Shown here: piece by piece, positions 1 through 64,000 of the stretch | How positions within the stretch are numbered: the first letter of the stretch is position 1 | Layout of the letters: each line of letters begins with the position of its first letter | Assembly (NCBI GenBank): GCA_008330645.1 | Contig: VLTN01000031.1 | Span: 124,001 to 188,000 of the forward strand | Direction: 5' to 3' | Length of the DNA stretch: 64,000 nucleotides | DNA from: Cafeteria roenbergensis | Taxonomy: Eukaryota > Sar > Bigyra > Bicosoecida > Cafeteriaceae | Position numbers and translations under genes: made by a program | Notes under the pieces: model-generated | Databases searched by the model: none | What the model was told of the DNA's origin: nothing | The model's input: only the letters and a program-made list of their open reading frames with translations

Positions 1-244
1 GGCCGCTGCTACCGGACGTTCGCTCCGGAGGCAAGCAGCGCCTTGGCTGCCCGCGAGGCGCCCCGACGGGGAGCAGGCGCGCCGAGGCATGAGCGCCTGG
101 ATGAGGCAGCACGAAAGGCCGCGCTGCCCGTCCCAGGCGGCCGCCCTGGCGGCGCGGCGCGGCGCCGGGACGGTGCGTTATCGGGGCAACCGAGGGTGTC
201 GAACCGCTGCCGGGCGCAGCGTGCGCAACGTCAGCGGGGCTCAC

Positions 245-501
245 CTGAACGCCGCGTAGGCCACAGACAAGATGTGCCACACCAGCACGACGACTGCGGT
301 CGTGTCGAACGGCGCGCTGCCGCGCTTGCTTGCGCTCCAGGCGCTTGACAAGCCGGTGAGCAGCGCGAGTGCCAGTCCGACGCGGGCAGCGAAGCCCCAC
401 GCGCGCTCGAGCGCCGCAGACAGCGCGGCAGGGTCGCCCCCCACGACTCGCCCCAGGCATTCGGGCGCGACCCGGGGCCGCGGCCGGCCGTTGTTGGCCA
501 T
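245..501 (-). CDS. First exon of a small membrane protein gene, continues past the left edge
   Basis: Seen: an ATG at 501 (MANNGRPRPR...) opens 85 codons plus two bases, ending AG|GTGAGC with the donor at 244. The apparent stop at 241-243 is the TGA inside this donor, a pattern also seen in the receptor, ELOF1 and CAND1 exons here, so I read it as an exon that continues left of the window. Two hydrophobic stretches, about residues 36-54 and 68-85, suggest two membrane helices joined by a short polar loop. No signal peptide is evident. I do not recognise the family. It is head-to-head with the gene at 852. Alternative: a complete 86-aa protein ending at the TGA. Confidence 0.5.
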
Positions 502-851
502 GGGATTGTGTGTGTAGTTCGCTCGGACGGGACGCGAACGGGGTTTTCTGACGGGCGCTCTGGCCAGACTGCCGGTGACAGTCAGCAAAGTTCCGGGGGG
601 CCCTAGTTGAGCCGGACTAGCCCGTCGTGCGCGGGCGCAACTCTGCCTGCGACTACGCTGCACTTGCGCAACCTGCCCCGCTGCCGCCTGTGGGGGCACT
701 GCGCCGGCCCGCGAGCGACCCACTCCGCCCCGGGCCGTGCTGCTCCGCCGCCCCGCATCTGGTTTCCGCCGGCCTGCAGTTCCGGCCTCGCACTGCATCG
801 CTGCTGCCCGCCGCGGCACGTGCAGGCGCGTGGGTACGTCATTTGGCGCGC
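502..851. promoter_or_regulatory. Putative bidirectional promoter
   Basis: This 350-bp gap lies between two divergent starts. It is GC-rich and I see no TATA box or known element. The role is inferred only from the head-to-head layout. Confidence 0.35.
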
Positions 852-2651
852 ATGGACGCCCCCCACGCGCGGCCAGGGCGCGGACTCGTCGCCGCGTCAG
901 CCAGCCTGCGCCAGACAATGGGGACGTTCCTGGACCAGCACGTCGGGCTGGGCCTGGTCCGCCACGAGCTCGTTGCGGCGGCGCGGTTTGATCGCTTTCA
1001 GCAGCGGCTGGCGCAATCCTGCTCCTGGGCGCGACAGCGCGCGGACCGCGCAGCCCTGCTTCGCCGGACCTCGGGCGGCACCAAGCGCGCTCGCTCCGAG
1101 GCGCAGACCGCCCTTTCGCTGGACGCCCTGTGCCCTCCGGCGCTGATCACGCTTGCCAAGTCAGACCCGACTCACCTTGCGCGCGAGACCGCCGAGGCCG
1201 AGGACTCCCGCCTCCGCGCCGGCGGCCGGCCGCCTCCCACCCCGGCCCCTCCCGTTGACGGCCGGGCCATGGCGCAGAAGCGCTTCTGGCTCGCGTTTGC
1301 GGTGATGGAGGCGGAGGCGGCTCTGCTCAAGGCCACGACACAAGCGGTGGCTCTCGTTGACGCAGCCAAGGCGCACTCCGCCCCGCCCCACCTGCTGCAG
1401 TGGGCGCAGGACTGCGTGCGCGCCCTTCGCAAGGTGGGCGACATCCGGCCCGTCACCCACTCGCTGTGGGGCCACCGGGCCACGCTTGCGCGGCGGATGG
1501 CTCTCAAGGAGCGCCCTCCCGCAAACCCCTCGGGCGGCTACTCGGCGGCGTGCCTGGGCCCCCAGCAGGCCAGCGACGTGCTGACGACGCAGGTGGGCCA
1601 CCCCCACGCCCGGGCTCCCGGGGCCGACGACCTCGCCGCGCCCCCGCAGCGGGCCGCGCTGCCCACAGTGGTTGTCGTGCCGCCCGCCGCCCTGGCCGCG
1701 GCCGCCGAGCGCGCCTCCGCGGCGCTCACCGCGTGGACCGCCGCGGTGAGCGCGGTGACCACGTCCCTCACCTCCCGCCGGCCGTCAACGGCGGGGCGTC
1801 GCTCATCGCGCGCGGCGGTTCCGCTGCAGCTTCGCGTGTCCGGCTTCACGGGAGGCAGCGTCGTGCTGCTCAGTGCCTGCGACGCCAAGGGCCCGCTGGC
1901 GCCCGTGCCCGCTGCCATCCAAGTTGGAATCGAAGTGCGAGCGGCCGCGGGGGACGAGGCCCCCCTGTGGCGGCCCCCGACCCCGCCGGTGTGGAGGCAG
2001 GGCTCTCGCGCGCGGCCGCCCCCCAACGGCGCTGCCGCTGCGCCCGTCGCTGCCCCAGCTGGCACGTGGGAGGTCTATTCGGACGGGCTCCTGCCGCCGC
2101 CTCCAGCGGAAGCGGACATTCTTTGGGCCGACGGCGCCCGGCCGAAAGGTGCCCCGCACCTCGGCGCAGTGCCATCGTCGGTGACGGCGGCGGCGAGTGC
2201 GGCGGCGGAGCAGGCAGCGGCACCCGCAGCGACACCCGCAGCGACACCCGCAGCGGCACCCGCAGCAACAGCAGTAGCAGCAGCAACAGCAGCAACAGCA
2301 GCCCCCGCCGCCGCAGCCGCCGCACCTGCCGCCCACGGCGCACTCCCCGCCGCAGGCATCGCTCGGCTCCGCACGTACAGCGACGAGGAGGCCCTCAATG
2401 GCGCGCAGGTCGGGATCCCTCGCCCGCCAGCCACGACGCACGCTCGCGCTGCCCCGGCCTCGGAGCGGAGCGCGGAAACCACACCAGCGGGGCTGCCAGC
2501 CGCCTTCTCGGCCGCCGCTGCGTCGGCAGCGGACGCAAGTGCTGGCGGCTCCGCCCCTGCCGACAGCCGCGCCCACCGGCCGCAGAAGCGCGCCCTTGAC
2601 ACAGAGGGCCACCTGGCGCCGTCGGAGCCCCTGCCCAAGCGCCGAGAGTGA
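852..2651 (+). CDS. Uncharacterised Ala/Pro-rich protein with C-terminal basic motif
   Basis: The reading frame gives 599 aa from the first ATG (MDAPHARPGR). Upstream in-frame codons lack an ATG. The N-terminal third looks helical (for example QKRFWLAFAVMEAEAALLKA) and is the part most likely to be conserved. The middle is disordered, with an Ala/Thr/Pro tract around 2215-2330 encoded by GCA/ACA-rich codons. The C-terminus has two basic clusters, PQKRALD and LPKRRE, that could form a bipartite nuclear signal. No domain is recognised; a nuclear adaptor is possible but speculative. It is convergent with the dynactin gene. Confidence 0.5.
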   Translation: MDAPHARPGRGLVAASASLRQTMGTFLDQHVGLGLVRHELVAAARFDRFQQRLAQSCSWARQRADRAALLRRTSGGTKRARSEAQTALSLDALCPPALITLAKSDPTHLARETAEAEDSRLRAGGRPPPTPAPPVDGRAMAQKRFWLAFAVMEAEAALLKATTQAVALVDAAKAHSAPPHLLQWAQDCVRALRKVGDIRPVTHSLWGHRATLARRMALKERPPANPSGGYSAACLGPQQASDVLTTQVGHPHARAPGADDLAAPPQRAALPTVVVVPPAALAAAAERASAALTAWTAAVSAVTTSLTSRRPSTAGRRSSRAAVPLQLRVSGFTGGSVVLLSACDAKGPLAPVPAAIQVGIEVRAAAGDEAPLWRPPTPPVWRQGSRARPPPNGAAAAPVAAPAGTWEVYSDGLLPPPPAEADILWADGARPKGAPHLGAVPSSVTAAASAAAEQAAAPAATPAATPAAAPAATAVAAATAATAAPAAAAAAPAAHGALPAAGIARLRTYSDEEALNGAQVGIPRPPATTHARAAPASERSAETTPAGLPAAFSAAAASAADASAGGSAPADSRAHRPQKRALDTEGHLAPSEPLPKRRE

Positions 2652-3112
2652 AGCCCCGTCACACTTCGTGGGCTCTGCAGCCTGCGGGCGGGAGAATTGT
2701 GACATTGCTCTGATTCGGGCTCGAAATCGACCAGTGACGGCTCCGGACGCAGCCTCGGCGGCGGCGCGCGCGCCCCCCAGGCTCGCTCTGCATCCGGCTT
2801 GGATTGACCGGTTTGACTCTCGACAGCTGGCATTGAGTCGCGTGGAACTCTGTTGCGTATTCCGTGTGCGCGCTTGCATCTCCGCTCCGGCGTGTCTATC
2901 CGCACGCGTGGCAGCCACCGCGCACCGGGCGCTCTTTGCGAAATGCAGCCAGTTTCGGGTCCGCAACGCGCCCTGCAAAGCCATCATCACACGCAGCGGC
3001 GCGGGATGGGGAAGAGTCTTGATGCAGCGCGCTGCGGTTGCGGGGGACTAAACAGCGAGCCGCGCGTGCGGGATCGCGATTGGAACGGGCCGGCCAGTCC
3101 AGACGGCGGCTC
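2652..3112. other. Convergent intergenic region
   Basis: This 461-bp stretch separates two 3' ends. I see no gene, RNA or AATAAA signal in it; it presumably holds both 3' UTRs. Confidence 0.4.
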
Positions 3113-6100
3113 TCACGCGGAGCAGCTGCCCCCGAACGCGGCCGCCGCCCCCACCGCCACCGCCGTGGCGCGCGCCACTGCCAGCGACTGCGACAGGCTC
3201 TGGACGGCGGCGTTTGCCCTCGTTGCGCCTGCAAGGCTCGCCCGTGCCTCTCCCAGCAGCGGGCGAACTGGCCTGAGAGCTGCCAGCGCCGACAGCAGCT
3301 GCCTTCCGGAGGCGGACAGCGCGGCGGCCTCCGCTCCGGGGCGTTCCGCTCCCGCCCCCGCCCTCGGGGCCGGGGCGAGCGGGGATCCGCCCTGCAGAGC
3401 TCGCATGCGCTGGCCCAGGCCCCGGCCTCTGAGCGACGCGGCCTGCCGGCGCGACGCCGCCGCCGCCACGCGCCAGGCGTCTTCCCGCTGCCCCGATGCC
3501 GCCCCGCCGCCCAGAGCAGCGTCGGCCCGCTCTGCCCCTGCCGCTGCAAGCGCCCCGCCCCCGACGCTCTGACGGCGCGAGCCGGCGCCTCCGCCCCGCC
3601 CCTCCGCCAGCAGCGCTGCCGCCCTCTCCTCCGCCTTGGCCGCGTCCCTCCGAGCCGCCGCGGCCGCCTCCTCCGCCTGCTTGGCCGCCCTCACCGCCGC
3701 CTCCAGCTCGGCGTCGGCCCTGGCCGCCTTGGCCTTGGAGGTCTGCTCCTTCCGGCTCAGCAGCTTGGCGCGTGCCTTGAGCACGCGGAGGTCCTTCTCC
3801 GCGGCGGTCAGCTGGTGCGACAGGTCGGCCTGCAGAGCCATGGAGGCGGCCAGGCGGCTCGCCAGCGACGACGATTCGGCCACCCGCTCGCGCGAAGCGG
3901 CACACTGCACCAGCAGGGGCGAGAGGCCCCCCGGGCGGGCCGATCCTTCCCCGGGGGCGGTTTCGCCTCCGCCTGCGACCTCGTCGTCGTCGCCGCCACC
4001 ACTGCCGCCTTCGGCGTCGGCCGCCGCGGGGCCCAGTGACCAGGCCCCCTGGGGTCCCAGCCACGCGGGCCGCTGGCAGGCGGCGAGGCCGTCAAGGACG
4101 CAGCGCCGCAGCGAGTCGGCGCCCGGGCAGCCGGAGGCAGCGGCAACTTCGCGCGCGCCGCTGTCGCTCGCAGCAGCATCAGTGTCGGCCTCGCCAGCAC
4201 CGGCAGCGGGCGCTCTCCCGTCAGAGGCCGCCCCGCCGTCCCCGTCAGCTGCCGGCTGCACTGCCGCCACGGCCGCGGCCAGCGCAGCGGAGGGGGCCTC
4301 GCCCCCCCGCGATGCCTCTGCCACCGCCGCCCACAGCCGGCTCGTTCGCAAGCCCGGCGCGTCGAACGGCTCTGCCGTGCCAAACCTGACCTGGAGATCG
4401 GCTGCCTCGTCCTCCGCGTCGACAGAGCCGACAGCGAAGCACTGTCCCGCGTCGGGCCGGGCGCCGTCGGACACCGAAGCGGCCGAGTCGGCTTCCGGGC
4501 CAGAGCCAGCGCCAGCGCCAGCGCCAGCGCCAGCACCGGCACCGGCACCGGCACCGAGCGCCGCCACCGCCGCCCGCAGCGCCAGCTCCAGCTGGCCGTC
4601 GCCCGCCCCGTCCAGCGCCAGCGCACGGGCGCACATGCGGCCGCAAGCAGCCACCACAGCGCTGGCCCCCACCACGCACCCAGCCCGCCACGCCTCTGCG
4701 CCGGCCGCGCTGCAGCCCTCCTCCGTCCCAGCCGACCCGCCGCCGCCGGCACTGCCGCCGTCGCCGTCGCCGTCGCTCCCAGCGGACAGCGGGCTGAGTG
4801 CCGCACGCACGGCCCCCGACACCGCATCGATGTTCCGGCAAATATCACTGGCAGAGCCGCCCGCCAAGCCCTCGATGGACGACATTGCGCGCCGCAGCGC
4901 GTCGGTGGCGACGCCGTCGCTCTCCGCGCCGGATGATCGAGCAACGCCAGCCAGTGCTCTGGCGACGGAGGCCGAGACCAAGCCCTCCAGCGCGGCAGAG
5001 CCGGACGAAGTGTCAGCTGACACCCCCCATGCCTCGGCCAGAGTGACGCCGCCCGTGGCAACTGCAACCGCATCGCCTGCTGCGCCGGCCAGCGACTCCG
5101 CTGCCGCCGCCACGTCTGCGGCGGCGCGAGCAGTTGTGCTGGCGCTGACCACGCCGCCGCCTGCGGCGCTGCCTCCGAGGAGGATGCGCCTCCCGCGTCG
5201 CACCTCGGACCCTGCCACAAGCAGAGCCGGAAGCAGGCACGCAGCCGAAACCGCGGCCCGCATGGCAGCCGCCCGCTCTCCCGGCCACGCCTCCCGGGGC
5301 GCTGGCCCGCCCGCCCCGGCGGCCGCCGCCGCGGCGTGCATGCCTCCGAGCAGCACCCGCCACAGCTCCTGCCTGGCGCGGCGCTCAGCCTCGGCCGACC
5401 GGTAGAGCACCGGCAGAGCCCGCAGCACCAGCGGCGCCGCGTCGCTGGAGCCAGCCGCCGACGCCGGAACCACCGTCCAAGCCCCAGAGGCCTCCGACCG
5501 CGCCCCCGCCAGCTCCACCGCGGCCCGTACCGCCTGCGAGCGCAGGCGCCCCTCCCTGGCCGCCGCCGCTTCCAGGGCGCGCATGGCATTGGCCGCCCTC
5601 TCTGCGATGCGCCGCGCCCCCGCGGCCCGCTCGGAGGCCTCCGCCCCGCCCTCCGCCGCGAGCCCTCGCAGCTGCTCCACCTCCGCCTGCGCCAGAGACG
5701 CCTCCTGCTGGGCAGCGTGCGCGCGCGCCTCCGCAGCCCGCCGCGCCGCCGCCTCCGCCGCGGCGGCCGCGGCCGCCCGCGCCGCCGCCTCCTCTGCCTC
5801 CAGCGCGCGCGCGGCCGCCGCCTCCTCCGCCGCCGCCAGCTCCCCCTCCATCTCCTCGCTCGCCTGCAGCAGCGCCGACAGGGTCGCGTTCTCCTCCCGC
5901 AGCTCTGCCGCGGTTTCGCGTGCCATGAGTTGCTCGTCGGCCATCGTCTCCACGACGGCCTCCAGCCCCTCGGCCGACTCGACACGTTCCCGCAGCTCGT
6001 CCACGGCAGCGCGCAGAGCCGATAGGTCGCCCTCGAGAGACGTCGCTCGCGCCGCTGCCTCCGCGCGCTTCGCCTCGGCCCTGCTGGCGGCAGCTGCTGC

Positions 6101-9043
6101 CCTGTCGGCCTCCTGCCTGGCCCTGGCGGCGGCGGAACGTTCCTCCGACAGGGCCCCACGCAGTTGCACGTTCTGCTCCAGCAGGGCGGAGCGTGCGCCC
6201 GAGCCGCCGCCGCCGCCAGCACCGCCGCCGGTGCCGCCGCCGCCGGTGCCGGCGCCGCCGCCTGAGCTGGGGCTGCCCTCGGCCGCGGGGGCCTCGTCCG
6301 CCGCCATGACCGCGTCTCTCAACGTGGCGGCCTCCTCCTGCGCCGCCGCGAGCGCCTCCCTCGCCTCCTCCAGCTCCAGCTCCATGTCCAGCGTGCTCTC
6401 CTCAAACCTGTCCGCGCGGGCTCGCTGCTCGGCCGCTGCGGCCGCGGACTCCTCGGCTCGCGTCTCGGCAGCCGCCAGCTCGGCGCGAGCCTCGCTGAGG
6501 CGCCGCTTCGCCGTCGCCGCCTCTGCGCGTGCGGCCGCAGCGTCCTTCACCGCCGACGTCTCGGCAGCTCTGCTCACGGCGGCCGCGGCTGCACCGGCAG
6601 CACCGCGGGCACGGGCGACGTCGGCCTTTGCTTGCTCCACTTCGCGCCGAAGCTCTGCCACTTCGAGCTCCGCCGCCGAGGCGCGCTCCTCCGCCGTCGC
6701 CCGCCCCGCCTCCGCCGCGCTCGCCACCTCCTCGGAGGCAGAGAGCTCTGCACGGGCCTCCTGCAGCTCTGCCAGCGCGCGCTCCGCCTCGTCCATCGCT
6801 TGCGAGGCGTCGGTCGCGCTGGAAGCGGCTTCTGCCTCCGCGGTTTCGGCACGCGAAACCGCTGCTTCGGCCTGGGCCTTGGCCTCTGCGGCCTGCTGCT
6901 GGGCCGCCGCCAGCTCTGCCGCCCGCTCTGCCGCCTCGGCACGGAGCTTGTCGCCAGCCGACGTCAGCCGGCTCACCTCTGCCGCCAGCTCCTCGGCCCT
7001 GGCAGCGGCGGCCGCAGCCTCCTCCTTGAGCGCGCTGAGCTGGCCGCTGACGTCCCCAGCGGCCGCGGTGCTCTGCCGCCGCGCCGCCCGCGCCGCCGCC
7101 GCCGCGTCTCTGAGCTCCGCCGCCGCCGCCTCCGCCGCCTCCGCCCTCCGCTGCGCTTCGGCGGCCTCCGCCTGCGCAGCCGCTGTCCCCGCTGCCGCCT
7201 CCGCGCTGGCCTCCTTGGCAGAGCGAAGCGCCTCACGTAGCTCTGCCAAGTCTTCACCGGCTCTGCCAGCGCTTGAGTCGGCGTCCTTCCTGGCCTTTGC
7301 AAGCTGGGACCTCACTTCGTCGAGCTCTGCCCGAAGTCGCTCGTTGGTTCCCCGGGCCTCCATGCACTCTTCGGCGGATAGTTCCGCCGCCTGCATTGCC
7401 TCCTCCGCGTCCTTCAGGTTCGCTGCCGCCGTCGCCTTGGCCGCCTCTGCCTCCGCCCGCGCCGCTTCGAGCGACGTCTCCAGCTCCTCCACCTGCACGC
7501 GCAGGGCGGCTGCCTGCGCGGCGCTGCCGCCCACAGACACCCGACCGGCCCCGCCGCCGCCGCCGACGGAGGCGCGCCCGCCGCCGCCGCCGCCGCCCCC
7601 ACCGCGGATCGACGGCCGCGGCGGGCGGGGAGGCTGCGCCGGCAGCGCCTGCGGCGACGTGGCTCCGCCTGGCAATGCGATGCCGCTGGCACCGCCCTCG
7701 TCCTCGTCGTCACTGGGATCGCGAATGCTGCCGTCGTCGTCGTCGTCGTCGTCGTTGTCGTTGTCGCCTGCTGCGATTTTCCCTGTGGTTGCATCACCAG
7801 CGAGGCTTGGATCCTTCCCGTCAGCATCGTCAACGTCGTCGCCGCCGCCAACGTCTTCGTCTGCGTCGTCGTCGTCGTCGTCGCCCACGATAGCGGCTCC
7901 GGGTTCGCTGTCGGCGACTGACCCGCCGCCGATGCTGCCGCGACGGCCAACCGACCCGCCGCCGATGCTGCCGCGACGGCCAACCGACCCGCCGCCGATG
8001 CTGCCGCGACGGCCAACCGACCCGCCGCCGATGCTGCCGCGACGGCCAACCGACCCGCCGCCGATGCTGCCGCGACGGCCAACCGACCCGCCGCCGATGC
8101 TGCCGCGACGGCTCACTGACCCGCCGCTGACTGACGTGCGACGCCCTGCCGCTGCGGCGGGCCCGTCAAGCGCCTCCTGGCGGGCGGCTCTGCCAGCCGC
8201 GCTGTCCCTCCTCCTCGCAGCTGCTCTGGCGCCGATGCTGTCGCGACGCGCCGCAGTCGCAGCCGCCCCTGCGCCGCCCACGGACGTGCGTCTGCCGGCG
8301 GCCGCCGCCACGCCCGCCCCGCCAGGCCGCTGCGCCTCCGCGGCCGCCGTTTTGGTGCGCTCCCTCAGGAGGCGGCGTCGCTCCTCGATCGCCTGCCGCT
8401 TCGCTGCCGCAGATCCGGGCGTGGCAGCAGCGCCAGCTGGGCCGCTCGCTGCCCCCGCGGCCGGCCCAGCGCTGGGTGTGGCAGGCGGGCGCGCGCTCGG
8501 CGGAATGGACGGCTTGGACTGATCGGCGACGAGCATTGCCATGCTTCGGCGGCAGAAGACCCCGTGCGAGGGCGCGCACGAGAAATAGCGAACTCCCTTG
8601 TGCTCGCCGTCGTGCCGCCCCTCCGGCGCGTCCAGCTCCATGCCGAGCCACTCGCCCTTGGTAGACTGCGCAGGCACAGGCGCGGGCCATCGGTTGCGCG
8701 CGGCGCAGTGGCATGGGGCTGGAGGCCCCTGGCTGCTGACGGCCGAGTGCGGAGCAAATTTGGACTCGGCAAAATGGCGGCTGCTTGCACTCACGCCGAG
8801 CTGGCCGATGTAGCGGCACACTCCGACCTTTCCCGACTTGACTGTGACGATCCGGTCCCCCAGCTGCGACCACGGACAGGCAGGGCGCGGGGACAGCAAG
8901 CGCGGGATGGCGGCGGGGCCAAGCGAGGCGGGGGCGGCCAGTGCTCGGTTAACGGCGCAGGGACTGCGCAGCAGTGCCGCGCGCTGAGCGCTCACCCGGA
9001 TGGCCCCATCGGCGGTGGCGTCGCTACTAGCGGCAGTAGCCAT
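3113..9043 (-). CDS. DCTN1: Dynactin subunit 1 (p150Glued) homologue, CAP-Gly plus coiled coils
   Basis: Exons 9043-8996, 8863-8795 and 8665-3113 give 1,889 aa (human p150 is about 1,280). The start at 9043 has A at -3 and G at +4. A CAP-Gly domain occupies about residues 17-86: GVCRYIG is joined by splicing to GEWLGMELDAP, then the microtubule/EB-binding motif appears as GRHDG (55-59), then GVRYFSC. Next come an 11-aa Ser/Arg tandem repeat (about 225-289), an acidic Asp-rich stretch, a long coiled coil (about 430-1,100), a globular-helical region and a C-terminal coiled coil (about 1,645-1,710). The segment around VVETMADEQLMARETAAELR matches the p150 coiled coil. Known role: links dynein to cargo and microtubules. 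Both introns (132 and 129 nt) are stop-free and a multiple of three. Family call is strong; the exact start is likely. Confidence 0.85.
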   Translation of the reverse strand: MATAASSDATADGAIRVSAQRAALLRSPCAVNRALAAPASLGPAAIPRLLSPRPACPWSQLGDRIVTVKSGKVGVCRYIGQLGVSASSRHFAESKFAPHSAVSSQGPPAPCHCAARNRWPAPVPAQSTKGEWLGMELDAPEGRHDGEHKGVRYFSCAPSHGVFCRRSMAMLVADQSKPSIPPSARPPATPSAGPAAGAASGPAGAAATPGSAAAKRQAIEERRRLLRERTKTAAAEAQRPGGAGVAAAAGRRTSVGGAGAAATAARRDSIGARAAARRRDSAAGRAARQEALDGPAAAAGRRTSVSGGSVSRRGSIGGGSVGRRGSIGGGSVGRRGSIGGGSVGRRGSIGGGSVGRRGSIGGGSVGRRGSIGGGSVADSEPGAAIVGDDDDDDADEDVGGGDDVDDADGKDPSLAGDATTGKIAAGDNDNDDDDDDDGSIRDPSDDEDEGGASGIALPGGATSPQALPAQPPRPPRPSIRGGGGGGGGGRASVGGGGGAGRVSVGGSAAQAAALRVQVEELETSLEAARAEAEAAKATAAANLKDAEEAMQAAELSAEECMEARGTNERLRAELDEVRSQLAKARKDADSSAGRAGEDLAELREALRSAKEASAEAAAGTAAAQAEAAEAQRRAEAAEAAAAELRDAAAAARAARRQSTAAAGDVSGQLSALKEEAAAAAARAEELAAEVSRLTSAGDKLRAEAAERAAELAAAQQQAAEAKAQAEAAVSRAETAEAEAASSATDASQAMDEAERALAELQEARAELSASEEVASAAEAGRATAEERASAAELEVAELRREVEQAKADVARARGAAGAAAAAVSRAAETSAVKDAAAARAEAATAKRRLSEARAELAAAETRAEESAAAAAEQRARADRFEESTLDMELELEEAREALAAAQEEAATLRDAVMAADEAPAAEGSPSSGGGAGTGGGGTGGGAGGGGGSGARSALLEQNVQLRGALSEERSAAARARQEADRAAAAASRAEAKRAEAAARATSLEGDLSALRAAVDELRERVESAEGLEAVVETMADEQLMARETAAELREENATLSALLQASEEMEGELAAAEEAAAARALEAEEAAARAAAAAAAEAAARRAAEARAHAAQQEASLAQAEVEQLRGLAAEGGAEASERAAGARRIAERAANAMRALEAAAAREGRLRSQAVRAAVELAGARSEASGAWTVVPASAAGSSDAAPLVLRALPVLYRSAEAERRARQELWRVLLGGMHAAAAAAGAGGPAPREAWPGERAAAMRAAVSAACLLPALLVAGSEVRRGRRILLGGSAAGGGVVSASTTARAAADVAAAAESLAGAAGDAVAVATGGVTLAEAWGVSADTSSGSAALEGLVSASVARALAGVARSSGAESDGVATDALRRAMSSIEGLAGGSASDICRNIDAVSGAVRAALSPLSAGSDGDGDGGSAGGGGSAGTEEGCSAAGAEAWRAGCVVGASAVVAACGRMCARALALDGAGDGQLELALRAAVAALGAGAGAGAGAGAGAGAGSGPEADSAASVSDGARPDAGQCFAVGSVDAEDEAADLQVRFGTAEPFDAPGLRTSRLWAAVAEASRGGEAPSAALAAAVAAVQPAADGDGGAASDGRAPAAGAGEADTDAAASDSGAREVAAASGCPGADSLRRCVLDGLAACQRPAWLGPQGAWSLGPAAADAEGGSGGGDDDEVAGGGETAPGEGSARPGGLSPLLVQCAASRERVAESSSLASRLAASMALQADLSHQLTAAEKDLRVLKARAKLLSRKEQTSKAKAARADAELEAAVRAAKQAEEAAAAARRDAAKAEERAAALLAEGRGGGAGSRRQSVGGGALAAAGAERADAALGGGAASGQREDAWRVAAAASRRQAASLRGRGLGQRMRALQGGSPLAPAPRAGAGAERPGAEAAALSASGRQLLSALAALRPVRPLLGEARASLAGATRANAAVQSLSQSLAVARATAVAVGAAAAFGGSCSA
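4504..4558 (+). repeat. Hexanucleotide microsatellite in dynactin CDS
   Basis: About five GCCAGC units grade into CGGCAC-type units. On the coding (minus) strand they encode an alternating Gly-Ala run. The frame is kept because the unit is a multiple of three. Confidence 0.8.
7918..8115 (-). repeat. 33-bp tandem repeat, about six copies, in dynactin CDS
   Basis: Near-identical 33-bp units encode an 11-aa repeat of the form GGGSVGRRGSI. Each copy contains RRGS, a match to the basophilic (PKA/PKC-type) consensus. The repeat lies just after the CAP-Gly domain, where animal p150 has its basic, phosphorylated Ser-rich region. Near-identity between copies points to recent expansion. Confidence 0.9.
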
Positions 9044-9370
9044 GCTGCGCCGGCCCGCCCGCTCCAGTCGCCGTCGTCCCGGGGAGTGGGTCCGGCGCCA
9101 GCGCGGCGCCCTGCCCGCCGACTGCAATCAATGTTTGTCGGTCAGCAAATACTGTGCGTTGGAGCGAGGCGAGCGGCGACAGCGCAACGCCCACCCGAAT
9201 CGCGTGCTGCGGCCGCGTTGCCCGAGCCGGGGCGCGACCCGTTTGCAGGGCGGTCGGAGAGGCCTGGCGTCCTCTCGGCGCCTGCGGCGTGATCCGCCTG
9301 CCCTCGCAGGACGTTTCAGCAAGCGCGCCGAGCAACGACGGCAGCACTTGCACCTGCGGCTGGCATCGAC
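9044..9370. promoter_or_regulatory. Putative bidirectional promoter (dynactin / RS-rich protein)
   Basis: This is a 327-bp gap between divergent ATGs at 9043 and 9371. I see no TATA box. The role is inferred from layout only. Confidence 0.35.
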
Positions 9371-12300
9371 ATGGCGGGGACAGTATTGTCCCCGGGCCCG
9401 GCGGGGACGCCGTTCCTCGAAGCCGTTGACCTGGGGGACGCAGACAGCGACGCCGCCTTTCTCGGAGCGGGCGTGGGCGGCGGTGCTGCGACGGGAAACG
9501 GCGCGCACTCGGCCATGAGGAGCAACGCTGCGGTCGGGACGGCCAGCACGCCGCGACAGGCGCGGAGCCGCAACGTCGACCGAGGGTCGCCCGCTGGGCC
9601 CAGCAGCAGGCTGGACGGCACTGCCGGCGCGCCCCACTCGTCGGCAAGTCGGCTTCCGTCGTTTCGCCCGACCTCGGCGCCCGGCGGGGACGCCAAGAGC
9701 ACAATGTCCGATACCCTCGACGCGCCCGCGCGAGGCATCGCGGGCGCGCCCCTCGCGTGGCACGACCCTGCGGACGAGCGCGGCTCAAACCTCGGGCCTG
9801 GATCAGGGCTGCATCCGGGGGCGGCGGGAAACGGCGGCCCGCCGCAGTTGCCGCGCGGCAGCGTCGTTAAATCGGCCAGCGGGCGGCGGCACGCCGATCC
9901 CGGCCTGCAGGGCCAAGAGCCCGGCACGGAGGCCTGGGCCAGCGGGTCTGGCCGCCACGCCCCCGGGCGCTCGGCGGAGGGGCGGGCCCGCTCGCCGCGC
10001 GCCCAGGTGGCATGGGGGGCCGGCGAGCGGCAAGAGGCCACGATGGAACTGCGGTCGCACCGCGACGCGGTGGAGGGCCACGTCGAGCGGCTCCAGGCGC
10101 TCCGGCGACAGCTCGATTCGGCTTCGCGGGGCTCGCGACGCACCCCCGCGGACGGGGGGGGCGCGGGGTTCGGGGGCCAGCCGGCCGCCTCGCCAAGGGG
10201 GGCGCCATGGCTCGCGCAAGCGGTTCCGGGGCCGATGCTGCCGCAGGGGGCGGACGCGCCCCGCGTCACCACCGCCCCCTCAGCGCCGCGCGTGCTCTCG
10301 GGGCCGGTCCGGCCCTCGCCCGGCTTGCACCGGCCGGTGCGGGTGTCGGCTGCCGCAGCCACCCCCGAGCGAGAGGGCGCTGCCCGCGGCGTGGGCACTG
10401 GCGCTGGCGGCGAGGACGGTGGCGGGGCCTATGGCCAGCAGCAGGGCGCGCACTACGCGCATGAGGAGCCACGCTGGCCCACGCCCCCCCTGCTGGACAC
10501 GCCAGACAGCGCCTCTCACCAGCAACAACAGCGACAGCACCAACAGCAGCGCCACGACGAGCAGCGCAGCCACCGGCGCAGGCGGCCGGACCACGGCGTC
10601 GCTGACGACGTCGACGTCGCTCACCGCGAAGGGCGCCGCCGATCGTCTGGCCACGCCAGCCGGCACCGCCATGGCTCGGATCAGCGCCGCCCACACCACC
10701 ACCACCACCACCACGGCGACTACGACCAATACGGCCACGACGACGACGATCCCTCCGTCGAGGCCGCCCTGGGGGTGTTGCGGCGGGAGCTGGCCGCATC
10801 CCCCCGCGTCGGGGAGCGCCCGCGCACCAGGGAAGTGAGAGACGCCATCGCGGCGCGGGTGGACACCCTGACCAGGGCTATGCTGCGGCTGCTTCACGCC
10901 AGCCCGCAGGGTGTCACCAGGCGCGGGGACCCCAGAGGCGGCGCCGCGGCGCGGGAGCGGGGCGGCGGCGGGGCCCTCAGCACCGCGGCGGACGACGCCG
11001 AGGGTCTCGAGGACCTTCGGGCAGAGCTCGCAGGCCTGATGGAGCGGCCTGTGCTGCGGCTCGCCGTGACCGGCTCGAGGACTGCGTCGCGCGTCGAGCG
11101 CGGCGGGGCCGTGGCGCATAGTTCAGCGGACGACTATGGTTCAGAGTTGGACGATGAGTACGACGAGGACGACTTCGAGCCGACCCCAACGAGCCACCGC
11201 GCTCGCGCCAACAGGGCGAGCCCTGCTGCCGGCGCCTCTGCCGACGGATACCGCCAGGCTGCCGCAAGCAGCCACCTCCGGCGCCAGGACGGCAGAGCCG
11301 ATCTCGAGGCCGAGGCAGGCAGGGCGGCGTGGGGCGGCGGCGACGAAGTGGGGTCTCCCGACGCGCGACGGGGCGGGCGGTGGCTGCCGCCCGCCCTGCG
11401 TTCGCCAGCCGCCCGCGCCCCCCGGGGGGGACAGCGCCGCACCACGGGCAGCGCGGGCGGCGCCATCCTCGGCGACCCAGACATGGGCCACTCGCCGTCC
11501 CCGCCAACAGCAGCAGCAGCAGCAGCAGCAGTAGCAGCGGCGGCAAGTCGGGGAGGCGGCAGCGGACCGAGCGGGCGCCCTCCCCGGCACGGCCTCGCTG
11601 GCGACCAGAGCGACGACGTCGGCGGCGCGGGCGCCGGATCCACGCCCCCGCGGGGCCGACGCCGGAAGGCCTCTCGATCCAGGAGCAGGCGGACCCCCAC
11701 CGGCAGCCGCGCGGGCGCCGTTGGTCGATCGCCGGGCTCTCGGCGCAGGGGAGTGAGTCTCTCCCGGGCAGCCCACCAGAAGGCTCTGCTAGCAGCCAGG
11801 GCGGAGGGCAACGCGGCAGCGATCGAAAGACACCGCAAGGCGCTTGAGCGACGCAGCCCGACCAAGCGCGGCCGGAAGGCAGCTCGCAGCAGCAGCCGAG
11901 CCAGGCGGGCGGGCGCTGCCGGTGGCAGAGCCAATGGCAGAGCCGCTAGCAGGAGGAAGGCGTCTGGGGAGGCGGCGCGCCGGCGGCAGCTGCAGTCCCA
12001 CCTGGGGGCGATCGAGGAGGCGCGGAGAGACAAAGCCGCCGCTGAGCGGGCGGAGCGGCGTGCCGCGGCGCGCAAGACGAAGCAGCGGCGCGACGAGCTG
12101 GCCGAGCGAGCCAGGCAGCGGCGGGCGGACCGACTAGCGGAGGCTAGGGCGCAGGCGGGCGGGGGGGGCTCTGCCGCGGACAGGTCCCCCTCGAAGGCGC
12201 GCTCGCACGCGTCGCGGGGCGCATCGGTTTCACGAAACCGCTCGGCGCCCCGGCGGAGGGCTGACAGCCGCGGCCGCAGCCGCAGCCGCAGCCGTGCCGG

Positions 12301-15238
12301 AGCGGGCGAGGCCGGCAGCAGCGACGACGACGGCTCGGGACGCTCCCGGCCCGCACGGTCCGGCCGCCGGGCTGGGGGTGGCGGCGGGAGCCGAACGCCG
12401 TCTGACCGGCGCCAGCCCCGGCACGCGCAGCAGCAGCTGCCCCACAGCGCGGGCCGGCACCGCCCGGGAAGGTCCCTCCGCGGCGCAGCAGCTGCGGGGG
12501 GCGGCGGCGAGGCGGCGGGGCCGGACTGGGCAGGCAACGCAGCCGACGGCCGAGCGGACAGTGAGGCGGCGCTGCTTGGGTCGACGCGCGCGTCGTCGGC
12601 TGGGGCCGGTGGCCGGGGCCGTGGCTTCGCGTCGGGTGCCCGGGGCAGGTCCCGCTCGCCGCGCCACCCGCTGGCTGGGTCGGCGTGGCCGCACGCGTCG
12701 CTGCCCGCTGACCCGCTGCCGCCCGGGCACGGCGGAGGCCGCAGCGGGCCCGTGGCGCCCCCCCTGCCCGCCGCCGGCGACCGCCCTGGCATCGCCAGCC
12801 CGGGCTTCGGCGGCCACCCCCGCCGGAACAGGCACCTTCGCGAGCTGGCCCCTCGGGCGTCGCAGGCGGAGGAGGCGGCGCACCGGGCTGGGGCCGGCTC
12901 TGCCTTGGAGCTGGAGGGGATGTCGCAGGCCGCCGCCGACGCCAGCCCGGAGCACGCGTCGCCCCCGCTCGCCGGGCGGCACCGCGGGCGGAGCCGCAGC
13001 AGCAGCAGCAACGGCAGCGGGGGCAGAGGCGGCCGCCGCCGAACGGACAAGCATCGCTCGCACGGCCGCCAGCCCCAGCCGGCCGGCGCCTCCTCCTCCT
13101 CCAACCTCGCCTCCGTGGCAGAGCTGTCCTCGCTCTACGACGGGTCGGCGCTCTCCGCTGCATCGCTCCTTCGAAAGGCGCGGGGGGGGCGAGACGACGT
13201 CGTCGTCCTCCGCGGCGACACGCGCACGGGACTCCCCTCACTCTCCGCGGGGTCCTTCTCGGGGCAGGTGCTCTCGGCGCAGGAGCTGGCTGACCGGCGG
13301 CGGCGCCAGCGCCGGGCGGCGGCGCAGCGTGAGGTGCTGGAGAGCGCGCTGCGGCAGGCATCAGCCGTGGAGTCGCTGGCCCGGGCGGTCGAGAAGCGCG
13401 TGCGTGCCGGCCTGAAGGACGTTGACAATGGCGTGGCCTCCGCCCGCGCTCTGCGGTCTGTCTGGCCTGGCGCCGACAGCGGACGGGAGCCGGCCGCAAC
13501 GAGCGGGGGGCTGGAAGCCTCGCAGGAGAGGGCCAGAAACGGCTCCTCCGCAGAGCCGCAGAGCAGAGCAACGCGCGGCCAGGGAACGCGGAGGCGCGGC
13601 GAGGACGCGAGCCGGGGAGACGGGCGAGCGGGCCGCGGCGAGCCGAGGGCGGTGGACAGGGCAGAGGCGCCATCGGCCGGCGGGGCCGGCGGTGACGCGG
13701 CCAGAAGAAGCAGCGATGACGGCGGCGACGGCGACGGAAGCGGCAGCGACGGCGACGGCGGCCGGGCAGAGCACCGGCAGCGGCAGCGGCAGCGGCGCGG
13801 GCAAGGCCGCAGAGGCCGCAGCTCGAGCCCGGGGGGCTCGGGCGGGCGACAGCGGCGACGGTCCCCGCAGGAGGGGGACTTGCCTGCCGACACCAGCAGT
13901 GGGCGGGCGCGCGGGCGCGAGCGCGGGCGGGGGGGGCCTCCGGGCGGCGACTCCCCGCACTCACAGTCGACCTCTCGGCTCACTGCCCACAGCCCCGCCG
14001 CGGCGTCGCAGTCCTCGTCGCGGCTGCTGACGGGTTCTGCGGCCGCCTCCCAGTCGGCATCGCGGCTGCTTAGCTCCGGGCTCAACGGAGCGTCGTCGTC
14101 GCGGCTTCTCGGCCCCGGGGCTCCCGACCGGAAGGCGTCGTCCTCTCGTCTGGTGGCTCCGCGCGGCGGCGCCGCCGACGGCCCACGGTCGCCCCAAGGA
14201 GGGCGGTCCGGACGCAGCGCACGCCCTGGCGGTGGCTCCGCTGCTGGAGCTGGAGCTGGAGCTGGATCTGGCGGCGCCGCTTCGCCTGCCCGGGGGCGTC
14301 GTTCCAACCTAGCCGACGCGATTTCCGAGGTGTCTGACGAGGAGGACCACTCAGGGTCCCCCAGCAGGGGCCGTAGGCGGGGCCGCCGCGGAAGGAGCCG
14401 CCGCTCGTCTGGCAGGAGCCCGTCGTCCCGACGGTCGAGCAGCGGGTCCTTCGCCAGCAGCAGGCCGCGCGGCGCGAGCCGCTCGCTGTCGACAGGCAGC
14501 AGGAGCCGCAGCGGGGGCAGGGGGCGGCGCCCCCGCCGGAGAAGCAGGAGGAGCGGGTCGCCGCTGAGCCGGGGGTACAGCAGCTGCAGGAGCTACAGCG
14601 CGTCGTCCGGCTCTGACCGCGGGCGTGGCCGCAGCAGGCCCAGCCCGCCACCATCTCACCACGGGCTGGGCCAGGGCGACCGGCGCGCGGCTGTGCGGGG
14701 CAGGGCCTCTAGCCGATCGCCGCGCAGGCTCTCCGAGGCAACGGGGGACGACGCGGGCACCGGGTCCCCGGTGAGCACCGCGCGGTCGTCAAACCTCGGC
14801 GTGGACGCGCCGCCCGGGCCGCGAGGTGGCGGGGGGGGGCGGGGTGACAGGTGGCGCTCTCCGCCGGCTGCATCCGGAGCCGGGGAGCGCGGTGCACCGG
14901 CAGCCGCCCACGGCAGTGGGAGTATTAGCGGGAGCGGGAGCCTGCTTCAGCAGGGCAGGGAGAGCAAAGGATGCAGCGACCCGGGGACCGCCGAGATTGC
15001 GCCAGCCGACGGGACGGCCTCCCGCGTTTCCATGGCGCCGCTCAAGCACGTCGGGACACCCACTGCAGCGTCGGAGGCTCGCCATGAGACGGGGCGGGGA
15101 CTGCCAGGGCGCGGGTTGCCGAGGAAGCAGTACAAGGGGCGCGGGTCCGAAACCGGATTCACGGCCTACAGCAACCAGTCGGAGGTGCTGCTGGAGGACC
15201 TGGACACAGTCGCAGGGCCAGACCCCGACGAGGCATGA
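9371..15238 (+). CDS. 1,955-aa RS-rich disordered protein with central coiled coil
   Basis: One uninterrupted frame starts at MAGTVLSPGP. Almost all of it is low complexity: a His run (about 10691-10711), an Ala run from CAG repeats (about 11508-11535), and several Arg/Ser-rich blocks, the strongest at about 14340-14640 with many SR/RS dipeptides. Two short segments look structured: a charged helix (about 11990-12150) and a predicted coiled coil (about 13270-13430, QELADRRRRQRRAAAQREVL). Around 13965-14160 the motif S-x-SRL(L) recurs five times. RS domains are typical of splicing or nuclear-speckle proteins, but no RRM or other domain is seen, so function is unknown. It is divergent from dynactin. 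Confidence 0.55.
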   Translation: MAGTVLSPGPAGTPFLEAVDLGDADSDAAFLGAGVGGGAATGNGAHSAMRSNAAVGTASTPRQARSRNVDRGSPAGPSSRLDGTAGAPHSSASRLPSFRPTSAPGGDAKSTMSDTLDAPARGIAGAPLAWHDPADERGSNLGPGSGLHPGAAGNGGPPQLPRGSVVKSASGRRHADPGLQGQEPGTEAWASGSGRHAPGRSAEGRARSPRAQVAWGAGERQEATMELRSHRDAVEGHVERLQALRRQLDSASRGSRRTPADGGGAGFGGQPAASPRGAPWLAQAVPGPMLPQGADAPRVTTAPSAPRVLSGPVRPSPGLHRPVRVSAAAATPEREGAARGVGTGAGGEDGGGAYGQQQGAHYAHEEPRWPTPPLLDTPDSASHQQQQRQHQQQRHDEQRSHRRRRPDHGVADDVDVAHREGRRRSSGHASRHRHGSDQRRPHHHHHHHGDYDQYGHDDDDPSVEAALGVLRRELAASPRVGERPRTREVRDAIAARVDTLTRAMLRLLHASPQGVTRRGDPRGGAAARERGGGGALSTAADDAEGLEDLRAELAGLMERPVLRLAVTGSRTASRVERGGAVAHSSADDYGSELDDEYDEDDFEPTPTSHRARANRASPAAGASADGYRQAAASSHLRRQDGRADLEAEAGRAAWGGGDEVGSPDARRGGRWLPPALRSPAARAPRGGQRRTTGSAGGAILGDPDMGHSPSPPTAAAAAAAVAAAASRGGGSGPSGRPPRHGLAGDQSDDVGGAGAGSTPPRGRRRKASRSRSRRTPTGSRAGAVGRSPGSRRRGVSLSRAAHQKALLAARAEGNAAAIERHRKALERRSPTKRGRKAARSSSRARRAGAAGGRANGRAASRRKASGEAARRRQLQSHLGAIEEARRDKAAAERAERRAAARKTKQRRDELAERARQRRADRLAEARAQAGGGGSAADRSPSKARSHASRGASVSRNRSAPRRRADSRGRSRSRSRAGAGEAGSSDDDGSGRSRPARSGRRAGGGGGSRTPSDRRQPRHAQQQLPHSAGRHRPGRSLRGAAAAGGGGEAAGPDWAGNAADGRADSEAALLGSTRASSAGAGGRGRGFASGARGRSRSPRHPLAGSAWPHASLPADPLPPGHGGGRSGPVAPPLPAAGDRPGIASPGFGGHPRRNRHLRELAPRASQAEEAAHRAGAGSALELEGMSQAAADASPEHASPPLAGRHRGRSRSSSSNGSGGRGGRRRTDKHRSHGRQPQPAGASSSSNLASVAELSSLYDGSALSAASLLRKARGGRDDVVVLRGDTRTGLPSLSAGSFSGQVLSAQELADRRRRQRRAAAQREVLESALRQASAVESLARAVEKRVRAGLKDVDNGVASARALRSVWPGADSGREPAATSGGLEASQERARNGSSAEPQSRATRGQGTRRRGEDASRGDGRAGRGEPRAVDRAEAPSAGGAGGDAARRSSDDGGDGDGSGSDGDGGRAEHRQRQRQRRGQGRRGRSSSPGGSGGRQRRRSPQEGDLPADTSSGRARGRERGRGGPPGGDSPHSQSTSRLTAHSPAAASQSSSRLLTGSAAASQSASRLLSSGLNGASSSRLLGPGAPDRKASSSRLVAPRGGAADGPRSPQGGRSGRSARPGGGSAAGAGAGAGSGGAASPARGRRSNLADAISEVSDEEDHSGSPSRGRRRGRRGRSRRSSGRSPSSRRSSSGSFASSRPRGASRSLSTGSRSRSGGRGRRPRRRSRRSGSPLSRGYSSCRSYSASSGSDRGRGRSRPSPPPSHHGLGQGDRRAAVRGRASSRSPRRLSEATGDDAGTGSPVSTARSSNLGVDAPPGPRGGGGGRGDRWRSPPAASGAGERGAPAAAHGSGSISGSGSLLQQGRESKGCSDPGTAEIAPADGTASRVSMAPLKHVGTPTAASEARHETGRGLPGRGLPRKQYKGRGSETGFTAYSNQSEVLLEDLDTVAGPDPDEA

Positions 15239-16717
15239 CCCGGGAGGCAAGCGCGGCGTCGACACTGGCTTCAAGTTGGGATCTCCCGCACTCTGCAGAG
15301 GCGAAGCGCTGACCAAACTGGCTCGCTCGGCGTTCAAAGTTGCGTGCACTTGCCAAATCTGCGCCGCCACGGCCGTTGCGCACTCCGAGGGGGCGTGGCT
15401 CGGTGTTAGAGAGACTGTGTGCTTGATCCCGCTGAGAGACGGAATGGGCCCTTTTGCAACTTGTGATCAAGCCCAAGCTGGCCAGCGCACCTCTTGGGCG
15501 TCTCGCCGTCACAGTGCTGAGGCATAGGCGAGCAGCGCGGCTGGCTGCAAGCTTCTGTGCGCGGCAAGAGCGAGGTGCGTGCGCGGCAGCGGCGGCCTCG
15601 GTCGCGAGTTGAGCGGAGGGCATTCCAGAAAGCCTTCACTCATGGCAAATATGGGCTCTCCAAGTCAGCCATCGCGTGCCAGGGAGCACACGCCAATCGA
15701 GGCACGGGTAGGGTGGGCAGCACCCCATTGCGGCGGGGTCTGCGGTGCAAGGAGTCTTAGTCCAGCCACCCCTCCACGCGCGGGGGCTCCGCCGCTCGCC
15801 CGGATGCGACGCCAGCCACGGCCGGGGATGCTTGTTCAAGCTCGGAGTCCAAACAGGTGACCAACTGCGCAAGGAAACGGGAAGCGCAAGGTAGCGGGAG
15901 CGGGAGCAGCGCGTTTGCACTGGCGCGTTTCTAGGCCGCACAGACGAACAGGTCGGGGGTTTCGGGAAGCGCAACGACGCGTCGGAATCAAGTTAGTCGA
16001 CTTCTATAGATGGCGTCATTGCCAAGGCGCCGTAGCACCAGGGCTAGGAAATACCACTACGTAAATAGAATCGTCATCCGCGCGTTGCGCTTCCCTCCTG
16101 CCAGGACCGGCCTGCCACCCCGCAAGCCCCCCGCACGCGCCAAGCGGCCAGAGGCGCTGCTGGCGGACGCAAGTCCACGAATCACCAGCCCTTGCCGGAT
16201 AGCGGCCCGGCGCGCGCTTCAGCGTTCAGGTCAAAGTGAAGTTTGAATGCATCACCGGCCGGCCGTCTCGCAGACGGGCTCGGCCTCCACTTCAAGGGTT
16301 GATCGTCATCACGCACGGTGCGGCGGCGGGCGTGGGGCGGAAGCTGCGGGCGGCAGCGGCCGCCCGGGCGTGGGGCCAGGCGGGTGCGCTGCGCCTGGGC
16401 GACGAAGCGGGGCTGGAAGGAGCCGGCCAGTTTGCTCACCTCGAGCGGCCGCCGCCGGCAATGGCCGACGCGGCAAGAAAATGGTGTCCAGCTCCCGCAG
16501 GCGGGGCGGGGCCGATTGGCACTCTAGCCAGCCTGGGCACCCGGCATGGCTGCTCTAGCGGTCGAGAGGAGTGCGCAGTTGGCCGGCCGGATCCCGCTGA
16601 CTGCGAGGCGAGGCGATGACGATCGACCCGCGGCGGGCAGAGCGTCGTCGGCCTGCCAGCTCTGCATCAGCTTGCGTGTGTTGCTGCCGCCTTCGCACCG
16701 CCTGTGCCCCTGCAGCC
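15239..16717. other. 1.5-kb gene-free interval
   Basis: I see no convincing protein, tRNA or other RNA here. Short frames on both strands lack recognisable domains. Around 15960-16080 the base composition is clearly less GC-rich than the surroundings. One copy of the dispersed GGCAGAGC motif lies near 16639. It holds the 3' UTR of the left gene and the promoter of RRB1. Confidence 0.4.
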
Positions 16718-18594
16718 ATGAGCGGAATGCGGAAGCGCCGGGCAGAGGACGACGAGGGGCGCAACGTCCGCCGCGGGGGGGCAAGCGGTGCGGCAGGAGA
16801 GGCCGAGGCGCCCGAGCTCGAGTTTGAGGATCCCTTCGAGGACGAGTTCGACAGCGACGGCGACGAGGACGCCGGTGCGGCTGGCGCCTCGAGTGCAGGG
16901 GCAGCAGCAGCGGCCTCGAGCGGAGCGGCAGCTGCGTCGGCCGCAGCAGGCGCGGAGGAGCTCGAGGCGCTTGAGGAGGAAAGCGACGAGGACATGGACG
17001 AAAGCAAGCCCACCGAGGTGAGCAGGTCGGCCGCAGAGTCGAGCCTGGGCACGACCGCGTTGGAATCAGGCGAGGGCGGACGTGGGGTGGGTGGCGAGCG
17101 CGGGCTGGCGCGCTGGCGCGACCGCGCTTGCGGACGCGTTTGCGACTGCGCTGCGGCTTGCCCGCTCGCGGTGCGCCCGGCCGCCCGGTGGTGCCTAACC
17201 GCTGCACACTTGTCGCCCGCTGCTTCTGTGCTTCCCAGGTTTGGCGCGGGGACGCCACGGCGCTGCCGGAGGGCCAGGAGCTGACCTGGTCCGCGGAGGC
17301 TTACAACATGCTTCACCGCTTCAACACCCCCTGGCCCTGCCTCTCGTTCGACATCATCCCCGATGCCATGGGCGCGGGCCGGTCCCGCTACCCCCACACG
17401 GCCTACATCGTGGCGGGCGCCACGGCCCCCAACCCTCGCGACAACAAGCTGTACGTGATGAAGCTGAGCGACATGCACCGCACGCAGAACGACGACAACG
17501 ACGACGACCCCGACGCCGTGGTGGACGACGCCGACGTTGACGACGATGCCGTGCTGACGATGCAGTCCATCCCGCACCCGGGCCCTGTGAACCGCATCTC
17601 CGTTATGCCGCACGCGCCCCACGTGGTGGCCTCATGGGCCGAGACCGGGGGCGTGCACCTCTGGGACGTGCGGCACAAGCTCGCTGCCCTCGACCTCTCG
17701 GAGCAGTCGGAGGGCGCCCTCGGCAAGTCCGGCGCGGCGGCAGTGCGCGGCGGCCCGCCCCCGCCCTCCGGCCCCGCCTACAGCTTCATGGGCCACGCCA
17801 GCGAGGGCTTCTCCCTCGCGTGGAGCGGCGTGCACGCCGGCCGCCTGGCCTCGGGAGACACCAGCGGCGGCCTCTTCGTCTGGGACCCCCTCTCTGGCGC
17901 GCAGGCCACCAGCATGGGCGGCTCTGCCGGAGGCAGCGGGCCCGGCGTGCTGGGAGCCACCTGGAGGATACGCCCTTCCGCCTACACCGGCCACACGGGC
18001 AGCGTCGAGGACCTGCAGTGGTCGCCCAACGAGTCCGAGGTGCTGGCGAGCTGCTCCACCGACCGCTCCGTGTGCATCTGGGACACGCGCGAGCCGCGCC
18101 GCCCTGCCATGCAGTTCAAGGCCAACGCCGCCCATGACATCAACGTCATCAGCTGGAACCGCAAGGTGCCTTTCCTCGTCCTCTCCGGCTCCGACGACGG
18201 AGAGATCTGCGTGTGGGACCTCCGCGAGCTGAACAAGGCGGGCGGCAACGCAGAGCCCCTGGCCCGCAGCTCCTGGCACCGCAAGGCCATCACCTCCATC
18301 GAGTGGAGCCCGCACGACGAGAACTGCCTCGTGGCTTGCTCGGAGGACGACTCCGTGTCGCTCTGGGACATGTCCCTTGAGCCCGAGACCGGCGCCGACG
18401 CCGCGGCCGCCAAGGCCGCTGGCGCAGACGACTCTGCCCAGGCCGGGCCCGACATCCCCGCGCAGCTCCTCTTCGTCCACCAGGGGCAGAGCCAGATCAA
18501 GGAGGCCCACTTCCACGAACAGATTCCCGGCGCCGTCATCACCACCTCCGGCTCGGGCTTCAACGTCTTCAAGCCCGACGTCAAGCTCGCCTAA
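16718..18594 (+). CDS. GRWD1: RRB1/GRWD1 family WD40 ribosome-biogenesis chaperone
   Basis: Exons 16718-17017 and 17239-18594 give 551 aa (intron 221 nt, GTGAGC...CCCAG, phase 0). The N-terminal exon is acidic (EDPFEDEFDSDGDED), as in the family. Exon 2 opens with the histone-binding-type helix region (SAEAYNMLHRFNTPWPCLSF), followed by WD repeats seen as HLWDVR (~238), FVWDP (~313), CIWDTRE (~378), CVWDLRE (~424) and SLWDMS (~475). The end QLLFVHQGQSQIKEAHFH matches human GRWD1. Known role: binds ribosomal protein L3 and brings it to pre-60S particles; the human protein also binds histones. An Asp-rich insert follows MHRTQND. Confident by similarity along the full length. Confidence 0.93.
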
Positions 18595-18881
18595 GCGCGC
18601 CCGCGGCCTCGTGGTGGCGAGGGAACGCGGGCCGGCCCCGTGCCCTGCCGCCTTGCTCGCCCCCCTTCGGCCACCGTGCCCCCCTGCGTGATCGTGCGTG
18701 TGCCTGTGCGTGTGCGCGCGCTCCAGCCGCCGCTTTCTTTGCGTTTCCTCTGCCTTCCAACGAACGCGCGCTGTGACGTGCGTTGCAGCTCGCAGGCGCG
18801 CACGCAGCCAGCGCCCAGCAGCCTCTCACACGCCCGAGGGCGAACGCATCGCGGGGCCGAGGCGCTCGGCCGGCCGCCGCC
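18595..18881. other. Convergent intergenic region (RRB1 / microcephalin)
   Basis: A 287-bp tail-to-tail gap with a short TG/CG-rich purine-pyrimidine stretch (about 18690-18720). No gene seen. Confidence 0.35.
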
Positions 18882-18988
18882 TCACACCAGCTGCTCGCCG
18901 ATGTCCTCCACCACAGGGCCGCGCGCCGCCGACGGCGCAGCGCCCCGAAGCGACGACCGCCGCCTCCTCCTCCCCAGGGACGCCCGCC

Positions 18989-19035
<47 letters not shown>

Positions 19036-22000
19036 GCCATCGACGAGTCGAAGTCGATGCGCCGCGCGGCCGTCCCCGGCGTGCTGGCGCGGGCCTGCAC
19101 CCCCTCCGATCCGCCCGTGAGCACGGGTAGCGTCGTCATGCCCGACCCAGTGCGCGTCTGCGGCCCGCTTCCCTGCACAGCCGTGGCCCGCGCTGTGCTG
19201 GCCCCCCCTGGCCCGCTGTGGCCCGAGCTCGGCGTGCCGCTCGCGTAGCCAGCCGGACGGGGGGTGCGCGCGACCCCGGGCGTGTACTCGCCGCCTGCGG
19301 AGAGAGGCCCGCCAAAGTCGTCCACCTGGCTCCTGGCCGCCAGCTCCCCGTCGCGCATCATGGTGCTGTAGCCGTCAGGGGCAGTGGCCATCATGGCCAC
19401 GCCCTCCATGTTCGCTGCGCTGCTCTCCGACGCTGCGTCGCCCTCCTCGTCCTCGTCGTCCTCGTCGCCAGCATCAGCTCTATGGGCGTGGCCAGGGCGG
19501 TGGACCGAGCGGGCCACCCCGCCGCGACCAGAGGCCGCCTCTGCCGCAGCAGAGGAGCCAGCCGCCGTGGGGACCCCAGACAACGAGTCCCGGCCCGCGG
19601 CGCTGCGGCCCGAGCCGGGGGTGGACGGCGCCCGTCCACTGGGCGTGGAGAGGGCCGCGACCGCGGCGGGAGCCGGCGCCCGCGCGGGGGTGTCACGTGC
19701 CTGCGGCGTCCCAGTGACCGAAGCGGCCGGCCCCGAGGCCCCCATCAGAAGCCCTGAGAACTGCACCGACTTGCGGCGCCGCGATGACGGAGCCGCCGAG
19801 GCTGCGCCAGCCCCAAGAGGGGCCGGCGACCGAGGCACACGCGCGGCCGCCTTGCCAGCGGCGTCCCTACTGGCACTGCAGGGCGGCCCAGGCACAACCA
19901 TTGTGGTGGTTCCGTCGTCGCCGGCCGGAGAGCTCTGCCCTGAACCGTCGCTCTGCGTGCGAGGCGTGTCCCACGATCCTCCAGGGCCGCTGATTCGGGA
20001 CTGACTGGCGCTTGAGACGGCCTTGATGGCAGACCCCACCTCGGCCTCCAGCGCTGCCTCGAAGTCAGCCCCCGCGTCCACAGCGCCAGCCTTGCTGTCG
20101 TCAAGGTCCTGGGCGGGAGCCGAGAGCTCGAAGGTGGGGGCCGGAGCGGCATAGGCGGTGGCGGTGGCAGGGCCCGCTGCGGCCGGGGACGGGACAGGGG
20201 TGGCGCTGGCAGAGCCGCCCAAGGCCGCAGCAGCCGGGTCAGCAGCAGCCGGGTCAGCAGCAGCCGTCTCAGCAGCAGCCGCCTCGGAAGGCGCAGCAGC
20301 GGCAGCGGCGTCATCGCTGGCAGTGCCAGTCGCGGCTGCGGCGTTGGGGGAGGACGAGGAGGTGGCGGAGCCGGCGGCTGGCGCGGGGCGAGGCGCCCGT
20401 TGGCTCGCCGTGGCACCCGCCTCCCCGGGCGCGGCACGGGCCAGAGTAGCGGTGGCCGAGGCAGCGCCCTGTCCCGAGGCAGACGGACGATCGGCACCGT
20501 CGGTCGGGTGCGCGTCAGAGGAGGAGGAGGAGGTGGTGGTGGAGGCTGTCCGTGCCCCGCTGCCCCGTTGGCGGGCATTGGGCCTGCTTGTGACGGGACG
20601 CGCCCTGGGGGCAGCCGCGACGGCTGAGGCAGCGACAGCACCAAAGGTAGTGGCCCCATGGGCGACGTCGTCGTCGCTGATCTCTTCGATGTCGTCGTCG
20701 TCCGCTTCCGCCGCGCGGACCCCCCGGCCGGCCAGCGGCGGCCTGCGCGTCGCCCGTGGAGTGCGGCTCGGCTTGTCAGGCGGCCCGGCGGGCGAGGCCA
20801 CCAGGTCGTCGTCGTCCACACCCTCGTCCACTGAGCCTCCGGTACCCGCCTCATCGCCCGCCGCCCCGCCACCGTTGGCTCCGGCTCCAGCCTGGGTCCG
20901 CTTCCCCGTTGCCCCGACCCCCAGCGGGGTCTCGGCGCCTAAAAGCCTCAGGTCGCGCGCTGCGGAGAAACGGGCCGAGTGCCGGCGCCGCGCCCGACCG
21001 CTGGGACTCTCCGCCGCCAGACACGCCTCTGCCGCCGCAGCAGCCTCCTCGCCCGCCGCAGCAATGGCAGACCGGGGCTGGGACCGCGGTTCGCTGGGCG
21101 GCAGAGCAGCACGGCCGCGGCGCCGGCTGGCCGGCGTTGCAGCAGCAGGAGTCACGGCAGGGGTGCCAGCAGCGACGGCCCCGGCCGACGCTTCGGCTTC
21201 GGCACTGGCGCCACTCCCAGCCCCGGCAGAGCCGAGCTCGCCCGCGTGCTGCGCCGCCCGTCGCACATCTGTGGGCGGCAGGGCGGCCGTCACGGCCGAA
21301 TAGGCGCCGCTGCTCCCTGCCTCGGCGCGCCCGCTGGCACTGCCAGCGCTGTCCTCCGGCACCACCTCGCCCAAGGCAGCGTCAGAATCCAGGCTCGCAC
21401 CGGCAGAGCCAGCAGCGAGCCCCGGCACCGCAGCAGTGCCCCCTGCTGCAAGCCCTGCTTCGGCGTCAGGCGCCGGCGCAGGGGCCGCGCCCGCCGCCTT
21501 TGCACCAGCTGCCGCGGCACCCCCGCCCTGCCCAGCACCAGCGTCCTCCTCGCCCTCCTCGTCCTCCTCGTCGTCGAAGATCGAGCCCGAGAGCCGCTTC
21601 CCCGGGGTCGCAGCCCCTGGCTGAGTCGCGGCGGCTGACGGAGGCCCCTCTGACGGACTCGGGGCTCGCGGCGCGTGCCGCGCCGTCGCTGCCACCACGT
21701 GAGCGGTGGGGGGCGGGCGCGAGCCCATAGGCAACACCAGCGCCGGCAGAGCCGGAGGAGGAGGGCCAGCCGCGTCGCTCGCCTCAGCGGGCGTTGGTCC
21801 ACCGGCTCGCGCGCGCACGCTCAACGCGCCTAGGGAGCCCAGAGGCGCCGTCCCGCCCGTGCTTGTGGCCACGGCGGGGGAGGGGGGGGCGGGGGTCGCG
21901 GCCGGGCGAGGTACCGACGTCGACACGCGCCGGCCCCCTGCTCGACGGGCAGCACGTGCGGCAGCTGACGTGGCGCCTGCACCACCGGTGGCACTGGCAT

Positions 22001-25000
22001 CACCTGCTGCGGCACTTGATCCCGCCGCCCCGCTCGCCGCTTCACGGCCTGCTGCTGCATCTGCGGCGGACGCTGTGGCCGGCGTGGGCGGCGACGTCTG
22101 AAACTGCTGGCTGACGGACGATGGGTCACGCTTCGACACCGCGGTCCCGCTGGCAGAGCCTCCAGGGTCGGCAGAGCTGTGCCTGCCGAGTGACGCTGCC
22201 GCCGCAGCTGCGGCTGGCACAACAGGTGCTGGGCCTGGGGCTGCAGTCGTGGCCCCGACGGTGCGAGTGGCGGCTGGGTCGCCTGTGAGGACAGAGCTAT
22301 CCACTCCGCCGTCCTCGTCCTCGTCTTCCTCGCCCTCCTCGTCTTCCTCGTCCTTGTCGCCATCCTCCTCGGCCAGAGGGTCCTCGTCCACGTCGTCCAC
22401 ACACACAGAGAAGGGCAGGCTCGCTCCCTGCGTCAGGGTTGCTTCTTCCTCCTCCTCCGCCTCCTCCGCCACTTCCGCCTCCTCCTCCGCCACTTCCGCC
22501 TCCTCATCGTCAGCCTCCCGCTTCCCGACGCGTTCGCCAACCCTACCGCCATCCCCCGCTTCCGTGTGGCCGGCTCTTACGGACGAGTCATCGTCATCGT
22601 CGTCGTCGCCAAGTTGTGGATCGGCCGCGGTGGCGGCAGCTGGCCCGTTCGAGCCGCCGCCTGGCTTTGCAAACGCCACCCGCTGCCCAGACCTCCTGCT
22701 CTCCCCGCTGGCCGGCGAGGCATCGCCGCCTCGCGGCCCGGACTCCGCAGCTTGCGACGCCGAATCGGCCCTCCCGGCGAAGAGCTGTGCCTCGATGGCC
22801 GCTGCTGCGCGAAGCTCCTCCTTGGAGAGCAGTGACCCCAGCATGCTGCCGGTGACGGCGGCCCTGGCAACTGCGGCAGCGGCCCGCCGGGGGCGGCGGG
22901 GAACCGCGGCGGCGGCTGCCGCATCGGGCCCCTTCGCTGATGAGCCGGCCTCTCCACCCGCGGATACGGCTGCGGCGCGTGTGCTAACGGCGGCAGCTGA
23001 CGCCGCGGGAGTGCTGTCGCCGTCGCGATTCGCGCTGCGAGCAGAGCTGCGCCGCTTCGCTGCTGGCTCTGCCTGGTCTAGGGAGGAGGAGTCGCTGCCA
23101 GACACTTCCGGCTCGGAGGCGGGCGAGGAAGAATCCAGCCCACGGCCTCGCCGTCTGCCGCGGCGCTGCCCAGCGGCGCCGGCCGCGCCGTTTGCCGGGG
23201 AGCTGGCCGTGCGCGGCGCGCGCCCACCATCGGTTCCAGCCACTGCCTCGACAGGCGCAGCGGCCGCTGCGATCGCGGGCCCGCTCCCCTCAGGCCGAGG
23301 ACTCGTCGCGGGGAGCGACTGCCTGCCGCGCTTACGCCGCCCCGCCGCAGAGGCACCGGCCACCTCCGAGCCACCCGGCGCCGCCCTACCCCCAGGCAGA
23401 GCCGCCCTGCTGCGGGGCGGAGTGGCAGCGTCACAGTCCGACCCAGACGACCCCTCGCCGGCAGAGCCGACGCTGCCATCGCTCGACCCGCCAGCATCGG
23501 AGGGCGGCGCGGTGGACGCGGCCCGGCGAGGCCGCTTGCGCCGCGACTCGACCGCGGGCCTCGCCGTTGGCGTCCCCGAAGCACCCCGCCTCCCGTGTCC
23601 CCCGCCGGCAGGCGTTGATGCCGCGGCGCTGGCGCCCGCCGCCGCGCCAGCGGGCGGCTTCCCAGCCTGATCCTGCCCACTGGCGCCGCCACCAGACACG
23701 CCTTGACGAGCGCTACCGCCAGAGGAGGAGCGCGCCCCCCTGCGGGGCCGCTTGGCAGCTCTGCCCCGGCTCGCCGCGGCCTCGGCGCAGTCGGACGCCT
23801 CCTCGCCGGAGGCAGCTGCCTTGGCAGCCTTGGCAGCCTTGCGCGGCCGGCCGCGGCCTCGCTTTGGGGGGGCGCAGCTCGCAGCAGCCGGTTCACCGCT
23901 GCGCCCCCCCTCCCTTGCCTCATCTGTCTCCGCCTCCTCCGCCTCCGCCTCCTCAACATCGCCATCGCCATCGTCAGCGTCAGCTCCCGCATCGGCCTCT
24001 CGCGAATTCGCTTGCAGATCCGCAGCCCCCCGGGCTGGCCTCCGCCCCCTCCTGCCGCTGGCAGAGCCTCGCTTTGCCGCCGACCGCTTCAGCGGAGTCG
24101 CTCGCTTGGCTGGCGTCCTGGCGGCCGCCCCGCCATCCGGGCCGAGGAACGGCTCCGTCGGGAGCAGCTCCTGCGCAAGCAGCGACTGCAGCAGCCACTC
24201 CAGCGGCAGCCTCTGCGCCGCAGGGCCAGCTTCGGCAGAGCGAGAGGCCGGCGGCCGTCTGCGGCGCGAAGCCTTCCCGTGGAGGCACAGCTCTGCCGTG
24301 ACGTCATCCGCCACCACGACGCCGCCAGCAGCGCGCACGAGCCGTTCAGCGTCAGCCCTTGGCATGTCGTCCGCGCCGAGCCGCCCGATGTGCACAACCC
24401 TTCCGTCCAGGAGGCCGGGTCTGCCGGCAGCGCGCGCGCTCCCAGACGCGGCTCCGCTCACCGACGGGTCCCTCCAGACGTGCTCCGCCTCGTCCGCCCG
24501 CCGGCCCAGCTTCACACAGGCCTCCAGCCACGAGGGTCGGAGCACCCACGCCCCTGCCGCCATACCCAGCAGCAGCTTGAGGGTGCGCCGGGTGCCGCCG
24601 GCCACAACGTGCGTTGCCGCCTCAGTTGCCTCTGCCGGAACCGCGGCAGCCGGTGCTGCGGCTGCCGACGAGGACGTCGACGATGACCTCGACCGCTCCC
24701 TGGACGACGACCCGGACCGCCCGCCGCCCCTGCCCCGGCGGCCAGCATTGGGCGCAGCAGCACCGCCGCCGCGCGCCAGCATCGCCCCTACCCGCACGGC
24801 CAGCTCCCTCACGCTGCCATCGGCAGCCGTCACCACGATGACGGGCGAACGCCCAGCGGCGCCATCCGGTGCGGTTTCGCCAGCCGATGCTGCGGCCGCA
24901 GCCGTGCGGCGGCGACCGCCTCCCCTTGTCGCCGAAACGGCTCTGCCCCCGGTAGAGCCAGCACCCTTCCTCCGCCCAGGTCCGGCGCGAGCGCCGCCGG

Positions 25001-25154
25001 CCTCCCGCTCGTCGTCGCCGTCAGAGGCCCCTGCGTCTGGCGGCTGCCGGTTGGCGGCGGTGGGGCGCCTGGTCGCCGACCTGACGGCTCTGCCGGAACG
25101 CCGGCCGCGAGTGGCCGATCCTGCGGCTCTGCCGGATGGCCCGGCACTGCCTCC

Positions 25155-25191
<37 letters not shown>

Positions 25192-26669
25192 GCGCCATCA
25201 CCCGCCCGCGCTGCAGGAGCGGGAGTTGGTGCCGTGACCGCTGCACGCGCCACTGTTGTGAAGGCCAGCAGTGCCTCCGCCCCCGCCTGCGTCGAGGGAA
25301 TCACCCCGCTGCCGCTGCCGCTGCCGCTGCCGCTGCCGCTGCCGCTGCCGCTGCCGCTGCCGCTGCCGCTGCCGCTGCCGCGCTGCCGCTGCCGCTGCCG
25401 CTGCCGCCGGCCTCGAAGGAGGCAGCCTTTACCGGCGTGCGGCGCGTGGCCCGGCGTGGCCCCGCGGGCGAGGGAAGTGCGTCGCCGGGCGGTGACGTCG
25501 GCGCCGCCGCTCTGCCGCGATGAGCGTCGGAGCCATCGCTGTCGGAGCCATCGCTGTCGTCGTACACCCGCTTGGGGCCAGGGGTGCGGCGAGCCGCAGC
25601 AAGCTCTGCCGAGTGTTCGGCGGGCGATCGACGGCGGAGGAGCGCTCTGCGCCGAGTGGCTGAACCGGGAGCCGCCGGCGTCGCCTGGCGGGCGAGAGGC
25701 CCGGCCGCGGCGGCTGCAGCCGCGGCCGGTAGTCGTCCCCTGCGCGCCCGTGCCGGCAGAGCCTTCGAAGTGGCTCTGCCGGTCGTGCTTCGCGTCCTAT
25801 CGCCGCGGCTGTCTGCGTCGGCAGGGCTGTCGTCGCTGGATGCGGATGCGGAGCTGTCGTCGTCGGGGGGCAGCTGCGATGAGTGAAACCGCGTCTCGTC
25901 GGCGCGAGGGAGGCCGCTGACGTCCATCTCCAGCGCCCGTCTTGTGCGTCTGGCGGCCTTAGCGGCGGCCTCCTCCTCCCTCACGCGGCGGCGCAGGCTC
26001 GCCAGGGCTGCGGCTGCAGAGCCGCTCCCCGCGCTGGGCTGCCTCCTGCTGAGCCGGGAGGGCCCCGCCAACGCGCTGGGGGCCTCGGTGGAGGCCTCCG
26101 AGCTGGGCCCCTGGGCCTTCCCTCGGGCCGCGGGGGTGGGCACAGCGGCCACGCGCAGCCGGGAGTCCGCTTCCGCCGGGCTGGTGCTCGGCCTGTGCTC
26201 TCGCTCCGGCGGGGCCCGGCCCGTCTCGATGGCCACGCCCAGCCAGGAGGGCGCCACCGCGACCACGCCCCGGCGGCCCCGCAGCGAAGCCAGCGTCTGG
26301 AGGGACCCTTGGTCCCAGACCACGTGCGTGAGGCCTCTGGAGCGCAGCGTGGGCAGAATGCGCGCCCCGCGCTCCCGCGCGACCTCGGACAGCCAGCCAA
26401 TGACCTCGAAACTGTCAGACTCCCGACCAACGTCCAGCACGAGCCCCACCCCTCTGCGATACGAAGGCAGCCAAAAGGAGACACCGTGGCATTCCAGGCG
26501 AGCCCTGCTGCGGGCCGCGTCGCGGCGGGCCCGCAGGCGCCACGCAAGCGCAACCAACCGCTGCGCGGCCGCACATTCAAACCTGCGCTGCGCCCGCGCG
26601 AGACCACGCCCCGCCCCTGCGACCACCTCGCAGCGGCACTCACTCCATCGATCGCGACGCACTCGCCAT
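18882..26669 (-). CDS. MCPH1: Microcephalin-like BRCT protein, frame broken in a microsatellite
   Basis: Exon 1 26669-26644 (MASASRSM), intron 190 nt, exon 2 from 26453. BRCT1 follows at once (about residues 9-95: EGVGLVLDVG, RGLTHVVWDQG, APSWLGVAIETG), as in human MCPH1, which also begins with BRCT1. BRCT2 and BRCT3 lie at about 24850-24140 (ATHVVAGGTRRTLKLLLG, GAWVLRPSWLEACVKLG, LPLEWLLQSLL), matching the MCPH1 tandem pair. Between them the frame breaks at about 25380 where a (GGCAGC)n array carries two extra bases; without them the gene would encode about 2,531 aa. After BRCT3 about 1,700 disordered residues follow, with acidic runs, many TP/SP sites, RRRKSVQF (a possible PP1 docking site) and about 14 Gln near the end. 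Known role: chromosome condensation and DNA damage response. Alternative: two genes, or an intron over the array. Confidence 0.72.
18994..19036 (+). repeat. (CTG)14 microsatellite, encodes poly-Gln
   Basis: A pure trinucleotide array. On the minus strand it encodes about 14 Gln near the C-terminus of the microcephalin-like protein, next to an Arg-rich tail. Confidence 0.9.
25155..25189 (+). repeat. (CTG)n microsatellite, encodes poly-Ser
   Basis: About eleven CTG units. Read on the minus strand in the AGC frame, it gives a Ser run upstream of BRCT2. Confidence 0.85.
25308..25414 (+). repeat. (GCTGCC)n array with a 2-nt interruption
   Basis: A hexanucleotide array of about 17 units. At about 25380-25381 an extra GC dinucleotide breaks the period. 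On the coding strand the upstream part reads Gly-Ser, then shifts to poly-Ala and stops at 25301-25303; the alternative frame reads Gly-Ser straight into the downstream exon. Confidence 0.9.
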
Positions 26670-26841
26670 CGAGCGGCGCGATGAGTGTAGGGCAGCACCT
26701 TGCCCGTGTGGGGGCGGGCGGACGACTCAGGCCCGCGCAGCACCGCGCACGCAATGCTTGCTGGCCGGCCAATATTGCGGGCCGGGCGTCCAGCAGCAGC
26801 TCGGTCGCGGCCGCGCCAGCCACTGCAGCAGCGAGACAGCA
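26670..26841. promoter_or_regulatory. Putative bidirectional promoter (microcephalin / CZIB) with CCAAT box
   Basis: A compact 172-bp gap between divergent ATGs. It contains a CCAAT pentamer at 26769-26773 within GGCCAATATTG, 69 bp upstream of the CZIB start. Function is inferred. Confidence 0.45.
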
Positions 26842-27648
26842 ATGCCGTTCTTCGAGCTCACCCTGAGCATGGCCATGGACGGCGTGTCCAAGGTGGCCTT
26901 TTCAGAGGTAAGGCGCTGCTGCTTCGCCGGTGCTGCGCCCAGTGCGCGCTGCATTCCGCTCGCCGCCAGTGACGCCCAGCACGCTTCCCGCGCACCGCCG
27001 CAGGGCGAAGGGTGGCCCATGATGCTCAAGTGCACGAGGTGCGGGCATGTGGGCGACAAGGTGCAGCGCGTGTCGTCCGTGGGCGAGGCCGAGATGTCCG
27101 GCTCGCGCGGCGTGGCCAACCACGTGCAAAGCTGCAAGGAGTGCCGCGCGGAGTTCAGCGTCAACGTGGCGGACGCGGGCGCGGGTGCAGGGACCTTTGA
27201 CGAGACGTGAGGACCCGCTTGGCGCCGCTGCCGGCTCCACCCCTGTTGCCGCCAGGCACGCAGCCCCGCGCTGCCGCTCCCCCCCCCCGATTCACACAAA
27301 CACACAGCTCCCCATCCCCCGCCCACTGCCCCCGGCGCGCGCTCCAACTTTGTGGCCCATCCGCTGTGTTCTTGCCTCCCCCTCCGCGCCTGCAGCAACG
27401 ACGAGTCCTCGCCCGCGCTCATCACGGTGATCGAGTGCCGCGGCTGCGAGCCGGAGCCGGCCTCGTTCGACGGGCAGGGCTTCACCGCCACGTCCATTGG
27501 TGGAGCGACGATGGACGGCGTGCTGGAGGACGGCGAGTGGGCCGACTACGACGTCGAAGCCGAGTGCGAGATGGCTCTCATGGAGGTCTCGACGGCGTGG
27601 GCGCTCTGCGCCGCGCCCGGCAAGGGCAAGGGCCGCAGGCGCGCGTGA
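26842..27648 (+). CDS. CZIB: CXXC zinc-binding protein, DUF866/CZIB family
   Basis: Exons 26842-26907, 27004-27206 and 27396-27648 give 173 aa (human CZIB is 160). Donors are GTAAGG and GTGAGG. Two CxxC pairs form the expected zinc site: LKCTRCGHVGDK and SCKECRAE. The downstream motif VIECRGCEPEPASF matches the family signature (ECRGLEPVDF in human), and GEWADYDVEAE matches WTDYDEKAQ. A basic tail, GKGKGRRRA, is extra. Cellular role of the family is poorly known. The first intron (96 nt) is stop-free and 3n, so retention would insert 32 residues just before the zinc site. Confident. Confidence 0.92.
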
Positions 27649-27960
27649 CGACGACGATGGCCGTGTGATGGGCGTGTGACTGCCTATGGTGATGGGCAAA
27701 TGGGGCACGGGTGCGGGCGGTGGCGTCGGGTGGGCGGCGGCATCGGGCGGGCGGGAGCGTCGGGCGGGCGGCGGCATCGGGCGGGCGCCACCCAGGGCTA
27801 GTTTGTCGCCAGTCATCGCCCGTGGGGCCCGCTGTGCGTGGTCCGGCCTTGCGTGCCGCGGGCGTTGCGCGGCCCAGCGGCGTCGGACGAGAAACAGCGT
27901 TGCGATCGCACGCCGCACACAGCACAGCCACGCACTTTGTCACCGACGCGCTGCCGTCGC
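27649..27960. other. Convergent intergenic region with 34-bp direct repeat
   Basis: A 312-bp tail-to-tail gap between CZIB and TRAP1. At about 27724-27790 two near-identical 34-bp units rich in GGGCGGGCGG lie in tandem. No gene seen. Confidence 0.6.
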
Positions 27961-30632
27961 TCAGCGGCGGTCGCCGTCCTGGTCGGGGTCGTAGGAGCCG
28001 CCGATGAGCCGGCCATCGGGCCCCACGCGCATCACCTCGGGCTCGACCTCCTCGTTGGCGGTGGCGCCCTGCGCCTCACCCTGCCCCTGCCCCTGCGCCT
28101 GCTCCCTGGCGAACCGGTCGACGTCTGCCTGCAGGGTGGCAGGGTCCTTGAGCAGCTCGTCCTGCATCACGTCCTCGAGCGCCATCTTGGAGTCCCTGAA
28201 GGCAGCCTCGCCCATGGGGACGTGCCGCTTGGAGGTGCCCGCGTGGTCCTCGCCGATGTCGGCCGGCTCGGCGACGCCGTCCATGGCGTTCATGACCGTT
28301 GAGAGGAGCGCGTTGAGGCGCGGAAGCATGGACCGCGCGTCGTCCAGCAGGCCGGCCGCCACCAGGGCGTTGTCGAACACCTGCTCGGCGACCGCCTTGG
28401 CGACGGAGGGCTGCGAGGCGCGCTGCTTGTGGAGCGCCACGATGACGGGGTGTGAGGGGTTGATCTCCAGCGTCTGGCGGGGGAGCACCTGCTCGGCCGC
28501 CGAGGGGGACTCGCTGTCGCGCTTGTGCGCGTCGAGCATCTTCATCATGCGGCGGACGGAGGCCGACTCGTGGTCCACCACCACGGCCGGGGTGCTGCGC
28601 AGGCGGTCCGAGGCGCGGACCACCTTGACGCGGCCGGACAGCGCCTCGCTGGACAGCCACTCGCCGAGCTCTGCCACCTGCTCCGGGGAGAGGGCGGGGG
28701 AGGAGGAGGAGGCGGCGGAGTCCTTGCTGGAGTCGCCGTCGGCCTTGCTGCCGTCGGCCTTCTTGTCAGCGGGCTTGGGGGGCGACAGGCCGAGGTCGCT
28801 GGCCTCGGCCGTGACGACGGACCGGCCGTTGTACTGGCCCAGCTGCTGGAAGACAAAGTCGTCGATCGACGAGTACGCGTAGAGCACCTCGACGTCGCGG
28901 CCGCCGGCGCCGGCGCCCTTGAACGCCTCCATGTACGGCGAGGCCTCGGCCAGGCCGCGGTGCGGCGCCACGATGTAGTAGAGGCGCTCCTGGCCGGGGG
29001 GACAGCGGGAGATGTACTCGTCGAGGGTGGTGAGCTCGCCGGCGGGCAGGGCAGAGGACTCGAAGAGCATGAGGCGAGCGATGTCCGGCTGGTACGGCGC
29101 GTCGGAGCACACGCCCTCCTTGAGGTAGGTGCCGAATTCGGCGAAGAACTTGGAGTAGAGGGCCCTGTCGCGGCGGAGCTCGCTCTCCAGGAAGCGCAGG
29201 ACGCGGCGGGTGAGGACGGACTTGATACGGAGCATGAGCGCGGTGTCCTGCATCGACTCGCGGGAGATGTTCAGCGGGATGTCCTCAGAGTCGACCACGC
29301 CCTTGAGGAAGCGCAGCCACTCGGGCATGACGCCGGACTCCGCCTCGATGAGCACCTTGCGGCTGTAGAGGTCCACGCCCGGCTTGGCGCGTCCGAGGCC
29401 GAAGCCCTCCTCGTTGAGCTCCGGGACGAAGAAGAGGGCCCGCAGCTCCAGGGGGGCGTCGGCCGCGAAGTGCAGGCGCATGAGCGGGGAGGAGTACTGC
29501 TGGCCCGTCTTGAAGCGGAAGAAGCCGAGGTACTGCTCCTCCGTCACCAGGTGCTTGGGCTCCGCCCAGATGGCGCCCACGGTGTTGACCTGCTCGCCGC
29601 CCACCAGGATCGGGAACCCGACGAAGTTCGAGTGGCGCTTGACGACGTCCTCCACCGTCTTGGTGCGGGAGAAGTCCTTGGCGTTGCTGCGGAGCTTGAG
29701 GACGATGGTGGTGCCGCGCTTGAGCCCGTCGGCGCGGGCCAGGCTGTACTCGCCCTCGCCCTTGGAGCGCCACACATGGCCAGGGGCGTCCGGCCGCGCG
29801 CTCTTGGAGTACACGGTGATCTCCTCGGCGACCATGAAGGCGCTGTAAAAGCCCACGCCGAACTGGCCAATGAGGTTGGCGCCCACGTCCTTGGAGCCCG
29901 CCTCGCGCGCCTGCTTGACAAAGGCCTTGGAGCCGGAGTGCGCGATGGTCCCGATGTTCTCCATGAGCTCCTCGCGCGACATGCCCACGCCCGAGTCCGA
30001 GATGGTCACCGTGCCTGCCTCCTCGTCGGTCGAGATGCTGATCTCGAGGGGGCGGTCGGGGTCCTCCACGGGCTCGCCGGTGGTCTGCATGTGGCGCAGC
30101 TTCTCCAGGGCGTCGGAGGAGTTGGAGATGAGCTCGCGCACGAAGATGTGGCGGTCGGTGTAGAGGGCGTGCGCCACAATGTCCAAGAGCTGACGCGTTT
30201 CCGTCTGGAACACGTGGTTCTCAGCGGCTGCGGCGAAGGCACAGAGCGGGGAAGCACGGAGATGACGTACACGGTGGGACCGGCGCGCGGCACGCACGGG
30301 TCGGGCACTGTGGCGCCGGGGGTCGGCGACGGGAGGCGCGCGCATTTGCTCCCGACCACGTGGCCGCTCGGCACGGCACGCCGCACAGCCGCCCCCCGCG
30401 CTCGCGGGCGAGCCGGAGCAGCGCCCAGGGCGCGCGCGACCTCACGGCCGGTCTCGGAGGCCAGGGGCTCCTTCGTGGCGGACGACGCCGCCGCGGCGGC
30501 GCCGGACGCGTCCGCGGCAAAGTGGCGCTTGGGCGCCGCGCTCGCGGCTGCCGCCATGGCCCTGGCCAGAACGGGCGGGCGCGCGGCGGACCGCGACACG
30601 AAGCTGCGCGCAGCGCGGACGGACGCTGCCAT
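27961..30632 (-). CDS. TRAP1: TRAP1, mitochondrial HSP90 chaperone
   Basis: Exons 30632-30446 and 30227-27961 give 817 aa (human about 704). Exon 1 encodes a classic mitochondrial presequence (MAASVRAARSFVSRSAARPP, then KRHFAADAS). The GHKL ATPase domain shows RELISNSSDALEKL (~90), DSGVGM (~140) and GQFGVGFYSAFMV (~181); the middle domain shows LYSRKVLIEAESG and NISRESMQD with the catalytic-loop Arg. The C-terminal domain has LEINPSHPVI and DNALVAAGLLDD. The sequence is TRAP1/HtpG-like and lacks the charged linker and MEEVD of cytosolic HSP90. Odd: a Lys/Asp/Ser-rich insert (about 28680-28800) and an extra C-terminal tail of about 80 residues. Divergent with the SET gene. Confidence 0.93.
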
Positions 30633-30872
30633 GGTCTCGCCGGAGAGTGCCCGCCCCCTCGCGACGCACGCCGAGCCGGGCAGAGGCAGCCGCCGCACCC
30701 TCCAAATGCGGGCCCAACTCGGGCAGACTTGGGGAGCGAATCCCGGCCCGCAGAGTCGCAGCGCGGCTCTGCCATCCGGCTGCTGCGGGTCGGGGCGGCG
30801 GGAGCTCGCGGGCGCGCGTGTCCGGCGGCAGGGGCTGCTCGCGCCGCACAGATCCCCGGCAGCGGCCGGGGC
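30633..30872. promoter_or_regulatory. Putative bidirectional promoter (TRAP1 / SET protein)
   Basis: A 240-bp gap between divergent starts. It contains one copy of the dispersed motif GGCTCTGCC at 30765-30773. No TATA box seen. Confidence 0.35.
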
Positions 30873-32426
30873 ATGGCAGGTCTGGATGTGGCGCCAGACC
30901 TCTCGCAGGGAGACGTGATTCGCGCCTCGCGCACGCACGAAGGCGCCGTGCTGCTGCGGGTCTCGCTGCCGGCGCCTGCGCACCGCGTCCTCGTCGCGGG
31001 CGAAGCCGTGCCGGCCGGCAGGGTCGTGCTCTCGGTGCCGCAGCAGGCAGCGCTCTCGACGCTGACGCTCGACTCGCACCCGGTGAGGCGTCGGGCCAGC
31101 GAGCGGCAGCGCCGCACGGATCACTGACTTTTTTGAGCGCGCAGCGAGATGCCCGTCAGGCGCTGCGCGCGGCGTTCTGCCCCGCGCCGCTGCCCTCCCT
31201 CCCGTCTGCGACGCGAATGCGCGAGGCCCGACCGGTCGACGCGCCCTACCACCGCGGCGCGCCGTTGCGGGGCCGGCTCGCGCCTGCTGTGCAGCTCGCT
31301 CTCGAGTTTCTCTTCCTCGCCACGCAGCGGCCACTCGCTGCCCCTGAGCTGCCGCCGCGCCCCCCAGCCCGACCCACTGCCCGCCCTGCGTTCCTGCTGC
31401 ACCCCGCGGCTGCCGCAGGTGTTTCCGATTCTGGAGCGTGTGCGGGCCGCGCGCGAGGACCTTGCGGAGCTGATTCGCACGCCCGACGTGCACATGACCG
31501 TGGCGGTGGTGTACGAGGCGCTCTTCGGCGCCCACGCGCAGGCTACCGCCCCCAAGCGGCGTCGCGCGTGGCACTCGGTCTGGCGCGCCGCGCTGGGGGG
31601 CGCCTGTCCGCCCTTCGGCAGCGCCGTGTTCGCCTCGCCGGCAGAGCGTGCGTCCCTCCCCGCGCACCCGGCCCGGTCCAGCGCCGAGGCCGCCAGGGCC
31701 CTCTGCGACGGCGCCTACGCCGCCTTGGTGCCGGCCCTGGAGGCTGACTGCGCCGCGCGACCCGCCAACGCCGGCCTCTTCCGACGAGACGTTCTCACCC
31801 CGGACCGGTGGAGGTGGGCCTGGGCGGTGCAGGCCGCCGCGGGCATTCCCGTGCAAGCGGCGCTCACCTCGGACCAGGCATCGGCACTCCACGCAGCGGC
31901 CGAGGCCGACGCCGCCGCCGCGGCCCCCCACGACGCACCGGGCGGCGCCACCGCCGCCAAGCGCAGGCGACGCCGCGGCGGCCGCAAACCCAGCAAGCCG
32001 CCCACCGCCGCGGCAGCGGCCGCGACCCCGGCGCCGGCACCGGCTCCATCCACTTCGTCTGGCTCTGCCGGCAGAGCTGGAGCCGCCGCGTCGGCCCCGA
32101 GGCACGCCATCGTCGGCCGGCAGCTCGTGGCCCCGCTGCTGTGGGCTCTGCCCAGCGTCGACGTCGTTCCCGGCGCCTGCCCCTGCTGGCTGCGGCCCAA
32201 TGCCGCGGCGGGCACGCTGGAGGTTGTCGCGGGCGAGGCCGCCTCGGCGGGGCAGCCCCTCGGGCTGTCGCTGGGGGGCGATCGGCTGGCCCACGCGGCG
32301 GTGTGCGTGCGCGGCGTGGTGCCCGTGGCTAGGGCGGTACACGCCGTTGCATTCAGCATCGGCCCCGAGACGCCAGCCGCCGCCGCCTCCGCGCCGCCTG
32401 CAACGGGGGCCTCTGCCAGCGGCGCC

Positions 32427-32458
<32 letters not shown>

Positions 32459-33776
32459 TGGGCCCGCGGCGCTGTCGCTCCCCGAGGCTGACCAGCGCGC
32501 CCTGGCCGCGGCCGCTGCGGTGCCCTGGGAGCACTGGCCCCCTACCGCGGCGGAGGTCCGCTCCGACCAGTCCGTCAGCCCCGCCATCATGGGAGTGGCG
32601 CGCGCTCTCGTCGCGGACGCGGCCGACGCCGGGCTCTGCAGGGAGGGGCACATGCTCTTCTCGGCCGCAGTCTCGCGCCGCAACGAGGCGGCGGCGCTGC
32701 GGCTGCTAGCGTCGGGGGCGATGGCCGAGGCGGCCCGGGTCGCCAAGGCCGCCCCAGCGCCGCCGGCCGTGCCTGGCGCGGCCCCCGCGTCCGCTGGAAG
32801 CGCCGGCAAAGCCGCAGCGGCCGCGGCCGGCAAGCCAGCGTCGGCTGGCAGCGACGCGGAGGAGAGCAAGCACGCAAGAGCGCCGGCAGAGCCCGCGGCG
32901 TCGGCAGAGCCGGCCGGGCGGGAGGCGTCAGCAGCGCTGGCAGGGTCGACCAACGCCGAGGACACGACCGTGCTGCTTGCGAGGGCGCAGCTGTGGGGCA
33001 CCGCACGCACGCTCATCGCCAAGGCGGCGGCCAGGGCTGGCGTGGGCGAGGGGGCCACGGCGCGCGCCACCGAGGTGGAGCGGACCGCGACCCAGCCGCC
33101 CATCGTGCCGGCAGCGGCAGGCGGCGCCGGGGCGGGAGCGGGCTCTGGTGCGGGCGCGGGCGCGGGCGTGGGCGCGGGTGCGGTCTCCAGCTCCGCGAGC
33201 GTCTCCGGCGCTGGGGGGCCGTGGGCATCGCCGCCCGCGGCGCTGGGCGACAGGCACTTGCGGTCTGGGCTGGGCCGCGGCCTGCTGCTGCGCCGCCTGG
33301 GGTACAACGAGGCCAGGGCGGGCGCTCGCATGACGCTGCTTCACTTTGCGTCCGCGGCGCTGGACGCGGCTGCCGACATGGACAAGAAGGCCGCGGGGGA
33401 GGGCGGCGCCTCGGCCGACGTGGTTGCGGCCCGTGCCAGGGCTGCGCTTCGAACGAGGAAGGCGACCAGCGCCGCCATCGCCGACCTTCGGGCCAAGGCG
33501 GAGGCCAAGGCGCGGCGGCTCCTGGCGGAGACCCAGAGCGAGACCGCGCGCGCGGCGGGCGAGGGCGCGGAGGCGGGCAGGGCCAGCGGGGCGGGCGGCA
33601 GCGGGAGGGGGTCCTCCAGCGTCTTCGCCAGGGCGGCGGCCACGGCAGCTCTCGCAGATTCACCCGCACCAGAGGCGGCGCCAGCAGCTGCAGATCCGGC
33701 GGCGGCTGTGCCCCGCGACACGGAGGCCGGCGGCGCAAGCCCCAGCGATGCCGTCCTCAAGGACGAGTCGGCTTGA
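30873..33776 (+). CDS. SETD3/Rubisco-LSMT-type protein with degenerate SET core
   Basis: Exons 30873-31082 and 31419-33776 give 855 aa (intron 336 nt, GTGAGG...CCGCAG). The N-terminus carries the SET-N signature (VPAGRVVLSVPQQAALS). The order then follows the SETD3/SETD6/LSMT fold: a helical insert (HMTVAVVYEALF, SVWRAALGG, FGSAVFASPAERASL), LTPDRWRWAWAVQ (~200), then RQLVAPLLWALPSVDVV (~305) and QPLGLSLGGDRLAHAAV (~350). The usual D-x-x-NH motif and the Tyr of the YG motif are missing at these places, so methyltransferase activity is doubtful. A Rubisco-substrate-binding-like helical part follows, then a long Ala/Glu-rich tail. Lys-rich KRRRRRGGRKPSK interrupts the SET domain. Family inferred from motif order; orthology unresolved. 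Confidence 0.6.
32425..32458 (+). repeat. (CAG)n microsatellite, encodes poly-Ala
   Basis: About eleven CAG units read in the GCA frame in the SET-family gene, giving a run of Ala after the SET-like core. Confidence 0.85.
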
Positions 33777-33894
33777 GCCCGGCGATGGGGCTGGAGCCCC
33801 CGGCGAGCCCAGCCAGGCTGGGTTGCTGCCGGTCGCTGCTGGTTCGCCGGCCGGTGGCAGCGCCCCGCCCTGCGGATGCAGCACCTCCCCGACA

Positions 33895-33941
<47 letters not shown>

Positions 33942-34382
33942 GTGTCACCCACACCCTCGCTCGCTTGCTGGCTCGCTCCTGGCTGGCGCGTGTGCCCGGC
34001 CAAGCGCACGCTTGAAGCAGTGTGGTACCGCGTCGCCTGTGAGTGCTTGTGTGCGTGCAAGGCGGCTGGAGCGGTCTGCAGCGCGCAGCGCGCAGCGCGG
34101 AGTCGAGCAGCACAATTGACGCGCCACGGCGGTGGCAAAGGGCGCAGCCACGCCTGTGCCCGGAACAGAGCAGTGGGTCGAACAGAGCAACACTCAGCCA
34201 GAACACGCAAGCCGCCCAGCGGACAAACGGCAGGAGCGGGGACAGGCAGCCAGAGCCGCGGCGCGGGCTCGCCGGAGCGAGGGCGGTCCCTCCTCGCGCT
34301 CGCCCCTGCTCCCCCCCCCCCCCACGTCATCCTTCCGGTACGGTGTGGGGGGGGAAGGCGGGAAGGACAGCGGGCAGCGGGC
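33777..34382. other. Convergent intergenic region with CT microsatellite and C-run
   Basis: A 606-bp tail-to-tail gap. Contents: a (CT)n tract at 33898-33943 interrupted by two G, and a run of about 13 C at about 34311-34323. Otherwise no gene or RNA is seen. Confidence 0.6.
33898..33943 (+). repeat. (CT)n dinucleotide microsatellite
   Basis: A polypyrimidine array in the 3' region of the SET-family gene. Confidence 0.95.
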
Positions 34383-37300
34383 TCACTCGGGCCGGGCGGG
34401 GAAGGGCCGGACCACGCGAGTGAAGCTGGACCCGGGTCCGACGTCGGCGGGGTTGCGCGCGCTGCCGGTCATGACGCGGACGTCGACCTCGCCGCGGCCC
34501 ATGCGCTGGCGGCGCTGGCGGCGCTCCGCCTCGGACACGACGCCCAGCAGCATCTCCTCCTCGGTGAGCTGCGTGCCGTAGGGGTCGGGGTCGCGCTCCC
34601 CCTTGCGGGGCCGCCTGGCGCGGCGGCCGGCCCGCTTGGCGCGCTTGTCGGCTCTGCCTGCGCGGCCTCCCGTGGCGTCCGTGGCGGCAGCGGCAGAGAC
34701 GAGCTTGGTCATCTCCTCGTCGTCCTCCTGCATGAAGGCCGCCATTGCGATCTCCTCGGCCGTCATGGCGGGGGCCTCGGCCGCGGCAGCGGCGGCCTCG
34801 TCCGCCGCATCGCCTGCCGCGCCCCCTGCTGCTGATGTTGCTGCCGCGGCGGCGGCGGCGGCGGCGCGGTCGGCATCGCCTCCGGCCATGTCAATGGCCG
34901 CGGCAGAGGGCAGCAGGACGTTGTCGGCCCAGCCGATACCGCCCGCCGAAAGCTCGGTGGCCCGGGCCTCCATCTGGGAGTCGACGTTGGAGCTGCCAAG
35001 CACGATGCCGCGGTGCGCCGACGTCTCCGAGAGGAAGGCCGCGCGGCGGGTGCCGCTGATGCCGGGGGGCGGGTGCACGTAGAGGAGGTCCCCGTTGAGG
35101 AAATCCTTGAGGACGACGCGCGAGCCGCGGGGCTGGTCGGTGCCGGCGTGGGTGGAGGCCATGTAGCCGCGCATCTTGCAGAGGGCGTCGAGCAGCTCGC
35201 GCGCGTGGGGGGGGCGGTGGGGGTCCTCGACCATGCCGGGCTTGCGAATCTTAATGCCGTACTTGCCCTCGAGGATGTGCCGGGGGATGCGCTGGCAGAC
35301 GAGCGAGACGGGCGGGATGTGCTGACGCATCTGGTCCACGGGAAGGACCCCGGCGATGACCATCTCGGCGCGGGTGGACACGAAGGAGGGGAACACGAGG
35401 CCGGGGCAGTCGCAGAGGGTCATGTCGTCGCTGAGGTGGAGCGTCTGGAAGTGCTTCGTCTTGCCCGGGGTCGCGCCCACGCCCGCGCGCTTCTGCCTGT
35501 GGGAGGAGGCGGTGACCCCCAGGAGGGCGTTGATCACGCTGCTCTTTCCCACGTTGGGGTAGCCGACGGTGCCGATGGTGAGCTTACGGCCCTCGACCTC
35601 CTCCAGAGCCGCCGAGGCCGCGGCGGTGTCGCTCACGTCAGGGGCCCAGCGCACGCCGTTGCCGATGCCGGCGGCGGCCGCCTCGGCCTCCTCGGCGTCC
35701 TTGCCGCCCGGCATGTAGAAGCCCACCTTGCGCTTCGGCCTGACGCCGCTCGCGGCGCCGTCGGCGGCAGAGGCAGCCGACCCAGCCGCCGCCTCGGCCG
35801 GCTCGTCGTCCTCGCTGTCGCCCTCGAGCCCGTCGTCGCCCCTGGCCGCCGCTGCGCCCTTCCTGCCCTCCTCCTCCTCCTCCTCCTCCTCGGGCGCAGC
35901 CCGCGCGTCGCTCCGCAGCGCCTCCGACGAGAACCCGCCGAACTCGTCCGCCTCCGCCTCCGCGGCGTCCAGCGCCTCCAGCCGCCGCCGGGCCTTGTCC
36001 GCCTCCTCCTGCAGCCTGGCGCTCGCCTTCTCGGTGACCTGGCCGGCCGTCACGTGCGCGCGAAGCCAGCCGTACCGGTCGCGGAGCATGTCCAGCAGGC
36101 CCTCGCGGTCGAGCACCTTGCACGCTGCGCGCAGCTCCGGGCTGGCGCCGAGGGACTCCGCGGCGGCCTGCTCCTCGGCGGCCTCCGTGGCGATGCGTGC
36201 CTCGGCGGCGGCCGCCTCGGCCTCCAGCTCCGCCAGCGCCGCCGCGTGGGCGCTGCGGGAGGCGGCACTCATGTCCGCACCCTTGAGCAGCGCCCCGCCC
36301 GCGCCGCCGGCCGTGGACGAAACGTCACTCGCCACCGAGGCGCTGCCGTCCTCGTCCTCGTCCTCGTCCGAGGCGGCCCCGTCTCTGGCGTCCGCCTCGG
36401 CCTTGGCCTCCGCGCCCTCGTCCTCCGCCTCGTCGTCGCTGCCATCCGCCACGGCGCCGCTGCCCACGCTGGCGCGGTCGGCGTCGATGCGCAAGTCGGC
36501 GCCCTCCTCGAGCGCCGAGAAGACGCCCATGCCCACGCGCGCCGCGTTCCTGGCCTCGTCCTCGAGCTTCTTGAGCTCCGCGTGCGCGGAGAAGAAGGCG
36601 AAGGCCACGCCGCGCTCGCTGAGGTGCCGGCCCCACTCGAGGCGCTGGCGCGGCGAGAGGTAGTCGGCCTTGTTGACCAGCAGCAGGGACTGCTTCAGGG
36701 GGTTGATCTCCCGGGCGTAGTCCTCGATGTCAGGGCAGCGGTACAGCAGGGGCTGGCGGGCGTCGACCACCTGCACGACCACGTCGGCGCGCTCCACCAC
36801 GCGCCAGAGCTGGCGCCACATCTCGATGTTCTTCTCAAACGGCGTCACTGCCACGCCGCCCAGCTCGCCCCCGGCCCCGGACGCCACGGCGGAGGTGTGC
36901 TCCTCTTCCAGGTCCGCCAGGGTGCGGCGCCAGCGGAGGAAGGCGTTGTTCTCGTTGCGGTGCAGCTCCTTGGCGGAGATGCCCTCGTGCCAGGCGGGCC
37001 TGCGGGGCACGCGCAGCGGCATCACGCCCGACTCGTCGGTCACGTCAGGCTTGGCGGCCTCGGCCGCGGCGCCGGCGCCCATGGCCACAATCTCGCCGTC
37101 CGAGCCAAGCATGACCAGCTCGTCGTGCTGGCCGCCGACGCGGCGCTCCGCGGCGAAGGAGCGCTCGGCCATGGTTGCTGCCGCCATAAAGTCCTCCACG
37201 GTGTTGGTGTCGGTCACGCTGATGAGCCGGGAGCCGGCCGTTTCGAGGCCCATGGACTCGAGGTCCGGCCTGCGAAAGAAGGACGCGCGGGGTCGCGCCG

Positions 37301-37784
37301 AAAGCGGGGCGGGAGCAGGCCGCAAGCGAGTGAGTTGCACCGCGCAGTGCCCGCCGTGCGCGGCCCCAAGGGGACATGCCGATGCACCGCCAGCGCGGCC
37401 GCGCGCACCCGCTGCGCGATGCTTGGCATTGTCGGGGCCGCGGGGGCTGGGGGGAGGGGGGCAAGCCGGCGCTGGGCGCGAGCCACAGGGGCGGGGCGAA
37501 CTCGCAAGTTGCTGGTTCCGCAGCAACGCGACAGAGGCCAGCAGCAAGAACGCGCCGCCGGCCCGGGACGAGCTCGCGCGCGCGCGCAGCACCACGGCAC
37601 AATACTCGGAACCCGACTCCCGGCCGGCTCACCCTTCGCGGGCAAGGCGCTTCCGCTCCATTGCATCCTTAATTTTGCGCTTCTGAATGCTCTTTCCGAG
37701 CTGGCCCTTGGCGCTGACCGCCGGGCCGCTGGACTTGCGGGAGCGCGAGCTGCCGCCTTTGCGGCCACCCTTGCCTCTGGCCAT
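34383..37784 (-). CDS. LSG1: LSG1, circularly permuted GTPase for 60S export-factor release
   Basis: Exons 37784-37633 and 37269-34383 give 1,012 aa (human 658). Exon 1 is very basic ([20 protein letters not shown]). Exon 2 begins with [12 protein letters not shown]. The G motifs are in permuted order: VNKAD (G4, ~247) comes before GYPNVGKSS (G1, ~619), [14 protein letters not shown] (G2 region) and [11 protein letters not shown] (G3, ~671), the YlqF/YawG layout. [21 protein letters not shown] and [14 protein letters not shown] are LSG1 signatures. Known role: a cytoplasmic GTPase that releases NMD3 from nascent 60S subunits. The extra length is an acidic Ser/Glu-rich insert between G4 and G1 and an Ala-rich insert near the C-terminus. 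Confident. Confidence 0.94.
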
Positions 37785-38069
37785 GGCTTGCAGCCGTTGG
37801 CCTCGTGTGCCGCGGGCCGCGGGGCTGGCCTTCCATCGAGCGGCCTGTCTTCCCTGTTGCGGCTCTGCTCGCGCTCGCCAGCCATCGACAGCCGGACCGA
37901 GCTCCGCCCTCCCGACCGCCGGCGCGGAAGCGCCCATTCCGACGTCCCCGCAGCCGTCTCGGCCGGAGGCACTCGCTCGGGTCTCAGGCCCGGCCGCGGA
38001 CCTTTCGGCAGCACGGCAGCGCGCTCCGTTGTCCCCTGAGGCGCGAGCAGACTCGGGCCGGCTGTGCCG
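37785..38069. promoter_or_regulatory. Putative bidirectional promoter (LSG1 / PPWD1)
   Basis: A 285-bp gap between divergent starts at 37784 and 38070. No motif recognised beyond general GC-richness. Confidence 0.35.
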
Positions 38070-40522
38070 ATGGAAGAGCTCGTCGCCGAGCTGTCCGCCC
38101 TGGACACGGACCAGCTCCGCACGGCGCTCAAGGAGCACGGGATCGACGCGGAAGGGACGCGCGAAGAGCTTGTGAGCCGAACGGTGGCGCCGCCGTCCCA
38201 GCGCCGCGGGTGAAGCGCCGTTGCTGCTGCTTGCGGCCCCGGAGCCCCAGAGCCGCAAGGCCCGCAGGGCGCCATCTTGCTGCCATGGCTCGGCCCGATA
38301 CGACCCGTCTCCCCGCTGTCGCGCCCCGCCGCGAACCCCGCCCTCGCTCGACCCCGCAGCTCAGACAGTTGTTTGCGGGCCTCGGCATTGAGGGCGAAGC
38401 CGCAGACGCCGCGATTCGGCCCCAGAAGCGCGCGCGCGATGCCACTGCGGACGACGCAGCGGCTGACGGTGGGGAGGGCGACGCGAAGCGCGCCCGATCT
38501 GACGACGATGCGGACGCAGCGGCGGCGGCGGCGGCAGCGCCAGCCCGCATCCCGCGCGCCGTGCTGGACCTGCTTCCCAACGCCGACCTCTACGAGAAGT
38601 CGTACATGCACCGTGCGCCCGTGACGCACGTGCTGGCCAGCGCCCGGAGCGACATGGTGGTGACGTGCTCGTCCGACGGGGCAGTGAAGCTGTGGGCGAA
38701 GCTGGAGGAGGGGCTGGAGTTTGCAAAGGGCTTCTTTGCGCACAGGGGGGGAGTGACGGCAGCGGCGCTGTCGCAGGACGGCCTGCGGCTGGCCACGGGC
38801 GGCGCGGACAAGTCCGTGAAGGTGTTCGACGTCAAGGCGCTGGATATGGTCGGGCTGGTGGAGGTGGCTTGCGTGCCGTCCTGCGCCGTGTGGACCAAGG
38901 CTGGGCCGAGCGCCCCCGACAGGCTTGTGGTGGCGGACAGCGGGTCGCCCGCCGTGCTGGTGCTGAACCCTGACGCGAGCGTCGTTTCGGCCCCCGGGGC
39001 GCCGCTGGCAACGGCTTCGGCGGGCGCAGCGCCGAGGGACACCGAGGGCGAGACGCGAGTTGCCGCCGGCCCTGCGAAGACCCTCGCGGCGGCCAAGGCG
39101 GCCGAGGCCGCGGCGGCCGCCAAGGCCACCGACGAGCAGGCCGCCCGCATGGGGGGCAAGCTGGTGGCCAGGCTGACCTCGCTCCACCGCGCGCCTGTCA
39201 CTGCCATGGCGTTCAACGCCGCCAACGGCTGCGTCATCAGCGGGGACGAGCGTGGCGTGATCGAGGTGTGGACCGCGGCTGCGCCCTTCCAGCCTGCGCG
39301 CCCGCCCGCCGTCAACTTCACACTTCGCACCGAGACCGCCCTGTTCGACGTGGCGAAGCGGCGCGCCCGCGTCTCGTCCGTGGCCGTGGCCGGCGACGGC
39401 TCCATGTTCGCCACCACCTCCTCCGACAGCGTGGTGCGCGTGTTCGACGCGCGCACCTGCGCCCTGATGCGAGCGTACGACGAGTCGGCAGCCACGATCG
39501 TGAAGGCGCTGGCGGGCAAAGGAGGCGCTCTTGCCTCGCTGAGCAAGGAGGACCTCGCGGCGCGGTCGGCCGCGGAGGAGCGGCTTCTCGCCGGCCCGGG
39601 GGCGCCGCAGGGCAACGTGGCCTTCGACGAGTCGGGCCGCCTCGTCGCCTACTCCACGCTGGCGGGCGTCAAGGTGGTCGCGCTGGAGGGCAACCGAGTG
39701 GTGGCGCTGCTCGGGGCTGCCGAGGGGCCGACCCGCTTCTCGGCCATGGCCCTCTACCAGGGCACGCCGCGGGTGCACGCTGCGCACAGGCGCCACCGCG
39801 TTGCCGGCGGGGCTGCGACGGGGCTTGACGCGCGCCCCGACCCCACGCTGGTCGCGGCGGCGGTCGGGTCGAAGCGGTTCTTCCTGTTCACGCGGCGCGA
39901 GCCGGGGCAGGCCGCTGCGGCGGCGGCGCAGGAGGGCGGTGAAGGCGCCGTCGCGGCCGGCGCGGAGGACCGCGACGAGTTCAACGAGGCCGTGGAGGAA
40001 GACGAAGGGGACGGGGCGGACAGCTCCAAGGTCGACCCCGCGTCCCTGCCGCGGCGCGCCGCCATCCGCACCACGATGGGCGACATCGTGGTGGAGCTCT
40101 TCCCCACGCTTGCGCCCCGCACGGTGGAGAACTTTTGCGGCCTGGCGGACAAGGGATACTACGACGGCGTCATCTTCCATCGCGTCATCGCGGGGTTCAT
40201 GCTGCAGACGGGCGACCCAGAGGGCAACGGCACGGGCGGCGAGAGCTTGTGGGGGGGCATGTTTGAGGACGAGTTCCACCCGTCTTTGCGCCACAACGCT
40301 CCGGGCATTCTCTCCATGGCCAACGCCGGCCCCGGCACGAACGGGTCCCAGTTCTTCATCACCGTGGCGCCAACGCCGCACCTGGACAACAAGCACAGCA
40401 TCTTCGGGAGGGTGGTGTCCGGCATGGACGTGGCTCGCGCGATCGAGAAAGTGCGAACGGGCGCCAGCGACAAGCCGCTGAAGCCGGTCTCCATTTTCAC
40501 GATTGACACTGATCTGGACTAG
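38070..40522 (+). CDS. PPWD1: PPWD1, WD40-cyclophilin, with N-terminal SAP-like exon
   Basis: Preferred model: exons 38070-38171 and 38360-40522, 754 aa (intron 188 nt, GTGAGC...CCGCAG, phase 0). Exon 1 ([19 protein letters not shown]) joined to exon 2 ([15 protein letters not shown]) makes a SAP-like helix pair not present in human PPWD1. Then KKAR-type nuclear signals, [17 protein letters not shown] (family signature), WD repeats, and a C-terminal cyclophilin domain from about residue 602 ([45 protein letters not shown]). The residue aligned with the cyclosporin-contact Trp is His (~708). Known role: spliceosome-associated peptidyl-prolyl isomerase. Alternative start: an ATG at 38285 giving a single-exon protein without the SAP-like part. 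Confidence 0.9.
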
Positions 40523-40881
40523 CGTCCCCGGCCCGCGTGCTCGCGCGACCCCTCTCCCCCCAGCAACGGCCAGGAGCGTGCCGGGGCCGCGCGCGCGCCC
40601 TCCAGACGCCCGCGGGATGCTTGAGGGCCGCGCGCGGCCGGCTTTCTCTCCGCTTGCGTCGCCTGCGAACTGGCGATCCCAGCGTTGCGCCGGCGAGCGT
40701 TTCTGCAAGGCCACGCCTCCACACACCGAAACCTATCGCAGCGCCGCACACGTCGCCCGCGCCTAGCCCCGCACTCCGGGCCTCAGACCACCCTCCTGCC
40801 CCTTGCGGGCGGCCAGGCGCGCCCCTCTCAGCCGCGGCCGCTCCCGCGCCCTCCGCGGGCGGGCGCACCGCTCCGCTGCCG
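40523..40881. other. Intergenic region, PPWD1 3' end to receptor promoter
   Basis: A 359-bp GC-rich gap between two plus-strand genes. I see no gene or recognised promoter element. Confidence 0.35.
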
Positions 40882-43800
40882 ATGCGCGTGCCGAGGCTGG
40901 GTCTCGCACTGGCAGCCGCGCCGTTGCTCGCTCTGGCTTTGGCGCTGGCAGGTGCCCGCGGCGCGCTGGCAGCCTGCAACGCGACTGCCAAGGTGGTTGT
41001 CGTGTCCCGGGCTGCGCTCGGACTCGGAAATGCGTCCACTGCGCTGGCTTCGGGCGCGGACGCGGTGGCGGCTGCAGCGCTTGCGTTCCAGAACCCGCCT
41101 GCGCAGCTAGCCGCCGCCGCCGTGTGCGCGACCTTGCTCGCCGAGGCGTCCGATGGTACGGCAAGTTCCGTCGCCGCTGCTATGGAGCGCCTCCGGGCGG
41201 ACCCGACCATTACGGCCGCCATCGCCCTGCTCCCGCGTTCGGACTGTCCCGCACTGTGAGCTGGTCGACTTGCACGCGTGCCACCCGCCGCCCCCATTGT
41301 CTGCTGCCGGCCCACCGCGCCCTTGCCCGGCGCCTCCTCGGGCGCGCCCGCTGCGGCCCGCAGTCCATCAGCGCCCTGCTGCTTGCGCGATGCAGCGCCC
41401 GGTCTCGGCCAGCTCGGAGAGCTGCGCTGCCGCTCGCTCACCGCCTCCCTGCGCTGCGCATCTTGATGAGTCGGTTGGAGGCCCCCCTTCTCCGAGATCC
41501 CCGGCGGGGCACGCTGGGGCTCCCCTGGCCAGCGTCCGCCCCGCGCAATTCGCCCGCAACTAGCGGCTGCTCGACGCGACGCCCGGCCAAAGCGGAGCTG
41601 CGGTCTCGCGACTGCGCTTGTCTTCGCCTGTTGCTTGCCCCCAACCCCGTCACCGCAGCCCCCAGGACGCCCTGCCAGTGGTTTGCGTGGGGACCGTTAC
41701 CGATCGCTCCGCGCTTGGCATGGCATCCTCCACCGAGACCCTTGGGGCCGCGGCGGCCGCGCTGATGACAGGTCTCGAGGTTGGTCGGGCTGCGCTTGTG
41801 GTTGGCGACGACCTCGCCGGCCAGTCTGCTGCGGCCGCCTTTGCGAGTGCTCTCTCAAGCTCGCCCGTCGGTGGCACAGAGGTCGCTGCCTGGCTCGAAG
41901 TGGCGGGAACGGCGGCGGCCCCGTGGTCGCTCGTGCCGTACCTCAGCGTGGCGCGCGTGAACTCCTCGCAGCCTGTGGGCATCGCCAAGGCAGCGCTCCC
42001 CCCTGGCACAACGGGCGCAGAGGCTCAGAGTGCGCTGCTTGCGCTCCAAAGCCTCGAGGCGGTTTTGGACGCCGCGTCGGCCACGCCGCTCGTCTCGGCA
42101 GTCGCCATGGCGAGCGGGTGGGAGGCCAGCGCCGCCCTGATGACGGAGGCGCACCAGCGCGGCCTGCTGGCCGGCAAGGCGTGGGTCGACCTCCTGCCGG
42201 CTCCTTCGCCTCTGCCTGTGGTGGCGCCCGCCAACGCAACCGTCGCCGCGGCCGTGCGCCAAGCCACTCGCGGCCGCCTGTCGCTGCGCGCCTCGCCTGC
42301 GACCAGCTCCGCCGGCGTCAGTCGACGGGAGGCGATCCGCGCCGCGTGGGCAAGCCTGCCATCGTGGAGATCCGGGCTCCCGCCGGCCTTGAACAACACG
42401 CGGCAGGGTCTGCTGGAGGGCTGGGCAGCGCACGGCCTCGCCTCGAGCAGCGGCACCGCGGCGCCGGACCCGGACTCTCTCTGGCAGTCCTCCCACGACG
42501 CCGCGCAGGCCGTCCTCTTCGCCCTGAGCCGCGCTTGCGCCGGCGGGGCGTCCAGCTGCGCTGGCGGGTCCGGCGAAGTCGCGCGCGCAGCGCTGCTCCA
42601 GGCCGTCGTCGCCGCGTCGCGCCTCACTGGCGCGGGGCTCGTTCCCGCCGCCGTGTCGGCCCTTGGCGGGACGCCCTCGCCCACGCTTCTTGGCGCCTCC
42701 TCCGGCATGGACGTCGCCGTGGTGAACAACGACGGCACCAGCGAGGACCCGTCCTCCTGGAGGGAGGTCGCTCGCTGGCGGGCGACGGGCGTGCTGGCCC
42801 TGGCGGCTCCGTCCAGCGGCCAGATCGTCGGCGGGCCAGTGGCCCTGGCGCCTCGGGGCATGCTCGTGCCGGCCGGGGGAAACGGCACGGCCGCGTTCCA
42901 AGGCACGCCTGCGGCGCTGGACGGCTGGTTCTGGCCTGGCGCCGGCACCGGCCCAGGTAGCGCACCCCCCCTCAGCGTGCTGCTGCGGGTGGGGCTGGCG
43001 CGCCGGCTCTCGCTCAACGAGACGGACACTGCGGTCGCCTCGGCCCTGGCCGGGATGCGAAACCTCTCTGAGTCGCTGCCGCGGGTGCTGATTCACTTCA
43101 CGAGCGACGAGACGCAGCTGCAAATGTCAGAGCTCCGCTCCGGCAGCGACGTGGTCGGAGACGGCGAGGCAGGGCGCATCGCCCAGGACGCGAACCAGCT
43201 CGTTGCCGAGGCGGAGTCTCTCGCCTCACGGCTCTTTGACGTGATCGTGATGGCCGGGGACGACGACACCACGGCCGCCGCTGCCGAGCAGCTGGCGACG
43301 CGGCACCCCAGAAACACCTTTCTGATCCTTCGAGACGGGAGCTCGGCCACCGCCGACCTGCCGTCCAACCTGGTGACGGTGGTGTTCAGCGACGATCAGC
43401 CCAGCTTCGTGGCGGGGGCAGTGGCTGCGTCTGTGGCCCTCGCTCGCGCGGGCCGGCCAGTCGAGCTTCCTGGCGAGACCCCGAACACAGGCTCCACCCG
43501 GCGCGCCGTGGCCGGCCTGGACGCCGACGGGGACGGCCTGCCAGACTCCCCCGGCGCTGGAGTGCGCCTGGCCTCGCTGCACGGCCCGCTATCGGCAGCC
43601 ACGCTGCGGCGGGTCACCTCCGGGTTCGCGTCTGGCGTGAGGCAGCTCTGCCCAGGCTGCCAGCTGCTGGACGTGCCGATGCTGGACGCCAGGACGAGCA
43701 CCTCGGCCTCCACGGTGCAGCAGGGGCGTACCGCTGCGGAGGAGCTGGCGTCTCGCGCGGAGGCCCCTTCGGTGGTTTTGGTTTCGGCCATGCCCGAGGC

Positions 43801-46800
43801 TGTGGCTGCGGCCGCCATGGAGGCGCTCGCCCGCCGTGGCGTCATGAGCGTCGCGCCGTCGCTGGCCGCGCTCCAGGCTGCGCGGTCCGCGCTGCTGGTC
43901 TCAGCCCCCTCGCGCCTGCCCATGCTGCTCGGCGCTCTGCAGAAGACAGCCGCAGAGGTGGTGCAGCTTGTGGCCCGCCAGCGCTCTGCCGCCAACGCCG
44001 CCGCACGCAGTGCTGCTGCCAGCTCTGCGACCATGACGGTGTCGGTGCACGGGGCCGCAGCTTTGGACCGCCAACTGCTTGCACGGGCTGCCGACGCGAG
44101 GGACTCAAGGCGCAGGACCGCCGAGCAGACTGACGGCCAGGTGGTCACCGTTGGGCTGCTGAGTGGCGCGTTGTCGTTCGCGCTGGGGCAGGACCTGGAC
44201 TCATCGTCGGGCAGCGAGTTCCTGGCGACGCGCGTCGCTGCACGAGCGGCCCACGCCTGGGCGAGGGCCGGCCTCCTCTCGGGCGAGCTCCAGACGGAGG
44301 TTTTCTTGGCGTCTGGCGCACCCTTCCTGCAGCCCACCAGCTGCGAAATCGGGGAGGAGTTTCGGCAGGGCGCCGGCGGGGACCCGCTGCTGGCGCAGTG
44401 CTTCCGGTGCCCGCAGACCACCTACAGCCTCACACGAGGGGGCGTGTGCCAGCCGTGCCCGGAGCAGGGCATTTGCGAGGGCGGCGCGCACCTGGCTGCC
44501 CGCTACGGCCACTGGATCGGGGAGGATTTGAAGACCATCTACAGCTGCAACGCCTACTCGTGCTGCATTGAGGGCAACTGCTCGCACCCGGACAACCCTG
44601 CCCTGTCCGCCGAGGACCGCGCCCTCGCGCTGGCCACTCGGTGCAACAACGGCCGGGGCGGGCCCATCTGCGGCAGCTGCCCCGAAGGCGAGCTGCTCGT
44701 CTCCGAGGCAAACGGATGCGGCGAGTGCAAGCACATTCAGTGGATTCCAGTGGGGCTGTTCCTGGGCGGATGCGCGGCCTTCGTGCTGTACATGCTCCTG
44801 CGCAACCACGACGTGCGGAGCGCCTCCTTCAGCATCGCCATTGACTTCCTCAACACGTCCCTGCTCGTGTTCAGCCCGGCGCGGCAGTTCGGGTTCACAA
44901 TTTCCTTTGGCGCCGCAACGATGGAGCTCACGGCAGCCCCGTTCAGCCGCGACTGCGTGGTGCCGATGACCCCGCTGATGCGGCTCATGTCGCCCTTCGT
45001 CATCCCGCTGGCCCTACTGCTCACCCTCTTCTTGGCGTGGCTGTTCACCGTCACGGCCAAGGGCTGCTGCCGCCTGTGGGGGAAGCGCCTCGAGTGGGGC
45101 ACGTGGCGGAGCCAGCTGGTGCTCTGGGTGATCATCACCATCGCCTACTCCGCGTTCTCGCGCGTGGGCATCGAGGCGATCACCTGCAGGACCGTCGACG
45201 GTGTGGACGTCGTCGCGACTGCGCCAGACATCGTGTGCAGCGGCGTGCCGTACATCATCGTGGCCAGCACCACGGGCGCCGTCGCCTTCCTCACCCTCTT
45301 CGGCGTGCCAGCTCTCGTCTTCTACATGAACTACAGCACCCTCAACGCGCTTGGCGTCCTCAACGTCGGCGAGGTCGTGTTCAAAGCGGCCCGCGTGGCG
45401 CGCGTGACCACCCGAGCGGTGCAGCGTCTGGCGCGACGAGCCATTGGGGCCAGGGAGAGAGTGGCAGCGCGCGCAGCCGCAGCTGCAGCAGCCGGCGCAC
45501 CGGCCGCGGCGGACGCGCCGGCTATCCAGGACAAGCAGCCAGCGGAGCGGGGTACCACCAGTGAGGTGCGCGCGCCCTCCCCAACGGGAGCCACGCCGTC
45601 GCTGCCCGCCGGCGCACGGCGCTCAAGTCTGGCTTGGGAGGCAGAGATCGCGCAGATGCGGGCGGAAGCCCTGACCATGGAGCTGGACGCCGCGTCAGCG
45701 CCCACACGCGACCTGACGGCTTCCAGCCGCAGCCAGAGCGGCACCAAGACGGCTGCGCCCCGCGGGCCCGCCGACCCCATGCAGCGCCAGCGGCGCCGGC
45801 TCTCAGCCCTCGGATTGGCACCCGACCAGCGTGGCTGGATCCTGGACACCGAGTCCAACGGATACTTCTGGCTGTACGGAGCGGCGGGAAAGGCCCCTCT
45901 GGGGCCCTTTTTCGTCCACCCCCGCTTTGCAGCGAAGCCCTCGCCGCGGAGCCGAGGGCGGGCTGGCGCGGACGACGCTCCAGGGACTGGAAAGAGGGTG
46001 GCATGGAGCCTCGTTCCCGAGCACCGGGTCGAAGCAGCCATTGCCTCGGCCAAGAAGCTAGGCAGCGCGAAGGGCCTCGCCGTGGTGCTTGAGCCCAAGA
46101 GCGGCCAGTTGGTCGCACTTAGCTTTCAGAGGCCCCCGCCCACTAAGCAGCTTCGGATGCTTGCCAAGCGGGCCATGGGCTCTGTCAGCGACGACGGGGC
46201 CAGCACGACGGGCTCCCTGGCGTGGGCGGAGCGCTCGCCAGGCAAGCCAGGAGGGCCGATGGCTTCCAGGAGCATGTCTCACTCGCCCCGTGCGGCGAGC
46301 GGGACGACTGGGGCGGGAAAGGACGCGGCCGGGGGCGCGTTCCGAGCTGACCTGAGGGCCTCGGGCACGTCGCTCGTGTCGTCATCTTCGGGGGTTGAGC
46401 GAGGGCACGGCACGACGTCGGCCGCCGGCGTGAAGCTGGCGAGGTCTGTGACGGGCCCTGTGGCGCCGACAGCGGGCCGCCGGGCGCGCGGGAGGCGGGG
46501 TTCGATTCTCAATGACCCGGAGAAGCTGCGCAAGGCAATGGCTCTGCAGTTCATGGTGGGGAGGGTCAGCGGGGCAGAGGCGCAGCTGCAAGATCTCGTC
46601 GACGAGGTGCACCGCGATGACAGCGAGTCTGAGGGGCATGACAGCCACGAGGAGGATGCCGGCGACGAGAAACAGCAGCGCGGCGATGGGACGGGGGCGC
46701 CACAGGCCTTGAGCGTGGACACCAAGGCGTCGGCGCGCTCGCTCCACTCCCACGCCACCAACGTGCGGCACGCCCGCACCGCAACCACTCGGGAGTCATC

Positions 46801-47872
46801 CAGGCTCGCACTGGCGAGGACGCGCAGCTCGTCTCCACGCCCAGTCAGATCGCCTACAGGCTCGCCCAGGCCGGTCCCTAAACGAGCCGTCATGCCAGAC
46901 GATGTGGAAGCGGTTGGGCTCCGACTCAAGATGATCCCGCCGGCGTTCCGCGGGAGCGCGCGCCTGTTCATTCCGTTCCGGGTGCGCTATCGAGCCACGG
47001 GCTACGCGATTCTGCTGCTTCGCCGGGGCCTTGCAACGCTTGCGTTTGTGCTTCTTTCGCAGCAGCCGGCCATCAAGCAGGCAATTTTGTTCTTGTACTT
47101 CATTGGCTGGCTCCTGTGGCAGATTTCCAACTCTCCGTTTCAGGAGGACCTGGACAACAAGTTTGCGTCGGTCTCCTTGGCCGTCGTCGTGGCCACAGCC
47201 GGGCTGGAGCTTCACTTCATTTCGCAGGTCGTTGGCCCCGCTTGGGTGACGTGGATCCAGCTTGTGCTGCTGGCCATTCCTGTCTGCTACATCGCCGCTA
47301 TCGTGATTGGTGAAATCCTCGACCTGGCAGACGAACGAGGGTGGCTGCCCCAGCGCTGCCACATCTCCGACAAGGACGCCTTCGGAGCCATCGATCGCTA
47401 CGGCGTGCGGATTCGCATTTGTGGCGAAATCTGCTCGGACTGCCTTTGCCCTCCGCAGCGCATGGCGAGCTTCAAGAGGCAATGCGGCTGGCTCATTGGG
47501 TGCCTTCGAGTGGTCACCTGTGCCGGCCGCCTCTGCTGCTGCTGTCGGGTCTGCTGCTACCGCCTGCTGGCCAAGGACAGCCCGCGCCCCAATGTCCTCA
47601 AGCGCGGCAAGACCTCCGCCAGGTGGGTCAACCGCACCCCGTCGACCCCGGGGGCAGCCAGTTCGGCCGACGTAGGAGGCAGCCCGGTTCGCTTCGTGCC
47701 AACGAGGGCCCCGCCCGCTCCTGGAAGGCCCCCTCGCCCGACTCGGCTGCCGCCGCGGTCGGAGTCCGTGAACAACGGGCGCTCAAGCGCCACTGTCGAG
47801 CAGGTAGATATTCTGAGCAGTGATGTTGTGCCAAAGCCGAGTGCTCCTGCTCGAAGCCGCAGGCCAAAGTGA
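40882..47872 (+). CDS. Large multi-TM receptor with PBP1-like and BMP/PnrA-like ectodomains
   Basis: Exons 40882-41255 and 41659-47872 give 2,195 aa (intron 403 nt, phase 2). Signal peptide MRVPRLGLALAAAPLLALAL. Residues ~30-430 resemble a type-1 periplasmic-binding/ANF-receptor fold (AAAMERLRADPTITAAIALL, VCVGTVTDRSALGMAS). Residues ~598-900 resemble a BMP/PnrA lipoprotein fold (NTFLILRDGSS, DDQPSFVAGAVAASVALARAG, SGFASGVRQLCPGCQLLD). A Cys-rich GCC2/GCC3-like module (~1,018-1,150) precedes about five TM helices (~1,152-1,348), a ~550-aa cytosolic loop and about four more helices (~1,905-2,015). A Cys cluster, CAGRLCCCCRVCCYRLL, follows the last helix. Role in nutrient or signal sensing is inferred; no kinase or cyclase domain seen. 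Confidence 0.7.
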
Positions 47873-48168
47873 GCCAGTCGGTCAACGACGCCTGGTCACC
47901 AAGCTTGAGCAAGTCGGTACCATGCTGTCCCGGTCTGGCCAACCGCCTTCGCCTGGCTTTCGAGCCCCGCGATGTACTTGCGTCGCTTGTGTATGTGAGT
48001 CTTGCGTTTCCGGCCTGCGGCCAACCGTGTGGTGAGGGAAGCTTTGGCGAGGCGCTTGTTTCTGCTTCGAACATGCAAGGCAACAACAAGGCCCAAGCAG
48101 CTTGGTTCGCCCCCACCGCGCAAGCGAACCAAGGGGCAGCGCTGCGGCCCAAAGTCTCTTGCGCTGCG
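47873..48168. other. Convergent intergenic region
   Basis: A 296-bp tail-to-tail gap between the two giant genes. Nothing recognised. Confidence 0.35.
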
Positions 48169-51100
48169 TCACGCGTCGTCTGGCAGCACACGATAGCTTC
48201 GGAGCTGCTTGGACCGCTCTTCAGAACAAGCAAAGCGGCCGAAACCGCGGCTTGAGGCCTCCTCGTCAGTCAGCAGGCGCAGCAGGTGCGTCTCGTTGAA
48301 GTGCTGCTGATTGATTTGCGGCAGTCCAGAGATCTTGTTGGAGCGCAGGCTCATGCCCGCCGTCTCTCCAAACCCCCCGAACATCACCGCAGTGACGCCG
48401 TCGCTCAGCACAACGAGCTCAGCATCCAGCCTGGGGGTCGGGGGCGTGCCAGCGAAGCACACGGCGTCTTGCGGACCAAAAGCCACTGGATATGCCGCCG
48501 AGGCTCGCACAACTCGCAGCAGCTCGGGCTGCTGAGCGCTGGCTGGCGGCGGGTGCTGGGCTTCGTCGCTGCCCACAGTGACTTGGCCAATTGTCACTCC
48601 TCGGCCACGTGCGTCTTCGAGGCCAGCGACTGCTGCATTGGCGGAGGCAGCTGACGACGACGCCGATTCGAAGAACCTTGAGCTGGTCGGGCTGGGCGCT
48701 GCGGGTGGGGCGGAGATGCTTTCCCCTCGACCGAGCTGCGCTGCTGCGTTGCGCCTTGGACGGATAGCACACCGCTGGGCGAGCATCGCGTGCATTGCGC
48801 GGCACTGCCCAGCATCGCGAGCGCGCGCTCTGTTCGTGGCTTGGCCGCCAACCTGGGTGAGCGAGCTGCCAAAGTCTGCCACCGAGTCGGCGACGCGCGA
48901 AAGGTGGCTGCGTCGCAACGATGCAGCAACACCCGCCGTTAAATCGTCGAGAGTCCGTGCTGCAGTCTCCGTCTCCTCGTTCTTGGGCTCGGGCCTCGTG
49001 TCCCCAAGCGCTGCTCGGGGGTCGTCTTGCTCCCAGCGGCATGCTGATGAAGACGCGCGACCCAGGTCAAAACACGCCAGGATCCAGCCGTACTCCTGCA
49101 CCGACTCCTTGCAGGCCGGCTCCACAACGTCGTGAGCCAAGTCGCCTGGACTGCCTTTCAGCACCATGGCCTTTTGCAGACTTGGCCCGCAGCCGCATCC
49201 CTGCGAGACAAACGTCCCTGGAACGGCACTCAGGGCAGTGCCATATTGCTTCTCGAGGGCTGGCACACGCATCTGGCAGCGGGGCGAGACCTGCCACGAC
49301 CGCGCGTCATCTGACAGCACCGACAGAGGCTTGCCATGTGCGTCGGGCACGGTCTGGCCCGCTCCGCGCTGCAGAAGGGCGGAGCCGCCGCGCTGGGCAT
49401 GGGGGGGCTCGGCAGAAGCTGCGCTTTGTGGCTTGCGACCCGCGGCCACGTCGACTGCATGGGCAACGGTTTTCAAACGTGGGCAACTCGCCGCGCTTGT
49501 CGGAGCGGCCTTGGCGCTCTCCTTCGCGGGCGCGCCTGCCAGCAGCCCGCCAAAGATCCCCCTCGGCGCTTCGGGCGTTCGGGGCGACGGTGGCCGCGCC
49601 GGCGGGATGATCTCGAATGGTGCGGTGTTGCTAGGCCTGCCGCGTCGGTACACGACGGCCGTCGACGCGGGGGCCGCGGCTTCAGCGCCGCGCGAAACGT
49701 CAATCGGCCATGGCCAAGTGGGCAAATGGCCGTCGTCTGCCAAGGGAGGAGTGACGCTGCTCTGGGCGACCGCCCCGGGCAGGAATGTCTTCTCCACCGC
49801 GATTTTCTGCTCCGGGGTAAGCCGTGGCTGGGGCCTTGCAGGAGGCGGCTGGTCTGTGAACAGCTCCGTAGCGTTCGCACCACCGCTGACGACGACCGAT
49901 TCGCCTCTGTCGTCGGACTCGCGCCCTCTGGCGACGCACTCGCAAACGAGGGTGGTGCTGCTCACCCACAGCACGCGCAGGCATGGCCTGTCGGCGAACC
50001 AAACAGAGACTGACGGTCGGCGGAACCCAAGAAAGTCGAAAGCGACGCTGCCTGACGCGCCCGGCACCGGCGAGTTGGAGTCCTCCTGTACAAAGTGGCC
50101 GAAGCCTCTGCCGCGCAGGACCACTGGGCCGCGGGGGGGGGCGTCCACCAGGGTGGCTGGCTCAACTCGAGTCAGCAGGGGCGGCAGGAACGTGACGACG
50201 CCTGCCGCCGCATGCCTTGGCGCGGCTGAGGTGTTTGCGCGGCGTTGACCCGGGTCTTCATCCGCCCACTGAGCTGCGAGTCCGGACGCAACTCGCCGAG
50301 CCTGAGCGAGAGCGAGTGCTCGGTTGGATCGCCCGTCGGCGTGCTCCACAATGACGGGCAGCGCCTCCGCTGCAGCCCACTGGGATGAGCGTCCGGCGCC
50401 CTGCACAATGCACGTCAGCGCAAACGGGCTGTACCAAATAATCCCAGCGCACTTCGCCTCACCAATGTAGACTGCTGGCGACGCAGGGTTGTTTCCTTGC
50501 CAGGATTCCGCGTCGGCGTCTTCGCAGCCAGCGCTGCCGTCTGAAGCCTTGGCGCGGGCCTTGAGGAGGTCCCCCATTGCGGGCTTTCCTGCTGCGTCAA
50601 GTGCCCCTGCACGACCGCCGTCCAAGCTATTCGGCACGAACTCGGGCCTCGTCTGCCAGCGACTGCACCCTGCAACGCAGCGGTTCACGCCTCGAACCAT
50701 GGCCCATCCCCAAGCAGGACAGTCCCCAAATCCTCGACCGTAGATCATGAAGCGCTGGTGCCACGCTTTGCCGGTGGGACTGCTGCTCGGCGAAATTGTC
50801 GCGGGGACAACCTTGGATACCTTGGGCAACCCGACTTCAAGGGCAATCGCTTCCATTCGAAGCCCCGCGACTGAAGGCGACGCGCGCCAGTCCGCACCAA
50901 GCACGCCCGCTCCGAAGCCCCCGACCACCATGACCCTCTGGTCGTAGAGAACCATGCGGTGGCCGAACCGAGCAACGGGCGCGGCTCCAACCGTCGGAAC
51001 CGAGACCCATCGAGCCTGCCGGACGCGGCTACCGCCGACGCACCGCAGTCCCCCAGGGCTGAGCGCTATGCGGGCGCTCGCGCCTGCGGCGGCTCCTTGG

Positions 51101-51695
51101 CGCTCTTGAAGACTATTTACTGTGCAAGGAAGCTCCAGCCGCCAGAGGTCGTCTAGCGGCCCAGCTCGCGAGGACATGCCGCCGAAGACGTACACTGCAG
51201 TGCCGACGGCCACCGCGGCGTGTCGGGACCGCGGCTCGGGCCCCGCCTGGTCCTGATCAAAGGCAACGAGACTCCAGGCCAGCGACGGGACGTGCAGAAC
51301 GTGCGTGCTGTTCACGTGGCGAGTTGGGCCCCCGCCAGCTGCTCCTTCGCCTGGCGCCTCGCCCCCGAAGACGACCATGAGCTCGTTCGCAATGACAGAC
51401 GCTGAGTGGAAGCGACGCGCGCCAGGGCCAGAGCCGCTGCATCGTGAGCTCAAGCTTCGCCACTCCCACCTCCACTGCTGCGGCTGGTCGTCTCTGTGAT
51501 GCACCTTGAGGCGGGTTGCGCCGGAACTGGGTGCTGTGTACTCTCCAGATTCGACTAGCATTTCTGCCGCAAAGGAATGCTTCTCGAAAGACTCGGCAAG
51601 AGACTTTGTGAGCTTCGGAGGCTTTCCCGTCTGGCTGGCTCTCCCGAGCACGCTTCGCCGTTTGAGGACGTTGATGAACGTCGTGTTGCGCCCGA

Positions 51696-51742
<47 letters not shown>

Positions 51743-54700
51743 GAATGAGAGTTTTGCGCCCTCGCCTGCCGCTCTGACGCGAACCTGTACAGGGCCCAAG
51801 TGTCGCCCAGCAGCTGGCCCGAGTTGTACCCGCCGTGCACGATGATGACGTCGACCAGCGACGAGGACGCGTTGGCCTTGTACCCGATGTACCCATCGGG
51901 GTGAAGCGGAACCCATAGACCGTCGTGCCCGGAGCCAATCGGTGGTTGAGGGAGCCACGAGGTGTTGGTCGTGACTTGCTTGACCGGCTCGACCGGCGGG
52001 TGCTCTAGCCCCTGGTCTTTGAATTTTGGCCCGCTGAGCCGCAGCCTCAAGCCCTGGACCCTGGAGGCGACACCATCAGCAGGCGTCGGCTGGGCGCGAA
52101 TCGTCTCGAGCCGCGTCAGCATGCGCGGCTCCTTCGCGTGCGGATCGGGCCCCGCCGGCGCGAGCGGCCACTCGAGCTCGCTCCAGTGCAGTGGGTTCTC
52201 GCCCAGCTGCGCGCGCAGCGACGCTTCATGGCCTGCCTGTGCTTGCTTTGCAGCAGCCAATTCGGAAGCGGGCCTCTCGGCCACAAGCGAAAATGCTGCA
52301 GCCGCATGGAACGCTCGAGGCGGCATGCGGACGGCGGTCAAGTATGGGGCGAGCCCACCCGCCTGGACGCTCTCATCGGCCCCAACGCGGTACCACACGT
52401 GCCCGTTCGCTGCCAGGGCACGCATGCCTCCGGATTCCGGACCGCGGAACCGGGGCTCGGCCCTGGCCAGCTCGGCGGCGAACCGCCGGGCAAGCTGGGA
52501 TGCCGGGCTTGCTGGGTCGAGCTTCTCTTTGGGCGACGCCTCCGACACGGCCTCCACGTACGCCTTTGCAAGGGTTTGTAGGCGAACCTGAAGGTCATTG
52601 GCAGCATGTCTGCTCAGCCCGTGGCCAAGGCGGAGAACCCAGGCATCTCCAGTGTACACAGCGTCGCCTTCCAACGCGGAGCTTGTGCCTGTCCCCGTCC
52701 GCTCTTGGCAGAAGCCGCCGACGATGACGGGTGTCGTCCCGTCGTCGACCGTGAGCATGCTGTGTCCCTGCAGCGGGGGCAGCGGGGTGTCACCATTCGA
52801 TGGGTCTGACGGGCAGAAGCATGAGCACGGTTGGCTATCTCCGCCCTTGCCTTTGCTGGAAGCAACGGGGCCATCCGCCGATCCAGCCAGCTGTCCGATG
52901 GGGGGGAGAGCCAGAGCACCCGGTGGCATGGCAAACTTGCCTCCCAATTTCCTCGGAAGGCTCGCAACTATTCCTGACGACAGCTTCGACAGGGCGATGG
53001 TGAAGAGAACGCGGATCGGCACCTGCATTGGTGTGGTGATGTACGGCGGGATGTTCATGGACGCGTAGGACCCAGGCGGACTGGAGCTCGACACAAGGGC
53101 GCTGAGGGCCTGCGTGCCTCCTGGAATCTTGATCATGTCAGCCACCTTCTGCAAGTGGGGCAGAAGCTTCCCGAGGTCTGCCGCGCCTGCGGTGGCTGCC
53201 GCCACATGCTCCTGCGCGCCAGATGCAGACGCGTTGTGCGCGCCCCTGGCGGCTGCGGCCATAGCTCTCAGCTTCGCCGCAGAAGCTGGCGCGTTTGTGA
53301 CTCTGCGAGGCTGCCCATTGGGCGGGGAAGTCTTTGTGCCAGAGGGGGTCGCGACTGGCAAATCTGGGTTCGCCGCCACTGGCGACGTCCGATTCGCTGC
53401 CAGTTGCAGTTCGGGCATCTGCGTGGCCATCTCCGCGTAGAGGGGTGCCCCGGGGTCAACGGTGCCCAGTTGCAGAAGCAGGCTGACAGAATCCAGCGCG
53501 GTGGCCCGGTGGGGCACAGCCCCGAGCGGGAAGTCGCTCCAGTTCCCGCTCGCGTGAAGCTGCACAGCTGCTGAGGCTGCCACTTGCGCAAAGCCGAAGA
53601 TGGCCTTCATGATCGCTTCAAGGATGAGCATGATGATGCAGAAGACAAACCAAAGCAAGTTGGTGAAGGGATTGGGGTTGCACTTCTTGGCGCTCTTGAC
53701 CGCGCCTTGCTTGACTTTCGCAGCTGCGTTCCCACGCGCGCTGACCTTGGTCTTGGACTTCGTCGTGGTCGTCGAGGTGGTGCGCCGCCGCCGTCGCCGC
53801 CTGTTGGGGCCGCACTCGAGCTCGCTTCCTGGAGGCTCAGGCCCGAAGCATGGCGTGCCTGGCCCGTCTGGCCACTCGGCGACCAAGTCCGCAGGCTCCG
53901 CGAAGGCCGAGCCCAGGGAATAGCAACCACCATCGTCAAAAACCCGCGGGGTGCACACAAAGTCGACAGCGACTGCTGGCAGGACGCCCTTCAGGCTTGC
54001 TCGCGTCGTGTTGTTGATGTCATCGATGATTCGCAGCCACGACACTGCGGATATTGGAGACGCAACCGCGGAGACTGCCCGGTCCTGGAACGTCAGCGCT
54101 GCGGCTGCGGGGGCGACCCCGGTACGAGCGGCGAGGTCGGCTGGCCTCATCACTGTGTTTGGGCAAAACAGCCCCAGGCGAAGCGAGAGTGGTCCTGAGG
54201 CCCCCACCCCATCAGTCGCCAGGGCCGCGGCTGGCACCACTGGGGACAGCTGTGGCCGTGGCCGGATTGACCAGCTGTTCGCTTCGTGCATGCCTCCGCC
54301 AGCGGACACGTTGAGCGGGACGAGCATTGATCCATCTGCCGCCGCGCGATCGCGACTCGCCGAGCGAGCAGCCAATCGGCCGCGGTGTGACCACCCAAGC
54401 GCCGGGCCAAGCTCTGGAGCGCCCCATGGCATCGCGGCGTACGAGGGAAAGGTAGCGACACAGTTAGGAGCAACGTCCGCCACCGGCGCGCTGGGTGTCG
54501 GCGCAGCGACCAGCAAGCAGGTTTCGTCGGCCTCGCCAGCGCTGATCAAGTCCAGCGTCTTCCTGCTGCTGCCGGACCGAATGACCGCTGCCAGGGCACC
54601 CGGGTATTGCATCGGCACGAAGGTGTTGCTCGGGGTCCAAACACCGCGGGCAGCCGAGACCGCATCCACAGCTGCTTCGCAGTCGACGCGAGTGGCAAGC

Positions 54701-57700
54701 AAGTCCGACTCCCTCTCGGAAGCGGGCCGCTCGCCCAGAGGCAGCTTGCTCGCCTGAGTCAAGGAGCAAGCGCCGTCCGAGTCGATGCAAGCAAGTTCGT
54801 TTCGGGCGTCGGCATTGGGTCCGCAGACGCCGGCAATGCGGCTTCGCGTCGCCTGCCAATGAGCGACTGCCGCCATGTGCGCCTCAACGGCAGGGTCGGG
54901 CGGGGCAACAAGATGGCCGTTCTGCACGGAGGCGTTCGCCAAGTCGACGGGGAGCACCAGCGGCGAAGCAGCGTCGAGGGAAGGGTGCCGGCCCGGGCCA
55001 TCTTCGGGCAGCGGATCGGCCTGTGCCGGCGCGGCTGCGGCCCCCGCGCTCGGCGCGGCAGGGCGCCCGGCCTTGCTCGCTGCATCGTTCGCAATTTTCT
55101 CCGCAGCAGCTGCCAGGAGGGCGTACACCGAATGGTTGTCGAAGTTGACGTCGAGGCGGTCGGGGAGATGGCCACCGTCCAAGTCCTCAATCGCCCATCC
55201 GAACGCCAATGAGTGCGCAACCGACGACACGCCACCGATAGGAATAGCCGACGCGAGGCCAAGACTCGCGGCAGGCCCTGTCAGCTGCGCATCCAGCCTG
55301 CCAGTTGCGGCGGCCCAGTTTGCGACTTCCAGCGGGACCTGCAGACGGGAGCCGCGAAAGTGTCGCCGGGCGCGCCGCACCACGTCAGCAAGGGCAAACA
55401 GGCCCGCATTGTCCGCAGACACTGTGGCGTTTGTCGGCCGCGCCTTGCCACGCTCGCGCAGCATGCTGGTTGCATTCGTTAGCACGGCCACATCCGCGAC
55501 CAGCTGCAGTTGAGCGCGGGTGGCGTCATCGTCCGAGGGGGCGGGAACAGGCTGGCCGTGGAGTGCGCCCCAAAGCAGGGCAAGGGCTGTGCTGTGCCCA
55601 CTGCCTTGCCCCGACGCCGCGGCGGAGACAGCCTCGCTGCACCTCTCCGGACCAAGCACGTGACAAAAAGTTGTGGCCGGCCCGTCCACCCTGCCACCCG
55701 CAATGGTCTCAAGCGCCTTCACGACGTCAGTATGGCCATAGGCATACGCCCGAAACAGGCTCTCGGTGCACCGTGAAGGACCCAGCCGAGCGCAGAGGCA
55801 ATCAACGGTCTCCCGGCGGCCGTCCGTCCCGCAAGCTTCGCGCACCACGTTGGGAAGCAGGGTTGTGGAAGCTAGGTCACTGCTGGCGGGCTCAGGGACC
55901 GCGCCCGGGACTGTTGCCACCACGGGCAAGTCAAGGCTAGCCCGGACGCTTGCCAGCAGTTCGTCCTCCGTCGCCGCGAGCCTGTCAGCCGCAGAGGCTT
56001 TCCGCTCAGCTTCATGCAAAGCAGACGAGTTGAGGCTGGCCACTTTGAGCTTCCGCAGAACCGAGCGGCGCACCTCCTCGGCTCGCGTCCGAAACCAACG
56101 GCGCCGCCCGAACGCGGCGTCTGCGTTTGCCGCGTGCAGGAGCAGCTTCTTCAGCGCAAACGCAGTGGTCGAGTGACCTCTAGCCACAGCCTCCTGCATG
56201 GTTTCGTGGCAGCGGAGTCTGCCCAGCTGGGTGCACAGCGACGCGGCGGGGCCTTTGCTGAGCAGCCGAAACGCTGTTGCCGCCTCACGGTGCCCAAGCG
56301 CAATGGCTTCTTGGACAGTCTCGTGGCACCTCGCAGCCCGGTCGGCGGCAGGCCCACTGTCCCTCAGCGCCGAGCAGACAGATGCAGCAGACGTCGCGGT
56401 CGAGGTGCTTCCCCCGCCTCGTGGCGGAGGCTCGCCCGAGCCAGCGCCCGCGGCTGGCAGGCCCGGCCAGTCAGAGCCCGCGGCAGTCCCGGCTCCAACA
56501 CCCAGAAGGTGAGGGATGTGGACGTCCAGCGAAGAGGCCGAGGGCCCGGACTGCGATTTTGGGGCAGCGATTCTGTCCTGGGATTCCGCGGGCCTCCGAC
56601 CAAACGGGTCTCGCATGTCCGCTCCGCCATCTGGCACTCTCATGCCTCCCCTGTGGGCCTCGATAGCGCGTTGAGCGAACATTTCCTTGAGCCGAACCCC
56701 TGACACTGCCAGCCACAGCGCGCGCCGGAATCTCCGCAGCTCCGCCGGCTCGGCATACGGGTGTAGCGATCGTCCCTTCATGGCTGCAAGCGCCGCGCGC
56801 AAGTCGATAGACTTGCCGAACGCAAGCACTCGGTCGAGCCGCCGTTCAGCTTGAACGAGTGCCACAACTTCGCGCCAAGGGCTCTCGAGCCGGCCCTCGC
56901 TGCCGCCGGCCTCTGGGTTGCCACTGGCGCCGGTTGCCAGTGGCAGGTGCAGCACCGCGGCGGGATCATCCAAGGCTCCGTGAGGAACGTTTGCGCGTGG
57001 AATCAGCCTTCTCACAGCCTCGCGGAGGTCCTGAAGCTCCTGGGATGGCTGCGGCCCAAGAGCTGTGCTCGACGCCGCTTCCCGGCGCGCAACTACAGGC
57101 TGAGCGTGCTGTCCAGTCTTCGCGCGCTTACTTGCTGCGCCTGCCTGCTGTCCTCGGCTGCGGTTGGCCAGCGACTCGGCTTCATGCAGGGTGGCTTCCT
57201 CCGCCTGGGCCTCGAGCGCCTTCGGAGCGAGCCCCGCGATGTCATCGCTGCCGTCCGTCTCGCCCGAAGGTGGCAGTTGGCGGGGTCCAGATCTGCTCGC
57301 GGCCTCAGAGAGTGCTGCTCCTCCTCGCGCAGGCGGAGCAGGGCCTGCCACGCCGGCAGATGCAGCGACGGAGTGCTGGTCTGAGCCGGGAGGCGCCACA
57401 AGCTTTTCGATCGCAAGGCCGGCCGCCACCTCTGAGTGCATGTCTTCCGCGTCCGCGCACGGGCAGCACTCTGGTCGCGGCTGGTTGAACCTGTCGACCG
57501 GGTTTCGCAACTCCTCCGCGCCACGCCTGCCCCACACGTACTCCTCTCGCCTCTCGAGGTTGTTCACAATGGGAGAGCCCCGCACTCCGGGCCAGCGGAG
57601 GTCGGGGTTGGGCTCCGTGCATGCGCAGCACCTCCTCGGCCGCGCGCCTCCTCCGCGTGTTTGCCCGACGCCGAGCGTGTTCGTGCCAAGCATGGTCGAC

Positions 57701-58386
57701 GTGCTGGACTGCCCTTGCGGCCAGGGCGTCGTGCTTAGTCCGTCTGTCCCGTGCGTATGAGCCCCTCCACTGCCTTCCGGCGAGCTTTTCCCGCGCTCCC
57801 CGCCACGGGTCCAGGTGGAGCCTTTGGAACCGCCGAGGCTCGAAGGCCGGTTCTGCGCCACGCTCCTCGAGCCAGGCGCGCCAGTCACTGCGCGCGATGC
57901 ATCAGGCGTCTCCGCCAAACCCAATCCTCCCCCTTTGGTCCAGCCACGCCTGCGCGCGAGCGAGGCAGGTGGTTCCTCGCCGTTCATTGTTTGGTGTCCC
58001 AAGTTCGCCCCTGGCTCACTCAGCGCGCCCCCGCGGTCCGACGGCATTGTGCCCGGTCCCGTGTCCCGCCCGCGCCTCTGAGACGGCCGGCTGTGCGGCT
58101 CTGTGGCAGGCCCAGCGGGTTCGCGCGCGCGCAGCGACGCTGCGACTTGCGCCTCCTTGGCTGCCCAGGCCCCGAAACGCAGGGGGATGTCCTTCGACTG
58201 GAGGACTGCGTCGCTGTCCGTGCGCCTGACGCGGATGCTTGCCACCCGCTGGGCACCAGCCGCCCACAGCACCGCGACCAGGAGCAGCGCCGCTGGGCGC
58301 CAGTGGCGTGCGGGACGCGAGGGGGCTGACGACCCTTCCGCGGGCGGTGCCTCGCGCAGGCCTTCCGTGGGCCAGAGCGCTGCCAT
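48169..58386 (-). CDS. 3,405-aa kelch and IPT/TIG repeat surface protein
   Basis: One open frame from ATG 58386. A signal peptide or anchor lies at RHWRPAALLLVAVLWAAGAQ. At ~660-945 four units share C-x2,3-LG-x2-RC-x-E...A-x2-GH (for example LCTQLGRLRCHETMQEAV), resembling Sel1-type helices with a conserved Cys pair. A single strong hydrophobic stretch (~1,570-1,608, LLWFVFCIIMLILEAIMKAI) follows an Arg/Lys-rich tract. Kelch-type blades: VIVGGFCQ (~1,890), VIIVHGGYNSGQLLGDTWAL (~2,180), VVFGGEAPG and VYVFGGMSSRAGPLDDLWRL (~2,330-2,405), RVMVVGGFGAG (~2,470), and VMFGGFGETAG (~3,330). IPT/TIG domains at ~2,530-2,685 (MIYGRGFGDCPAW) and ~2,740-2,840 (VVLRGRGFGHF). Function unknown; adhesion or carbohydrate sensing is a guess. 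No introns detected. Confidence 0.7.
51699..51742 (+). repeat. (CTG)n microsatellite, encodes poly-Gln
   Basis: About 14-15 units. On the minus strand they encode a Gln run between two kelch blades of the giant surface protein. Confidence 0.9.
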
Positions 58387-58989
58387 CACAGCAGGCCCCG
58401 GGCCCAAGGCCAAGGCGCGTGCCGCGATGTCGCAGCTGCGGCCTGCTCGTCCCGCCGCGCTCGGGCAGAGCCCCCCCCCACCACTCTGTCGCGCAGATAT
58501 TGCTCTGCCTGCTTGCAAGGAAGCTGGCAAAATCCGGAGCCCATTTGCGCCGCCCAGGCCAGCAGCCCCAGGCACACTGGCAGCAGTGAGTCCAGGAACG
58601 GCGGCCAGCGGCAGCCGTGTTTCGCAAGGCCGCACGAAAATCTGCGTGGCGCTGGATCGGGACGAGCTGCCCGCCCACCGAGTGAGCCAGGGTGCACCCT
58701 CGAGCATCCGGCAGCGCGTCCCATGGCAAGGCGGGCGCCTTGCGAGGCGGTTCGCGGCTCGCCATGGCAGAGAGGGGCGTGCCCTTCTGCTTCCCATATG
58801 GGCCTTCTTGGGGGGCGGGGCGGGGCGGGGCGGGGCGGGGCGGGGCGGAAGGCTGCGGCGCGCGGCGCTGGATGGTGTTTCGGGCCTGCCGAGCGTGGCC
58901 GACAGGCGCCGTTGTGTCCCTTGCTGTCTCGTTCCGGCCTCGCTCTCAGCTGGCTACCTGCTAGACCGACGTTGCGAGCCGCTTTTCCA
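58387..58989. promoter_or_regulatory. Putative bidirectional promoter with G-quadruplex-prone GC array
   Basis: A 603-bp gap between divergent starts at 58386 and 58990. It holds seven runs of at least four G separated by single C at 58810-58846, and two copies of the dispersed GGCAGAGC-type motif (about 58464 and 58503). Regulatory role is inferred. Confidence 0.5.
58810..58846 (+). repeat. (GGGGC)n array, G-quadruplex candidate
   Basis: Seven G-runs (one of six, six of four) separated by single cytosines, 144 bp upstream of the HAD start. This meets standard G4 criteria and also resembles stacked GC boxes. Confidence 0.9.
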
Positions 58990-59916
58990 ATGGCAGCCTC
59001 GAAGTCCCCGGTCGGCGCCGGCAGCGCAGTGGTGTACCACCACGGCGCAGCCGTGGCCACCGCCAAGCCCCTCGTGCCCGACTCGCTGGTCAAGATGCTC
59101 AAGGCGGTCGTGTTTGACTTCGACCTGACAGTCTTGCGCATTCATTCGTTTTCGGCGCGCATCGAGCCGGACATGATTGCCTCCCGCGCTTGGGAGAAGG
59201 ACTTTGCGGACCTCAAGGCCTTTGAGGCCGTGTGCAAGGGACTCGCGGCCCGCGATGTGCGCGTGGCCATCGCGTCCTTTGGGCGGAAGGACGTCATCAC
59301 CGAGTACCTCAAGCGTGTGTTCGGTGACGAAATGGACGAGATCTTCCCTCCCGAGGCGATCTGCACTCCGGCGGACGTTGGCAGCGTAGACGGACACGCC
59401 CTCCCGGACGGCAAGAACACCCAGATCGGGGTGCTCATGAAGTCCATGGGGATCGCAGACGACCCTCGCCGCATCCTCTTCTTCGACGGTGAGGAAGGAT
59501 TCGGGCGCCAGCGCCGGAATTGCCTGGCCCGGCGCCCTGGAGGGAGCAAGCACCCCACGCGCCCACTTGGACGGCTCACGCTCCGCCCCGTGACCCCGCA
59601 CCCGCGTTCCATTGCCTTCCTCCACCCCCCCTCCTCCCCCCTTGCCCTGCGCGCCTGCCTCGCAGACGACCGCGCGAACTGCAGCAAGGCCGCTGCGATC
59701 GGCGTTCTCTCCTTCTTCTGCCCCAAGCACTTCACGGAACCCACCTGGACGCTTGCGTGCACCAAGCTCCCGGCCGTGGAGGGAATGTTCCAGCGCCCGC
59801 CGGCTGCCAGGGCCGCCCCGGCACCAGCTCCGGCTCCAGCCGCCGGTGATGCAGGTGCCACCGAGTCAGCGCAGCACGGCCTGGCGCCCTCGTCAACGGA
59901 AGACCCCTGCGAGTAG
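58990..59916 (+). CDS. HAD-superfamily hydrolase (phosphatase-like)
   Basis: Exons 58990-59488 and 59666-59916 give 249 aa. Motif I is DFDLTVL with Asp43 (nucleophile) and Asp45 (acid/base). Motif II is the Ser in VAIASFG; a Lys lies in QIGVLMKSMG. Motif IV is created by splicing: ILFFD|DDRANCSKAA gives the acidic metal-binding DDD, whereas the unspliced frame reads FFDGEEG. The intron (177 nt, GTGAGG...CGCAG) is stop-free and a multiple of three. The C-terminal tail is Ala/Pro-rich. No signal or TM. Substrate unknown; the conserved block FDFDLTVLRIHSF is one I associate with uncharacterised protist HAD proteins, which I cannot confirm here. Convergent with ELOF1. Confidence 0.85.
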   Translation: MAASKSPVGAGSAVVYHHGAAVATAKPLVPDSLVKMLKAVVFDFDLTVLRIHSFSARIEPDMIASRAWEKDFADLKAFEAVCKGLAARDVRVAIASFGRKDVITEYLKRVFGDEMDEIFPPEAICTPADVGSVDGHALPDGKNTQIGVLMKSMGIADDPRRILFFDGEEGFGRQRRNCLARRPGGSKHPTRPLGRLTLRPVTPHPRSIAFLHPPSSPLALRACLADDRANCSKAAAIGVLSFFCPKHFTEPTWTLACTKLPAVEGMFQRPPAARAAPAPAPAPAAGDAGATESAQHGLAPSSTEDPCE

Positions 59917-60180
59917 CTGGCTGGGTGTCAGGGGAGCGCAGGGAGAGGGGCCCTAAGGCGAGCCCCCGTCCGTGAATGAACATCGTCCGTGATGCATCTG
60001 CTGCCCGACTGCCAGCGGGTCGAGCTGTGTGTTAGTGTGCGTGTCATCCGCGCCAGCGAGAGGGTTCGAGCCCACCATGTTTCAGTGACGCTGCCACTGT
60101 GTCTGGCGGCTGCAACGCAGGCCACGGCAGAAACGCCCGCCGAACTTGCACGCAAACTCGCAGCGTCAACGCCGTCGACA
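59917..60180. other. Convergent intergenic region (HAD / ELOF1)
   Basis: A 264-bp tail-to-tail gap. A GGTTCGAGCCC stretch near 60065 resembles a tRNA B box but no cloverleaf forms around it. Confidence 0.35.
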
Positions 60181-60926
60181 TCACAAGTCGTCCAACATGC
60201 CAGCGGCACCCGAGCCGTCCGCACCCTCCTTGGCCGTCGCCTCGCATGCATCGATCCACGAGGCGTAGACGTCGACGGGCTCTGCCAAGCCTGAGAGGGC
60301 GCAGCGAGCGGAGGAGGCAGAGAGGCAGGCGGCGCACCGGTTCAGGGACGGCGGGAATCGTCCCGCACGCCATGCGCCCGCGTGCAGCACGCGGGCCTTG
60401 TCGCGCACCATGGCTACGATAGCGAGCCGACATGCGGGAGCGAGGCGGCTGGCGGCGGGTGGGGCTTACTCGTGACGGTGCACTCGAACTTTTCAGCGCA
60501 CACGCGGCACTCGATCCGCGCCATGCCGTCCAGCTTCTGGCTGCGGATGGGAGGCGCACGCGACTATGGAAATCACGGGGTCTCGTTCGCCCAGGCGGCT
60601 GGCCGCCATGGGACGACGGGCGGCTGGAGGGCGCTGCAGCTTCCAAGGCCAGCAGCCCGCACTCGGCACACAGGGTGCCGCGGCGTTCACCGCACTGTCC
60701 CCATATCCAAGGGCGCACGCATGGAATGGGGCCTCTGGCGTCGATTTGGCCCGAGCCGGCCACGGGGGAGGGGCCGGGGCAGCCTGGGGCGGCGCCTTGC
60801 TTCTCGAACGTCTCACAAGGCAACCTCGCAGCTGTCCGGAGTGCAGCAGAACGGGCACTTGAACTTCTTGGCCAGCACCGGCTTCTTCACCGTGATCACG
60901 CGGGCCTTGCTCTTGCGCTTGCCCAT
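60181..60926 (-). CDS. ELOF1: ELOF1, transcription elongation factor 1 (zinc ribbon)
   Basis: Three exons, 60926-60817, 60540-60470 and 60290-60181, give 96 aa (human 83). Introns are 276 nt (GTGAGA) and 179 nt (GTAAGC). The spliced product has the basic start MGKRKSKAR, zinc pairs CPFC and CRVC separated exactly as in human (15 residues from SC to the next Cys), and the signature SLAEPVDVYASWIDACEA. Known role: binds elongating RNA polymerase II and helps transcription-coupled repair and chromatin passage. A short acidic tail (GAAGMLDDL) is extra. Each splice junction is set by frame and by the match to the family, so the model is firm. Same strand as PGAP3, 224 bp downstream of it. Confidence 0.95.
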
Positions 60927-61150
60927 GCTTGCGGCGCGCTTCGGCCTCGAGGCGCGCAAATGGCAGTGGGGCAAGTTGCGAAGCATTCGTCCGGCGGAAC
61001 ATATACGCAAACGGCAAACATGCGGCGGGCCGCGCCCCCTCGGCACCCCGGCGAAGCGCGGCGCAAGGCGGCTCCTGCTCGGTGCCAAGTCAGCGGCATG
61101 TCGAGAGCCGAGCACAGGGGGGGGGGGCGGGGGCGCCGGCCCCAGGCCTG
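60927..61150. promoter_or_regulatory. ELOF1 promoter / PGAP3 3' region
   Basis: A 224-bp gap between same-strand genes. A G-run of about 12 lies near 61120. An AT-richer patch (ACATATACGC) lies about 75 bp upstream of the ELOF1 ATG. No canonical TATA box. Confidence 0.3.
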
Positions 61151-62362
61151 TCACTCGGCCCCCTTGCCCCTCCGCCTGCCCCCGTCGGCGTTGCCGCCGA
61201 GCTGGGCTGGGGCGTCGGGCGCGGGGCCGAGCGAGGCGCGGCCAGGGGCGGAGCGGTCGTCTGCAAGCTTGGCTCGCCTGCGCCACAGCGCGACGTGGTC
61301 CCTCAGGAATGAGTACCACGCGAAGCAGAGGGGGATGGTGGCGAGGTGCCACAGCGAGTGCGCGTCGACGAGGTCTCCGATGGGCGCGAAGTCGAGCAGC
61401 TCGAGCATGGCCATGGCGGAGAGGAGCACGGCCGCAGCAGGCGCCTTCCACGCGGTCGGGTGGCGGGCGGAGCAGCACCCCTGCCTGGCCGCCCAGACAC
61501 ACCACATGAGGTTGGTGACGGCTGCGACCGCCACGGAGGCGGTCATGTTCAGCCCGTAGTCGAACCGCACCCAGTTCATCAGGCCCACCCACACCAGCCA
61601 CACGCAGGCTAGCACCGCTGCGATGGCCCGCCCCGGCACACTGGCAGAGGGCACGTCAAGCGTGAGGCACGCGCACGCCCACAGGGACACGAGCAGCAGC
61701 AGCGCGGCCGAGTGGTAGTCCAGCCGCTCTGTGGCCCAGGACTCCTTCGTGTGCAGCGCCGTGCTCCACACCCACGCGTTGACCCCTGCGACGGAGTACG
61801 CGAGCATGGCCTCCCGCTGGGGGAAGCCCGGGGGCGCGTACGCGTCCCTCGTCGAGGCCGACTGCAGCGCCAGCAGGTGCGGCAGGGCGTTGCCCACCGA
61901 CGCGGCGGCGCTGACTAGTTCCTCGATGCCGGCCACCCTCACGAAGGACCACTTGCCGTGGTACTGCACGGCCTTGACGCGCTGGGCCTGGCGCTGCTGC
62001 GCGTCCTCCCGGGCGCACTCGTACTTGCAGTCGCCCGCGCAGGTCCAGCCCAGCACGGCGCGGGACCACGGCACGGTCCGCGCGTCAGCGGTGCTGTCCC
62101 ACACGCAGCCAGCCCGGCTGGCGAAGCCCGAGCAGGAGCCGAGGCGCGGGATTCGCGAGCAGTGATCGGGGCAAACCATGGGCTCCGCGTCGACCGGTGC
62201 CTGGCTCCCGCACACGCCGCACTGCTCCGAGTAGCACCGCGCCAGGCAGGCGCAGTACCCGGGGCTCATGTCGCCCTCGCTTGCTGCGGCCCCGGGCGCG
62301 AGCACCAGCAGCGCGGCAAGCGTGCCTGCCAGTGCGAGCTGGAGCCGTCCCCAGACCATCAT
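61151..62362 (-). CDS. PGAP3: PGAP3/Per1, GPI-anchor remodelling phospholipase
   Basis: 403 aa without introns (human 320). Signal peptide MMVWGRLQLALAGTLAALLV. A Cys-rich lumenal stretch (YCACLARCYSEQCGVCG) is longer than usual. Then the Per1 signature: GDCKYECAREDA, VQYHGKWSFVRVAG, NAWVWSTALHTKESWATERL with DYHSA, RFDYGLN, and LELLDFAPIGDLVDAHSLWH. These His/Asp/Ser positions place it in the CREST membrane-hydrolase superfamily. About seven TM helices. Known role: removes the unsaturated sn-2 acyl chain from GPI anchors in the Golgi/ER. A charged tail, RRRGKG, ends the protein. Head-to-head with CAND1. Confident. Confidence 0.94.
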   Translation of the reverse strand: MMVWGRLQLALAGTLAALLVLAPGAAASEGDMSPGYCACLARCYSEQCGVCGSQAPVDAEPMVCPDHCSRIPRLGSCSGFASRAGCVWDSTADARTVPWSRAVLGWTCAGDCKYECAREDAQQRQAQRVKAVQYHGKWSFVRVAGIEELVSAAASVGNALPHLLALQSASTRDAYAPPGFPQREAMLAYSVAGVNAWVWSTALHTKESWATERLDYHSAALLLLVSLWACACLTLDVPSASVPGRAIAAVLACVWLVWVGLMNWVRFDYGLNMTASVAVAAVTNLMWCVWAARQGCCSARHPTAWKAPAAAVLLSAMAMLELLDFAPIGDLVDAHSLWHLATIPLCFAWYSFLRDHVALWRRRAKLADDRSAPGRASLGPAPDAPAQLGGNADGGRRRGKGAE

Positions 62363-62587
62363 CTCCCGGCGCCGGCAGCGACCTTGCGCGGGTCCACGAT
62401 CCTGGGCGGTGTGCGCCTGCGACGTGTGCGCTCGCCGACGCGTTCACAGGCTGCTTCTCCGGTTCCGCAACCTCACCCAGACCGAGCAGCGGCAGAGCCT
62501 AGTTGGGCTCGGACTCTGACGCAAGTTGAGGGCCCAAGTTCGGGCTGGCTGCCGCAGAATGGCGCACTCCCCGCCGTCGCCGGCAGC
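62363..62587. promoter_or_regulatory. Putative bidirectional promoter (PGAP3 / CAND1)
   Basis: A 225-bp gap between divergent starts. It contains the dispersed motif GGCAGAGCC at 62491-62499. No TATA box. Confidence 0.4.
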
Positions 62588-64000
62588 ATGGCGTCGTCCT
62601 CCATCTCCGAGTGCCTGACGAATGTCTCGCATTACGACCCGGACAACCGCTACATGGCCTTCAGCGACCTGATTTCCCACCTGACGCGCGGCGTGGCAGT
62701 GGACGACCGTGTCGAGGCCCAGTGAGTCATTTGCTCGCTCCATATCGAAAACTCAGGGACTGCGCATAGACTCGGCCGCCCTGGCGCCCGGCAGGGTGGT
62801 GCGCCGTCCGGCCGGGTTCTCGCAGCGGCGTGGCCGATCCGCCGCCTTCGCCGCATGGCTCGCCCGCCCGGCCAAGCCCGGTGCCTTGCTTGTTCCGCGC
62901 GCTGATCGACCACACAGGATCTGCGATGCAATTCTGGAGCGCCTGCGCAAGGACAAGACGAAGGACGTCATCTCCATTGCCGTTCGTTGGTGAGAGCAGG
63001 TGCTCCTTGCTTTGGGAGTCACGCTTCGGGGGACGCTGCCGCAGCGGCCCCGCGTGCCGGCGCGGCGTTCTCTGGCCGCCGCCCGCGCCCCTCGCTCGGT
63101 GCCGTCCGCCCCGGCCCGCCCTGCCCTGCGCGCCGAGGCTCGCCCTCGCCACTGCCGCCACGATCCTGTTGCTCTGAGCGCGCCGGCTCGCAGCCTGTCT
63201 GAGGTGGTCAAGCATGCGACAAAGCCGCGCGTGCGGCAGCTGAACATCGAGCTGGTTGAGCTGCTTGCCAAGGCCGACGACGAGCTTCGAGACGTGTATG
63301 CCATCGGAATCAAGACGATCATCAACGACTCGGACGGCCCCACGGCGCAGGTGGTTGCCGAGGCGGTGATGGAGCCCCTGGCGGCGGCGTCTTCGGCCTC
63401 CAGCGCCGAGGGCCTGGCGATGCAGGCGCTCGACTTGCTTGCCTCCCTGCTGCAGCGCCCCGAGGTCGAGGTCGCGCCGGAGCTGGCCAAGACGCTGCTT
63501 AGCTCGTTCCTTGCGCAGCTCGCGTCTCCGGAGCCAGCAGTGAAGAAGCGTGCGACCGTGGCGCTCGGCGCCCTCTCGCCGCACCTCGGCGACGCGCTGC
63601 TGGACACCATGGTCGGGTCCATCCTCTCCACGGTGGGAAAGAAGTCCGCCGCGGGCAATGCCACCACCCTGGTGCAGGTGCTCGGTGCAGTGTCCCGCCG
63701 TGTGGGGTGGCGCCTCGGGCGGCACCTCGACGCCATCGTGCCCGTCCTTGCGCGCTCCGTGGGCGACGTGGACGACGAGTCAATGCACTCCGACGAGGCG
63801 TGCGAGCTGCGCGAGACTTGCCTGCACGCTCTCGAGAGCCTTGTGCTGCGCTGCCCGAGCGAGGTGACGCCGCACCTGGCCGAGGCGGAGGCCATGGCTC
63901 AGCGGTTCATGTCGTTCGACCCCAACTACGACTACTCTGGGGACGACGAGGACGACGAGGACGACTACGGAGACGACTACGGGGACGACTCCGGAGACGA
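62588..64000 (+). CDS. CAND1: CAND1 (TIP120), cullin exchange factor, 5' part only
   Basis: Exons 62588-62721, 62918-62989 and 63194 onward; the gene runs off the right edge. Spliced start: MASSSISECLTNVSHYDPDN, then ICDAILERLRKDKTKDV, then AVRC|LSEVVKHATKPRV, aligned with human CAND1 residues 1-80. HEAT repeats follow (VKKRATVALGALSPHL, ELRETCLHALESLVLRCPSEV), then FMSFDPNYDYSGDDEDDEDD, matching the human acidic loop after LTYDPNYNYDDED. Known role: HEAT-repeat solenoid that wraps unneddylated cullin-RBX1 and exchanges SCF substrate receptors. Introns are 196 nt (GTGAGT) and 204 nt (GTGAGA). About 370 of an expected ~1,200 residues are visible. Confidence 0.95.

What the first reader, a model, noticed from the sequence alone, without database searches (positions are those of the whole stretch)
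3529..35000. Highly iterated short motif GGCAGAGCC across genes, frames and strands
Seen: about 55 copies of the core GGCAGAGC/GCTCTGCC in about 31 kb, against only about five in 35-64 kb. A simple estimate for an 8-mer at about 70% GC gives about five per 64 kb on both strands. The motif is read as GRA, GSA, AEP or ALP depending on frame, and also occurs outside genes (16639, 30765, 62491). It often forces AGA or TCT, which look like non-preferred codons here. That points to a DNA-level cause, such as a HIP1-like iterated element, a protein-binding site or a mutational/insertion footprint. It is densest in disordered coding regions, so tolerance of insertion may shape its distribution.
Basis: partly seen in the sequence, partly recalled or inferred. 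Interest (0 to 1): 0.72.

Follow-up and report, generated by a model that had tools for sequence, protein, structure and literature searches.

The report
Repeated DNA words in protist chromosomes
A single-celled eukaryote carries about eleven thousand exact copies of one nine-letter DNA word, plus a second such word, concentrated in large stretches of its chromosomes inside and outside genes alike, a pattern known in bacteria but not one I could find described for a nucleus.

Summary
GGCAGAGC occurs 64 times in the window, 58 of them at 3529-35000. Genome-wide GGCAGAGCC has 10,998 copies against 994 for the reversed word. In sampled DNA it exceeds Markov and synonymous-codon nulls, in coding sequence on both strands and in non-coding DNA. 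The genome is eukaryotic and matches in size the Cafeteria burkhardae BVI assembly (inferred).

New here: (1) a second word, CGAAACCGC, 3,668 against 908, follows the first. (2) Density varies by large domains: rich stretches hold about 15 copies of GGCAGAGC per 10 kb in coding and non-coding DNA alike, others intermediate or near-chance numbers. (3) Mutated versions do not accumulate at interior positions 1-4 and 6. (4) Words abut: 112 exact palindromes GCTCTGCCGGCAGAGC.

Insertion tolerance does not explain the distribution. Best reading: target sites of a sequence-specific DNA-binding or repair activity, kept exact by selection or biased conversion, working like cyanobacterial HIP1 or Neisseria uptake sequences, but in a nucleus. 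The protein, the function and the domain mark are unknown.

The parts
3529..34658 (.). word-rich stretch of the window: 58 of its 64 copies of GGCAGAGC/GCTCTGCC and 8 of its 9 copies of CGAAACCG/CGGTTTCG; more copies lie to the left of the window (C31:108-120 kb)
34659..64000 (.). word-poor stretch: 6 copies of the first word (43645, 43983, 58464, 58502, 60279, 62491) and 1 of the second (48240)
5902..5918 (-). composite site CGAAACCGCGGCAGAGC: second word directly abutting the first
   Evidence: C31:129902-129918
32062..32077 (.). abutting divergent pair, 16-bp palindrome GCTCTGCCGGCAGAGC
   Evidence: C31:156062-156077
25755..25780 (.). convergent pair GGCAGAGCC-ttcgaagt-GGCTCTGCC
7217..7247 (.). 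convergent pair; with the neighbouring bases it has 11-bp complementary arms CTTGGCAGAGC / GCTCTGCCAAG
32885..32910 (+). direct pair of the first word, 18 bp apart
22152..22177 (+). direct pair of the first word, 18 bp apart
28668..28675 (-). copy inside the HSP90/TRAP1-like gene (27964-30345 -), read V-A-E-L at an ungapped position
17921..17928 (-). copy in an RBBP4-like WD40 gene (16975-18591 +), read G-S-A in or beside a loop that is longer than in the solved relatives
18485..18492 (+). second copy in the RBBP4-like gene, read G-Q-S, outside the printed alignments
16636..16643 (+). copy outside called coding sequence
30766..30773 (-). copy outside called coding sequence
62491..62498 (+). 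copy outside called coding sequence
3958..24879 (.). second word CGAAACCG/CGGTTTCG at 3958, 5246, 5911, 6841, 6854, 12233, 15148, 24872

Best explanation
GGCAGAGCC and CGAAACCGC are short DNA target sites, iterated over the nuclear chromosomes of a GC-rich protist (probably Cafeteria burkhardae). They are recognised in double-stranded DNA by one or two sequence-specific DNA-binding or repair activities. Exact copies are favoured, either by selection for the site or by biased repair or conversion that turns near-matches into matches, and mostly inside certain chromosome domains tens to hundreds of kilobases long. Shown, in part on sampled DNA: the excess, its independence of strand and coding status, the sharpness, the second word, the shared domains, the abutting arrangement. 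Inferred: a binding protein, active maintenance rather than a very recent burst, and a domain-level role such as marking chromosome compartments or recombination domains.
For: Excess over reversed word and neighbours; highest observed/expected ratio of 1,260 same-composition 9-mers in the sample; beyond order 3-5 Markov backgrounds built with copies masked (86 against 10-11) and beyond synonymous shuffles; equal density in coding and non-coding DNA within rich chunks; little flanking information, so not part of a longer repeat; no surplus of one-mismatch forms at interior positions 1-4 and 6 (109 against 108.5), and none over all positions for the second word (71 against 70.2); second word independently enriched and co-distributed; 112 of 337 divergent pairs within 30 bp are exactly abutting and 13 of 100 listed second-to-first-word pairs have a one-base gap, 11 of these CGAAACCGC|GGCAGAGC.
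Against: No protein that reads the words has been identified. One-mismatch forms do rise at position 0 (61 against 25.0), position 5 (81 against 56.4) and position 7 (30 against 21.6), total excess 69.5 with a bootstrap range of 14-94; this could be partial decay or relaxed specificity. The same comparison for two reversed control words gave -1.5 and -27.5, so composition alone can shift it by some tens. Direct pairs within 30 bp (1,325) are twice the inverted ones (281 + 337) and short tandem arrays of the word exist, so local duplication also makes copies. A recent burst would also leave no decay products. Silent-site GC is the same around rich and poor coding segments (GC3 0.834 and 0.838), which does not favour a general GC-biased conversion in the rich domains. 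Chunks of intermediate density exist (5.6-5.7 per 10 kb), so domains are not simply on or off.
Confidence: 0.5

Rival explanations
1. A recent or ongoing mutational or templated process (short templated insertions, quasi-palindrome correction, slippage) writes these words without any function or binding protein.
For: Short tandem arrays with the word as unit (GGCAGAGCCAGC x3.2), direct pairs twice as frequent as inverted ones, a copy in or beside a lengthened loop of an RBBP4-like protein, abutting palindromes.
Against: Sharp word boundaries with little shared flank; three first-word copies and one second-word copy at ungapped positions of conserved families (the L-L-C-P and G-S-A-D alignments are weak); no decay products at most interior positions, which a long-running neutral process would leave; two unrelated words with the same domains.
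Confidence: 0.25
2. The words are meiotic or chromosomal marks of the kind of nematode pairing-centre motifs or dosage-compensation recruitment sites: clusters of one short site that give a chromosome domain its identity (analogy recalled; see Closest known systems).
For: Domain structure: on contig C1 the 50-kb bins hold 10-14 plus-strand copies of GGCAGAGCC in 0-200 and 250-300 kb and 0-1 over 350-600 and 750-1050 kb; two words share the domains.
Against: 88 of 143 sampled copies lie in called coding sequence, at the same density as outside; chromosome-end location is not established; no meiotic data.
Confidence: 0.15
3. The copies are remnants of a transposable or repeated element, or target-site footprints of one.
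For: Seven copies lie in a lower-GC repeated stretch on C31:101-109 kb, which has a weak integrase match; three to four of them are in hairpin context.
Against: Flanks carry little information beyond one or two bases; a 10-kb query from the dense region found only short, low-complexity coding similarity and no common element; few decayed versions.
Confidence: 0.06
4. Codon usage, low-complexity protein or GC composition produces the counts.
For: Rich chunks are slightly richer in GC (0.730 against 0.702) and encode more Ala, Gly, Glu and Arg.
Against: Synonymous shuffles, Markov orders 3-5 and reversed words do not reproduce it, and none of the 1,259 other permutations reaches its ratio; non-coding DNA shows it too; GC correlation is absent in 76 bins of the 19 loci outside C31 (rho 0.11, p 0.36).
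Confidence: 0.02

Closest known systems
Highly Iterated Palindrome HIP1 (GCGATCGC) and alternate HIPs of cyanobacteria (PMC4390886; abstract, section 2.6 and part 1 of section 3.4 read)
   Same: A short GC-rich word, in genes and between them; comparable density (that paper: about one per 1,000 nt; here 0.58 per kb for the 8-mer overall and about 1.5 per kb in rich chunks); near-misses concentrate at an edge and are scarce at most interior positions.
   Different: Eukaryotic nucleus; the word is not a perfect palindrome (GGC-AGA-GCC); two unrelated words; concentrated in domains; the methyltransferase families PF00145 and PF01555 gave no match in the genome.
DNA uptake sequences of Neisseriaceae and Pasteurellaceae (PMC1939737 abstract and outline seen; PMC2397512 in search listing only)
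   Different: No natural transformation is known to me for this protist; that abstract reports over-representation graded by similarity to the word, which I do not see at most interior positions; here coding DNA does not carry less of the word than non-coding DNA.
Chi-type recombination signals (recalled)
   Same: Over-represented octamers across genes.
   Different: Chi is strand-biased along replication (recalled); here both strands are equal genome-wide (10,543 and 10,375), though local strand bias was not tested.
C. elegans pairing-centre motifs read by HIM-8/ZIM zinc-finger proteins (recalled; papers only in a search listing)
   Same: Short sites clustered in large chromosome domains of a eukaryote.
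   Different: Those lie in few chromosome-end regions and mostly outside genes (recalled); here several domains per contig, coding and non-coding alike.

Membership tests
HIP-type iterated sequence | short word far above composition-based expectation genome-wide | tested here: met
   genome-wide against reversed word and neighbours; against Markov backgrounds in the sample
HIP-type iterated sequence | found in coding and non-coding DNA, any frame | tested here: met
   (one of six placements not distinguishable from chance)
HIP-type iterated sequence | perfect palindrome | tested here: not met
   GGCAGAGCC differs from its reverse complement GGCTCTGCC; only 112 abutting pairs make a 16-bp palindrome
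HIP-type iterated sequence | cognate DNA methyltransferase in the genome | tested here: inconclusive
   PF00145 and PF01555 no match; other methyltransferase families not searched
HIP-type iterated sequence | one-off forms concentrated at the ends of the word | tested here: inconclusive
   position 0 clearly and position 7 slightly in excess, positions 1-4 and 6 not, but position 5 also in excess
HIP-type iterated sequence | cyanobacterial genome | tested here: not met
   eukaryotic gene content
DNA uptake sequence | preferential uptake by competent cells | not testable with these tools
   needs an experiment
DNA uptake sequence | thinned in conserved coding sequence | tested here: inconclusive
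   coding equals non-coding density in rich and intermediate chunks, lower in poor chunks (0.7 and 1.6 per 10 kb); a handful of conserved-family copies only
Transposable element or MITE | shared sequence longer than the word, with flanks or ends | tested here: not met
   (143 copies and one 10-kb query)
Simple or tandem repeat | head-to-tail arrays account for the copies | tested here: not met
   after masking tandem repeats the word still ranks first among 8- and 9-mers; the direct pairs within 30 bp, 1,325, are few beside 20,918 copies
Chromosome-domain recruitment or pairing site | bound by a sequence-specific protein that acts on a chromosome domain | not tested
   no binding data

The most novel reading that the evidence does not exclude
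A eukaryotic nucleus carries a two-word, HIP-like code: exact 9-bp sites for a dedicated DNA-binding or conversion system are written by substitution into coding and non-coding DNA alike, in large chromosome domains, so that the genome is a mosaic of marked and unmarked stretches. The drive is strong enough to alter protein sequence, and near-matches are converted to exact matches.
Probability: 0.3. Interest if true: 0.88.

Novelty: new variant of a known kind. Interest (0 to 1): 0.72.

Why it matters
The cause of iterated short words such as HIP1 and uptake sequences in bacteria is still debated. A nuclear case with two words, a strong domain pattern and several sequenced strains would let selection, biased repair and drive be told apart directly by strain comparison. 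If the reading is right, a process blind to genes is editing protein sequence over much of this genome, and domain maps of a little-studied stramenopile can be read from DNA sequence alone.

Tried and rejected
Literal search for GGCAGAGCC in papers: 274 papers hold it, 20 listed, and those 20 titles concern unrelated genes and primers. Searches for a published iterated word in eukaryotes, protists or Cafeteria: 3 papers; 113 papers, 12 listed; 8 papers; nothing matching in the listings. The main text of PMC6972860 holds 'motif' 0 times (passages seen). Absence from print is claimed only for these searches.

Correlation with GC: present when C31 is included, absent in the 19 loci outside C31; not relied on. 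A fixed helical or dimer spacing: convergent pairs show no preferred gap by eye in the listing; only the abutting divergent arrangement stands out. Covariation of the bases flanking the word (-1 and +9), a sign of longer hairpins: none evident. Paralogue comparison: a 10-kb DNA search found only short coding similarity. CGAAGTG, seen beside several copies: no clear co-distribution (rho 0.32, p 0.10). Rfam: no match in the window. Kinesin alignment at a strict cut-off gave no match and was repeated with a looser one.

Limits: frame, neighbour and domain statistics rest on sampled stretches (264,000 to 307,728 bases of 36.3 Mb). The loci were placed by me, not at random; six lie on C1 and were chosen after its position list had been seen. 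L029 and L030 were picked because they were dense, L023-L028 came in as similarity hits; these eight enter but not 29, 41, 63 or 75. Rich and poor chunks (at least 4, at most 1 copy per 4 kb) were defined by the first word itself, so their contrast in that word is partly built in; the second word and the C1 map are the independent tests. Coding segments are my own calls, not annotation, and the Pfam comparison used 22 segments chosen by hand.
Full report
OBSERVATION. The window (64,000 bases, 72% GC) holds 64 copies of GGCAGAGC on both strands, 58 at 3529-35000 and 6 beyond. Genome-wide the 8-mer has 20,918 copies against 3,302 for the same word read backwards, the 9-mer GGCAGAGCC 10,998 against 994. 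Allowing one mismatch gives 57,402 against 27,892, so an average one-letter neighbour has 1,719 copies and the exact word 10,998.

ORGANISM. The genome has 36,303,456 bases in 167 contigs and plainly eukaryotic genes: TRAP1/HSP90, RBBP4-like, cyclophilin-WD40, CAP-Gly, BRCT, Kelch, Per1, kinesin, PHD, Surp and M16 peptidase in the samples. Size and contig number agree closely with the published assembly of Cafeteria roenbergensis/burkhardae strain BVI (36,327,047 bp, 170 contigs, 70.1% GC; PMC6972860, passages seen); most sampled loci have 69-75% GC. This identity is an inference; the rRNA search could not be run.

NULL MODELS. In 264,000 sampled bases GGCAGAGCC has the highest observed/expected ratio of all 1,260 permutations of its letters (79 against 13.1). 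Among 8- and 9-mers that are not simple repeats it ranks first. With copies masked before the background is estimated, 268,800 bases hold 86 copies against 10.3-11.1 expected at Markov orders 3-5; the 19 loci outside C31 alone hold 41 against 7.1-7.4. In 165,093 bases of called coding sequence, 49 copies against 6.3 +/- 2.5 after synonymous shuffling. By placement the 8-mer has 10/11/32 in sense frames 0/1/2 and 8/23/4 in antisense frames 0/1/2, against shuffle means of 1.15/2.52/7.68 and 2.98/4.42/2.49; four placements exceed each of 200 shuffles, one ties the highest, the last does not stand out. Non-coding DNA has 30 copies of the 9-mer against 4.4-5.6. The shuffle is well behaved: the reversed word gives 19 against 17.4.

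THE WORD. Flanks carry little information: some preference for C at -2 and -1, C or T at the ninth position, G at the tenth (143 copies). The letters around it are otherwise near background, so this is not a piece of a longer repeat. The word is a near-dyad, GGC-AGA-GCC, but among the 20 commonest GGCNNNGCC centres printed only AGA/TCT is strongly raised (79 against 13.1; the next, GGC/GCC, 66 against 45.1).

A SECOND WORD. Masked word counts also brought up CGAAACCG(C) (39 against 8.9). It too lies in coding and non-coding DNA (16 of 24 sampled copies in called coding sequence, in five of six placements) and exceeds synonymous shuffles (CGAAACCGC 12 against 2.5, highest shuffle 8). Genome-wide CGAAACCGC has 3,668 copies against 908 for the reversed word. 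Its density follows that of GGCAGAGC: rho 0.85 over 28 loci, 0.53 over 89 chunks of 4 kb, where of 560 same-composition words only an overlapping frame of itself does as well. From the position listings of contig C1 (first 1.2 Mb; plus-strand copies for the first word) the two words correlate at rho 0.47, 0.58 and 0.77 in 25-, 50- and 100-kb bins. In the window 8 of 9 copies lie in the first 25 kb.

DOMAINS. On C1 the 50-kb bins hold 11, 10, 14, 11, 1, 14, 3, 1, 1, 1, 1, 0, 2, 3, 7, 1, 0, 1, 1, 0, 0, 6, 2, 6 plus-strand copies of GGCAGAGCC, where about 1.0 is expected from the background; variance/mean is 5.1. In the sample, rich chunks have 149 copies of the 8-mer in 71,976 bases and poor chunks 16 in 146,697, the latter near the chance level of about 22 (scaled), with the warning that chunks were sorted by this very count and that rich chunks include loci picked as dense. 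In the 264-kb sample without those loci, coding and non-coding DNA have 15.5 and 14.6 copies per 10 kb in rich chunks, 5.7 and 5.6 in intermediate ones, 0.7 and 1.6 in poor ones. So the pattern is graded rather than strictly on/off, and it is not a matter of coding tolerance. Nor does it go with lack of a known domain: of 10 chosen coding segments with almost no copies 7, and of 12 chosen segments with copies 7, have no Pfam match at 1e-4. Coding segments in rich surroundings do encode more Ala, Gly, Glu and Arg, with the same silent-site GC (0.834 and 0.838).

HOW COPIES ARISE. Copies in proteins with solved relatives were checked. Ungapped: V-A-E-L in TRAP1, L-L-C-P in a kinesin (weak local alignment of 5.7 bits), G-S-A-D in a WD40 repeat (likewise 5.7 bits), and R-N-R-V of the second word in the same kinesin (34.2 bits). 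In or beside a lengthened loop: G-S-A-G in the RBBP4-like protein. Outside the printed alignments, hence untested: one copy in the RBBP4-like protein, one in the kinesin, and eight first-word and three second-word copies in the WD40 protein. Substitution is thus likely for several; some of these could be chance occurrences.

DECAY PRODUCTS. If copies arose and decayed neutrally at steady state, one-mismatch forms should be about as numerous as intact ones (my estimate). In rich chunks, with 149 intact copies, interior positions 1, 2, 3, 4 and 6 give 109 one-mismatch forms against 108.5 scaled from poor chunks, where neutral steady state would add about 93. Position 0 (61 against 25.0), position 5 (81 against 56.4) and position 7 (30 against 21.6) are raised; total excess 69.5, bootstrap 95% range 14-94. 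The second word has 71 against 70.2. Two reversed control words give -1.5 and -27.5, which shows how far composition can shift the measure (all). So most of the centre is either actively kept or young. HIP1 shows an edge bias of deviations too (PMC4390886 section 2.6).

ARRANGEMENT. Within 30 bp there are 1,325 direct, 281 convergent and 337 divergent pairs. Of the divergent pairs 112 are exactly abutting, GCTCTGCCGGCAGAGC, against 225 over the other 30 gaps. CGAAACCG followed by GGCAGAGC within 30 bp occurs 137 times (control 2), and 13 of the 100 listed have a one-base gap, 11 of them CGAAACCGC|GGCAGAGC. Among the listed direct pairs, spacings of 9, 12, 15 and 18 are common by eye, and there are real short tandem arrays.

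MECHANISM. The best reading is a sequence-specific activity that reads these words in duplex DNA and whose presence favours exact copies within certain domains. That may be purifying selection for binding sites or a repair/conversion bias. Methylation of the HIP kind is less likely, as the families PF00145 and PF01555 gave no match in this genome although the same searches ring in 10 and 11 of 14 control genomes; other methyltransferase families were not searched. A purely mutational writer and a chromosome-mark function are the main rivals.

NOVELTY. Iterated words are known in bacteria. In the searches made I found no such system described for a eukaryotic nucleus, nor for Cafeteria. I file it as a new variant of a known kind: it works like HIP1 and is not a member.

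Noticed in passing
L017 (C31:100001-110000), about 1.0-9.9 kb: A lower-GC inverted pair of related segments with a weak phage-integrase-type (tyrosine recombinase) match (18.2 bits, below the 27.1 cut-off); GCAGAGC-type words occur there as short hairpins such as GCAGAGCCGAAGCGGCTCTGC. Possibly remnants of the Ngaro-type retrotransposons described for Cafeteria (PMC8547959, passages seen).
   Followed up: partly
sampled loci: TGACGTCAT (CRE-like, name recalled) is about nine-fold over expectation (12 against 1.3); 6 of 6 copies of TGACGTCA in the 264-kb sample fell in called coding segments.
   Followed up: no
sampled loci: TGAGCGAC/GTCGCTCA (40 against 13.1) is raised but does not follow the two words' domains (rho -0.13).
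   Followed up: no
sampled loci: GGCAAGG/CCTTGCC and GAACTCG/CGAGTTC are commoner in word-poor chunks (93 in about 147 kb against 11 in about 72 kb, and 31 against 0); GACTCGGA falls where GGCAGAGC rises (rho -0.43).
   Followed up: no
window 48169-58797 (-): One open frame of 3,542 codons with Kelch and TIG matches; a large word-poor gene with two first-word copies near its 5' end (58464, 58502) and one second-word copy near its 3' end (48240).
   Followed up: partly
window about 5610-7890: Coding stretch with short DNA similarity (92 matches for the 10-kb query, mostly 65-85% identical) to places all over the genome, apparently Ala/Glu-rich coiled-coil coding repeats (coiled coil is my reading).
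   Followed up: no
L029 7248-7285 (C5:762248): Short tandem array GGCAGAGCCAGC x3.2: the word can also multiply by slippage.
   Followed up: no
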